A stretch of DNA of 64,000 nucleotides from Ilex aquifolium. Its lineage: Eukaryota > Streptophyta > Magnoliopsida > Aquifoliales > Aquifoliaceae. The position numbers and the translations under genes were made by a program. Positions within the stretch are counted from its first letter, which is position 1. Every line of letters starts with the position of its first letter. This document shows, one piece after another, positions 1-64,000 of the stretch. The notes beneath the pieces were generated by a model, which searched no databases, was not told the DNA's origin, and was given only the letters and a program-made list of their open reading frames with translations. Where the stretch lies: contig OX637394.1 in NCBI GenBank assembly GCA_951799425.1, positions 33,144,001 to 33,208,000 on the forward strand. The letters run 5' to 3'.

Positions 1-1963
1 TTCAACTCCTATTTTGATTGTCCCAGAAAGGGGACAGAGGTACACAGTGTATTGTGATGCCTCTAAGGACGGACTTGGATGAGTTTTGATGCAGTCCGGG
101 AGGGTGGTGGCTTATGGTTCTCGGCAGTTAAAGAACCACGAGCAGAATTACCCCACACATGACATGGAGTTGGCGGCCATTGTCTTTGCCTTGAAGGTTT
201 GGCGCCACTATCTATACGGTGAGCAGTTCGAGGTGTTTTCAGACCACAAAAGTCTGAAGTACATCTTTTCACAACGGGACCTCAACATGAGGCAACGCAG
301 GTGGATGGAGTATCTGGAGGATTATGACTTCACTTTGCATTACCATCCCGGTAAGGCAAATGTGGTGGCTGATGCACTCAGCCGGAAGTCACGGGGAGTC
401 TTGGCTAGTGTAGTTTCCCGAGAGTGGCAGATGCTCGAGACTGTGGGACAGTTCGGGCTATGTTATATGGGTCAGGCTCAGGGTACTTTGGGGAGTTTGG
501 TGGCTACGCCTTCCCTACTGATCAGGGTTATTGAGTCTCAGAGTCAGGACACAGAGCTATTGTCCATCCGGGACCGTGTACAGGCAGGTACAGGTGACGA
601 GGGCTGGGCCATTCACTCGGATGGTAGTCTTCGGTATCGAGGAAGGGTTGTGGTTCCTCAGTTGGCGGATCTGAGAGAGGAGATCCTTAAGGAGTTCCAT
701 TGCTCTCGTTTTGCGGTTCATCCATGGGGCACGAAGATGTATCATGATCTTCGTCGCCAGTATTATTGGAATGGGATGAAGCGGCAGGTTGGTGATTTTG
801 TTAGTAGATGTCTCACGTGTCAGCAAGTGAAGGCTGAACACCAGAGACCAGTAGGGTTACTCCAGCCATTGGAGGTAGCTGAGTGGAAGTGGGAACATGT
901 CACGATGGATTTTGTGACTCACTTGCCATGGACATCGCGGGGACATGATGCGGTATGGGTGATAGTGGACCGGCTTACGAAGTCGGCACACTTTTTGGCT
1001 GTGCGGATGACCTTCACACTGGAGGAATTCTGCAGGTTATATATACGGGAGATTGTCCGGTTGCATGGGGTACCCGTATATATAGTATCAGATCGGGATC
1101 CCAGGTTTACGGCTCATTTTTGGGAGAGTTTCCAACGAGCTATGGGGACACAGCTGATGATGAGCACTGTTTTTCATCCCCAGACGGACGATCAGTCTGA
1201 GAGGACCATTCAGACATTAGAGGACATGCTACGGGCATGTGTCCTAGATCTCAAGGGTAGCTGGGAAGATCATTTACCCTTGGTGGAGTTCGCCTATAAC
1301 AATAGTTATCAGGCGAGCATACAGATGACACCCTATGAGGCACTATATGGGAGGCCATGTCGATCTCCGATTTGTTGGACAGAGGTTGGAGAGAGACCTT
1401 CTACGGGTCCGGACTTGGTTAGAGACACCTCAGAGAAGGTGGGCTTGATACGAAAGCGTCTTCTCACGGCTCAGAGCCGATAGAAGAGCTACGCCGATAG
1501 ACGGCGGCGACCTCTAGAGTTTGAGGTGGGAGATCATGTCTTCTTGAAGGTGATGCCTACGAGAGGAGTGGTCAGGTTTGGCAAGCGAGGAAAGTTGTCA
1601 CCGAGGTATATCGGGCCATTTGAGATACTTGAGAGGGTTGGTACAGTCGCTTACCGGTTGGCGTTACCGCCAGATTTATCGAGTGTTTACGCGGTGTTCC
1701 ATGTCTCTATGCTCCGGAAATACACCCCAGATCTGACTCATGTGATGGATTGGGGCGACCTTGTTGTTGATGCAGATGGGACCTTCGAGGAGGGACTGGT
1801 GCATATCATGGTTAGCCGAGATCAGGTTTTGCGAGGCAAGACCGTGAGGCTAGTGAAGGTGTTGTGGCAGCACCGAGGAGTGGAAGATGCGACGTGGGAG
1901 CGCGAGGACACTATACGTACCAATTATCCTTTCTTGTTTGAGGATAGAGGTACGTTTTTATAG
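1..1963 (+). pseudogene. pol: Family A pol remnant: RNase H, integrase, chromodomain
   Basis: This encodes the C-terminal part of a Ty3/Gypsy polyprotein. In order I see an RNase H region (CDAS near the left edge, then [20 protein letters not shown] and [11 protein letters not shown]), an HHCC zinc finger of integrase (HCSRFAVHP...CLTCQQVK), the integrase core ([26 protein letters not shown] with its acidic residue), a GPY/F-type module (SPRYIGPFEILERV) and a chromodomain-like end ([19 protein letters not shown]). In the family these domains degrade the RNA template, insert the cDNA and probably guide it to chromatin. The N-terminal part lies outside the window. It is a fossil copy with about one or two breaks. 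Confidence 0.93.
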
Positions 1964-2043
1964 TCATTTACTATTACATGACTGTAGCATATGCATGCGG
2001 TTACGTGTGTATGTGTATGTAAATTTCGGGGATGAAATTCTTT

Positions 2044-2058
2044 TTAAGGGGGGGAGAA
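2044..2058 (+). other. Polypurine tract of family A
   Basis: A purine run (AAGGGGGGGAGAA) abuts the TG that starts the LTR. The same tract is found, reverse complemented, next to the LTRs at 49391 and 55468. In the family it primes plus-strand DNA synthesis. Confidence 0.85.
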
Positions 2059-2447
2059 TGTAAAACCTGGGAAATTTTGAATTTTTCGTGAATAAGGGCA
2101 AAATGGTCATTTGCCATCCTAATGCTTATTTGAAATACTCATGCTCTAGACATCGGATGAGGAAACGGAGTTCGCCGTTGGATTCGTATCGCGAAATCGA
2201 GTCACCCTTTCAAATTTCGTCAAATTCTGAGATAGTTGGATTTTTGCACGTCGTTCGAGGCGACTGCGTGGCGACTTAAATTTCAGGGGTCCCTAAAAAC
2301 ACTTTTTTCTAAAATATCCTAAATAAAAAGTGAAAGTTCAAATAAAATTAATTTGAACTTAATCCGAGTTATAATGAACCGTTTTGGGGCGAAAAACGGA
2401 CCCGAAAGTCGGAAATATGCGGTGCGATGTGGACCGCTCATTTGCGA

Positions 2448-2458
2448 CTATAAATATG
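2448..2458 (+). promoter_or_regulatory. TATA box of the family A LTR
   Basis: CTATAAATATG sits about 390 bp into the LTR. The equivalent in the minus-strand copies is near 48994-49004. Transcription would be expected to begin roughly 30 bp downstream, which leaves a leader of about 1.9 kb inside the LTR. The start site is inferred. Confidence 0.6.
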
Positions 2459-2753
2459 GGCCTAAATTAGATATTTTACACAAAATATCTAAAAAAAACC
2501 AGTGTTGGACGTTCTTGGAGAGAGAAGAGAGAAAAAGTGGGTTTTCAAGTTTTCTTTCGCCGATTCCGGGAGTTCCGTCCGTCGGAATTCGTCAGTCCAG
2601 AAGTCAAAGTTCATCTACGCGACAAGGGCTACGCGTACATACCAAAAAGAGCTGATTTCACCGAAGATCCAAAGACGGAATTTTGGGAAAATCAAATATT
2701 TGGACTTATATCTTGTTCTTGGAGGTTCTACCGGTTGTTTTACGCTCCAAGAG

Positions 2754-3907
2754 GTAGGGTTCCCTTCTACCTTGGTTCATTTCTAACCTATGGTGTCATA
2801 AGTAATGGTTAGATGTATAGAGTTGTTATGACTTGTCTATAGTCATGGCAATCATGAAAGGAATATAGAAATGGCCTAGATAAATTCTTTGTTAAATTTG
2901 GTCTAGGGAAGTTACTTGTGAAATTTTCTTGTAACTTGTTATTATGTGGGCAAATTTTGTGATAACATGATGATTTTCTTGATGGTGTTTGCTAAATGCC
3001 TATGTGTGGATAAAGTTTGTTATGATACAATTATGTATAGCATTTTTGGATATTGTAGTGAAGGAATTGTTGATATATGCATGTTTTGATATATTGACAT
3101 TGTGACAAAATATGGTATTTATATGTTTGTAATATAAATTGACATGGATATGTTGAAATTGTTCGTATGGCACCCATTACATATTAAACATGTGATAAAA
3201 TTTCTCATTGGGCATGATTGCATATTGAGCATGACATTGACATCACATTCATGGGCTTAGGCATGAGTGTGGGTGTGTATGCATGGTTAACCAAACACCA
3301 TTCTTGGTGATTGATGGGTGGGCTCGGGAAAGTTGGGTTGAAAATCCGACTGAGTCGCATGGCTGCATGAAAGAAAAACTTGTGTCAGGTATAGCAAGAA
3401 GGGGTAGATCCCCTCCCTCGGGTGCAAGACCCGACGACTTGGTTATACACTCCCCTGTGGTGAAATTACGGAAAATTGTAGTATGGTGTACGGAACCGGC
3501 GGTATAAAATCCAAAATCCGTTGCCCAACGAGACACAAGATTTTGATTACATAAACACTCATTCAATGGGTGACATCCAACAATGATTTGATTTTGCAAA
3601 TACATGTTTTCAATTCAAACGGTCATTGGATGTATTTTCCATCAGTTGATGGGGTTACTACACATTGGCATTGCATTGTGTTGTAGGAGTCGGTAAGGAC
3701 TTGGGTTAAGATGCATGAGTGAGTCTCACCTGATTTCATGGCATGACATGGTAGCATTCCAACATTGAATACATATTCTTGTATGGAATGGTTGTTAAAT
3801 GTTGTTTGTTGCATGTACACATTTCATATGCATCTAAGGTGTGGAGTAGCCTTTGTAGGATATACTCTACTGGGCGTTGGCTCACCCTATACGGGAACAC
3901 ATTTCAG
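2754..3907 (+). other. Predicted leader intron in the family A LTR
   Basis: The donor reads GAG|GTAGGG. The acceptor is ACATTTCAG|GTGG, preceded by a branch-point-like CTCAC in GGCTCACCCTATAC. The same arrangement recurs in families B, F, G and B-prime. It is predicted from sequence alone; no transcript data were available. Confidence 0.5.
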
Positions 3908-4414
3908 GTGGGAGAAATACACCGGTGGATGGCTCCAATTCGGACCCTCATGTTTGAAGAAAGCCGAATGTGGCTTTATTTTGTGTTAATGTAAAACACT
4001 TGTGAAACTTATGTCTTGGGCATGTAATCTTTTGCAAATAATTGTAATAGAACTTATATGAATTATTGTTAAAACAACCTTGCATGTTTTGACATAGGTA
4101 GGGATAAATGGACCCGGTGTGGTCAATGTTTATAAGTATGGATAAATAGACCCGGTGTGGTCAATGTTTACTTATAAATGGACCCGGTGTGGTCATTGTT
4201 TTATATTGGGCCTCGGATGGGTCATGTGAAAATATATTGCACATGTTGAGTTTTGGGTAGAGCTCCCCGTACAAAGGAGACTCTGCCCGAATTTTGTTAA
4301 ATTATGGACCCCGGTAAATGGGGCATAACGGCGCAATACTGAGTTACCCGGTATCCACGGGTATTCCGCGGGTTGATGGGAAATCAACAGACCCCCGGGT
4401 TTTGGGGTGTCACA

Positions 4415-5478
4415 ACTCAACTCTAAATTAACATTACATTTCATCTAATAAACATTCAATTAATAAATAAACGATGGTAATTTGATAAATTGAGTGTATA
4501 TTTAATGCACTTGAATATAAATTAAATGAATTGAATGTTAATTTTATGTTAATTTGATGAATTGAATATTAATTGGATGTGATTGAATGTTAAGTTGATG
4601 AATTAAATGTTTATTAGATGAAATTGAATGTTGATTTGAAGAATTGAATGTTAATTTGTTATTTATTTGAAAAATTAAACGTTTATTGGATGAAATTGCA
4701 CGTTACTTTGGTGTTAATTTGTTAAATCGAGGATTTTTTATGTAAATTTTATGAATTGAATGTTACTTGAATGAATTTGAATATAAATTGGATGAGATTG
4801 AATGTTACGTTGATGAATTAAATGTTTATTACGTAAAATTAAATGTTGATTTGAAGAATTGAATGTTAATTTGGTGTAAATTTGATGAATTGAGTATTAA
4901 TTGCATGTTACTTGTTGATTTAACAAATTGAGTATTTATTAGATGAGTTTGGATGTTAATTTGATGAATTATAATATCAAAAGGTTAAAAGTGTAATATC
5001 AAAGGGATAAAAGTGTAATATGATAGGAGAAGTAAGTGTAATTATACACACGATCGGTCCACCATTCCTTAGACCGGTCTTAGTTTAAATTATATTTACA
5101 CCCCTAAACTATAACACTATTTTTATTTTGTTCCCAATCTAACCCAACACAATTAAATTAACATTCAATTTTATGAAATTAATATTTAATTCATCAAATT
5201 AATATCAAATTAACATTTAATTCATCCAATTAATATTCAATTCATCAAATTAATACTAAATCGACATTCAATTCATTCAATTACCACTCAATTTATCAAA
5301 ATTAACATCCAAAATAATCCAAAAAAAATTTAATTTATCAAATCAACACCAAACCAAAGTAATATGAAAATTAATCAAATAAACATTTAATTCGTTAACT
5401 CAACTCTAAATTAACATTATATTTCATCTAATAAACATTCAATTAATAAAATTAACATTTAAATTCAACTATTAACAT
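4415..5478. repeat. AT-rich fold-back repeat, copy 1
   Basis: The left arm is a degenerate string of GAATTGAATGTTAATTTGATG-like units. The right arm (from about 5140) is their reverse complement (AATTAACATTCAATTCATC). Between them (about 4970-5130) lies a core holding AAGTGTAATTATAC and GACCGGTC, itself partly palindromic. The same arms and core recur at 39735-42163 and in part at 20492-21611 and 23010-23549. I see no transposase and could not assign a family. Confidence 0.75.
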
Positions 5479-6044
5479 TGTAACACCCCAAAATCCACCC
5501 TGGACGGCATTACTATCTAAGACCATTCACAACATGAGAGCGACTAAATAAATTCCATAAATAAAGAAATTTCATTCATCATATATCATGTCCACAGTAT
5601 TATCCCAAAAGAATAAGTCAAATCATGGCAATTACATCCCAAAAGAATTAAACGTAACTTAGCAGTGGAATAACAAAAGATTATATTTTTACATGATTCC
5701 AAAATAGCCCTCCAATCTAATACAAAGAAGGACCGTCGAGATATCCACCTCCGGATCCCCCTACCCGTCTTCTAACTGATCCTCTTTTACAGCATCACCT
5801 GAAAAATGTGTTGGTTTGTAGGGGGTGAGCACTAAGCTCTGTAGGAAAATCCTCCCAAACTCAAACAAGGTTTAGAAAACATGTAAAGCAAGTCGGTCTC
5901 ATTTTACAAATATCATATGTAACTTTTGAAGTAAAACCAGGACATTTAAATAGATCTCAAGTTTAAGGAACAACAGTAATTGAATGAATAAGTGGGACCA
6001 CTATACAATTTAACAAACCATATCCAAATATAATCCAATCCACC
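5479..6044 (-). repeat. Family C solo LTR, left part
   Basis: It begins TGTAACACCCCAAAATCC after the target sequence AACAT (5474-5478). The other end of this LTR is at 20491, followed by AACAT again (20492-20496), so the two pieces are one insertion. No internal region of this family is present, which fits a solo LTR. A tandem array of family B interrupts it at 6045. Another C-like copy lies at 23550-25909. Confidence 0.85.
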
Positions 6045-6656
6045 TGTAACACCCCAAAACACACCCTGGACGGCATTACATTCTAAAACATTCATATCAT
6101 GAGAGCACTAATATAATTCCATCAATAAGAAAATTTTTCCATTCATCATCCATAGAATTTACAAGATCATCCCAAAAGAATAAGCCAAGCTATGGTATTT
6201 ACATCTCAAAAATTAATTAAAGTTGCACAGCGTAATAAACAAAAGAAACTAGACTACACAATGTTCCAAAAGAATGTCCTAGTCTAGTACAAAAGGGAAG
6301 GAGGTCGCTCTATGCGTCCACCTCGGGATCCACACTCCCGTCAAGTGGAGTCTCCCAAGTAGCGGGCTCCTCGACCCTTACGTCCTCCTCAAGTAGGTAA
6401 TCTGAAAAATGTTAGCGGTAGGGGGTGAGCACAAAGCTCTGTAGAAAAATTCTCTCAAACCCATACAAGGTTTAGAAAAACATTTAAAACGGTCGGTCTC
6501 ATTTTTAACATAACATAGATACATAATTTGAAATAAAACAGTGACATTTAAAAAGGATCTCAAGTTTATGTAAAAACATTACTTAAATGAATAAACGAGT
6601 ACCACATACAAATAATCACCATTTATTTGCCATAAACACTTTCCAACAATTCTTTC

Positions 6657-6898
6657 GGTAGGTGGCATACTTTAGGGTAACCTCCACCCCCATTATTTCG
6701 TTAGGTGGCATACTTTAGGGTAACCCATTCATTCGGTAGGTGGCATACTTTTGGGTAACCTCCACCCCCATTCATTTCGGTAGGTGGCATACTTTAGGGT
6801 AACCTCAACCCCCATTCATTCGGTAGGTGGCATACTTTATGGTAACCTCCACCCCCATTCTTTCGGTAGGTGGCATACTTTAGGGTAACCTCCACCCC
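6657..6898 (-). repeat. Six-unit short tandem repeat in the B LTR leader
   Basis: Six units of 35-44 bp share the core GGTAGGTGGCATACTTTAGG followed by GTAACCTCCACCCCC. The same six-unit block is present in the other two B LTRs (about 10260-10502 and 17158-17400), while the related solo LTR at 33836 has a single unit near 34456. The expansion therefore predates the array. Confidence 0.88.
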
Positions 6899-6989
6899 AC
6901 CCTTTAGGTCATCTTTGATTCTCAAGCATCCTTACAAGGAACCTCTTGGGAAGGGGTGAGCATCCTTACAAGGAACCTCTCACTCATGT

Positions 6990-8358
6990 GCATCACAAAC
7001 CTACGATAATAGCCGGCTAACCCCAAGAAACTCTGTACTTCCGTCACGTTCTTCGGTGGTTCCCATTTCATCACGGCCTCAATCTTTATGGAATCGAATG
7101 CTACTCCTTGTTCGGACACAACATGGCCAAAGAACTTCACTTCCTTCATCCAAAACTCACACTTGCTCATCTTCGCATATAACTTATGTTCTCTCAATGT
7201 TTGTAGCACAATAGAGAGATGACGAGCATGTTCCTCCTGAGTCTGTGAGTAAACCAATATGTCATCAATAAACACAATGACAAATTGATCGAGGTAAGGC
7301 CGGAAGACTCTGTGCATTAAATCCATGAAGGCTGCGGGGGCATTAGTCAATCCGAACGGCATCACCGTATACTCGAAATGACCATACCGGGTACGGAAAG
7401 CAGTCTTAGGAATATCCTCCTCCTTAATCCGCAGCTGATGATACCCCGTGCGAAGATCAATCTTGGAGTAATACTTCGAACCCTTCAACTGATCAAATAA
7501 GTCATCAATTCTCGGAAACGAATACTTATTCTTCACGGTAACCCGATTCAACCTCCGGTAATCCGTGCACAACCGTAGAGTCTCATCCGTTTTCTTCACA
7601 AAGAGGACCGGGGCTCCCCAGGGTGAAGTGCTTAGACGGATAAACCCAATCGCCAACAAATGATCCAACTGCTTCCTTAGCTCCTTCAACTCCAAAGGTG
7701 CCATCCGGTAGGGAGCAATAGATATGGGTTCGGTTCCCGGATAGAGATCGATCTTGAATTCAATTTCCCTATGTGGCGGTAATCCGGGTAATTCCTCAGG
7801 AAAAACATCCGAAAACTCCGATACAATTAACACCACATCCCTGTGGAGTTTATCCTTGTTATCTCCCATCAAGCTAGCTAAGAAAGTCAATTGACTTCCT
7901 GCTTTCGCTTTTAAGAATCTACTACCCGTAGTAGGAAATGGATGGAAAGAATCTCGGTTATTCACAAAACTAAAAATGACTCCTCCCGGTAACTGAAATG
8001 TAATCCGCTTGCGGAAACAATCCATTACCGCCCGGAAAGCGGACAACAAGTTCATCCCAAAAATCACATCATACCCCTTTATCTCTAAAGCAATCAAATC
8101 CACAATCAATTCGTGCTCCCCAATGCGAAGCACGCAACCCTTGCAGACTCGGCTAGTATCTAACCGTCCTCCCGTGGGCAAGCTAATATTCATAACATGC
8201 TCTAGCTTCGCGAAACTCAATCCCAAATCAAGTGCATATGTCGTGCGTACAAATGAGTGTGTTGCACCGGGGTCAAATAATATTCGGGCCCAAGAATTAT
8301 AAATAAGGACGATACCTTCCACAACGGCGTTGGCAATGTCCTCCTCTGGCTGAGTCAA
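6990..8358 (-). pseudogene. pol: Family B pol remnant: protease and N-terminal RT
   Basis: This encodes the start of the B polyprotein. It shows an aspartic-protease-like region ([11 protein letters not shown], residues about 27-36), the RT entry region ([17 protein letters not shown]) and the RT active site ([12 protein letters not shown], about residues 360-371). It is nearly identical to 13886-15256 in the neighbouring unit. RNase H and integrase are not part of this unit, so it is a partial fossil copy. Its gag lies immediately upstream, in phase. Confidence 0.9.
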
Positions 8359-8466
8359 AGCAAATACTCGCCCTTGGTTGGCGCCGCCAGGGGCGTGAGC
8401 TTGTATCAGTTGCTGCGGTGCAGGCCTCGGTGGTGGTGGTTGGGCTGCTGGTACCTGTCTGGTGGT

Positions 8467-9459
8467 CTAGATAGGCCTCGGAGGTGGAAAAACTGGGCAA
8501 TGCATCCGAAAATGTCCCACACCTCCGCATGCAAAGCAGGATCGTGGGGTAATACCGGCTCTAGTCTGAATGTCTCCCTCTCCTCGGGCTGTCAAAATTC
8601 GTTGTCCACATGTCTGGTCTGGGCGACGGTATGGTGTCGGTCTCTGTGCCCCACTAGTGCTAGCCCCCGTCCGGATCGGACCTCCTCTCGAGAAGCCCTG
8701 TCGTCTCTGGCTATCCTCTATGTCTCTCTCTACCAGTGCAGCTCTGTCCACCAGGTCCACAAAATCACGGATCCTGAGAGCTACCAACTTCTCCCTAATT
8801 ACGGGCCTCAGACCCTGCTCGAAGCGCTTGGCCCTGTCGGCCTCAGTAGATATAAATCCCGTAGCATAACGGGAGAGCTCGTCGAACCGCCTCTCATACT
8901 CAGCCACGGTCATACCACCTTGTCGTAATGCAAGAAAATCCGCCTTCATTCGGTCTCTGACCGATTCAGGAAAATATTTATCTTGGAAAAGTTGATCGAA
9001 TTCTTCCCAAGTGCGTGTGTCGGTGTCCCTTCTCCTCTTTATGGCATCCCACCAATAGTCGGCCTCCCCCTCAAACAGGTAGGTCGCCAAACCCACTCTC
9101 AACTCCTCGGCAACTCCCATGCCGTCACAGATCTTCTTCACTCGGCGGATCCATCTATCCGCCTCCAAAGGATTGGAGCTCCCTTGGAAGTTGGGTGGTC
9201 GTTGTCGTAAGAATTCCCGAAGAGCTATCATCCTTCGGTCTCCGTTCCCATTGCCCGGTACTTGAGCGAGAGGATGAGCTCCACCATTGTGGTTGTTGTT
9301 ACCATTTTGGCTTTGTACCAAAGTGGTGAGCTCCCTCAAGCATTGGTAAATGCCTTGCATGGTATCCGGAGGTGGTGGTGGTGGTGGATTTGCTTGACCT
9401 CCACGGCCACGCCCACGCCCACGTCCGCGTCCCCGTGTACCGTCCATCCTGCACATCAA
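8467..9459 (-). CDS. gag: Family B Gag (left unit)
   Basis: An uninterrupted 330-residue reading frame. The N-terminus is rich in Gly-Arg pairs and a proline run (residues about 7-31), followed by the retrotransposon Gag domain (about 75-200, with EADYWWDAI, FDQLFQDKYFP and MTVAEYERRFDELSRYA) and a CX2CX4HX4C zinc knuckle, CFACGGVGHFRMHC, near residues 308-321. Gag forms the particle that packages element RNA. The protein is identical to that of the next unit by inspection. It belongs to a partial element, so it is at best a relic with an open frame. Confidence 0.88.
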   Translation of the reverse strand: MMCRMDGTRGRGRGRGRGRGGQANPPPPPPPDTMQGIYQCLRELTTLVQSQNGNNNHNGGAHPLAQVPGNGNGDRRMIALREFLRQRPPNFQGSSNPLEADRWIRRVKKICDGMGVAEELRVGLATYLFEGEADYWWDAIKRRRDTDTRTWEEFDQLFQDKYFPESVRDRMKADFLALRQGGMTVAEYERRFDELSRYATGFISTEADRAKRFEQGLRPVIREKLVALRIRDFVDLVDRAALVERDIEDSQRRQGFSRGGPIRTGASTSGAQRPTPYRRPDQTCGQRILTARGEGDIQTRAGITPRSCFACGGVGHFRMHCPVFPPPRPI

Positions 9460-9632
9460 TCCATAATTTAGTTCCCTTGATGTGCAAGATATAAACTAAA
9501 GTGATATGTAGGATGTCTTGATTTAAGCATAAGGCATATACAAAATTTAACTTAACAATTTCCTTCACCCTAAACCTACATCTCTAGTGGTAATCCATAA
9601 CATACAGCTCCCATGTAAGACCTAAAGCCTAG

Positions 9633-9644
9633 GCTCTGATACCA
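9633..9644 (-). other. Primer binding site, initiator-Met type
   Basis: On the minus strand TGGTATCAGAGC lies four bases after the LTR end. It is complementary to the 3' end of plant initiator tRNA-Met, the usual primer of Tekay/Del elements. A second copy is at 16531-16542. Confidence 0.9.
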
Positions 9645-10005
9645 ACTTTGTAACACCCCAAAACACACCCTGGACGGCATTACATTCTAAAACATTCATA
9701 TCATGAGAGCACTAATATAATTCCATCAATAAGAAAATTTTTCCATTCATCATCCATAGAATTTACAAGATCATCCCAAAAGAATAAGCCAAGCTATGAC
9801 ATTTACATCTCAAAAATTAATTAAAGTTGCACAGCGGAATAAACAAAAGAAACTAGACTACACAATGTTCCAAAAGAATGTCCTAGTCTAGTACAAAAAG
9901 GAAGGAGGTCGCTCTATCCGTCCACCTCGGGATCCACACTCCCGTCAAGTGGAGTCTCCCAAGTAGCGGGCTCCTCGACCCTTACGTCCTCCTCAAGTAG
10001 GTAAT

Positions 10006-11002
10006 CTGAAAAATGTTAGCGGTAGGGGGTGAGCACAAAGCTCTGTAGAAAAATTCTCTCAAACCCATACAAGGTTTAGAAAAACATTTAAAACGGTCGG
10101 TCTCATTTTTAACATAACATAGATACATAATTTGAAATAAAACAGTGACATTTAAAAAGGATCTCAAGTTTATGTAAAAACATTACTTAAATGAATAAAC
10201 GAGTACCACATACAAATAATCACCATTTATTTGCCATAAACACTTTCCAACAATTCTTTCGGTAGGTGGCATACTTTAGGGTAACCTCCACCCCCATTAT
10301 TTCGTTAGGTGGCATACTTTAGGGTAACCCATTCATTCGGTAGGTGGCATACTTTTGGGTAACCTCCACCCCCATTCATTTCGGTAGGTGGCATACTTTA
10401 GGGTAACCTCAACCCCCATTCATTCGGTAGGTGGCATACTTTAGGGTAACCTCCACCCCCATTCTTTCGGTAGGTGGCATACTTTAGGGTAACCTCCACC
10501 CCACCCTTTAGGTCATCTTTGATTCTCAAGCATCCTTACAAGGAACCTCTTGGGAAGGGGTGAGCATCCTTACAAGGAACCTCTCACTCATGTGCATCAC
10601 AAACAACCCAACCAAGCTTACAATTCCAATATTGATTTCAATTTACAATCATCTATCCAAAATCCCCCAAAATATATCATGTAATAATTCCACAACCAAC
10701 AAAGAAAATACATGAGATCACAATAACATCATTGTTCAACCCAACACAAAGCACTAAGGGTTCGAAAATCCATAATAAAGAAAGCATTTAAGAAAGAAAT
10801 ACATCACTCTCCAAAAATGAGGGTTTTAAAACTAGAGAAGAGATTTCATGGGTATTAAACCCTAGCTTTGTTCAAACCATGTAATCTTTGCCAAAAAGCC
10901 TAAGAGATGATGATTTCATAACATATATATACCATTGATAGCCAAAGTATACATATATAAATACCCTAGCCTCAATGTAAGAGAGTGAGAGAAAACCCCT
11001 AC
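10006..11002 (-). other. Predicted leader intron in the B LTR
   Basis: Minus-strand donor AGAAG|GTAGGGG and acceptor AACATTTTTCAG|ATTACC. The stretch before the acceptor, GTGCTCACCCCCTAC, contains a plant-type branch-point match (CTCAC) and is nearly invariant in the F and G LTRs. Length 997 nt. It is predicted, not observed. Confidence 0.5.
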
Positions 11003-11158
11003 CTTCTTCTTCCTTAGTGTTCTTTGAGGAACTTGAAGTTTTGATCCTCTTCAATGTGTAAATCCTCTCTTGATCTTGTGTTTTCCCCTTCTTTCTTCCT
11101 CTCTAAGATTATCTAGGGTTAGAAATGTTGAAATGAGGCAAAGAGAGGCGTCCTTATG

Positions 11159-11167
11159 TATTTATAG
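11159..11167 (-). promoter_or_regulatory. TATA box of the B LTR
   Basis: CTATAAATA on the minus strand, with the palindrome array 50-240 bp upstream. The same box is found in the other B LTR, in the B-prime LTR near 35439-35447 and in the G LTR at 62291-62299. Confidence 0.65.
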
Positions 11168-11218
11168 TGAAAGAAATGGCCTCCTGTGCGCGATTCTGAA
11201 GTTTAGAATTCGTAACTC

Positions 11219-11397
11219 ACGTTCGAACGTTATTGGCGTTCGAACGCCAATAGTGAAAAATTTTGATTTACGTTCGAACGTCACTTTGGCGTTCAAACGT
11301 TGGTTGCTCCCAGTACTTTTTCATTTTCATCAGAGCTCTGCAGACACCAAAGTACTGGGACTCCCTCACGTTCGAACGTCTATTAACGTTCGAACGT
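11219..11397 (-). promoter_or_regulatory. Palindrome array ACGTTCGAACGT in the B LTR U3
   Basis: Perfect ACGTTCGAACGT sites lie at 11219-11230, 11270-11281, 11368-11379 and 11386-11397. A 22-bp perfect palindrome centred on TTCGAA lies at 11231-11252, and a near-match lies around 11287-11300. An inverted pair CCCAGTACTTT / AAAGTACTGGG sits between them. The array ends just upstream of the TATA box. The role is unknown; a binding site for a dimeric protein is one possibility. Confidence 0.7.
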
Positions 11398-11789
11398 CAT
11401 CCCAGTTTCTGCTGAAACTTCCAGTGAAGTTTTTTCCTATTTAGAGATTGATTTGGAAAATTTTCGTGAAATACTCTTTTGTAGCCCTGGAAGTATGCTA
11501 TCTACTTTCAAAAGTTCAGAGCCAACGGACATTAGCATAAAAAGTTATGATCAAAATACTAGGACGTGTCCAAAATCCTTTCTACTCAAGTTTTCTCTTA
11601 AATGTGCTTTCATTCCAAAAATCTTCCTAGCTTCTAAAACATACCCTATTACACCGCCTAAAATTTTTATTTCTACTTTTCCAATCTACCAAATTCAAAC
11701 ACACATCACTACACATATCCCCATTTTTACAACAATTATTTACTATATATCTATATACATATATAAAAGAAAAAATGCGGGGTGTTACA

Positions 11790-11810
11790 ATCCACCCCCC
11801 TTAAAGAAAG
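11790..11810 (-). other. Polypurine tract of family B
   Basis: On the minus strand AAGGGGGGTGGAT abuts the LTR start. A second copy follows the LTR that ends at 18687. Confidence 0.85.
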
Positions 11811-11830
11811 TTTCGACCTCGAAACTTACC

Positions 11831-14800
11831 TCAAGTAGCGAACAAAAATGGATACTTCTCCCGCATTTCTTGCTCCGGTTCCCATGTAGCTTCCTCCACT
11901 CCATGGTGTTGCCACAAAACCTTCACCAATTTGATAACTTTGTTGCGAAGCACTTTTTCCTTGGCGTCGAGAATTTCTACCGGTTGTTCTTCGTAGGTTG
12001 TTCTGTCTTGAATTTCAATCTCCTCTAAGTTCACGACTAGAGTTGCATCCGAGTGACACGTTCTCAACATGGACACGTGGAACACATGATGTACTCCGGA
12101 CAGCTGGGCTGGTAGTCGAAGTTGATATGCCGCCTTGCCTACCTCTTTGATTACCTCAAACGGTCCGGTATATCTTGGTGCTAACTTCCCCTTCTTGCCG
12201 AATCGAAACACGCCCTTCTTGGGTGACACCTTGAGAAATACGTAGTCTCCCACCTTGAATTCTAAGGGTCTTCGTCTGTGGTCCGCATAGCTCTTTTGTC
12301 TACTTTGCGCCGTCTGTAGCCTCTCTCGGATGAGTGGAATCTTCTCCGTAGTTTCTCGAACAATGTCCGGTCCCAACAAACTACTCTCGTCGGCTTCTAA
12401 CCAACACGTCGGTGATCGGCATGGTCTTCCATACAATGCTTCATACGGTGCCATCCCAATACTTCCCTGATAGCTGTTGTTGTAAGCAAACTCCACCAAC
12501 GGTAAGTGGTCGCTCCAACTCCCCTTGAAGTCCAACGCGCAAGTGCGTAACATATCCTCCACAATCTGTATCACCCTCTCGGATTGGCCATCCGTTTGGG
12601 GATGAAAAGCCGTACTGAAGTGTAACTCCGTCCCCATCGCTTGTTGCAGACTCTGCCAGAATCTCACCACAAACCTAGAGTCACGATCTGACACAATCGA
12701 GAGCGGAACGCCGTGTAACCTCACTATCTCACGGATATACAGCTGGCTCAAAGTCTCGAATGTATCCGTGGTCTTCATACCCAAAAAGTGAGCGGACTTG
12801 GTGAGTCTATCCACAATGACCCACACTGCATTATGCCCGCGCGACGTCCTTGGTAAACCCGACACAAAGTCCATGGTGATGTGATCCCACTTCCACTCTG
12901 GAATAGGCAAAGACTGTAGGACTCCTCCTGGCCTTTGATGCTCAATCTTCACCTGCTGGCACACTGCACATTTTGCCACATACTTGGCCACATCTCGCTT
13001 CATTCCCCTCTACCAGTATTGAAGCTTCATGTCCCTATACATCTTTGTGCTACCGGGGTGGATAGCAAACTTGGAGCGATGACACTCTTCAAGTATTTCC
13101 TCCTTTAGGGACGAATCATTGGGAACACATAGCTTCTCCCCATATCTCAACTCTCCATTCTTCCAAGACCATCCTTCCATCACTTCTCCATTCTCCAATC
13201 GGGCTCTAATCAAATCGAGTTCCGAATCCAGGCATTGCAACTCCACCACTCGTTGCAAAAGCGTCGGTTGAGCTATAAGGTTGAATATATAGGGTTGATA
13301 CACCAGTCCATCCACCCATAGATCGTACTCCTCCAATGCATCAATCATTTTCCACCTATTTACCGCAAGAGAATTGATTTCACCCCGAGACTTCCTGCTA
13401 AGAGCGTCGGCAACTACATTGGCCTTCCCCGGATGGTAGTTGAGCGTGAACTCATAATCTTCCAAGTACTCAATCCACCTTCTCTGCCGGAGATTCAAGT
13501 CTTTCTGTGTGAAGATATACTTGAGGCTTTTATGGTCCGAGAACACTTGAAATTTCTCCCTGTATAAATAACATCTCCACAACTTAAGAGCAAACACCAC
13601 CGCAGCTAGCTCCAAGTCGTGTGTGGGATAATTCTGCTCATGCACCTTGAGTTGCCTCGAGCCATAAGCCACTACCTTCCCTCCTTGCATTAGAACGCAT
13701 CCCAAGCCTCGTAGGGAAGCATCAGTGTAGACATCGTAGCCTTCCCCACTACTCGGAATAATGAGGATAGGTGCCGTCGTCAACTTCTCCTTCAAGGTGC
13801 GGAAAGCTAGTTCACACGCTTGAGTCCACAAAAATTTCTCCCCCTTCTTTGTAAGGCGAGTCATCGGCATCGCAAGCTTGGAGAACCCTTCCACAAACCT
13901 ACGATAATAGCCGGCTAACCCCAAGAAACTCTGTACTTCCGTCACGTTCTTCGGTGGTTCCCATTTCATCACGGCCTCAATCTTTATGGAATCGAATGCT
14001 ACTCCTTGTTCGGACACAACATGGCCAAAGAACTTCACTTCCTTTATCCAAAACTCACACTTGCTCATCTTCGCATATAACTTATGTTCTCTCAATGTTT
14101 GTAGCACAATAGAGAGATGACGAGCATGTTCCTCCTGAGTCTGTGAGTAAACCAATATGTCATCAATAAACACAATGACAAATTGATCGAGGTAAGGCCG
14201 GAAGACTCTGTGCATTAAATCCATGAAGGCTGCGGGGGCATTAGTCAATCCGAACGGCATCACCGTGTACTCGAAATGACCATACCGGGTACGGAAAGCA
14301 GTCTTAGGAATATCCTCCTCCTTAATCCGCAGCTGATGATACCCCGTGCAAAGATCAATCTTGGAGTAATACTTCGAACCCTTCAACTGATCAAATAAGT
14401 CATCAATTCTCGGCAACGAATACTTATTCTTCACGGTAACCCGATTCAACCTCCGGTAATCCGTGCACAACCGTAGAGTCTCATCCGTTTTCTTCACAAA
14501 GAGGACCGGGGCTCCCCAGGGTGAAGTGCTTAGACGGATAAACCCAATCGCCAACAAATGATCCAACTGCTTCCTTAGCTCCTTCAACTCCAAAGGTGCC
14601 ATCCGGTAGGGAACAATAGATATGGGTTCGGTTCCCGGATAGAGATCGATCTTGAATTCAATTTCCCTATGTGGCGGTAATCCGGGTAATTCCTCAGGAA
14701 AAACATCCGAAAACTCCGATACAATTAACACCACATCCGTGTGGAGTTTATCCTTGTTATCTCCCATCAAGCTAGCTAAGAAAGTCAATTGACTTCCTGC

Positions 14801-15256
14801 TTTCGCTTTTAAGAATCTACTACCCGTAGTAGGAAATGGATGGAAAGAATCTCGGTTATTCACAAAACTAAAAATGACTCCTCCCGGTAACTGAAATGTA
14901 ATCCGCTTGCGGAAACAATCCATTACCGCCCGGAAAGCGGACAACAAGTTCATCCCAAAAATCACATCATACCCCTTTATCTCTAAAGCAATCAAATCCA
15001 CAATCAATTCGTGCTCCCCAATGCGAAGCACGCAACCCTTGCAGACTCGGCTAGTATCTAACCGTCCTCCCGTGGGCAAGCTAATATTCATAACATGCTC
15101 TAGCTTCGCGAAACTCAATCCCAAATCAAGTGCATATGTCGTGCGTACAAATGAGTGTGTTGCACCGGGGTCAAATAATATTCGGGCCCAAGAATTATAA
15201 ATAAGGACGATACCTTCCACAACGGCGTTGGCAATGTCCTCCTCCGGCTGAGTCAA
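11831..15256 (-). pseudogene. pol: Family B pol: protease, RT, RNase H, integrase, chromodomain
   Basis: Domains in order, numbered from the Met at 15256: protease-like [11 protein letters not shown] (27-36), RT with [13 protein letters not shown] (about 261-273) and FIDD (363-366), RNase H starting at [10 protein letters not shown] (510-519) and ending [11 protein letters not shown], integrase zinc finger HRSKFAIHP...CAVCQQVK, integrase core TMDFVSGLP / SDRDSRF / [14 protein letters not shown] module [14 protein letters not shown] and chromodomain [20 protein letters not shown]. Together these copy the element RNA and insert the cDNA. The set and order are those of Tekay/Del chromoviruses. 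Gag lies upstream in the same phase, joined by a short proline-rich linker, an arrangement that would suit read-through translation as some retroelements use. The frame is nearly whole, with about one or two breaks. Confidence 0.92.
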
Positions 15257-15364
15257 AGCAAATACTCGCCCTTGGTTGGCGCCGCCGGGGGCGTGAGCTT
15301 GTATCGGTTGCTGCGGTGCAGGCCTCGGTGGTGGTGGTTGGGCTGCTGGTACCTGTCTGGTGGT

Positions 15365-16357
15365 CTAGATAGGCCTCGGAGGTGGAAAAACTGGGCAATG
15401 CATCCGAAAATGTCCCACACCTCCGCATGCAAAGCAGGATCGTGGGGTAATACCGGCTCTAGTCTGAATGTCTCCCTCTCCTCGGGCTGTCAAAATTCGT
15501 TGTCCACATGTCTGGTCTGGGCGACGGTATGGTGTCGGTCTCTGTGCCCCACTAGTGCTAGCCCCCGTCCGGATCGGACCTCCTCTCGAGAAGCCCTGTC
15601 GTCTCTGGCTATCCTCTATGTCTCTCTCTACCAGTGCAGCTCTGTCCACCAGGTCCACAAAATCACGGATCCTGAGAGCTACCAACTTCTCCCTAATTAC
15701 GGGCCTCAGACCCTGCTCGAAGCGCTTGGCCCTGTCGGCCTCAGTAGATATAAATCCCGTAGCATAACGGGAGAGCTCGTCGAACCGCCTCTCATACTCA
15801 GCCACGGTCATACCACCTTGTCGTAATGCAAGAAAATCCGCCTTCATTCGGTCTCTGACCGATTCAGGAAAATATTTATCTTGGAAAAGTTGATCGAATT
15901 CTTCCCAAGTGCGTGTGTCGGTGTCCCTTCTCCTCTTTATGGCATCCCACCAATAGTCGGCCTCCCCCTCAAACAGGTAGGTCGCCAAACCCACTCTCAA
16001 CTCCTCGGCAACTCCCATGCCGTCACAGATCTTCTTCACTCGGCGGATCCATCTATCCGCCTCCAAAGGATTGGAGCTCCCTTGGAAGTTGGGTGGTCGT
16101 TGTCGTAAGAATTCCCGAAGAGCTATCATCCTTCGGTCTCCGTTCCCATTGCCCGGTACTTGAGCGAGAGGATGAGCTCCACCATTGTGGTTGTTGTTAC
16201 CATTTTGGCTTTGTACCAAAGTGGTGAGCTCCCTCAAGCATTGGTAAATGCCTTGCATGGTATCCGGAGGTGGTGGTGGTGGTGGATTTGCTTGACCTCC
16301 ACGGCCACGCCCACGCCCACGTCCGCGTCCCCGTGTACCGTCCATCCTGCACATCAA
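15365..16357 (-). CDS. gag: Family B Gag (central unit)
   Basis: An uninterrupted 330-residue frame starting about 190 bp inside the primer site. It shows the same Gly-Arg and proline-rich N-terminus, retrotransposon Gag domain and CX2CX4HX4C zinc knuckle as the copy at 8467-9459. An earlier Met lies two codons before the MDGTRG start, so either may be used. It is about the usual size for a chromovirus Gag. This is the most intact coding part of the array. Confidence 0.9.
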   Translation of the reverse strand: MMCRMDGTRGRGRGRGRGRGGQANPPPPPPPDTMQGIYQCLRELTTLVQSQNGNNNHNGGAHPLAQVPGNGNGDRRMIALREFLRQRPPNFQGSSNPLEADRWIRRVKKICDGMGVAEELRVGLATYLFEGEADYWWDAIKRRRDTDTRTWEEFDQLFQDKYFPESVRDRMKADFLALRQGGMTVAEYERRFDELSRYATGFISTEADRAKRFEQGLRPVIREKLVALRIRDFVDLVDRAALVERDIEDSQRRQGFSRGGPIRTGASTSGAQRPTPYRRPDQTCGQRILTARGEGDIQTRAGITPRSCFACGGVGHFRMHCPVFPPPRPI

Positions 16358-16530
16358 TCCATAATTTAGTTCCCTTGATGTGCAAGATATAAACTAAAGT
16401 GATATGTAGGATGTCTTGATTTAAGCATAAGGCATATACAAAATTTAACTTAACAATTTCCTTCACCCTAAACCTACATCTCTAGTGGTAATCCATAACA
16501 TACAGCTCCCATGTAAGACCTAAAGCCTAG

Positions 16531-16542
16531 GCTCTGATACCA
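16531..16542 (-). other. Primer binding site of the central B element
   Basis: TGGTATCAGAGC on the minus strand, four bases from the LTR at 16547, complementary to initiator tRNA-Met. Confidence 0.9.
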
Positions 16543-16546
16543 ACTT

Positions 16547-18687
16547 TGTAACACCCCAAAACACACCCTGGACGGCATTACATTCTAAAACATTCATATC
16601 ATGAGAGCACTAATATAATTCCATCAATAAGAAAATTTTTCCATTCATCATCCATAGAATTTACAAGATCATCCCAAAAGAATAAGCCAAGCTATGACAT
16701 TTACATCTCAAAAATTAATTAAAGTTGCACAGCGGAATAAACAAAAGAAACTAGACTACACAATGTTCCAAAAGAATGTCCTAGTCTAGTACAAAAAGGA
16801 AGGAGGTCGCTCTATCCGTCCACCTCGGGATCCACACTCCCGTCAAGTGGAGTCTCCCAAGTAGCGGGCTCCTCGACCCTTACGTCCTCCTCAAGTAGGT
16901 AATCTGAAAAATGTTAGCGGTAGGGGGTGAGCACAAAGCTCTGTAGAAAAATTCTCTCAAACCCATACAAGGTTTAGAAAAACATTTAAAACGGTCGGTC
17001 TCATTTTTAACATAACATAGATACATAATTTGAAATAAAACAGTGACATTTAAAAAGGATCTCAAGTTTATGTAAAAACATTACTTAAATGAATAAACGA
17101 GTACCACATACAAATAATCACCATTTATTTGCCATAAACACTTTCCAACAATTCTTTCGGTAGGTGGCATACTTTAGGGTAACCTCCACCCCCATTATTT
17201 CGTTAGGTGGCATACTTTAGGGTAACCCATTCATTCGGTAGGTGGCATACTTTTGGGTAACCTCCACCCCCATTCATTTCGGTAGGTGGCATACTTTAGG
17301 GTAACCTCAACCCCCATTCATTCGGTAGGTGGCATACTTTAGGGTAACCTCCACCCCCATTCTTTCGGTAGGTGGCATACTTTAGGGTAACCTCCACCCC
17401 ACCCTTTAGGTCATCTTTGATTCTCAAGCATCCTTACAAGGAACCTCTTGGGAAGGGGTGAGCATCCTTACAAGGAACCTCTCACTCATGTGCATCACAA
17501 ACAACCCAACCAAGCTTACAATTCCAATATTGATTTCAATTTACAATCATCTATCCAAAATCCCCCAAAATATATCATGTAATAATTCCACAACCAACAA
17601 AGAAAATACATGAGATCACAATAACATCATTGTTCAACCCAACACAAAGCACTAAGGGTTCGAAAATCCATAATAAAGAAAGCATTTAAGAAAGAAATAC
17701 ATCACTCTCCAAAAATGAGGGTTTTAAAACTAGAGAAGAGATTTCATGGGTATTAAACCCTAGCTTTGTTCAAACCATGTAATCTTTGCCAAAAAACCTA
17801 AGAGATGATGATTTCATAACATATATATACCATTGATAGCCAAAGCATACATATATAAATACCTTAGCCTCAATGTAAGAGAGTGAGAGAAAACCCCTAC
17901 CTTCTTCTTCCTTAGTGTTCTTTGAGGAACTTGAAGTTTTGATCCTCTTTAATGTGTAAATCCTCTCTTGATCTTGTGTTTTCCCCTTCTTTCTTCCTCT
18001 CTAAGATTATCTAGGGTTAGAAATGTTGAAATGAGGCAAAGAGAGGCGTCCTTATGTATTTATAGTGAAAGAAATGGCCTCCTGTGCGCGATTCTGAAGT
18101 TCAGAATTCGTAACTCACGTTCGAACGTTATTGGCGTTCGAACGCCAATAGTGAAAAATTTTGATTTACGTTCGAACGTCACTTTGGCGTTCGAACGTTG
18201 GTTGCTCCCAGTATTTTTGCATTTTCATCAGAGCTCTGCAGACACCAAAGTACTGGGACTCCCTCACGTTCGAACGTCTATTAACGTTCGAACGTCATCC
18301 CAGTTTCTGCTGAAACTTACAATGAAGTTTTGGCCTATTTAGAGATTGATTTTGAAAATTTTCGTGAAATACTCTTTTGTAGCCCTGGAAGTATGCTATC
18401 TACTGTCAACATTTCAGAGCCAACGGACATTAGAATAAAAAGTTATGATCAAAATACTAGGAAGTGTCCAAAATCCTTTGTACTCAAGTTTTCTCTTAAA
18501 TGTGCTTTCATTCCAAAAATCTTCCTAGCTTCTAAAACATACCCTATTACACCGCCTAACATTTTTATTTCTACTTTTCCAATCTACCAAATTCAAACAC
18601 ACATCACTACGCATATCCCCATTTTTACAACAATTATTTACTATATATCTATATACATATATAAAAGAAAAAATGCGGGGTGTTACA
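16547..18687 (-). repeat. Family B LTR, 5' LTR of the central element
   Basis: 2,141 bp, with the same TG...CA ends as 9649-11789. It has a polypurine tract and a short piece of integrase/chromodomain coding sequence on its right (18688-18770), showing that a further unit once continued there. Palindromes ACGTTCGAACGT and the 22-bp one (18129-18150) are conserved. Confidence 0.92.
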
Positions 18688-18770
18688 ATCCACCCCCCTT
18701 AAAGAAAGTTTCGTCCTCGAAACTTACCTCAAGTAGCGAACAAAAATGGATACTTCTCTCGCATTTCTTG

Positions 18771-20491
18771 CAAGGAACCTCTCACCCTTACAAGTAGCAT
18801 CTTTACAAAGAACCTCTCACCCTCTAGGTTTGGTTTCTCAAGCATCCTTACAAGGAACCTCTTGAGAAGGAATGAGCATCCTTACAAGGAACCTCTCACT
18901 CATGTTTGTCCAAACAACCATACAAGAATACAATACCAACTATTCTCTCAAATACCCAACAATTCCACAAGTCTCCTATTTACAAGCAATTTCCAAGAAA
19001 AATCCCCAATTCTCAAAAGTGGTTTTACAAAGAGCAATATAAGAAAATGTACGAGAGACCATCATAAATATCATTTTGTTGTTCAATATGAAACACTAAA
19101 GTTTGAAATCAAGGACCTATGAGTAATCAAACTTTGGAATCATTACAAATGAATATCAAGCTTGGAGTATAAAGAATAAAGGCGCACCAAGCTTGAAAAT
19201 CATGGACAAAGGAGAAATTAAGATTTACGGAACAATCATGTATGGAAATAAATAACAAACGACTATCAAGGTGTGAAATCAAGAACAAATGATTATGAAG
19301 CTTAGAAATCAAGACCAAAAGAACACTCAAGTCTTTGAACCAAGAATAAAGAATATCAAGTATTGAATATCAAGCTTAGAATTCAAAACAAAGGAACAAT
19401 CATTTATTGAAAGGAATGATCATGTATTGAAATCAATAACAAAGGAGAAGTCAAGAGAAAAACACATTTCCCTTGAAGACTAGGGTTTGGTAGTAAGCAA
19501 GGAGATTTAAGGGTTACCCAACAATCACAATATTTTTCACATGGCATTAATTGCAAGAATAGCAAGAATTAAGGATTGGATAGCATACATATAACATTTA
19601 GAGTGAAGAGATACATATAAATAAACCTAGCCTCAATGTAAAAGAATGGAAGAAAACCCCTACCTTGGTGTTCTTGAAATCTAGGGTTTGATCTTGAATC
19701 ACTCTTAAATCCTTTGTTTTTCCCTTTTGATCTTGTGTTTTCTCCTTCTTTATTCTTTTCTAAGACTCTCTCTAGGATTCCAAGGGGTGTGAGTAAGGGT
19801 GTAGTGAAAGTGTAGAAGAAGAGAGTAGAAGAATGGTGTTCTTGAGTAATTTCGGTTTTGATCTCTATAAGGGGTAACTCTCTCAAGATCTTTGTGTTTT
19901 TTCTCTCCTTTTCTCTTCTCTTAGGGCTCTAAGATGTTTGGGGTGAGAGTGGGATGGAAGAATGGGTCAAATGAGGTTTAAAAGGGTGTTTTAAAACACC
20001 AAAATCCCGACTTTTACTGTGCCAAACTTCGGGCGTACCGGTACGCTGTACTAGTACCGGTATCATGAGATACACTTTTGTAGCCCTAGATGTCTACTAT
20101 CTACTGTAAAAATTTCAGATCAATTGGACATCAGGATCAAAAGTTATGATTTAAATACTAGAAGGTGTCCTAACTCATTTTTACCCAAATTTTCTCTAAG
20201 TGTGTTTTTACTCCGGAATACTTCCTAGTTTCCAATACACCCCACATTACCTCTCCCAATGTTTTTCGACCTTCCGGATTCAATGGAGAACTTATTTTGA
20301 CCTTACAATATTTAGAAAAGTCCATAATCCCTCTTCTCAAGTTTACACACCTTCGAAACTTAACTTCCCAATTAATTTGTATCTCTAGTTTTTGCTTTTA
20401 TTCCTACCGTCACTACACAGATCCACATTTTTACAACAATTATTTACTATATATCTATATACATATATAAAATAAAATGCGGGGTGTTACA
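18771..20491 (-). repeat. Family C solo LTR, right part
   Basis: It continues the LTR that starts at 5479 and ends GCGGGGTGTTACA, followed by the duplicated AACAT. It contains hairpin repeats of the CATCCTTACAAGG type (18790-18900), including a variant at 18801-18810 (CTTTACAAAG), a donor-like GTAGGGG near 19660 on the minus strand and GTACCGGTAC-type palindromes near 20036-20070. Confidence 0.85.
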
Positions 20492-21611
20492 AACATTAAA
20501 TTCATTCAATACATATTCATTGTCAAGAGTTGAACCCCAAGAGTTGGAACCTCCAAAAAAGTTGAAACCCTCCCCAGAACCTCTACCCAAACAGTTGGAA
20601 CCTTTACCCAAAAAAGTTGGAACCTCTACCAAAATAGTTGGAACCCTTACCCAAAAAAATTAGAACACTTACCCAAAAAAATTGGAACCCCTACCCAAAA
20701 AAGTTGGAACCCCTCCCCCAAGAGTTGGAACCCCTACCCCCAACAGTTGGAACCCCTACCAAAAATGTTGGAACCCCTCCGCCCAACAGTTGGAACTCCT
20801 CCCCCAAAGAGTTGGAACTCCTCCCCAAGAGTTGCAACCTCTACCCAAAAAGTTGCAACACTTACCCAAAAAAGTTGGAACCCCTACCCAAAAAAGTTGG
20901 AACCCTTACCCAAAAAAGTTGGAACCCTTACCCAAAAAAGATAGAACTGATCCCCTCAAGAGTTGGAACCCCTACCCCCAACAGTTGGAATCGCTACCCA
21001 ACAAGTTGGAACTTCTACCAAAAAAGTTGGAACTCCTCCCCAAGAGTTGGAACCCCTACCCCCAACAGTTGGAACCCCTACCCTATAAAAGTCGGAACTA
21101 AATTGTATGTTTATTTTGATGTTGAGTTGTTAAATGAAACCTTTAAATGTTTAATTTAAACCTTTAAAATCTCACCATGAAATCTCACATGATTTGATGA
21201 ATTAAATGTTTATTGAATGAAATTGTATGTTATTTTGATGTTGACTTGTTAAATTAAACCTTTATTGGATGATTTTCGATGGTAATTTGATAAATTGAGG
21301 AAAAAAAAAATCTTTTTTGAAGGATTTTCCATGTTAATTTTATGAATTGAATGAATTTGAATATAAATTGGATGAGATTTAATGTTATTTAATGTTAATT
21401 TAATGAATTAAATGTCTATTAGGTAAAATTAAATGTTGATTTGAAGAATTGAATGTTAATTTGGGGTAAATTTGATGAATTGAGTATTAATTTGATGAAA
21501 TTGCATGTTACTTGTTCATTTAATAAATTGAATATTTATTGGATGATTTTGAATGTTAATTTGATGAATTATAATATCAAAAGGTTAAAAGTGTAATATT
21601 AAAGGGATAAG
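20492..21611. repeat. AT-rich fold-back repeat, copy 2, split by a minisatellite
   Basis: 20492-20523 matches 41606-41638 of the fold-back family (inverted arm). 21102-21611 is a direct arm with GAATTGAATGTTAATTTG units, ending in the start of the core (AAAGTGTAATATTAAAGGGATAA). The 22-bp minisatellite sits between the two arms. Confidence 0.65.
20524..21101 (+). repeat. 22-bp minisatellite, locus 1
   Basis: About 26 units by length of GTTGGAACCCCTACCCAAAAAA with variants ending CCCCAAGA or CCCCCAACA. Since 22 is not a multiple of three, the array cycles through all frames and all three forward frames are open over long stretches. I do not read these frames as genes. A second locus, same orientation, is at 32273-32909. 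Confidence 0.92.
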
Positions 21612-22154
21612 GTACCGACTGTTTTGGATGTTACAACTGTATTGGTGGTGCCACTTTGAAAGAGCAACCAGTTTCACCGATTTTAAGACTTACGTGTCAG
21701 TCAACCTACTTTTCGGTATGATACCGAAAAGTAGGTTGGCGGTATAGTAGTGTTGCCCTAGGGGGGTCGGGAGGATCACACTATCATCTTAGTTTATATT
21801 ATAGTGTGGTATAAAATCTCACTTTATGATTTTCTTTTATGTTTGGAAGCATTGCTTACAAACATACTTTTATATTAAAAAACATGGGTTTAAACCACAT
21901 TTTCGTACAAAATTTAATAATCTGAGAAATAAGTTTGAGATCATGTTAAAGAGAGAAAAAAAAAATTAAAAAAATGTGCCAATTTCAAAAAAAAAAAAAG
22001 AAACGAAACTATATTTCAATCATTACTAACAATATAGACTCACAAAGATAGGTGAAAGAAAGATTTGTGGTACTGAAAAAATTACGTTTCAATATTATAC
22101 CTCTTTTTCTCAACCAGCAAGAGTGATACTTGTAAAGTTTTTTTTTTTTTTACA
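21612..22154. other. Unassigned stretch with a perfect hairpin
   Basis: No coding region or known repeat that I recognise. It begins abruptly inside the fold-back core (GGTACCGACTG), carries a perfect 18-bp inverted repeat at 21702-21738 and a weaker one (CACACTAT / ATAGTGTG) near 21778-21812, and ends in a poly-T run before an LTR fragment. Confidence 0.5.
21702..21738. repeat. Perfect 18-bp inverted repeat with 1-nt spacer
   Basis: Arm CAACCTACTTTTCGGTAT at 21702-21719, one G, and its exact reverse complement at 21721-21738. It might be fused ends of a small DNA transposon, but no target duplication or internal sequence supports that. Confidence 0.85.
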
Positions 22155-23009
22155 TTGTTCAAAACATGTAATCTTTGCCAAAAAGCCTAAGAGATGATCA
22201 TTTCATAGCATATATATACCATTGATAGCCAAAGCATACATATATAAATACCCTAGCCTCAATGTAAGTGAGTGAGATAAAAACCCCTACCTTCTTCTTC
22301 CTTAGTGTTCTTGAAAAACTTGAAGTTTTGATCATCTTCAATGTGTAAATCCTCCCTTGATTCTTGTGTTTTCCCTTTCTTTTCTCCTCTCTAAGTCTTC
22401 CTAGGGTTAGAAATGTTGAAATGATGCAAAGAGAGGCATCCTTATGTATTTATAGGGTGAGAAATGGTCTCTTGTACGCGATTTTTGAAACCCAGATTCG
22501 TCATTGGCGTTCGAACGGTCGTTGTTCCCAGTACTTTTGTTTTTCCATCAGACAAGAGTACTGGAACGCACTTTCGTTCGAATGTTTATTCACGTTCGAA
22601 CGTCGATTCACGTTCGAACGGAATTCCTGTTTCTTCTGCAACTTCCAGTGAAGTTTTGGCCTATTTAGAGATTGATTTGGAACTTTTTCGTGAAATACAC
22701 TTTTGTAGCACTGGAAGTCTAATATCTACTGTCAAAATTTCAGATCAAATGGACATCAGGATAAAAAGTTATGATCCAAACACTAAGGAAGTGTCTAAAA
22801 TTCTTCTACCCAAATTTTCTCTAAAGTGTGCTTTCACTCCGGAATACTTCCTAGCTTCCAATACATACCCTATTACCTCGCCTAACATTTTTATTTCTAC
22901 TCTTACAATCTATATAGTTCATGCATACATCATCACATATCCATATTTTGACAACAAATATTTACTATATATCTATATACATATATAAAAGAAAATGCGG
23001 GGTGTTACA
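22155..23009 (-). repeat. B-like LTR fragment (U3 side)
   Basis: It matches 10870-11789 with many differences. It keeps the TATA box, diverged palindromes around CGTTCGAACG (near 22506, 22592 and 22612) and the terminal GCGGGGTGTTACA. The other half of the LTR is absent. It is older than the LTRs of the B array judging by divergence. Confidence 0.85.
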
Positions 23010-23549
23010 GTTAGATTGGGAACGAAATAAAAATAGTGTTATAGTTTAGGGGTGTAAATATAATTTAAACTAAGACCGGTCCTAGGAATGGTAGACCGAA
23101 CATGGGTATAATTACACTTACTTCTCCTATCATATTACACTTTTATCCCTTTGATATTACACTTTTAACCTTTTGATATTATAATTCATCAAATTAACAT
23201 CCAAACTCATCCAATAAATACTCAATTTATTAAATCAACAAGTAACATGCAATTAATACTCAATTCATCAAATTTACACCAAATTAACATTCAATTCTTC
23301 AAATCAAAATTTAATTTTACCTAATAAACATTTAATTAATCAACGTAACTTTCATTCTCATCCAATTTATATTCAAATTCATTCAAGTAACATTCAATTC
23401 TTAAAATTAACATCGAAAATCCTCGATTTAACAAATCAACACCAAAGTAACGTGCAATTTCATCCAATAAACGTTTAATTTTTCAAATAAATAACAAATT
23501 AACATTCAATTCTTCAAAGCAACATTCAATTTCATCTAATAAACATTTA
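23010..23549. repeat. AT-rich fold-back repeat, copy 3 (reverse orientation)
   Basis: It starts GTTAGATTGGGAACG, the reverse complement of the core boundary at about 41260-41275. The core (with GACCGGTCC and AATTACACTTAC) is followed by an inverted arm of CAATTCATCAAATTAAC-like units. Confidence 0.7.
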
Positions 23550-25909
23550 CCGTCGAGATATCCCCCTCCGGATCCCCCTACTCGTCTTCTAACCGATCCT
23601 CTTTTACAGCATCACCTGAAAGATGTGTTGGTTTGTAGGGGTGAGCACTAAGCTCTGTAGAAAAATCCTCCCAAACTCAAACAAGGTTTAGAAAACATGT
23701 AAAACAAGTCGGTCTCATTTCACAAATATCATATATAACTTTTGAAGTAAAACCAGGATATTTAAATAGATCTCAAGTTTAAGGAACAACAGTAATTGAA
23801 TGAATAAGTGGAACCACTATACAGTTAACAAACCATATCCAAATATAATCCAATCCACCATACACTGTTTCCACAAGTTCTCGCGGAATCTCATACTTCT
23901 CAAGACTCTTGTAGAAACCGTCTATGGTAGGATGAACAATAACCAATATACAATAGATAATCCATTCTACCATAAACCGTTTCCAACAAGTTCTCGCGGA
24001 ATCCCATACTTCCCGAAACTCTTGTCGAAACTATTTCTGGTACAATGCACGATACCCCACGCTGTATGTCCGACACAACCCACGTTACTAATCCGTGATC
24101 ATTAGTGATAGGAAAAGTTCATACACACACGGCGTACAAAGACGTCTACCCACTCCATGTGGTAGGAAAAGTTCATACCCGCGTGGCATACAAAGACGTC
24201 TACCCACTACATGATACCCGATCAATAGTAATCCATGTTCATATCGTACAACCACACAAGAGATAAAATACCAACAAATATCTCACCTAACCAATAATTA
24301 CACAAGTCCCCAATTCACCCTCATAGTCATGTTTCTCAAGCATCCTTACAAGGAACCTCCTGAGAATGAATGAGCATCCTTACAAGGAACCTCTCACTCA
24401 TGTTCCTCCAAACAACCAAACAAGAAATACGATATACATAATTCCTCCATTAACAAACAATTACATAAACCCCCAATTTTCTCAAGTAGTTGTACAAAGA
24501 GCAATATAAGAAAATGTACAAGAGATCATCATAAATACTATTTTTTTGTTCAATATGAAACACTAAAGTTTTGAAATCAAGAACCTATGAGTAATCAAAC
24601 TTTGGAATCATCACAAATGAATATTAAGCTTGGAGTATAGAGAATAAAGGCGCACCAAGCTTGAAAATCATGGACAAAGGAGAAATTAAGATTAACGGAA
24701 CAATCATGTATGGAAATAAATAACAACGACTATCAAGGTGTGAAATCAAAAATAAATGATTATGAAGCTTAGAAATCAAGGCCAAAAGAACACTCAAGTC
24801 TTGGAACCAAGAATAAAGAATATCAAGTATTGAATATCAAGCTTAGAATTCAAAACAAAGGAACAATCATGTATTGAAATCAATAACAAATGAGGAGTCA
24901 AGAGAAAAACACATTTCCCTTGAAGACTAGGGTTTGGTAGCAAGCATGGAGATTTAAGGGTTACCTAACAATCACAATATTTTTCACATGGCATTAATTG
25001 CAAGAATAGCAAGAATTAAGGATTGGATAGCATACATATAACATTTAGAGTGAAGAGATACATATAAATAAACCTAGCCTCAATGTAAAAGAATGAAAGA
25101 AAACCCCTACCTTGGTGTTCTTGAACTCTAGGGCTTGAATCTTGAATCACCCTTAAATCTTGGGTTTTTCCCCTTTGATCTTGAGTTTCTCTCTTCCTTT
25201 CTTTCTCTCCTAGGGTTCTAAAGTGTTTAGTGTGAGAGTGGAATGAAGAATGGGGCAAAGGAGGGCTTGAGGAGGTGTTTTAAATCCAAAAATCCCGACT
25301 TTTTAACTGTTCGGTGAGTGTCAGAGAAAATCGTACCGGTACGGTACCGTACCGGTACTCCAAAGCTACTGGAGTCAGGCGTACCGGTACACGGTACCAG
25401 TACGGTTTGGCAGATTTTTGCTCTGACTTCCAGGGCAGTTTTGACCTATTTAGAGATCTAATTGAAAAATTTTCATGAGATACGCTTTTGTAGCCCTAGA
25501 TATCTACTATCTACCGTCAAAATTTCAGATCAATTGGATATAAGGATAAAAAGGTATGACCAAAATACTAGAAGGTGTCCCAACTCCTTTTTACCCAAAT
25601 TCTCTCTAAGTGTATTTTCACTCCGGAATACTTCATAGCTTCCAATACATCCCATATTACATCTCCCAAGGTTTTTCGACCTTCCGGATTCAATGGAAAC
25701 ATTATTTTGACCTAAATTAATTTAGAAACTTACATAATCCCTCTTCTCAAGCTTACACGCCTTCGAAACTTAAACGTTACAATCCATTTGTCTCCCTAGT
25801 ATTTATTCCTACTATTACAATCTATTTAGTTTATTCTTACATCATTGCTTATATTAGAATTTCTAGAAAATTATATTATTATATTAATCTAAACATGTGG
25901 GGGTTTACA
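23550..25909 (-). repeat. C/G-like LTR fragment
   Basis: It lacks the first few hundred bases of the full LTR but keeps its U3 end, ATGTGGGGGTTTACA, which resembles the start of the G LTR at 60575. It contains two GGTAGGAAAAGTTCATAC repeat units (24110-24190), the CATCCTTACAAGG hairpins (24340-24400), a donor-like GTAGGGG near 25108 on the minus strand and CGTACCGGTAC palindromes (25330-25405). No internal region follows it. Confidence 0.8.
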
Positions 25910-26258
25910 ACAATTAAGGTAGGACTCTACCACTTTGGTAAGTATAATCATGGTAGGACTAGATTTTCTTGCGTATCCCGATATTCTCTCCCTCGTGCTC
26001 CTATTCCGTCGGGGGAGAATCCTGAGCTAGGTTGGACTTGATTTGGAGTGACAAAGTCAAGAGGGCGAAGGACTACACAGGAGAGGGAGCGTGGAACTAA
26101 GGAGGGAAGGACGCCCCTTGGGCAGCGCCCCTTTGGGGTGTCCCCTTGGACTCCTCTTTGACTTGATGACTTCTCCTTGACATGATGATTTGGGCTCCGG
26201 GATGACATGGACCTCTCTTGATTCATTGGGTCTGGCCTAGTTAATTTCGGACTCATCA
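25910..26258 (-). repeat. Family D 3' LTR (partial)
   Basis: It matches 30396-30760, ending GGACTCATCA like the other LTR. A polypurine tract (minus strand CATGGGGGCAAA) adjoins it at 26259-26272. The C/G-like LTR directly abuts its left side. Confidence 0.85.
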
Positions 26259-26458
26259 TTTGCCCCCATGCCTCAAGCCTCTGACTTTTTGTGAGGGGAA
26301 GGGGTTGAGGGCATGTGCCTCTTCTTCACTTGAGTAGATGTTTTCTTGCTCTGCATAGTAGCTTGCTTTCCATTCTTTGGAGACTGGGTGACCTTTGTTG
26401 ATGGCGACGCCGGGAAAAGGAAATGAGGTGTTTTTTTGTGGGCCTAGATGCATTGCCC

Positions 26459-26740
26459 CCTTGGGCGTTGGCTTTTTTTTTTTTTCTTCTTCTTCTTCCT
26501 TGGGCATTGGCCTCCCTGGGCGCCGCCTCCTTCATGTCTTTCTTTTTTTTTTTTCTTTCTTTCTTGGGCTTGGGCGCCACCTTCTTGCCTCCTCCTCTTT
26601 TTTTTTTTTGCTTGGCCTCCTTTGGGCGCCGCCTCCCTTCTCCTTTTTTTTTTTTTTGGGCGACGCCTGCTTGTCAAGTGAAAGGGACTGTTGGGCGCCA
26701 GGGCTGTATGCTAGCTGGGGCGACGCCAGGAGGAGACTGG
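26459..26740 (-). repeat. Low-complexity block: T-tracts alternating with GGCGCC motifs
   Basis: Four T-runs of 12-15 bases alternate with TGGGCGCCGCC-like motifs at a spacing of roughly 65-70 bp. On the element's own strand these are A-runs between GGCGCC motifs. No protein is indicated; the Lys-rich and Phe-rich frames simply follow the homopolymers. Confidence 0.75.
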
Positions 26741-27514
26741 GCGGTGACTGGAGTATCTGAAAATCAGCAAAACTTTGAACGGCTATAACTTTGTCCTCGG
26801 TTGTCCGTTTGAGGCGAATTTTTTTTTAATCTGGGTATTTTTTCGAGATCTACAACATGCATACAACCAAAGGCAGTTTGGTCAACAATTTGTCCCAAAA
26901 AATGCTTCTATCTCTCTGAATTTGGGTTTTAAGCACGATTCAGTGAAACCGACAGTGGTGGAGAGCTGCGTTTTGGCAGGCAGTTGTCAGGCATTCATGG
27001 GCGACGAATTGACATTCTGGGTTTTTGCTAGAAAGGGAGACTATGATGGATTTTGACCGGGTAAGAGGCGAACCCGTTTTCTCCAATCCTATTTTCCTCT
27101 TGATGTTTTCTCTGTGCTGGCGCCCTGTTGATAGGGCGATGGTGGAGACTCTCTTTGCTTTAAGAGTGGTGTCTTCCCCTCTTCTCAAGAGGGTGAGATT
27201 TGATGCCCCCACTACTTTTTGGCAGAGGTCTGATGTCTAGGTTGCTTCCTTGGAGATGGGACCCCATGGTGGCCCCACTCCTTCTCTGACTGTGACTCAT
27301 GTGTGTATCAGAACTAGCTGTTGTTCTGTTGTAGGAGTTGGGATTCCAGTGTAGACGACCTGAGTTTCAAAAGTTTACCTGGCAAAAATAATGTTATCCC
27401 AACATTAAAATATCTAACATGATTACCTGGAGAGAAAGGCAGACTGTTTGCGTGAGAGCAAAGTCAAAGCTGTGAACGTCCCATGAGAGAGCCGCATAAG
27501 CTGAGGCCGAGCTA
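26741..27514 (-). other. Family D interior, no coding region recognised
   Basis: Non-repetitive sequence with no frame resembling pol. Short open frames on both strands show no familiar motif. Confidence 0.5.
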
Positions 27515-28046
27515 CTCAGAGTCTCAAAGGATGGCTGTCGTGGCAGACTACATCGACCGAGCTGCCGTGGTAGAGGCTTACAAGGCGACTACTTGGGCGA
27601 GATCAGAGTCATAGAGGGCGAGCTACGTATAGTCTCGGGAGATGGCTGCCGTAGCAGAGACTGACTACTTGCGCGAGAGCAGAGTCATAGAGGCCGAGCT
27701 ACGTGTAGTCTCGGGAGATGGTTGTCGTAGCAGAGGCTGATTACTTACGCGAGAGCAGAGTCATAGAGGCTGAGCTACGTGTAGTCTCGAGAGATGGCTG
27801 CCATAGTAGAGGCTGACTACTTGCACGAGAGCAGAGTTATAGAGGCCGAGCTACGTGTAGTCTCGGGAGATGGCTACCGTATCAGAGGCTGACTACTTAC
27901 GCGAGAGTAAAGTCATAGAGGTCGAGCTATGTGTAGTCTCGAGAGATGGCTACCGTAGTAGAGGCTGACTACTTGCGCGAGAGCAGAGTCATAGAGGCCG
28001 AGCTACGTGTAGTCTCGGGAAATAGCTGCCGTAACAGAGGCTAACT
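27515..28046 (-). repeat. 76-bp tandem repeat inside family D
   Basis: Six consecutive units of exactly 76 bp run from 27591 to 28046, each with a core GAGCAGAGTCATAGAGGCCG and CTACGTGTAGTCTCGGGAGA. A degenerate seventh unit precedes them (27515-27590). Units differ by point changes only, with no length change. Confidence 0.9.
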
Positions 28047-28410
28047 CATTGAAATGAAGATGATGAGGGCGGACGCCAAAGGTGCTGGGTGCCTGGTGAG
28101 AGGGGACGAGATCCATCGTCTAGGCGGCATCATGGGAGGCGCCCAAGGTGGAGAGGGCGAGACCCCTCGTCTGAGCGCCTGCACTGCTGGGAGCTGTTTG
28201 TAAATTTTAGGAAAACAAGACATTTCAGAAACAATAATCTTTACAGAGTTTTATTTCATAAAATAATAAATAATAAAATAAATGGACTGAAACAATAAAG
28301 GATAGATAAAATCTTTATATGTCGGTGTCCCATAGGACTTTCCCGGCGGAGTCGGAGTTGCCTCTTCCTCCTAGCCTTCAGGAGATTGTCTGGATTTCTC
28401 CGAGGGGTTG

Positions 28411-29956
28411 CTAGCGTTTTCTGTCGTCCTGGTCCCGGCTAGGTGGCGGGGTCTGTCCTCTACCAGCAATGTACTGCCTCAATTGGCCACGCTGTATGAG
28501 CTCCTCAATCTGCCTTTTAAGATCAAAGCAGTCGTTAGTGTCGTGGCCATGGTCGCGGTGGAAGCGACAGTACCTACTGGGATTTCTGCGGTTTGGAGCA
28601 GACTTCATTTTTTCGGGCCAGCAGAGAGTGGGGTCATCCTATATCTGGAATAGGATGTGCTCTACCGAGGCATTGAGTGGCGTGAGAGCTTGTCGCTCTC
28701 TCAGAGGTGGGGGACCAAGACGGTCCCTGAGAGAGATTCTCTCTGTCCTATTTCTTTTGTTCTCTACCTCCCACTTGTCTTCACAGGTGTCCTACATTTT
28801 CTCTCCTCCTCGGGAGGACTCACATCGATGGGCCTTGGTGACGTCCTCGGCATTCATATACTTCTGGGCCCTTGACAGCAGCTCGGGCATGCTGGAGGGC
28901 GGCTTTTTGAGGACGGAGAACATAAAACTGGAGGAGCGCAGACCAACGATAAAGGCGACCAGGGCTACCTTATCATCTGGCTCCTCAATCTCGAGAGCCT
29001 CCTCGTTGAAACGGGCGAGGTAGTCTCTGAGGCTTTCATCCTTGTCCTGCTTGATGGTGAGCAGGTGAGTTACATGGCTCTGATGTCGGCGTCCCCCAAT
29101 GAAGTGGGAGACAAATGATCTACTCAGTTCTGCGAAGGAGGGGATGGAGGAGGGCTTAATCTTTGCAAACCATTGGTGAGTAGACCCCTTCAAGGTAATA
29201 AGGAAAGCTCTACACATAATCTCTGCAGGCACGTTGTGGAGTTGCATGAGAGACTTGTATGTGTCTAGGTGGTCGAGAGGGTCCTTGGTACCGTCGAAGA
29301 TCTCGATGGTAGGCATCTTGAACTTCATGGGTAGGGGATAGTTAACTATATCAGCAATGAATGGTGTATTAGTGCGTCTTACCAGGTAGTCCACGGTTTC
29401 AGGCGCCTGTGCCTTGATGGCGTTGAGGGCATCACCGAGTTAATTTTGTACCTCTCTGATTTTCTAGTCCTAGTGGTTGGGGACATTCTCCGTCGGGTGG
29501 TGGTACTGGTCTTCATGGTCACCATATTGGTTCTCGCCGTCTTCATTCTCCTGTGCAGGTATGTGTGGAGGGGATACACGTGAGCTCCCCGCACGTTGAG
29601 GAGGGACTGTTGGGCGAGGGGGCGCCCTGTTGTGGCCTTAGGGCATTCTAGCGAGGGGCCCCATGGTGAGGGGCTTTCTGGCGCCCAGAAGGGAGGGGTT
29701 GCTGCTCCTCTCCCATTGGAGGGAGTGGGGCTCCTCCTGCAGGGTGAGGGATGGCGCCTCCCTGGGCGAGCATCAACTGTATGATCTGCTGATTTTGTTT
29801 TACTAGCAGCTGCATGGTCTGTAAGAGTTGCTGCCCGGCGACAGGAGTCGCAGTGGTGGACGATTCCGAGGGTATAAGGGGAGAAGGAGCCTCCTCCCAA
29901 TGGACCGGGTTGTTATCTCCCGGTTGTTGAAACATTGATCTGGCAGTGATTGTCAT
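28411..29956 (-). pseudogene. gag: Family D Gag remnant
   Basis: The N-terminal region (near 29956) is Gln/Pro-rich. The central retrotransposon Gag domain (28792-29394) shows FDGTKDPLDHLDTYKSLM, CRAFLITLKGSTHQWF, RSFVSHFIGG and ESLRDYLARFNEEAL, and the C-terminal part has CRFHRDHGHDTNDCFDLK, a zinc-knuckle-like motif. This combination is characteristic of Gag in Tat/Ogre-type Ty3/Gypsy elements, where Gag forms the RNA-packaging particle. It has a few breaks. No pol follows, so the element would have depended on a helper. Confidence 0.85.
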
Positions 29957-29983
29957 GTATTGAAAGAGAACATGAAAACTAGT

Positions 29984-30006
29984 CGTTTCCCACAGACCGC
30001 GCCAAA
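29984..30006 (-). other. Primer binding site of family D
   Basis: On the minus strand TTTGGCGCGGTCTGTGGGAA, next to the LTR edge. It resembles the TGGCGCCGTCTGTGGGAA site found in Tat-lineage elements. Confidence 0.75.
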
Positions 30007-30010
30007 CTGA

Positions 30011-30760
30011 TGATGCACAAATCGGTATTGTGCAAAATCAACAGTCAAGAATATGAATGGGTGCGGTTAATGAGCAATAAAAAGATAATTAATCACAGAT
30101 CAATGGCAAAACAGTAAATATAGAGTCAACACAAAGATTTATAGTGGTTTGGTCCGGGTGACATACTCTACTCTCGGGAACGGCACCCATTTATTGATGA
30201 ACAATGTTACCGGGAGAGTGCACTCCGAGAGTATTATAGTGCTTTGGGAGAGCGGAACAATGTGTGTAGGGAGGTGTAGTGTGTGTAGGGATCTCAAATT
30301 GTAGAGGTCTCAAGGTCCTTGGACCTCTCTCTCTCCCTCTATGTGGTGAAGGCGTATATAGGTATGGTGAGGCGGTTACCACTATTTTGGTAAGTACAAT
30401 TAAGGTAGGACTCTACCATTTTGGTAAGTATAATCATGGTAGGACTAGATCTTCGTGCGTATCCCGATATTCTCTTCCTCGTGTTCCTATTCCGTCGGGG
30501 GAGGATCCTGAGCTAGGTTGGACTTGAGCTGGAGTGACAAAGTCAAGAGGGTGAAGGACTACGCAGCAGAGGGAGCGTGGAACTAAGGAGGGAAGGGATC
30601 CCCTTGGGGTGGCCCCCCTTGGGGCGGCGCCCCTTTGGGGTTGTCCCTTGGACTCCTCTTTGACTTGATGACTTCTCCTTGACATGATGACTTGGGTTCC
30701 GGGATGACGTGAACCTCTCTTGATTCGTTGGCTCTGGCCCAGTTAATTTCGGACTCATCA
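30011..30760 (-). repeat. Family D 5' LTR
   Basis: 750 bp, minus strand from TGATGAGTCCG (30760) to TGCATCA (30011). Its edges are fixed by the primer site on the left and the loss of similarity to the other LTR at 30760. A start three bases earlier (30008) is equally compatible. Confidence 0.82.
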
Positions 30761-32272
30761 GAAGGCACCCACCTGAGTACTTGCCCGAAATACCCATTAG
30801 CACCTCACTAATGTTTGGAATCAATTGTTATTTTACCCTAAATTTTTAATTTTTTAGGTTGAGATTCTTACGAATAAAGAACATGGTTAAAAAAGAGTCG
30901 AATACGTGTCCGGCGTATTCTCTCAAATGGCTAAATCATTCGGGTTCAACCCAAAGAGAAGTGAGCACCGTAAATTTAGTTCAAAGTGTGTTTACCTGTG
31001 ACCTAAATTCTTAAACTATTTATACTTGGAGCAATTATGGCAAGGAGACTTGTGGCTTGTGGGTCACACAATGTCTCCAAGTCTTACAATCAAAATTCCC
31101 TTCTGAGATTGTCACATCAACGACTTTTCCTCTCCTAGTGCGCGCATTCAGTACTATTGGACTTTAGGACCCCTGACATTTAATAGGGTCTATTGGGCAT
31201 CAATTGAGCCTCGCCGACCACCAAGTGGAGCATACTTTGCATTTATGACCAAGTTGTCGAGCATTTATTTTGATGTCTCCAAGACGCTACTCAATATTTT
31301 AACGTCAGCAACGAACATGTCTTCTGTCTGTCATCTATGGAATCCATCTTTAGAGTATATCCGAGAAAATAATTAAAATTTTAAAATAATTAAAATTTAA
31401 TTATTTAAAGACAAAAAACATGTTTTAACAAAAAATATTTAAAATAAATAAAATATATTTTTGCCACAATAATGCTCTAAATATAGAACATCACTATAAC
31501 ATTGTATATAAATAATTGAAAATATATTATTTCTACTCTTATCATTTTTATCTCTTTTGTCTACTTTTTGTCTTTCTCTCCATTTTTTCTCTCTCCTTTT
31601 AATAGTCTCAACAAATGTATAAGATATGAGAAATAATATTTAAAAAAAATAGTTGAAATATAAAAAATTTATTGAAAAATTTATCGAAAAAGTGAGTAAT
31701 TAAAATATAAAAAATATATTTTTAAATAGTTAAAATATAAAACCTTGTTAAAGATGCTTTTAGCCCGATAATAATGTGATAAGGGATGTTTGTTCCCTAC
31801 CACACGTCATGTCAATTAAATGGGCATAGAGCAAGTTCTCCAAGGCTGGTTTATGTTCAAGCAGTCCCAAGTCATGACGCATCCGAGGGTGCAAGTAGCC
31901 AACTGGCTAAAAAAATTTCTCGATCTGGAGTAAATACGAGTGTTGTGCTCGTCCTCAGGTAGCTCGGGAGGTCACTGATTTGGCAAAGGGGGTCCATGTG
32001 TCAACAAATAATTGGCACCCCGCCCACATCCCGTCTTTTTGACTAAAAACTAAATTCAGTGTCATAAGCTCCCGCTACTACAGAGTATAGGGAGGGGGGT
32101 CAGACTACAATACCGAATTCCCCTTTTCGGTACCGTACCGAGATTCATTTTGGACCTTTGATGGAATTTTTCTATTTTTGTAGCCATTGATCACTTTTTA
32201 AAGTGAATACCGGTTACTTGGAACCTTTTTTAAAAGGGATACCGGTCACCTGCTAAACCGGTAATAACATCA
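30761..32272. other. Unassigned stretch, AT-rich in the middle
   Basis: No coding region found. 31365-31755 is very AT-rich. Near 32000-32035 the text TGTCAACA followed by AATAATTGGCACCCC resembles an LTR end plus primer site of a Tat/Athila-type element, but no matching LTR start or internal region is visible. 32100-32270 contains CGGTACCGTACCG and other short dyads. Confidence 0.4.
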
Positions 32273-32909
32273 CCCAAAAAAAGTTGGAACCCTTACCCAA
32301 AAAAGTTGGAACCTTTACCCAAAAAAGTTGGAACCCCTACCTAAAAAAGTTGGAATCCCTCCCCCCAAGAGTTGGAACCCTTACCCCCCCAACAGTTGGA
32401 ACCCCTCCCCCAAGAGTTGGAACTCCTCCCCCCAAGAGTTGGAACCCCTCCCCCAAGAGTTGGAACATCTACCCAAAAAAGTTGGAATCCCCCCCCCACA
32501 CAGTTGGAACCCTTACCCAAAAAAGTTGGAACTATTACCCATAAAGGTTGGAACCCTTACCCAAAAAAGTTGGAACATCTACCCAAAAAAGTTGGAACCC
32601 CTCCCCCAAGAGTTGGATCCCCTCCCCCGAAGAGTTGGAACCCCTACCCAAAAAAGTTGGAACCTCCCCCCCAAAGTTGGAACCCTTATCCCAAAAAGTT
32701 GGAACTATTACCCATAAAAGTTGGAACCCTTACCCAAAAAAGTTGGAACATCTACCCAAAAAAGTTGGAACCCCTCCCCCAAGAGTTGGAACCCCTACTC
32801 CCAAGAGTTGGAACCCCTAACCAAATAAGTTGAAACCCCCACCCAAAAAAGTTGGAACCCTTACCCAAAAATGTTGGAACCCCTCACCCCAAGAGTTGGA
32901 ACCCCTAGC
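32273..32909 (+). repeat. 22-bp minisatellite, locus 2
   Basis: About 29 units by length of the same GTTGGAACCCCTACCCAAAAAA family as 20524-21101, with the same sub-types (poly-A, CCCCAAGA, CCCCCAACA). Some runs of several units recur within the array, for example around 32500-32600 and 32680-32780, pointing to multi-unit duplication. Confidence 0.92.
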
Positions 32910-33038
32910 CATTAGGGTGATGAAGGAACATAAAGCTGAAGCTGAAGATATTAAGTCATCTCGCCCAACAACCTCCTGGCTTTTTTACTAGTGGGAGATT
33001 TTTTTAAATCTAAATGCTAAATTATTTGTGTTGATCTT
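32910..33038. other. Short unassigned spacer
   Basis: No gene or repeat recognised. It ends in GATCTT, part of the possible target duplication of the E LTR. Confidence 0.4.
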
Positions 33039-33835
33039 TGTAACGCCCCAAATACCCCATTGGACGACATTACATACTAACAACCATTTACCCCATGAGA
33101 GCACTAATAAAATCATCCATAAATAAGACTTCATAACAATCATTCCTTAATTTAACAAAATTCGGGCAGAGTCTCCTTTGTTCGGGGAGCTCTACCCAAA
33201 ACACAACCTGTGCAATTATACCACATCGACCACACCGGGTCCATTTATCCATAAAATATTTACAACATTATCCCAAAAGATTTCCATTCACCGTATGTAA
33301 TACCCACAATAAAGTTCCAAAAGAATAAGCCAAGCCATGGCCACAATATCAAAAGAATATGCCCAACAATGGCATTTACATTTCCAAAGACTTAAACTAT
33401 TATAACGCAGCGGAATAACAAAATACTAGATTGTACATGATCTCAAAGTAATTTCTCTAGTGTAGTACAAAAGAGACTTATAGTTCTACATGTCCACCTC
33501 GACATCTAGATTCCCCTCGGGTGGGGCCTCCCAATACCCCGGTTCGTCAACTCCGAGATTCTCCTTTAGCACCAAATCTGAAAAGGTTGAACTGTAGGGG
33601 GTGAGCACTAAGCTCTGTAGCAACATTCCTCCCAAACTCGAACAAGGTTTATAAAAGCATATAAATTGGCCGGTCTCATTTCACAAATAGCGTATATAAT
33701 CTTTGAAGTAAAACAGGGACATTTTAGAATGGATCGCAAGTTTAAGTAGCAACAGTAATTTAAATGAACAGTAAAAGAAACCAAGATCCAATACATATCC
33801 ATTTCCCAAAATCTAAACCATTTTCCCACAATAAT
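33039..33835 (-). repeat. Family E LTR, left piece
   Basis: It starts TGTAACGCCCCAAATACC. It includes the GGGCAGAGTCTCC...GGGGAGCTCTACCC hairpin also found in family A and a predicted leader acceptor near 33582. It is interrupted at 33836 by a solo LTR. Later pieces are 36124-36297 and 38351-39734; together about 2.35 kb. Possible target copies are ATCTT on the left and AACTT on the right, which match at four of five bases. Confidence 0.82.
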
Positions 33836-34189
33836 TGTAACACCCCAAAACACACCCTGGACGGCATTACATTCTAAAACATCCACATCATGAGAGCACT
33901 AAAATAATCCATCAATAAATAAGACTTCATAAAGTCATCCATAAAATTTTTACAGCATTAACCCAAAAGAATAGGCCCATTTTGGCCTTTACATTCCAAA
34001 ATTTATTTAAAGTTGCACAGCGGAATAAACAAAAGAAAACTAGGCTTTACAAGGTTCAAAATAAATATCCTAGTCTAGAACAAAAGAACGTGTCGCTCTA
34101 GGCGTCCACCTCGGGATCCACATTCCCGTCCAGTGGAGTCTCCCAAGTAGCGGGCTCCTCGACCCCTACGTCCTCCTCTTGTAGGAAAT

Positions 34190-35146
34190 CTGAAAAATGT
34201 TAGCGGTAGGGGGTGAGCACAAAGCTCTGTAGAACAATTCTCTCAAACCCATACAAGGTTTAGAAAAGCATTCAAAACGGTCGGTCTCATTTCACAAATA
34301 TCATACATAACTTTTGAAGTAAAGCAGTGACATTTAATAGACCTCAAGTTTACGGAACAACAATAATTGAATGAGTAAATGAAACCACTATACATTTAGC
34401 AAAACATTTCCAAATATAATCCAGTCCTCCATTCACAATTTCCAACAATTCTTTCGGTAGGTGGCATACTTTAGGGTAACCTCCACCTCCCGTTTAGGTC
34501 ATCTTTGATTCTCAAGCATCCTTACAAGGAACCTCTTGAGAATGAGTGAGCATCCTTACAAGGAACCTCTCACAATTATTACATGGCTTCCCAAGCATCC
34601 TTACAAGGAACCTCTTGGGAAGGGGGTGAGCATCCTTACAAGGAACCTCTCACAAATCACTTCATGGCTTCCCAAGCATCCTTACAAGGAACCTCTTGGG
34701 AAGGGGTGAGCATCCTTACAAGGAACCTCTCACAATTGGGTATCACAAGCAACCCAACCAAGAATACAATCCCAACATTTATCTCCATTTACAATCATTT
34801 ATCCAAAATCCCCAAATTTATGCATGTGACATTTTCCATAACAACCAAGAAAATACATGAGATCACAATAACATTATTTTGCTATTCAATATCAAACACT
34901 AAGGTGGTGATGGTTAGAACAAGGAAAATATAAAGAGGAAAGATTCATTTTTCTTAAAACTAGGGTTTGAGAATGAGAAATGGACCTTTAATGGTTACTC
35001 AACTACTACAATGTTTAAAACATGGTAATAAATGCAAGAGGATCAAGAATCAAGTAAATAATAGCAAGTGTATATGATTTTGAACCAAAAGAATACATAT
35101 AATTTAACCCTAGTCTCAATGTAAGTGAGTGAGAGAAAACCCCTAC
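34190..35146 (-). other. Predicted leader intron in B-prime
   Basis: Donor AAAG|GTAGGGG and acceptor TTTTTCAG|ATTTCC on the minus strand, 957 nt, with GTGCTCACCCCCTAC upstream of the acceptor. Confidence 0.5.
34509..34735 (-). repeat. Leader hairpin repeats, CATCCTTACAAGG type
   Basis: Six copies of GCATCCTTACAAGGAACCTC, each enclosed by inverted flanks. TTCTCAAG / CTTGAGAA (34509-34516, 34535-34542) and CTTCCCAAG / CTTGGGAAG (34587-34595, 34614-34622) are alternative matched stems, and GTGAG / CTCAC encloses the other copies. Related repeats are at 10540, 17440, 18790 and 24340. Confidence 0.8.
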
Positions 35147-36123
35147 CTTTTAAGCCAAGCTATAAATCCAAGACTCAATCAACAAAACCTTCTTGTTCTC
35201 CTTCCTTTTCCTCTTAATTTCCTCCTCCTAGGGTTTCAAGAGATTTGGGTGAGATTGGGTGAAGAAGGGAAGAAAAGGAAATGGGTATAGAAGTGGAAAT
35301 CTTGAAAAATCTAGGGTTTTGATCTTCAAGAATGGTGTAAATCTCCCTCTATATTTGTGTTTTTCTCTCCCTTTCTCTCTTTCTAAGGCTACCTAGGGTT
35401 TGGAGTGGTGAAATGGGGCTTAGAGAGGTGTAGGGATGTATTTATAGTGGAAGAAATGGAGAAAGACCCGAAGTCGGATCGGGCTGGGATTTATCGGGCG
35501 TACCGATACGCGTACCGGTACGATTGAGTTACTGGAGTCCTGCATACCGGTATGCGTACCGGTACGATCCAGCTTCTGGAGTTCTGCGTACCGGTACGCG
35601 TACCGGTACGATTTGACTTCCAGATTTTTGTTTCAACTTCCAATGCAGTTTTGACCCATTTAGAGGTCGAATTGGAAACTTTTCAGAGACATACTTTTGT
35701 AGCCCTAGATATCTACTATCTACTGTAGAAATTTCAGATTAATTGGACTTAAGGATAAAAAGTTATGGCCAAAACACTAAGTAGTGTTCAATACCCATTT
35801 TTATCCAAATTCTCGCTAAAGTGTATTTTAACTCCGAGACACTTCCTAACTTCCAATACATCCATCTTACCACTCCCAATGTTTTTCGACCTTCCGGATT
35901 CAATGGAATCATTATTTTGACCTACAAACTTTTAGAAACTTGTCTAATCACCCTTTCCAAGTTTAAACATCTTCGACACGTAACTTCCCAATCAAATTGT
36001 CTCCATAGCATTTATTCCTACGGTTTATTCTTATGTCACTACATATATCTACATCTTTACAAATATTATTTACTATATATATATCTCTATCAATATATAT
36101 AAAAGAAAATTCGGGGTGTTACA

Positions 36124-36297
36124 ATAATACAATAATTCATAACATGAATATTCCACAACCACATGTATATGTATCTCGAACATGATGTGAGGCAAACCCC
36201 ATGAATCAACACATTGAGTAATATCTAGCCCACACACACCCACACAAATCTTATCAAAGATATCCATCCTTTAGGAAGGGCGTATGTCATACCAATG
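36124..36297 (-). repeat. Family E LTR, middle piece
   Basis: Sequence between the two solo LTRs. It starts with the ATAAT duplication of the left one and ends with CAATG, the duplication of the right one. Confidence 0.8.
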
Positions 36298-38350
36298 TGT
36301 AACACCCCGCATTTTCTTTTATAAGATGTATATAGATATATAGTAAATAATTATTGTAAAAATGTGGATATGTGTAATGGTGTAAGAATGAACTATATAG
36401 ATTGTAATAGTAGGAGAAATGCTAGAGATGCATATTGATTGGGAAGTTTGAGTTTCAAAGACGTCTAAACTTGGAAAGGGTGATTAGATGAATTTCTAAA
36501 TATTTTTAGGTCAAAATAAGGTTTCCATTGAATCCGGAAGGTCGAACAACCTTGGGAGAGGTAATATGGGGTGTATTGGAAGCTAGGAAGTATTCCGGAG
36601 TGAAAACACTCTTAGAGAGAATTTGGGTAAAAAGGAGTTGGGACACCTTCTAGTATTTTGGTCATAACTTTTTATCCTTATGTCAAATTGATCTGACATT
36701 TGGACAGTAGGTAGTAGACATCTAGGGTTACAAAAGTGTATCTCATGCAAATTTTCCAATTCGACCTCTAAATGGGTCAAAACTGCCCTGGAAGTCGAAG
36801 CATCCAAAGTGTACCGGTACGCCCAAACCAGTGGCTTAACCGTACCGGTACGCTTTTTCTGACACGCGCCGAACAGTTAAAAAGTTAGGATTTTTGGGTT
36901 TAAAACACCACCTCAAGCCCTCATTTGCTCCATTCTTCACTCCACTCTCATCCTAAACACTTTAGAACCCTAGGAGGAGATAAAGGAGGAGAAAGAAACA
37001 CAAGATCACGAGGGAGTTACACTTCCAAAAAGATCAAAACCCTAGATTTATTTGAATACCAAGGTAGGGGTTTCCTTCCATTCACTTACATTGAGGCTAG
37101 GGTTATTATATATGTATGATTTGGACTTCCAATCATATCTATTTGCTATGGGTTCCTTTTTGCAAACTTGATTATGTTTTGAGAAAAGGTTATGGGTGGA
37201 AAGCCATAAGAAAACTTAGTTTTTGAGAAACATGGATTTCTCTCTCTATCTTCACTCAAATTTGGTTTTGAAAACTATAGTGCTTTGTGTTGAGTATTGA
37301 AATGCTATTGTACATGATCTCTTGTATTTTTCTTCATTGTTATTTGAAATTGTCTCATGATGGATTTGTGGAATTTGCGTGAGAATTTGGGGGTTTATGG
37401 TATTGTTAGAATGTGAGATAATTGTGGGAATTTTATCGCTTGCGTGGTTGTACGATACGAACATGGATTACTATGGACTGGGTATCATGTAGTGGGTAGA
37501 CGTCTTTGTATGCCACGCGGGTATGAACTTTTCCTACCACATGGAGTGGGTAGACGCCTTTGTACGCCGTGTAGGTATAAACTTTTCCTATCACTAATGA
37601 TCACGGGTTAGTAACGTGGGTTGTATCGGGCACACAGTGTGGGTCATCGTGCATTGTACCATAAATTGTTTTGACAAGAGTTTCGGGAAGTATGGGATTC
37701 CGCGAGAACTTGTTGAAAACGGTTTATGGTAGAATGAATTACCAATGGTATATTGTGTTTATTTATCCATTTCAATTACTGTTGCTATCTAAACTTGAGA
37801 TCTGTTTAAATGTCCTCGTTTTACTTCAAATGTTATATATGTTAGTTGTGAAATGAGACCGGCCGTTTTATATACTTTTCTAAACCTTGTTTGGGTTTGG
37901 GAGGATTTTTCTACAGAGCTTCGTGCTCACCCCCTACAGTTGAACATTTTTCAGAGTTTGTGCCAGAGGATGAGCTAGGTGCTAACGAGCCGGGCCATGG
38001 AGAGGTTTCACTCGAGGGATACTTGGATCCCGAGTGGGATATCTAGAGATGTCTTTGACTTTTGTTTTAGACTAGAATATTCTTTTGGAAACACTGTATA
38101 GTCTAGATCTCTTTTGTAATTTCCGCTGCGCTATAATAGTCAATGTTTTCTTTGGGAAATGTAAATGCCATTGTTGGGCATATTCTTTTGATATTGTGGC
38201 CATGGCTTGGCTTATTCTTTTGGGGATGATATTGTAAATTCTATGGATGATGAATAGAAAATTTTCTTATGGATGGAGTATCTTAGTGCTCTCATTGTGT
38301 CAATGGTTTTAGAATGTAATGCCGTCCAGAGTGTGTTTTGGGGCGTTACA
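36298..38350 (+). repeat. Solo LTR F inside the E LTR, opposite orientation
   Basis: 2,053 bp from TGTAACACCCCGC to GGGGCGTTACA, flanked by the perfect duplication CAATG (36293-36297 and 38351-38355). U3 palindromes GTACCGGTAC (36811-36820) and CGTACCGGTACG (36841-36852). Predicted leader intron 37064-37954 (donor AAG|GTAGGGG, acceptor TTTTTCAG). Two GGTAGACG...TTTTCCTA repeat units lie around 37495-37592. Confidence 0.92.
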
Positions 38351-39734
38351 CAATGGCAGTGACGTATCCAACCCAAGTATTAGTATACTAACCCTCTGAC
38401 ACGGCACACGTGAGCAATAGTGGTTTAGTCTTACCAAAGCACTAACCCCAATACGAGTGGTAGGAAAAATGCCAACTCACACGGAGCAAGCAACACGTCT
38501 ACCCACTCTACGATATCTCGTCAAAGGCCACCCATGGTCATCCCACACTCATAAGAGATACAATACCAACCCAATTTCACAATTTACAAGTATATCTTAA
38601 AAACCCCCAAATTTATCACATGACAATTTCCATAAACAGTTACAAAAATACAAGAGATCCCCACAACATCATTTTATTACTCAACACAAGCACTATGGTT
38701 TCAAAATCAATAATAAAGGAAGAATTTAAGAAGAAAATTCATCACTCTCCAAAAACTAGGGTTTTGAAATACAAAAAGAGATTTCATGGGTATTCCACCC
38801 TAACTTTGTTAAAAACATGTAATCTTTGCCCAAAAGACTAAGTAAGGATGATTTCCTATCATATATATATATATAACATTTAAAGCAAAACATACATATA
38901 TACATAAGTCCTAACCTCAATGTAAGAGAAAGAGAAGAAATCCCCTACCTTCTTCTTCCTTAGTGTTCTTTGAGGAACTTGAAGTTTTGATCCTCTTCAA
39001 TGTGTAAATCCTCTCTTGATCTTGTATTTTCCCATTCTTTCTTCCTCTCTAAGATTATCTAGGGTTAGAAATGTTGAAATGAGGCATAAAGAGGCTTCAT
39101 TATGTATTTATAGTGAAAGAAATGGCCTCCTGTGCGCGATTCTGAAGTTCGGAATTCGTAACTCACGTTCAAACGTTATTGGCGTTCGAACGCCAATAGT
39201 GAAAAACTTTGATTTACGTTCGAACGTCACTTTGGCGTTCGAACGTTGGTTGCTCCCAGTACTTTTGCATTTCCATCAGAGCTCTGCAGACACCAAAGTA
39301 CTGGGACTCCCTCACGTTCGAACGTCGATTCACGTTCGAACGTCATCCCAGTTTCTGCTGAAACTTCCAGTGAAGTTTTGGCCTATTTAGAGATTGATTT
39401 GGAAAATTTTCGTGAAATACTCTTTTGTAGCCCTGGAAGTATGCTATCTACTATCAAAATTTTAGAGCCAACGGACATTAGAATAAAAGGTTATGATCAA
39501 AATACTAGGAAGTGTCCAAAATCCTTTCTACCCAAGTTTTCTCTTAAATGTGCTTTCATTCCGAAAATCTTCCTAGCTTCTAATACATACCCTATTACAC
39601 CGCCTAACTTTTTTATTTCTACTTTTCCAATCTACCAAATTCAAACACACATCACTACACATATCCCCATTTTTACAACAATTATTTACTATATATTTAT
39701 ATACATATATAAAAGAAAAATACGAGGTGTTACA
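38351..39734 (-). repeat. Family E LTR, right piece (U3 side)
   Basis: It ends GAGGTGTTACA at 39734. The U3 is B-like, with CGTTCGAACG palindromes between about 39165 and 39350 and a TATA box near 39108. A family A-like hairpin on the left piece and a B-like U3 here make this LTR a mosaic. Confidence 0.82.
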
Positions 39735-42163
39735 AACTTATTTTTTTAATTTGCTGTTAATATGATGATTTGAATTTTTATTTGATGAAATTGAATGTTT
39801 AGTTTGTATAAATTTGATGAATTGAATATTAAATGTTATTAGATGAAATTGCACGTTACTTTGGTGTTAATTTGCGAGGATTTTCGATGTTAATTTTATG
39901 AATTGAATGTTACTTGAATGAATTTGAATATAAATTGGATGAGATTGAATGTTACGTTGATGAATTAAATGTTTATTAGGAAAAATTAAATGTTGATTTG
40001 AAGAATTGAATGTTAGTTTGGTGTAAATTTGATGAATTGAGTATTAATTGCATGTTACTTGTTGATTTAATAAATTGAGTATTTATTGGATGAGTTTGAA
40101 TGTTAATTTGATGAATTATAATATCAAAAGGTTAAAAGTGTAATATCAAAGGGATAAAAGTGTAATATGATAGGAGAAGTAAGTGTAATTATACACACGA
40201 TCGGTCCACCATTCCTAGGACCGGTCTTAGTTTAAATTACACTTACACCCCTAAACTATAACACTATTTTTATTTTGTTCTCAATCTAATCCAACAAAAT
40301 TAAATTAAGATTCAATTTCATGAAATTAATATTTAATTCATTAAATTAATATCAAATTAACATTTAATTCATCTAATTAATATTCAATTCATCAAATTAA
40401 TACTAAATCGACATTCAATTCATCCAATTACCACTCAATTTATCAAAATTAACATCCAAAATAATCCAAAAAAAAATTAATTTATCAAATCAACACCAAA
40501 CCAAAGTAATATGAAAATTAATCAAATAAACATTTAATTCATTAACTCAACTCTAAATTAACATTACATTTCATCTAATAAACATTCAATTAATAAAATT
40601 TTCGATGGTAATTTGATAAATTGAGTATTAATTTAATGCACTTGAATATAAATTAAATGAATTTAATGTTAATTTTATGTTAATTTGATGAATTGAATAT
40701 TAATTGGATGTGATTGAATGTTAAGTTGATGAATTAAATGTTTATTAGATGAAATTGAATGTTGATTTGAAGAATTGAATGTTAATTTGTTATTTATTTG
40801 AAAAATTAAACGTTTATTGGATGAAATTGCACGTTACTTTGGTGTTAATTTGTTAAATCGAGGATTTTCGATGTTAATTTAATTAATTGAATGTTACTTG
40901 AATGAATTTGAATATAAATTGGATGAGATTGAATGTTACGTTGATGAATTAAATGTTTATTAGGTAAAATTAAATGTTGATTTGAAGAATTGAATGTTAA
41001 TTTGGTGTAAATTTGATGAATTGAGTATTAATTGCATGTTACTTGTTGATTTAATAAATTGAGTATTTATTGGATGAGTTTGGATGTTAATTTGATGAAT
41101 TATAATATCAAAAGGTTAAAAGTGTAATATCAAAGGGATAAAAATGTAATATGATAGGAGAAGTAAGTGTAATTATACACATGTTCGGTCTACCATTCCT
41201 AGGACCGGTCTTAGTTTAAATTATATTTACACCCCTAAACTATAACACTATTTTTATTTTGTTCCCAATCTAACCCAACACAATTAAATTAACATTCAAT
41301 TTCGTGAAATTAATATTTAATTCATCAAATTAATATCAAGTTAACATTTAATTCATCCAATTAATATTCAATTCATCAAATTAATACTAAATCGACATTC
41401 AATTCATCCAATTACCACTCAATTTATCAAAATTAACATCCAAAATAATCCAAAAAAAATTTAATTTATCAAATCAACACCAAAACAAAGTAATATGAAA
41501 ATTAATCAAATAAACATTTAATTCATTAACTCAACTCTAAATTAACATTACATTTCATCTAATAAACATTCAATTAATAAAATTAACATTTAAATTCAAT
41601 TATAAACATTAAATTCATCCAATACATATTCATTCGTCAAATTAACACCAAATTTATGTTCAATTGATGAAATCAATAACAAATATATATTCAATTCATA
41701 CAATTTATATTAATTTGGTGCTAGTTTGATGAATTGAATGTTAATTTGGTATTAATTGATGAATTGAATGTTAATTTGGTGTTAATTTAATGAATTGAAT
41801 GTTTATTATACGAAACGAAATGTTAATTTATTGAATTGAATGTTAATTTGATGTTGATTTGATGAATTAAATATTTATTAGGTAGAATTGAATGCGAATT
41901 TAATGAATTGAATATTAATTTTGTATTAATTTGATGAATTGAATGTTAGTTTGATGTTGATTTGAAGAATTGAAAGTTAATTTGGTGTTAATTTGATGAA
42001 TTGAATGTTAAACATTTAATTTAAATGTTAATTTAATGAATTGAATGTTTATTATTTGAAATGAAATGTTAATTTGTTAAATTGAATGTTAATTTAGTGT
42101 TGATTTGATGAATTAAATCTTTATTAGATATTTTGTATTTTAATTTGATGAATTGAATGTTAA
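39735..42163. repeat. AT-rich fold-back repeats, copies 4-6
   Basis: Two complete direct-arm / core / inverted-arm units (cores near 40120-40270 and 41100-41250) and a third direct arm (41700-42163). At about 41640-41710 the sequence switches from inverted to direct arm. The cores contain TAAGTGTAATT and AATTACACTTA around GACCGGTC. No coding region is present. Confidence 0.75.
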
Positions 42164-42693
42164 TGTAACACCCTGCATCTTCTTTTATATATGTATATAG
42201 ATATATAGTAAATAATTGTTGTAAAAAATGTGGATATATGTAGTAATAGTAGGAATAAATACTAAGAAGACAAATGGATTGAGAAGTTTGAGTTTTGAAG
42301 GTGTGTAAACTTGAGAAGAGGGATTATGGAAGTTTCTAAATATTTTTAGGTCAAAATAAGTTCTCCATTGAATCCGGAAGGTCAAAAAACATTGGGAGAG
42401 GTAATATGGGGTGTATTGGAAGTTAGGAAGTATTCCGGAGTGAAAACACACTTAGAGAGAATTTGGGTAAAAAGGAGTTGGGACACCTTCTACTATTTTG
42501 GTCATAACTCTTTATCCTTATATCCAATGGATCTAAATTTTGTACAGTAGATAGTAGACATCTAGGGCTACAAAAGTGTATCTCATTAAAATTTTCCAAT
42601 TCGACCTCTAAATGGGTCAAAACTGCCCTGTAAGTCGGAGCAAAAATCTGCCAAACCGTACCGGTACCTCGTACCGGTACGCCCGACTCCAGT
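42164..42693 (+). repeat. F-type LTR fragment, host of the A array
   Basis: It starts TGTAACACCCTGC after GTTAA and matches 36298-36850, including the palindromes ACCGTACCGGTAC and CGTACCGGTACG (42656-42682). The A array begins at 42694; the right part of this LTR is not visible in the window. Confidence 0.82.
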
Positions 42694-45600
42694 TGTGACG
42701 CCCCAAAATCCGGCGGTCCGTTGATTACCCATCAACCTGCGGAATACTCGTGGATACCGAGTAACTCGATATCGCTCCGTTATACCCCATTTATCGGGGT
42801 CCATAATTGAACAAAAATCGGGCAGAGTCTCCTTTGTACGGGGAGCTCTACCCAAAACTCAACCTGTGCAATATATATTCAAATGACCCATCCGAGACCC
42901 AATATAAAGCAATGACCGCCCCGGGTCCATTTATAAGTAAACATTGGCCACACCGTGTCCAACTATCCATACCATTATCAAAACATGCAATGTTGTATCA
43001 AAAATAGTCCATAACAGTTCTATTACAATTCTTTTACATATACATGTCCAAAAAACATAGTTGTCACAAGTGTTTTACATTAACGCAAAATAAAGTCACA
43101 TTCGGCTTTCTTCAAACATGTGGGTCCAAATTGGTGCCATCCGCCGATGTATTTCCCCCACCTGAAATATTTTCCCGTATAGGGTGAGCAACGCCCAGTA
43201 GAGTAATTTCCTACAGAGGCTACTCCCCACCTACGTGCACATGCAATGTTCACATTCAACATTTCGTATTCACATCAACATTCCAAGTAAGAATATGCAA
43301 CTCCATATTGGAAACTACCATGGCATGCTATGAAATGAGATGGAACTCACTCATGCAACTTTAACCCGAGTCCTCACCGACTCCCACAACACAATGCAAT
43401 GCCAATGTGTAATGAATCAGTCAATTGACGAAAAATCCACCCAATGATCGTTTGAAATAAAAGTTGTTTTATTATAAAACCAAATCATTGATGGGTGTTA
43501 CTCATTGAATGAGTACTTTATAAATCAAAATCTTGTGTCTTGGATCGGGCAACGGATTTTGGTATCTCAACCACCGGTTCCGTAAACACCAGCACTTTTC
43601 TGGACCACCGGTTTCACCCCAATCCACCACATGAGTCAGATCTGGGGTGTATTTTCGGAGCATAGAGACATGGAACACTGCGTGAACACTCGATAAATCT
43701 GGCGGTAATGCCAACTGGTAAGCGACTGTACCAACCCTCTCAAGTATCTCAAAGGTCCCGATATACCTCGGTGACAACTTTCCTCGCTTGCCGAACCTGA
43801 CCACTCCTCTCGTAGGCATCACCTTCAAGAAGACATGATCTCCCACCTCAAACTCTAGAGGTCGCCGCCGTCTATCGACGTAGCTCTTCTGCCGACTCTG
43901 AGCCGTGAGAAGACGCTTCCGTATCAAGCCCACCTTCTCTGAGGTGTCTCTAACCAAGTCCGGACCCGTAGAAGGTCTCTCTCCAACCTCTGTCCAACAA
44001 ACCGGAGATCGACATGGCCTCCCATATAGTGCCTCATAGGGTGTCATCTGTATGCTCGCCTGATAACTATTGTTATAGGCGAACTCCACCAAGGGTAAAT
44101 GATCTTCCCAACTACCCTTGAGATCTATGACACATGCCCGTAGCATGTCCTCTAATGTCTGAATGGTCCTCTCAGATTGACCGTCCGTCTGGGGATGAAA
44201 AACAGTGCTCATCATCAGTTGTGTCCCCATGGCTCGTTGGAAACTCTCCCACAATGAGCTGTAAACCTGGGATCCCGATCCGATACTATAGATACGGGTA
44301 CCCTATGCAACCGGACAATCTCCCGTATATATAACTTGCAGAATTCCTCCAGTGTGAAGGTCATCCGCACAGCCAAAAAGTGTGCCGACTTCGTAAGCCG
44401 GTCCACTATCACCCATACCGCATCATGTCCCCGCAATGTCCGTGGCAAGTGAGTCACAAAATCCATCGTGACATGTTCCCACTTCCACTCAGCTACCTAC
44501 AATGGCTGGAGTAACCCTGCTGGTCTCTGGTGTTCAGCCTTCACTTGCTGACACGTGAGACATCTACTAACAAAATCGACAACCTGCCGCTTCATCCCAT
44601 TCCAATAATACTGGCGACGAAGATCATGATACATCTTCGTGCCCCCTGGATGAACCGCAAAACGAGAGCAATGGAACTCCTTAAGGATCTCCCCTCTCAG
44701 ATCCGCCAACTGAGGAACCACAACCCTTCCTCGATACCGAAGACTACCATCCGAGTGAATGGCCCAGCCCTCGTCACCTGTACCTGCCTATACACGGTCC
44801 CGGATGGACAATAGCTCTGTGTCCTGACTCTGGGACTCAATAACCCTACTCAGTAGGGAAGGCGTAGTCACCAAACTCCCCAAAGTACCCTGAGCCTGAC
44901 CCATATAGCGTAGCCCGAACTGTCTCACAGTCTCTAGCATCCGCCACTCCCGGGAAGCCACACTAGCCAAGACTCCCCGTGACTTCCGGCTGAGTGCATC
45001 AGCCACCACATTTGCCTTACCGGGGTGGTAATGCAAATTGAAGTCATAATCTTCCAGGGACTCCATCCACCTGCGTTGCCTCATGTTGAGGTCCCGCTGT
45101 GTAAAGATGTACTTCAGACTTTTGTGGTCTGAAAACACCTCGAACTGCTCACCGTATAGATAGTGGCACCAAGCCTTCAAAGCAAAGACAATGGCCGCCA
45201 ACTCCATGTCATGTGTGGGGTAATTTTGCTCGTGGTTCTTTAACTGCCGAGAACCATAAGCCACCACCCTCCCGGACTGCATCAAGACACATCCTAGTCC
45301 GTCCTTCGAGGCATCATAATACACTGTGTACCTCTGTCCCCTTTCCGGGACTATCAAGATAGGGGTTGAAGTAAGCCTCCTCTTTAACTCCTGGAATGCC
45401 TTCTCGCAAGAATCATTCCACTCGAACTTGACCTCTTTTCGAGTCAACCTGGTCATAGGAGCAGCTAGTCGGGAGAAGTCATCAATAAACCGCCGGTAAT
45501 ACCCTGCCAATCCCAAGAAACTGCGTATCTCGAAGACTGACTTCGGCCTCTCCCAATTCATGACTGCCTCAACCTTCTCTGGGTCTACGGATACACCTGA

Positions 45601-47062
45601 AGCTGACACCACATGTCCCAAAAACTTCACCTCAGTCAGCCAAAATTCACACTTGCTGAATTTGGCATACAACTGATGGTCTCTCAAGGTCTGAAGAACA
45701 ATCTTCAAGTGACCCTCATGCTCCTCCTCAGACTTGGAGTAGATCAAGATGTCGTCAACAAATACTACAACAAATTGATCAAGGTAGGGTTGAAACACCC
45801 TATGCATGAGATCCATGAATGCTGCCGGAGCATTCGTCAATCCGAAAGGCATGACTGTGAACTCGAAATGTCCATACCGCGTCTGAAATGCCGTCTTAGG
45901 GATATCTGCCTCCCTAACCCTCAACTGATGGTAACCGGTGCGGAGATCTATCTTGGAGTAGACCCGCGCCCCTCGCAGCTGATCAAACAAATCATCAATC
46001 CTCGGCAAAGGGTACCTATTCTTGATAGTAACCCTATTCAACTGTCGGTAGTCTATGCATAGCCGAAGGGTCTTATCCTTCTTCTTGGCAAACTGCACCG
46101 GAGCGCCCCAAGGTGAGGTGCTCGGCCTAATAAAGCCCCTGTCCAACAATTCCTGTAATTGGACCTTGAGTTCTTGCAACTCAGCAGGCACCATCCTATG
46201 TGGAGTCATAGAAATGAGCGATGTACCTGGGTGCAACTCAATAGTGAAGTCTACATCCCTATGTGGAGGTAATCCCGGTAATTTATCCGAAAAAACATCC
46301 TCATACTCACAAACCACACGAGGTAGACCCAACTCCTACTCGCCTCATTCTCCAGGGTAAGGCTTACTAGCCAACCCATCAACTGCCCGTGCCATCTAGA
46401 GTCGTACACGGCTTGGGATAAAACATCGTGCTTATCCCCTTGAAACATGAAACAAACACCTTTCGGTGTGTGGGCAGTGACCCTCTTCCGATCACAATCA
46501 ATGACAACTCAATGTGTCGCCAACTAATCCATCTCAAGGATGACATCAAACTCCGACATGTCCATGACCCTAAGGTCCACGGTGAGTAGAATCCCCGAGA
46601 TCTCTAACTCACAACCCCAACATATTTGATCAATACATACCCTAGCACCTAGGGGAGAACTCACATGCAATGGCTCTTCCAAGGTTCCAACCTCTAAGCC
46701 CAAATCCCTCACACAAGTCAAATAATAATAGAGCACTAACTTAGTATCCCAAAGTAGGGATCAAAGTTGACCATTTTAGACTTCTCCCATTCTCTCACTA
46801 GTAGAGCGTGTGTGTCCAACTAGTAGACATTTACACCCTGAACCATTCTGTTCACTTGTTTTCCGACCCCCAATGTTATGTTTTCTAACCCTAGTGTCCC
46901 TTTTTCCATATACATCTTACCATGTATATAATTCACTCAACAAGTAGCACATAGCATGTAGCAAGTAGAGCACATAACATGAAATGTACAATGAATGCAA
47001 TGGTCTAGACCCATGCCCCTCAAGCCCTAGGTAAATCGTATACCTAGGCTCTGATACCAAGC
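42694..47062 (-). mobile_element. Partial family A unit 1 of the array
   Basis: Part of an LTR (starting TGTGACGCCCC) plus most of an internal region ending in a primer site at 47048-47059. It contains a pol remnant (about 43600-46736: protease-like, RT with FVDD, RNase H, integrase). It is broken in several places. Confidence 0.88.
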
Positions 47063-49391
47063 TGTGACGCCCCAAAATCCGGGGGTCCGTTGATTACCCA
47101 TCAACCTGCGGAATACCCGTGGATACCGAGTAACTCGATATCGCTCCGTTATACCCCATTTATCGGGGTCCATAATTGAACAAAAATCGGGCAGAGTCTC
47201 CTTTGTACGGGGAGCTCTACCCAAAACTCAACCTGTGCAATATATATTCAAATGACCCATCCGAGGCCCAATATAAAGCAATGACCACCCCGGGTCCATT
47301 TATAAGTAAACATTGGCCACACCGGGTCCAACTATCCATACCATTATCAAAACATGCAATGTTGTATCAAAAATAGTCCATAACAGTTCTATTACAATTC
47401 TTTTACATATACATGTCCAAAAAACATAGTTGTCACAAGTGTTTTACATTAACGCAAAATAAAGCCACATTCGACTTTCTTCAAACATGTGGGTCCAAAT
47501 TGGAGCCATCTGCCGATGTATTTCTCCCACCTGAAATGTTTTCCCGTATAGGGTGAGCAACGCCCAGTAGAGTAATTTCCTACAGAGGCTACTCCCCACC
47601 TACGTGCACATGCAATGTTCACATTCAACATTTCGTATTCACATCAACATTCCAAGTAAGAATATGCAACTCCATATTAGAAACTACCATGTCATGCTAT
47701 GAAATGAGATGGAACTCACTCATGCAACTTTAACCCGAGTCCTCACCGCTTCCCATAACACAATGCAATGCCAATGTGTAATGAATCCGTTAATTGACGA
47801 AAAATCCACCCAATGATCGTTTGAAATAAAAGTTATTTTATTATAAAACCAAATCATTGATGGGTGTTACTCATTGAATGAGTACTTTATAAATCAAAAT
47901 CTTGTGTCTTGGATCGGGCAACGGATTTTGGTATCTCAACCACCGGTTCCGTAAACACCAGCACTTTTCTGGAATTTCACCGCCGGGAAGTGCCTGAACC
48001 ATGTGACCGGGTTTTGCACCCGAGGGAGAGTCTAGCCCTACTTGCTATACCCGACACAAGTTTTTCTTTCTTTCATGCAACCATGTGACTCAGTCGGATT
48101 TTCAACCCAACTTTCCCGAGCCCCCCATCAATCACCAAGAATGGTGTTTGATTAACCATGCATACACACACCCACACTCATGACTCATGCCCATGAATGT
48201 GATGTCAATTCCATGTCCATATTTCAATACATGCCTAATGAACAATTTCTACATATCAATGTATACCATGGCAATTTATATCATATGTATATAATCACCA
48301 TAATCCGTTACAAGGTCAGTATATTCAAGAGAATAAATCAACACTTCATCAACATGTTATCACATAATACATGCTAATATCACATTTCATTCACAAGGCA
48401 CAAACCCACATGATTATTACATAAACACTTCCATATATCAAATCAAGTCCAGACTTAATATATACCATTTCAAATAATAAAATAAAAATCAGAATATGTG
48501 ATTTTTACATTTCCAATTATCGAAACATCCTAGAAATCACAAACTAGCAATTTCTAACTACCAATTCACACTAGAATTCATCCTACCCATTTCCATAACA
48601 CCAACCATAATGGAAAAATGTTAGAAATGTCCAAAACAGCCCATATAAACCCTATGGACACCTTAGGTTAGAAATAAACCCGAGTAGGAGGAAACCCTAC
48701 CTCTTGGAGCGTAAAACAACCGGTAGAACCTCCAAGAACAAGATTTAAGCCCAAATCTTTGATTTTCCCAAAATTCCGTCTTTGGATCTTCGGTGAAATC
48801 AGCTCTTTTTGGTATGTACGCGTAGCCCTAGTCACGTAGATGAACTTTGACTTCTGGACTGACGAATTCCGACGGACGGAACTCCCGGAATCGGAGCGGG
48901 AAGGTTAAAGATTTTTTTTTTTTTCTTTGGTTTTGGGCGGCTGAAAAGGCTGAAGTTCAGCTGATATTTTTTCAAAAAGCTGATTTTTTTAGGATATTTA
49001 TAGGCAAAAATGTGCGGTCCACATCGCACCGCATATTTTCGACTTCCGGGTCCGTTTTTCGTCCCGAAACGATTCATTATAACTCGGATTAAGTTCAAAT
49101 TAATTTTATTTGAAATTTAACTTAATTTTAGGGAAATTTTATAAAATCCATTATTGGGGACCTTTAAAATGAAATTCGCCACGCAGTCGTCTCGAACGAC
49201 GTGCAAAAATCTGACTATATCGGAATTCGACGAAATTTGACAGGGTGACTAGATTCCGCGATACGAATCCAACAGCGAACTCCGTTTCCTCATCCGAGGT
49301 CTAGAGCATGAGTATTTCAAATAAGCATTAGGATGGCAAATGACCATTTTGCCTTTATTCACAAAAAATTCAAAATTTCTCGGGTTTTACA
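47063..49391 (-). repeat. Family A LTR 2 of the array, shared
   Basis: 2,329 bp, minus strand TGTAAAACCCG (49391) to GGGGCGTCACA (47063). A primer site adjoins on the left and a polypurine tract (49392-49410) on the right. TATA near 48994-49004. Predicted leader acceptor CATTTCAG near 47532. Confidence 0.93.
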
Positions 49392-49485
49392 TACTTCCCC
49401 CCTTAAAAGAATTTCGTCCCCGAAATTTACATACACATACACACGTAACCGCATGCATATGCTACAGTCATGTAATAGTAAATGA

Positions 49486-52400
49486 CTATAAAAACGTACC
49501 TCTATCCTCAAATAAGAAAGGATAATTGGCACGTATAGTGTCCTCGCGCTCCCACGTCGCCTCTTTCACTCCTCGGTGCTGCCATAACATCTTCACTAGC
49601 CTCACGGTCTTGCCTCGCAAAACCTGATCTCGGCTATCCATGATACGCACCGGTCCCTCCTCGAAGGTCCCATCCACATCAACAACAAGCTCGCCCCAAT
49701 CCACCACATGAGTCGGATCTGGGGTGTATTTCCGGAGCATAGAGACATGGAACACCGCGTGAACACTCAATAAATCTGGCAGTAACGCCAACTGGTAAGC
49801 GACTGTACCAACCCTCTCAAGTATCTCAAAGGGCCCGATATACCTCGGTGACAACTTTCCTCGCTTGCCGAACCTGACCACTCCTCTCGTAGGCATCACC
49901 TTCAAGAAGACATGATCTCCCACCTCAAACTCTAGAGGTCGCCGCTGTCTATCGACGTAGCTCTTCTGCCTACTCTGAGCCGTGAGAAGACGCTTCCATA
50001 TCAAGCCCACCTTCTCTGAGGTGTCTCTAACCAAGTCCGGACCCGTAGAAGGTCTCTCTCCAACCTCTGTCCAACAAACCGGAGATCGACATGACCTCCC
50101 ATATAGTGCCTCATAGGGTGTCCTCTGTATGCTCGCCTGATAACTATTGTTATAGGCGAACTCCACCAAGGGTAAATGATCTTCTCAGCTACCCTTGAGA
50201 TCTATGACACATGCCCGTAGCATGTCCTCTAATGTCTGAATGGTCCTCTCAGATTGACCGTCCGTCTGGGGATGAAAAACAGTGCTCATCATCAGTTGTG
50301 TCCCCATGGCTCGTTGGAAACTCTCCCACAATGAGCTGTAAACCTGGGATCCCGATCCGATACTATAGATACGGGTACCCTATGCAACCGGACAATCTCC
50401 CGTATATATAACTTGCAGAATTCCTCCAGTGTGAAGGTCATCCGCACAGCCAAAAAGTGTGCCGACTTCGTAAGCCGGTCCACTATCACCCATACCGCAT
50501 CATGTCCCCGCAATGTCCGTGGCAAGTGAGTCACAAAATCCATCGTGACATGTTCCCACTTCCACTCAGCTACCTACAATGGCTGGAGTAACCCTGCTGG
50601 TCTCTGGTGTTCAGCCTTCACTTGCTGACACGTGAGACATCTACTAACAAAATCGACAACCTGCCGCTTCATCCCATTCCAATAATACTGGCGACGAAGA
50701 TCATGATACATCTTCGTGCCCCCTGGATGAACCGCAAAACGAGAGCAATGGAACTCCTTAAGGATCTCCCCTCTCAGATCCGCCAACTGAGGAACCACAA
50801 CCCTTCCTCGATACCGAAGACTACCATCCGAGTGAATGGCCCAGCCCTCGTCACCTGTACCTGCCTATACACGGTCCCGGATGGACAATAGCTCTGTGTC
50901 CTGACTCTGGGACTCAATAACCCTACTCAGTAGGGAAGGCGTAGTCACCAAACTCCCCAAAGTACCCTGAGCCTGACCCATATAGCGTAGCCCGAACTGT
51001 CTCACAGTCTCTAGCATCCGCCACTCCCGGGAAGCCACACTAGCCAAGACTCCCCGTGACTTCCGGCTGAGTGCATCAGCCACCACATTTGCCTTACCGG
51101 GGTGGTAATGCAAATTGAAGTCATAATCTTCCAGGGACTCCATCCACCTGCGTTGCCTCATGTTGAGGTCCCGCTGTGTAAAGATGTACTTCAGACTTTT
51201 GTGGTCTGAAAACACCTCGAACTGCTCACCGTATAGATAGTGGCGCCAAGCCTTCAAAGCAAAGACAATGGCCGCCAACTCCATGTCATGTGTGGGGTAA
51301 TTTTGCTCGTGGTTCTTTAACTGCCGAGAACCATAAGCCACCACCCTCCCGGACTGCATCAAGACACATCCTAGTCCGTCCTTCGAGGCATCACAATACA
51401 CAGTGTACCTCTGTCCCCTTTCCGGGACTATCAATATAGGGGTTGAAGTATACCTCCTCTTTAACTCCTGGAATGCTTTCTCGCAAGAATCATTCCACTC
51501 GAACTTGACCTCTTTTCGAGTCAACCTGGTCATAGGAGCAGCTAGTCGGGAGAAGTCATCAATAAACCGCCGGTAATACCCTGCCAATCCCAAGAAACTG
51601 CGTATCTCGAAGACTGACTTCGGCCTCTCCCAATTCATGACTGCCTCAACCTTCTCTGGGTCTACGGATACACCTGAAGCTGACACCACATGTCCCAAAA
51701 ACTTCACCTCAGTCAGCCAAAATTCACACTTGCTGAACTTGGCATACAACTGATGGTCTCTCAAGGTCTGAAGAACAATCTTCAAGTGACCCTCATGCTC
51801 CTCCTCAGACTTGGAGTAGATCAAGATGTCGTCAACAAATACTACAACAAATTGATCAAGGTAGGGTTGAAACACCCTATGCATGAGATCCATGAATGCT
51901 GCCGGAGCATTCGTCAATCCGAAAGGCATGACTGTGAACTCGAAATGTCCATACCGCGTCTGAAATGCCGTCTTAGGGATATCTGCCTCCCTAACCCTCA
52001 ACTGATGGTAACCGGTGCGGAGATCTATCTTGGAGTAGACCCGCGCCCCTCGCAGCTGATCAAACAAATCATCAATCCTCGGCAAAGGGTACCTATTCTT
52101 GATAGTAACCCTATTCAACTGTCGGTAGTCTATGCATAGCCGAAGGGTCTTATCCTTCTTCTTGGCAAACTGCACCGGAGCGCCCCAAGGTGAGGTGCTC
52201 GGCCTAATAAAGCCCCTGTCCAACAATTCCTGTAATTGGACCTTGAGTTCTTGCAACTCAGCAGGCACCATCCTATGTGGAGTCATAGAAATGAGCGATG
52301 TACCTGGGTGCAACTCAATAGTGAAGTCTACATCCCTATGTGGAGGTAATCCCGGTAATTTATCCGAAAAAACATCCTCATACTCACAAACCACACGAGG

Positions 52401-52813
52401 TAGACCCAACTCCTACTCGCCTCATTCTCCAGGGTAAGGCTTACTAGCCAACCCATCAACTGCCCGTGCCATCTAGAGTCGTACACGGCTTGGGATAAAA
52501 CATCGTGCTTATCCCCTTGAAACATGAAACAAACACCTTTCGGTGTGTGGGCAGTGACCCTCTTCCGATCACAATCAATGACAACTCAATGTGTCGCCAA
52601 CCAATCCATCTCAAGGATGACATCAAACTCCGACATGTCCATGACCCTAAGGTCCACGGTGAGTAGAATCCCCGAGATCTCTAACTCACAACCCCAACAT
52701 ATTTGATCAATACATACCCTAGCACCTAGGGGAGAACTCACATGCAATGGCTCTTCCAAGGTTCCAACCTCTAAGCCCAAATCCCTCACACAAGTCAAAT
52801 AATAATAGAGCAC
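49486..52813 (-). pseudogene. pol: Family A pol remnant, unit 2
   Basis: Domains from right to left: a short protease-like piece (about 52590-52810), RT (about 51600-52200; [17 protein letters not shown] and FVDD near 51828-51839), RNase H (about 51000-51480; [14 protein letters not shown] to [11 protein letters not shown]), integrase zinc finger and core (about 50200-50800; [24 protein letters not shown]), GPY/F module (SPRYIGPFEILERV) and chromodomain (VRLVKMLWQHRGVKEATWE). The order is that of Tekay/Del chromoviruses. It has several breaks. No gag frame lies between it and the primer site, so this unit cannot have made its own particle. Confidence 0.92.
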
Positions 52814-53124
52814 TAACTTAGTATCCCAAAGTAGGGATCAAAGTTGACCATTTTAGACTTCTCCCATTCTCTCACTAGTAGAGCGTGTGTGTCCAACTAG
52901 TAGACATTTACACCCTGAACCATTCTGTTCACTTGTTTTCCGACCCCCAATGTTATGTTTTCTAACCCTAGTGTCCCTTTTTCCATATACATCTTACCAT
53001 GTATATAATTCACTCAACAAGTAGCACATAGCATGTAGCAAGTAGAGCACATAACATGAAATGTACAATGAATGCAATGGTCTAGACCCATGCCCCTCAA
53101 GCCCTAGGTAAATCGTATACCTAG

Positions 53125-53136
53125 GCTCTGATACCA
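53125..53136 (-). other. Primer binding site, family A
   Basis: TGGTATCAGAGC on the minus strand, three bases from the LTR at 53140. The same site is at 47048-47059 and 59202-59213. Complementary to initiator tRNA-Met. Confidence 0.9.
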
Positions 53137-53139
53137 AGC

Positions 53140-55468
53140 TGTGACGCCCCAAAATCCGGGGGTCCATTGATTACCCATCAACCTGCGGAATACCCGTGGA
53201 TACCGAGTAACTCGATATCGCTCCGTTATACCCCATTTATCGGGGTCCATAATTGAACAAAAATCGGGCAGAGTCTCCTTTGTACGGGGAGCTCTACCCA
53301 AAACTCAACCTGTGCAATATATATTCAAATGACCCATCCGAGGCCCAATATAAAGCAATGACCACCCCGGGTCCATTTATAAGTAAACATTGGCCACACC
53401 GGGTCCAACTATCCATACCATTATCAAAACATGCAATGTTGTATCAAAAATAGTCCATAACAGTTCTATTACAATTCTTTTACATATACATGTCCAAAAA
53501 ACATAGTTGTCACAAGTGTTTTACATTAACGCAAAATAAAGCCACATTCGACTTTCTTCAAACATGTGGGTCCAAATTGGAGCCATCTGCCGATGTATTT
53601 CTCCCACCTGAAATGTTTTCCCGTATAGGGTGAGCAACGCCCAGTAGAGTAATTTCCTACAGAGGCTACTCCCCACCTACGTGCACATGCAATGTTCACA
53701 TTCAACATTTCGTATTCACATCAACATTCCAAGTAAGAATATGCAACTCCATATTAGAAACTACCATGTCATGCTATGAAATGAGATGGAACTCACTCAT
53801 GCAACTTTAACCCGAGTCCTCACCGCTTCCCATAACACAATGCAATGCCAATGTGTAATGAATCCGTTAATTGACGAAAAATCCACCCAATGATCGTTTG
53901 AAATAAAAGTTATTTTATTATAAAACCAAATCATTGATGGGTGTTACTCATTGAATGAGTACTTTATAAATCAAAATCTTGTGTCTTGGATCGGGCAACG
54001 GATTTTGGTATCTCAACCACCGGTTCCGTAAACACCAGCACTTTTCTGGAATTTCACCGCCGGGAAGTGCCTGAACCATGTGACCGGGTTTTGCACCCGA
54101 GGGAGAGTCTAGCCCTACTTGCTATACCCGACACAAGTTTTTCTTTCTTTCATGCAACCATGTGACTCAGTCGGATTTTCAACCCAACTTTCCCGAGCCC
54201 CCCATCAATCACCAAGAATGGTGTTTGATTAACCATGCATACACACACCCACACTCATGACTCATGCCCATGAATGTGATGTCAATTCCATGTCCATATT
54301 TCAATACATGCCTAATGAACAATTTCTACATATCAATGTATACCATGGCAATTTATATCATATGTATATAATCACCATAATCCGTTACAAGGTCAGTATA
54401 TTCAAGAGAATAAATCAACACTTCATCAACATGTTATCACATAATACATGCTAATATCACATTTCATTCACAAGGCACAAACCCACATGATTATTACATA
54501 AACACTTCCATATATCAAATCAAGTCCAGACTTAATATATACCATTTCAAATAATAAAATAAAAATCAGAATATGTGATTTTTACATTTCCAATTATCGA
54601 AACATCCTAGAAATCACAAACTAGCAATTTCTAACTACCAATTCACACTAGAATTCATCCTACCCATTTCCATAACACCAACCATAATGGAAAAATGTTA
54701 GAAATGTCCAAAACAGCCCATATAAACCCTATGGACACCTTAGGTTAGAAATAAACCCGAGTAGGAGGAAACCCTACCTCTTGGAGCGTAAAACAACCGG
54801 TAGAACCTCCAAGAACAAGATTTAAGCCCAAATCTTTGATTTTCCCAAAATTCCGTCTTTGGATCTTCGGTGAAATCAGCTCTTTTTGGTATGTACGCGT
54901 AGCCCTAGTCACGTAGATGAACTTTGACTTCTGGACTGACGAATTCCGACGGACGGAACTCCCGGAATCGGAGCGGGAAGGTTAAAGATTTTTTTTTTTT
55001 TCTTTGGTTTTGGGCGGCTGAAAAGGCTGAAGTTCAGCTGATATTTTTTCAAAAAGCTGATTTTTTTAGGATATTTATAGGCAAAAATGTGCGGTCCACA
55101 TCGCACCGCATATTTTCGACTTCCGGGTCCGTTTTTCGTCCCGAAACGATTCATTATAACTCGGATTAAGTTCAAATTAATTTTATTTGAAATTTAACTT
55201 AATTTTAGGGAAATTTTATAAAATCCATTATTGGGGACCTTTAAAATGAAATTCGCCACGCAGTCGTCTCGAACGACGTGCAAAAATCTGACTATATCGG
55301 AATTCGACGAAATTTGACAGGGTGACTAGATTCTGCGATACGAATCCAACAGCGAACTCCGTTTCCTCATCCGAGGTCTAGAGCATGAGTATTTCAAATA
55401 AGCATTAGGATGGCAAATGACCATTTTGCCTTTATTCACAAAAAATTCAAAATTTCTCGGGTTTTACA
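53140..55468 (-). repeat. Family A LTR 3 of the array, shared
   Basis: 2,329 bp, the same length as LTR 2 and differing from it at about two positions by eye. It is the 5' LTR of the unit on its left and the 3' LTR of the unit on its right. Confidence 0.93.
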
Positions 55469-55562
55469 TACTTCCCCCCTTAAAAGAATTTCGTCCCCGA
55501 AATTTACATACACATACACACGTAACCGCATGCATATGCTACAGTCATGTAATAGTAAATGA

Positions 55563-58500
55563 CTATAAAAACGTACCTCTATCCTCAAATAAGAAAGGAT
55601 AATTGGCACGTATAGTGTCCTCGCGCTCCCACGTCGCCTCTTTCACTCCTCGGTGCTGCCATAACATCTTCACTAGCCTCACGGTCTTGCCTCGCAAAAC
55701 CTGATCTCGGCTATCCATGATACGCACCGGTCCCTCCTCGAAGGTCCCATCCACATCAACAACAAGCTCGCCCCAATCCACCACATGAGTCGGATCTGGG
55801 GTGTATTTCCGGAGCATAGAGACATGGAACACCGCGTGAACACTCAATAAATCTGGCAGTAACGCCAACTGGTAAGCGACTGTACCAACCCTCTCAAGTA
55901 TCTCAAAGGGCCCGATATACCTCGGTGACAACTTTCCTCGCTTGCCGAACCTGACCACTCCTCTCGTAGGCATCACCTTCAAGAAGACATGATCTCCCAC
56001 CTCAAACTCTAGAGGTCGCCGCCGTCTATTGACGTAGCTCTTCTGCCGACTCTGAGCCGTGAGAAGACGCTTCCATATCAAGCCCACCTTCTCTGAGGTG
56101 TCTCTAACCAAGTCCGGACCCGTAGAAGGTCTCTCTCCAACCTCTGTCCAACAAACCGGAGATCGACATGACCTCCCATATAGTGCCTCATAGGGTGTCC
56201 TCTGTATGCTCGCCTGATAACTATTGTTATAGGCGAACTCCACCAAGGGTAAATGATCTTCTCAGCTACCCTTGAGATCTATGACACATGCCCGTAGCAT
56301 GTCCTCTAATGTCTGAATGGTCCTCTCAGATTGACCGTCCGTCTGGGGATGAAAAACAGTGCTCATCATCAGTTGTGTCCCCATGGCTCGTTGGAAACTC
56401 TCCCACAATGAGCTGTAAACCTGGGATCCCGATCCGATACTATAGATACGGGTACCCTATGCAACCGGACAATCTCCCGTATATATAACTTGCAGAATTC
56501 CTCCAGTGTGAAGGTCATCCGCACAGCCAAAAAGTGTGCCGACTTCGTAAGCCGGTCCACTATCACCCATACCGCATCATGTCCCCGCAATGTCCGTGGC
56601 AAGTGAGTCACAAAATCCATCGTGACATGTTCCCACTTCCACTCAGCTACCTACAATGGCTGGAGTAACCCTGCTGGTCTCTGGTGTTCAGCCTTCACTT
56701 GCTGACACGTGAGACATCTACTAACAAAATCGACAACCTGCCGCTTCATCCCATTCCAATAATACTGGCGACGAAGATCATGATACATCTTCGTGCCCCC
56801 TGGATGAACCGCAAAACGAGAGCAATGGAACTCCTTAAGGATCTCCTCTCTCAGATCCGCCAACTGAGGAACCACAACCCTTCCTCGATACCGAAGACTA
56901 CCATCCGAGTGAATGGCCCAGCCCTCGTCACCTGTACCTGCCTATACACGGTCCCGGATGGACAATAGCTCTGTGTCCTGACTCTGGGACTCAATAACCC
57001 TACTCAGTAGGGAAGGCGTAGTCACCAAACTCCCCAAAGTACCCTGAGCCTGACCCATATAGCGTAGCCCGAACTGTCTCACAGTCTCTAGCATCCGCCA
57101 CTCCCGGGAAGCCACACTAGCCAAGACTCCCCGTGACTTCCGGCTGAGTGCATCAGCCACCACATTTGCCTTACCGGGGTGGTAATGCAAATTGAAGTCA
57201 TAATCTTCCAGGGACTCCATCCACCTGCGTTGCCTCATGTTGAGGTCCCGCTGTGTAAAGATGTACTTCAGACTTTTGTGGTCTGAAAACACCTCGAACT
57301 GCTCACCGTATAGATAGTGGCGCCAAGCCTTCAAAGCAAAGACAATGGCCGCCAACTCCATGTCATGTGTGGGGTAATTTTGCTCGTGGTTCTTTAACTG
57401 CCGAGAACCATAAGCCACCACCCTCCCGGACTGCATCAAGACACATCCTAGTCCGTCCTTCGAGGCATCACAATACACAGTGTACCTCTGTCCCCTTTCC
57501 GGGACTATCAATATAGGGGTTGAAGTATACCTCCTCTTTAACTCCTGGAATGCCTTCTCGCAAGAATCATTCCACTCGAACTTGACCTCTTTTCGAGTCA
57601 ACCTGGTCATAGGAGCAGCTAGTCGGGAGAAGTCATCAATAAACCGCCGGTAATACCCTGCCAATCCCAAGAAACTGCGTATCTCGAAGACTGACTTCGG
57701 CCTCTCCCAATTCATGACTGCCTTAACCTTCTCTGGGTCTACGGATACACCTGAAGCTGACACCACATGTCCCAAAAACTTCACCTCAGTCAGCCAAAAT
57801 TCAAGCTTGCTGAACTTGGCATACAACTGATGGTCTCTCAAGGTCTGAAGAACAATCTTCAAGTGACCCTCATGCTCCTCCTCAGACTTGGAGTAGATCA
57901 AGATGTCGTCAACAAATACTACAACAAATTGATCAAGGTAGGGTTGAAACACCCTATGCATGAGATCCATGAATGCTGCCGGAGCATTCGTCAATCCGAA
58001 AGGCATGACTGTGAAATCGAAATGTCCATACTGCGTCCGAAATGCCGTCTTAGGGATATCTGCCTCCCTAACCCTCAACTGATGGTAACCGGTGCGGAGA
58101 TCTATCTTGGAGTAGACCCGCGCCCCTCGCAGCTGATCAAACAAATCATCAATCCTCGGCAAAGGGTACCTATTCTTGATAGTAACCCTATTCAACTGTC
58201 GGTAGTCTATGCATAGCCGAAGGGTCTTATCCTTCTTCTTGGCAAACTGCACCGGAGCGCCCCTAGGTGAGGTGCTCGGCCTAATAAAGCCCCTGTCCAA
58301 CAATTCCTGTAATTGGACCTTGAGTTCTTGCAACTCAGCAGGCACCATCCTATGTGGAGTCATAGAAATGAGCGATGTACCTGGGTGCAACTCAATAGTG
58401 AAGTCTACATCCCTATGTGGAGGTAATCCCGGTAATTTATCCGAAAAAACATCCTCATACTCACAAACCACACGAGGTAGACCCAACTCCTACTCGCCTC

Positions 58501-58890
58501 ATTCTCCAGGGTAAGGCTTGCTAGCCAACCCATCAACTGTCCGTGCCATCTAGAGTCGTACACGGCTTGGGATAAAACATCGTGCTTATCCCCTTGAAAC
58601 ATGAAACAAACACCTTTCGGTGTGTGGGCAGTGACCCTCTTCCGATCACAATCAATGACAACTCAGTGTGCCGCCAACCAATCCATCTCAAGGATGACAT
58701 CAAACTCCGACATGTCCATGACCCTAAGGTCCACGGTGAGTAGAATCCCCGAGATCTCTAACTCACAACCCCAACATATTTGATCAATACATACCCTAGC
58801 ACCTAGGGGAGAACTCACATGCAATGGCTCTTCCAAGGTTCCAACCTCTAAGCCCAAATCCTTCACACAAGTCAAATAATAATAGAGCAC
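55563..58890 (-). pseudogene. pol: Family A pol remnant, unit 3
   Basis: The same domain series as unit 2 with about 0.5% base differences: protease-like piece, RT with FVDD, RNase H, integrase and chromodomain. The breaks visible in unit 2 are in the main shared with this unit, so they predate the duplication. Gag is again absent. It is a fossil copy with several breaks. Confidence 0.92.
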
Positions 58891-59216
58891 TAACTTAGTA
58901 TCCCAAAGTAGGGATCAAAGTTGACCATTTGAGACTTCTCCCATTCTCTCACTAGTAGAGCGTGTGTGTCCAACTAGTAGACATTTACACCCTGAACCAT
59001 TCTGTTCACTTGTTTTTCGACCCCCAATGTTATGTTTTCTAACCCTAGTGTCCCTTTTTCCATATACATCTTACCATGTATATAATTCACTCAACAAGTA
59101 GCACATAGCATGTAGCAAGTAGAGCACATAACATGAAATGTACAATGAATGCAATGGTCTAGACCCATGCCCCTCAAGCCCTAGGTAAATCGTATACCTA
59201 GGCTCTGATACCAAGC

Positions 59217-60574
59217 TGTGACGCCCCAAAATCCGGGGGTCCGTTGATTACCCATCAACCTGCGGAATACCCGTGGATACCGAGTAACTCGATATCGCTC
59301 CGTTATACCCCATTTATCGGGGTCCATAATTGAACAAAAATCGGGCAGAGTCTCCTTTGTACGGGGAGCTCTACCCAAAACTCAACCTGTGCAATATATA
59401 TTCAGATGACCCATCCGAGGCCCAATATAAAGCAATGACCGCCCCGGGTCCATTTATAAGTAAACATTGGCCACACCGGGTCCAACTATCCATACCATTA
59501 CCAAAACATGCAATGTTGTATCAAAAATAGTCCATAACAGTTCTATTACAATTCCTTTACATATACATGTCCAAAAAACATAGTTGTCACAAGTGTTTTA
59601 CATTAACGCAAAATAAAGCCACATTCGACTTTCTTCAAACATGTGGGTCCAAATTGGAGCCATCTGCCGATGTATTTCCCCCACCTGAAATGTTTTCCCG
59701 TATAGGGTGAGCAACACCCAGTAGAGTAATTTCCTACAGAGGCTACTCCCCACCTACGTGCACATGCAATGTTCACATTCAACATTTCGTATTCACATCA
59801 ACATTCCAAGTAAGAATATGCAACTCCATATTAGAAACTACCATGCCATGCTATGAAATGAGATGGAACTCACTCATGCAACTTTAACCCGAGTCCTCAC
59901 CGCCTCCCATAACACAATGCAATGCCAATGTGTAATGAATCCGTCAATTGACGAAAAATCCACCCAATGATCGTTTGAAATAAAAGTTATTTTATTATAA
60001 AACCAAATCATTGATGGGTGTTACTCATTGAATGAGTACTTTATAAATCAAAATCTTGTGTCTTGGATCGGGCAACGGATTTTGGTATCTCAACCACCGG
60101 TTCCGTAAACACCAGCACTTTTCTGGAATTTCACCGCCGGGAAGTGCCTGAACCATGTGACCGGGTTTTGCACCCGAGGGAGAGTCTAGCCCTACTTGCT
60201 ATACCCGACACAAGTTTTTCTTTCTTTCATGCAACCATGTGACTCAGTCGGATTTTCAACCCAACTTTCCCGAGCCCCCCATCAATCACCAAGAATGGTG
60301 TTTGATTAACCATGCATACACACACCCACACTCATGACTCATGCCCATGAATGTGATGTCAATTCCATGTCCATATTTCAATACATGCCTAATGAACAAT
60401 TTCTACATATCAATGTATACCATGGCAATTTATATCATATGTATATAATCACCATAATCCGTTACAAGGTCAGTATATTCAAGAGAATATATGAACACTT
60501 CATCAACATGTTATCACATAATACATGCTAATATCACATTTCATTCACAAGGCACAAACCCACATGATTATTAC
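59217..60574 (-). repeat. Family A LTR 4 of the array (partial)
   Basis: It matches the 3' part of LTR 2 and LTR 3 with about eleven differences by eye, more than those two show between each other. A G-family LTR begins at 60575 and interrupts it; the rest may lie beyond the window. Confidence 0.9.
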
Positions 60575-60960
60575 TGTAAACCCCCGCATGTTTATAATTA
60601 TATAGTAAAGTATTTGTTTAGTGATTCATATATATAGATAATGATGTAAGAATAAATCATATGGATGGTAATAGTAGGAAAAGAATACTAGAGATGCATG
60701 TTGATTTTCTAAGTTAAGTTCGAAGACGTTTAAACTTGGAAAGGGTGATTAGACAAAATTCCAAATACTTTGAGGCCAAAATAAGGTCTCCATTGAATCC
60801 GGGAGGTCGAAAAACATTGGGAGAGGTGATATGACTTGTATAAGAGGTTAGAAAGGATTCCGGAGTTAAAATACGCTTTAGAGTGAAGTTGGGTAAAAAG
60901 TATCTTGGACACCTTCTAGTATTTTGGCCATAAATTTTTATTCTTATGTCCAATTGATCA
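60575..60960 (+). repeat. Family G LTR, left piece
   Basis: It starts TGTAAACCCCCGCATG and follows the F/C LTR pattern up to CCAATTGATC, where organelle-like DNA interrupts it. The LTR resumes at 61945. Confidence 0.85.
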
Positions 60961-61944
60961 ATATCGTATAAAGCTGCTGCTACTTCGTCCCCTTCGTTGC
61001 CTGCTTCAATCAATCGTTTTTAGAGGTCTTTAGTTGATTTGCCCATTTTTCTACGTTTTTTGGCATGTCATTATGATGATAAGAGGGGGTTATGAAAGAT
61101 CTTGTCAAATGATAAAGGAAAATGGTCTGATTATCCACTTTTGTCCGTAGCTCCTCTCTCAGAAAGACGTCAGAGACTGTACTGCCAGATTATCAGGAGC
61201 TTAGAGGCGAGGTTCCGCTTCGAGCGAAGCGATCTACAAAGAGAAAACCTCCTCCGGGGGGGGTTTGGGGAATCATAGTCCAGACTAAAGAAAGTCTGGA
61301 GCTCTAACAAGGCCCTATTCCTTCTGTGAAGAAGGAATAGAGTAAGGCCTTGACCGAAAAAAAATCGGTTTTTTCCCTAACCCAAGTCCCATCAAAAGCA
61401 TTTTTTTCCTTATTTCCCCTGGTCCCTTAAGACACCCAATTCCCCGGTTTGGAGCCACCTTCTTCGCCCAGCTTGCTTTTTACCATGCCCATACCATGTA
61501 GCAATGGCGAATCCAAGTTAGACAACAGAAACTATTGGACCAACTTTCAGCTACTTCAGTCCCACGTGTCGGTTGTAAATCTAACTCGAACTTGAAACCT
61601 TGCTTGGGTATTGCGTATGTGATGTTCGAAAGCACTGTCCTGGTCTAGTCAGAGAAAGTAACTTAGTTGTCTCGGAACCTCTCTCTTACCTTTGGGGTAA
61701 AGAAGTACCGTTCCGGGTCCTTGATAAAGAACACTTGCTATTCCGGTGGGCGTTGGTGTCTGAGGGCCACGCTCCAAGTGATACAGCAAGTGAGCAACCC
61801 GATTTCTTTATCAGCAAAGGACCCACCTTGTCCAGTAACCATTCTGAGTGGGTGTACGAGACTAGGAGAAACTGCTAGATTTTCACTAAAAAACTAAGAG
61901 GATACGTACGAGAAGGCGGACATCGACGGCTGTAAGTCGGAGAC
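60961..61944. other. Organelle-like (probably mitochondrial) DNA inside an LTR
   Basis: About 984 bp with no similarity to any LTR here, precisely interrupting the G LTR. It has a GC-richer, plant-mitochondrial look: GCTTCGAGCGAAGCGATC, a series of strong stem-loops at 61279-61370 and irregular non-coding sequence. On the minus strand the left end reads LIEAGNEGDEVAAALYDI in one frame; I could not identify the protein. Related LTRs show that only about four to five bases were lost at the insertion point and that no target duplication was made, as expected for end-joining capture. The mitochondrial assignment is from memory of such sequences, not from a search. Confidence 0.6.
61279..61369 (+). 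other. Triple stem-loop in the organelle-like insert
   Basis: TCCAGACT / AGTCTGGA (61279-61286, 61293-61300); CTATTCCTTCT / AGAAGGAATAG (61315-61325, 61330-61340) enclosed by AAGGCC / GGCCTT (61309-61314, 61346-61351); ACCGA / TCGGT (61353-61357, 61365-61369) followed by a T-run. Consecutive stem-loops of this kind are typical of plant mitochondrial mRNA 3' ends. Confidence 0.7.
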
Positions 61945-64000
61945 ATTTTGACAGTAGATATTAGACATCTAGGGCTACAAAAGTGTCTCTAATGAAAATT
62001 TTCCAATTCGACTTCTAAATGGGTCAAAAATGCGCTAGAAGTTTCAACAGGCAAGTACCTTCCGGAAGGTCGATAAAAAACCTTCCGGAAGGTTAGTGTA
62101 AACAGTAACGTAAACAGTAAATTTTTTTCCAAAAGGAAAAAACTTCTGGAAGGTCTATAAAACCTTTCGGAAGGTCGATGAAAAAAACCTTCCAGTGAGC
62201 AAAACCTTCCGGAAGAACGACAAAAACCTTCCGGAAGGTTAGTGTAAAAATCCAAAAATTTCTGTTTCGCGAATGCCGGCTCTTCCTCCACTATAAATAC
62301 ATAATGTCCTCTCTTTTGCCCTCATTTTCACCACTCCAAACCCTAGAAACATTAGAGAGGAAGGAAAGAAGAGAAAAACACAAGATTTAGAGAGATTTAC
62401 ACCCTTTTAGAAATCAAAACCCTAGTTCTTCAAGCACACCCATCTTCACCATCTTCACCATTTTATTCCATTCCTCACACCACTCTCACCCAAATCTCTT
62501 GAAACCCTAGGAGGACGAAATTAAGAGAAAAAAAGAAGGAAGGAGAATAGGAAGATTTTGAAGCTTGGGTCTTAGATTGAAGCTACAACTAAGAGGTAGG
62601 GGATTTTCTCTCATTCTCTCACATTGAGACTAGGGCTTTTATATATATATATATGTTTTTCACTCTTACTCATATATATATGGTATGAAATGCATGATTC
62701 TTGATATCCTTGCAATAAATGCCATGTTTTGAACATTGTGATGGTTGGGTAATTATTAAATTTCTCTTTTTCATCTTCAAACCTTGGTTTTAAGAAAAAT
62801 GGACTTTTCCTTCTATTTTCCTTTGTTATTGCTTTCAAAATTCTAGTGTTTGATATGGTACACCAAAATGTTACTTATGAGGATCTCTTGCTCATTTTCT
62901 TCCATCATATTATGAAACATTATATTAGAAATTGTGGAATTTGGTAATTTCTTGAAATGGTTGTGAATTGAGTATATTTTGGTTTCCTCAAGTGTATGGT
63001 TGTTGTGAGGGACTTGGATTGCCTTCGAGAGATGCCGTAGGGTGTTAGAGGTTAGTCTACCCCAGTGGGGGTGAGATGGTTTCCTAGCACTTGTAGTGGG
63101 TTGTCATTTGGTAATGAAACCACTATCGTTCACTGGAGTTCGAACAAGGGATAGTATACTTTTCCTGGGAAGGGACTCGTCACTGCCATTGGGATGGTAG
63201 ACGCTCCTTCCCAAAGTGCTTGTGATTGTGATTGTGATGGGTGGACTAGGTATAATCGTTGGGTAGATTCATGGGAAGCAATCAACATACATGGTACGGG
63301 GATGAACCAAAATATATATGGGATGATGGGTTGGATCGTCTTGGCCGGTGCATTGGTATGGGACAATGCATCGGAAGGTGCCCTTCATAAATGGTATATT
63401 GTTATGAAATTTACATTAACTTTTCATTAGATTATGGGTACGGCTTAAACTGGAGATCTACTTAAAATGTCATGTTTTCCTTCAAAATTTATATGTGCTA
63501 TTTTCCAAAAGAGACTTGTCATCTTTTACTTGTTTTAAAACCTTGTTTGGGTTTGGGAGGATTTTTCTACAGAGCTTCGTGCTCACCCCCTACTGTTGAA
63601 TATTTTCAGATTTTACTCTAGAGGAGGAGCTCGGCGTTAATGAGTCGGGCCAAGGAGAAGCTTCCTTGGAGGGATACTTAGATCCCGAGTGGGACATCTA
63701 GAGATGTCATTTATTTTTGTACTGGACTAGGGAAATTATTTTGAGACCATGTAAAGTCTAGTATTTTGTTATTCTGCTGCGTTATCATATTTAAATTATT
63801 TGGAAGTGTAATTGCCATTGTTGGGCTTATTCTTTTGATATTGTAGCCATGGCTTGGTTTATTCTTTTGGGAATGTTATTGTGAATATTACATGTGGAGA
63901 ATGGAAAATCTTTTGAGACAATGTTGTTAATCTTTGATGGATAACTGGACCCGGTGTGGTCGATATATTATAAATGCACAGGTTGTGTTTTGGGTAGAGC
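61945..64000 (+). repeat. Family G LTR, right piece (runs off the window)
   Basis: It resumes at ATTTTGACAGTAGATA. It contains a palindrome array, a TATA box (62291-62299), a predicted leader intron (62596-63609; donor AAGAG|GTAGGGG, acceptor TATTTTCAG) and, at the window end, GGACCCGGTGTGGTCGAT and GGGTAGAGC as in families A and E. The end of the LTR is not in the window. Confidence 0.85.
62057..62240 (+). promoter_or_regulatory. Palindrome array ACCTTCCGGAAGGT in the G LTR U3
   Basis: Perfect sites at 62057-62070, 62079-62094 (16 bp with flanks) and 62225-62240 (16 bp), with imperfect copies at about 62143-62154, 62163-62175 and 62203-62215. The array ends about 50 bp upstream of the TATA box. 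TTCCGGAA has the TTCnnGAA layout of a minimal heat-shock element, but other factors are equally possible. Confidence 0.7.

Follow-up and report, generated by a model that had tools for sequence, protein, structure and literature searches.

Different palindrome arrays occupy one slot upstream of the TATA box in Ty3/gypsy-type LTRs of Ilex aquifolium

Long terminal repeats (LTRs) of a Ty3/gypsy-type retrotransposon group in Ilex aquifolium carry, at a fixed position just upstream of the TATA box, arrays of short palindromes that are of one sequence class within an LTR and of different classes on otherwise identical leaders. The two arms of the palindromes are coupled across the dyad, their symmetry extends over 10-12 bp, and a TCCAG box lies at a constant distance from a dyad in most classes. 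The best explanation, and in our judgement a reasonably probable one given these sequence statistics, is that they are modular U3 enhancer arrays bound by dimeric proteins and exchanged between families. The first-pass annotation of this DNA had offered a swappable regulatory cassette recruiting dimeric factors as one of two readings, and it is the one that the common slot, the unmixed arrays, the identical leaders and the rarity of hybrids lead us to favor.

The window, that is, the whole stretch of 64,000 nt that was analysed, consists of piled-up Ty3/gypsy-type LTR retrotransposons and comes from an 800-Mb genome. Between LTRs B1 and B2, the coding part (11831..16357, minus strand) specifies protease, reverse transcriptase, RNase H, integrase, a Tf2-1-like SH3 domain, a weak chromodomain and gag in separate ORFs, the gag scan covering only the related copy at 8467-9459. 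Matches to RVT_1, RVP_2, RT_RNaseH and the Tf2-1-like SH3 domain in ORFs flanking the LTRs represent the Ty3/gypsy pattern; the chromodomain match (PF00385), which directly follows the SH3 domain and was obtained for one of the two scanned ORFs, had an E-value of 0.0028 and 18.0 bits, under the cut-off of 25.1. All domains recognised in the 10 window ORFs scanned were retrotransposon domains, two ORFs at 28-30 kb gave no match in the domain scan, and searches of the window with Rfam and for tRNAs returned 0 matches each.

Three palindromes, ACGTTCGAACGT (12 occurrences in the window), CGTACCGGTACG (8 occurrences) and ACCTTCCGGAAGGT (3 occurrences), together with the symmetric variant GCATACCGGTATGC, had been assigned to the LTRs of families B and E, C, F and B-prime, G, and B-prime, respectively, and all four were recovered at, or no more than 2 bp from, the coordinates given in the first-pass annotation, some units within those spans being shorter or decayed. 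ACGTTCGAACGT belongs to the GTTCGAAC class, arrays of which lie on the minus strand in LTRs B1 (LTR 9649..11789, array 11219..11397), B2 (LTR 16547..18687, array 18117..18295, previously placed at 18119-18297), E2 (array 22508..22620, LTR end 23009, ACGTTCGAACGT at 22592) and E (array 39165..39343, ACGTTCGAACGT at 39216-39343); B1 and B2 are a repeat pair, and B1 has the termini TGTAACACCCC...GGGGTGTTACA in plus-strand reading. The E2 array is absent from the first-pass annotation. In B1, the array includes the 22-bp palindrome TATTGGCGTTCGAACGCCAATA (11231-11252, minus strand) and the TATA box CACTATAAATA is at 11159..11169 (minus strand). LTR B-prime (33836..36123, minus strand, delimited by its termini) has a GTACCGGTAC-class array at 35499..35610 with 12 and 32 bp steps, in which GCATACCGGTATGC was found once, at 35542-35555, and its CACTATAAATA box is at 35439..35449. 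Units of the same class occur in LTR F (25332..25405, minus strand, last unit decayed), LTR D (36811..36852, plus strand, in an LTR at 36298..38350 that begins with TGTAACACCCC) and the truncated LTR F2 (42658..42681, plus strand), and TACCGGTA units in LTR C (20033..20062, minus strand, LTR end 20491); the 12-bp palindrome is incomplete at 20055, 25350, 25382, 36812 and 42659, with the 8-bp core, and mostly the 10-bp word too, kept. LTR G carries a TTCCGGAA-class array (62057..62240) and a CACTATAAATA box (62289..62299), both on the plus strand.

The first-pass annotation had placed the arrays of B, B-prime and G about 50-250 bp from the TATA box, on its upstream side, and the distance turned out to be nearly constant: the proximal dyad is 57 bp from CTATAAATA in B1, B2 and E2, and 58 bp in G. 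Both B-prime and E have a one-change unit at 57 bp (in E, the decayed proximal unit at 39165), and their first intact units are at 69 and 74 bp, respectively. In C, F and D, the TATA-like TTTAAAA takes the place of CTATAAATA, at 44, 53 and 52 bp; no TATA-like match was found in the truncated LTR F2.

We then considered LTRs fetched by TATA/leader sequence alone, with palindromes ignored. One such pattern has 1,950 genome matches, and 60 LTRs were taken from the first places among them, all on contig 1, with L028 and L039 as two further places; the remaining listed places were passed over by eye, mostly as near neighbours resembling the second LTR or a tandem copy of a chosen one, and loci L001-L004 were excluded from the counts. 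All counts from this sample (slot, purity, leader, tree, enrichment and co-site) include related copies. Tandem copies are common. The array is present in 59 of the 60 LTRs, a sample chosen for an intact TATA box, and absent in L075. In 54 of these 59 LTRs, across all four cores, the dyad nearest the promoter is centred 53-56 bp upstream of CACTATAAATA, and the other 5 have a one-change unit at the same place, as judged by eye. The arrays have 2-8 intact units per LTR. Unit steps comprised 12, 13, 16, 17-18, 20-22, 31-32, 34 and 42-44 bp, among others, in which no single helical period was apparent by eye.

We counted palindromes of 10 bp or longer whose central 10 bp include 4 or more G+C, near-copies separately. 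The slot (-260 to -40; 13.2 kb over the 60 LTRs) holds 297 of them, whereas simulation of first-order sequence predicts 8.4, and the adjoining 20.4 kb on the upstream side hold 2. Given this excess and this contrast with the adjoining DNA, the slot palindromes are not due to chance. The slot has a CpG observed/expected ratio of 1.10 at a G+C content of 0.447, and the palindromes themselves contribute CpGs. Genome-wide, paired cores number 46,891 for TACCGGTA, 18,197 for GTTCGAAC and 10,917 for TTCCGGAA, against 26, 66 and 27 in backwards controls, a ~275- to 1800-fold excess in which the repeat counts can be lower bounds. In 264 kb, the palindromic 10-mers that form clusters and include 4 or more G+C comprised the four words, one junction word and one other. 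Loci L005-L024 (200 kb, with 5,950 N) are at hand-picked round coordinates on contigs 1-12.

A second fixed distance accompanies the dyads. In 4 of 5 classes, the separation between the TCCAG box and a dyad is exactly 19 bp, with CCAG at this distance in 20/20 LTRs of the C class, 9/12 of g12, 9/11 of g13 and 3/4 of G, as well as in LTRs F and D of the window, whereas B arrays show this geometry in 0/12. Among 30 other arrays, CCAG occupies the position in 21 and the runner-up tetramer in 5. We also considered an origin of TCCAG from half a palindrome by CpG decay (CCAGTAG versus CCGGTAG), which fits the C class but not the G-class TTCCAGTGAG. As the 59 LTRs are related by descent, common inheritance, rather than selection, may account in part for the constancy of the -55 and 19-bp distances.

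Words that combine arms of two palindromes are rare. Genome-wide, the symmetric words GTACCGGTAC (51,910) and CTACCGGTAG (22,728) together occur 74,638 times, against 938 for the asymmetric hybrid, which is fewer than its own backwards control (641 + 609); the asymmetric share is 1.2%, compared with ~42% expected for independent arms. Judged by these sequence statistics, the units are two-fold symmetric sites in which both half-sites are retained. When 130 distinct units were pooled, complementarity from ±2 through ±6 was higher than in any of the shuffles, and it fell to chance from ±7, and within-class shuffles gave no excess at ±4 and ±5. The arms are nearly invariant within a class, and the evidence for coupling is therefore the contrast between classes together with the genome counts.

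Such coupling, regardless of sequence, is also what would be seen if self-complementarity itself were selected at the level of RNA or single-stranded DNA, where any pairing sequence suffices for packaging, dimerisation or strand transfer, with the 3'-terminal U3 copy of the genomic RNA folding or pairing between two RNAs. Three array pieces, taken as RNA, indeed fold far better than shuffles (z -6.8, -9.1 and -7.8; for two controls taken from LTRs B1 and B-prime, 0.6 and -1.9). However, very many copies use just a handful of words, the pooled symmetry stops at ±6, and pairing needs no fixed distance to TATA or TCCAG, so that we regard this explanation as unlikely. Somewhat less likely still is neutral hitch-hiking, in which a few master elements with palindromic minisatellites were amplified and the arrays are passengers. 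The high copy number plainly stems from amplification, the sampled LTRs are closely related and tandem copies are frequent, but the dyads of separate clades coincide in position although their cores are unrelated, the co-site distance is invariant even though spacers differ between arrays, and hybrids remain at background despite two very abundant symmetric words.

Variant units bear on the other reading of the first-pass annotation, palindrome gain by a DNA-level process, here understood as functionless hairpin-templated copying, during reverse transcription or repair, that perfects palindromes and homogenises arrays. Units are alike within an array and mirrored variants do exist, namely GCATACCGGTATGC in B-prime and GTTCCGGAAC in TACCGGTA arrays, the latter not of the deamination type, which speaks for that proposal. 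Against it, palindromes are confined to the slot, and one-sided units persist in many copies (18 counts of the CAACCGGTAG type, folded and with near-copies included, and the TTCCGGTA units beside TACCGGTA described below). Furthermore, the fetched loci contain 25 two-change units, of which 6 are mirrored; each of these 6 is of the C>T/G>A type and thus obtainable by two independent deaminations. This count excludes 22 junction words and leaves words equal to another class uncounted. Those 22, among 28 seemingly mirrored units, were dropped as junctions of two abutting 12-bp units (GTACGCGTAC). We accordingly think this process about as improbable as hitch-hiking. Among one-change units of the C class, 26 of 30 are not attributable to deamination, and imperfect units are therefore tolerated.

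Arrays mixing intact units of two classes were found in 0 of 59 LTRs. Genome-wide, CTACCGGTAG lies within 3-30 bp of GTACCGGTAC 7 times, and TACCGGTA beside GTTCGAAC 6 times, against the 46,891 TACCGGTA pairs. Purity and symmetry are not absolute, given 256 TACCGGTA-TTCCGGAA neighbours and, by comparison, 892 cases (orders counted) of the one-sided TTCCGGTA beside TACCGGTA. An identical 57-bp leader is present in 20 LTRs and bears three array types (g13 in 8, C in 6, g12 in 6). On a tree of the upstream flanks (59 of 60 rows, L075 left out), classes are mostly lineage-bound, with 6 changes against a minimum of 4, so that few exchanges are seen.

The enhancer interpretation, which we prefer, would accommodate these observations as follows. 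The U3 enhancer would have the palindromes as its principal binding sites, an array offering ~2-8 sites of 10-12 bp each to a DNA-binding protein of two-fold symmetry, presumably a dimer. This protein would probably be a transcription regulator of the host that activates rather than represses. The nearest site would sit ~57 bp upstream of TATA, with TCCAG as a co-site in 4 of 5 classes, 19 bp upstream of a dyad. Families would differ by the dimer recruited, and the array would be replaced as a unit, through recombination or template switching between related elements, or occasionally altered unit by unit, while the TATA box, leader and upstream U3 are retained. Candidate readers from the LBD, SBP, HSF and CPP families were dropped, since a literature search with TACCGGTA gave, among the matches listed, only papers unrelated by title and one with LBD16 and TCCGGA nothing beyond a vector paper.

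A more ambitious version, which we entertain only tentatively, posits that the slot is read by at least four homodimeric proteins of the same geometry (half-sites CTACC, GTACC, CGTTC and CTTCC) from a fast-diversifying paralogous host or element family, engaged with retrotransposon promoters in their thousands in a lock-and-key race in which keys change by whole-array swap; the base pair at ±5 alone would then separate two non-mixing keys, those with 7 mixed neighbours genome-wide. Different arrays on identical leaders would also be expected if class turnover were an arms race over sites at which a silencing or anti-silencing protein docks, either a host repressor or an element-encoded factor, and small-RNA hot spots at maize Sirevirus palindromes, as described in two papers (PMC5311732, PMC10760457), point the same way. 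A repressor site should be easily lost, yet the array is kept in 59 of the 60 LTRs chosen for an intact TATA box, and the window ORFs scanned yielded retrotransposon domains or no match; this possibility appears very remote to us.

Promoter gain and change in LTR retrotransposons are usually argued from few families, whereas here thousands of related promoters from one genome can be compared, in which the putative binding site varies on the same core promoter and symmetric versus asymmetric words serve as a clean internal control. The proteins driving or policing these elements are directly testable by affinity purification with short baits (GTACCGGTAC, CTACCGGTAG, CGTTCGAACG, CTTCCGGAAG); if the dimer model is true, a protein preferring GTACCGGTAC over GTACCGGTAG is expected.

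Several known systems resemble these arrays in part. In VANDAL DNA transposons, VANC anti-silencing proteins bind tandem motifs that differ from family to family; these motifs are likewise short, repeated in one element class and changing together between families, but they belong to DNA transposons with an element-encoded reader. To our knowledge, they are not palindromic promoter sites, and no VANC-type reader gene was recognised in the ORFs scanned here. In Tnt1, Retrolyc1 and Tto1, a U3 regulatory block with tandem cis boxes has reportedly been swapped between subfamilies of otherwise conserved elements, but the blocks replaced there are not known to be perfect palindromes that substitute for one another at a single fixed dyad position. 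Those elements, for which one study describes U3 diversification (PMC1838419), are of the Ty1/copia type, whereas those here are of the Ty3/gypsy type. Chromoviruses combine Ty3/gypsy organisation with a chromodomain, and Ty3/gypsy pol domains are present here.

Palindrome arrays upstream of TATA are already known from Sireviruses; what is new is their carriage by Ty3/gypsy-type elements and their different cores. As described by Bousios et al. (2010; PMC2829016), the repeated motifs (RM boxes) of these Ty1/copia LTRs are also element-specific dyad palindromes in several to many copies, clustered upstream of TATA and varying in sequence between elements. In that study, however, the Sirevirus signature is CGG-CCG, whereas the cores here (TACCGGTA, GTTCGAAC, TTCCGGAA) are CCGG- or TCGA-centred, ungapped and without this signature, which Tnd-1 of the same study also lacks. 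RM boxes number at least 8 per element, internal ones included; the 2-8 intact units counted here are those of one LTR. RM clusters are CpG-rich and form a CpG island; in the slot here, the CpG ratio is 1.10 and the G+C content 0.447. Identical leaders with different classes, dyad coupling, the fixed slot and the TCCAG-19 geometry are properties measured in the arrays described here. The palindrome strategy of the Ty1/copia Sireviruses thus also exists in a Ty3/gypsy-type lineage, via convergence or shared host factors.

Self-comparison of the window showed retrotransposon-length repeats, nested and in tandem, with LTR termini of the form TGTAACACCCC...GGGGTGTTACA. The open reading frames (ORFs) adjoining these LTRs encode a Ty3/gypsy-type gag, an RVP_2 protease, RVT_1, RNase H, an integrase and a Tf2-1-like SH3 domain; a chromodomain is suggested as well, by a match in an LTR-adjoining ORF that scores below its cut-off. 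The LTR ends and TATA boxes assign minus-strand orientation to LTRs B, C, E, F and B-prime, and plus-strand orientation to D, F2 and G. The region 6045–18771 appears to consist, in this order, of a truncated LTR, an internal part, an LTR, an internal part and an LTR (99.3–99.4% identity), making up a two-element tandem with a common middle LTR. Another retrotransposon apparently forms the tandem array at 43614–60574, in which a unit some 6,077 bp long is present in nearly three head-to-tail copies (99–99.5% identity), and the U3 of LTR G is split by about 1 kb of unrelated sequence (60960–61940) that, by eye, looks organellar. Two tracts of one 22-bp minisatellite lie 11.7 kb apart (20577–21098, 24 copies; 32272–32911, 29 copies), and a tandem repeat with a 76-bp unit occupies 27583–28046 (6.1 copies, 87% matches).

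A search of the window recovered every palindrome named in the first-pass annotation, within 2 bp of where it had been placed. Outside the arrays, the G+C-rich perfect palindromes of at least 12 bp are CGTCAATTGACG at 59942 and, if counted, GGTGTTTTAAAACACC (19985), which falls within LTR C's TATA-like region. The proposed location of the array upstream of the TATA box in B, B-prime and G also held, with CTATAAATA downstream of the array in LTRs B1, B2, E2, E, B-prime and G; LTRs C, D and F carry TTTAAAA in its place, 44–53 bp from the array dyad (the palindrome symmetry centre).

We sampled LTRs independently of their palindromes, using a pattern of TATA box and leader alone (CACTATAAATACAT, a gap, CCCTAG) that has 1,950 matches in the genome (1,257 forward, 693 reverse); 60 LTRs, all on contig 1, were fetched from the first-listed of these. 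At least two intact units were present in 59 of the 60, and one LTR had none. By palindrome word, 20 fell into class C (CTACCGGTAG), 12 into g12 (GTACCGGTAC with CGTACCGGTACG present), 11 into g13 (other GTACCGGTAC), 12 into B (GTTCGAAC) and 4 into G (TTCCGGAA), and no sampled LTR combined intact units of two of these four words. The slot (−260 to −40) held 297 palindromes in 13.2 kb, against 8.4 expected there from simulated sequence with matching dinucleotide composition, and the 20.4 kb just upstream of it held only 2. Palindromes were thus neither absent from the slot in other copies nor equally frequent in the DNA adjoining it upstream, the two outcomes that the first-pass annotation had named as refuting. 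The slot has a CpG observed/expected ratio of 1.10, compared with 0.64 for the upstream DNA, the higher value being due at least in part to the CpG-rich palindromes themselves.

The arrays lie at a fixed distance from the TATA box. In 54 of 59 sampled LTRs the TATA-proximal dyad is 53–56 bp upstream of CACTATAAATA (C 19/20; GTACCGGTAC classes 19/23; TTCCGGAA 4/4; GTTCGAAC 12/12), and in the five exceptions (L066, L070, L077, L078, L087) a one-change unit occupies this place, as judged by eye. The spacer from dyad to TATA box has a different sequence in each of the groups B, G, g12 and C/g13, and so varies less in length than in sequence; common ancestry with few indels could also produce this. 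We tested every tetramer from −40 to −8 and from +7 to +35 relative to the dyad: TCCA at −20 and CCAG at −19 alone were present in half or more of the LTRs in four classes out of five (C 20/20; g12 9/12; g13 9/11; G 3/4; B 0/12). A further 30 arrays, of TACCGGTA or CTTCCGGAAG type, came from contig 1 sites, hand-placed stretches and the window; in 21 of them one strand has CCAG at the 19-bp distance (runner-up tetramer 5/30). In 46 of the 59 sampled LTRs the spacer contains a CGCG word, a possible further promoter element (C 20/20; g13 10/11; B 12/12; G 4/4; g12 0/12); in many C-class LTRs it occurs as GTTCGCGAAC near −20.

Exact searches of the whole genome (800,232,872 bp) found paired cores 3–30 bp apart at 46,891 places for TACCGGTA, 18,197 for GTTCGAAC and 10,917 for TTCCGGAA, compared to 26, 66 and 27 with the patterns read backwards. 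In a total of 200 kb of hand-placed stretches and in the window, palindromic 10-mers with at least 4 G+C that occurred at least twice within 300-bp steps were GTACCGGTAC, CTACCGGTAG, CGTTCGAACG, CTTCCGGAAG, the junction word GTACGCGTAC and CCTTATAAGG, so the word set is small. In one stretch (L022, from 1752), a cluster of 7 copies of CCTTATAAGG lies downstream of a CTACCGGTAG array. Arrays of TTCCGGAA recur toward the end of contig 1 (60648–192046), in both orientations and as pairs separated by about 7.64 or 7.81 kb.

The two arms of a unit are coupled. GTACCGGTAC occurs 51,910 times genome-wide (backwards control 907) and CTACCGGTAG 22,728 times (control 353), whereas the asymmetric hybrid GTACCGGTAG/CTACCGGTAC, at 938 (504 + 434), does not exceed its own backwards control (641 + 609); its share is 1.2%, versus about 42% expected if the arms were independent. 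A single reader that accepts either G or C at ±5 would be expected to accept the hybrids too; that these are nearly absent suggests that GTACCGGTAC and CTACCGGTAG are read by different putative proteins. Across 130 distinct sampled units, classes pooled and ±1 to ±3 fixed by the search word, complementarity at ±4, ±5 and ±6 was 0.91, 0.91 and 0.65 (shuffled means 0.61, 0.48 and 0.32), falling to chance from ±7 outward; within single classes the excess was confined to ±6 in C and B, because the arms barely vary within a class. Different classes are rarely neighbors: within 30 bp of each other, C and g units form 7 pairs genome-wide, TACCGGTA and GTTCGAAC 6, and TACCGGTA and TTCCGGAA 256 (control 12), many of the last being TACCGGTA-unit arrays in which a single GTTCCGGAAC is embedded. 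The one-sided step GTTCCGGTAC is frequent too: in the orders that were counted, TTCCGGTA adjoins TACCGGTA at 892 places. At ±3, therefore, change does pass through asymmetric units; this argues against a purely mutational process that generates symmetry, and shows that imperfect single units are allowed within an array. C>T/G>A changes account for 8/9 one-change units in g12, 6/7 in g13, 6/6 in G, 8/16 in B and 4/30 in C, related copies included. Decay in the g classes fits that expected of methylated C, and the C class has repeated one-sided variants such as CAACCGGTAG.

As for exchange, one 57-bp TATA/leader is identical in 20 LTRs of three classes (g13 8, C 6, g12 6), and in some C and g13 LTRs (e.g., L051, L055) the roughly 30 bp preceding the TATA box are shared too. 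A tree built from the 315 bp upstream of the array requires 6 class changes, against a minimum of 4 and a shuffled mean of 33.5: classes are mostly lineage-bound, yet moved more often than the minimum.

Three array pieces gave RNA folding z-scores of −6.8, −9.1 and −7.8, versus 0.6 and −1.9 for two control pieces, owing to the palindromes. Such folding arrays may be small-RNA sources, as reported for palindromes in maize Sireviruses (PMC5311732; PMC10760457).

The few words, their symmetry, one class per promoter, the fixed distances to TATA box and co-site, and the 10–12 bp extent together resemble sites of dimeric proteins. On balance, we favor the reading, drawn from sequence patterns, that the arrays are an enhancer cassette of candidate sites for dimeric DNA-binding proteins; the readers would probably be of host origin and could activate or repress. 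In literature searches with a coverage largely outside subscription journals, none of the papers listed had a title describing palindromic arrays in gypsy elements. Palindromic repeated motifs upstream of the TATA box have been described in 13 Sireviruses and termed Sirevirus-specific, being missing from the classic elements compared there (Bousios et al. 2010). The arrays described here are like those motifs in being palindromic and located upstream of the TATA box, but they reside in Ty3/gypsy-type elements and are built on other cores.
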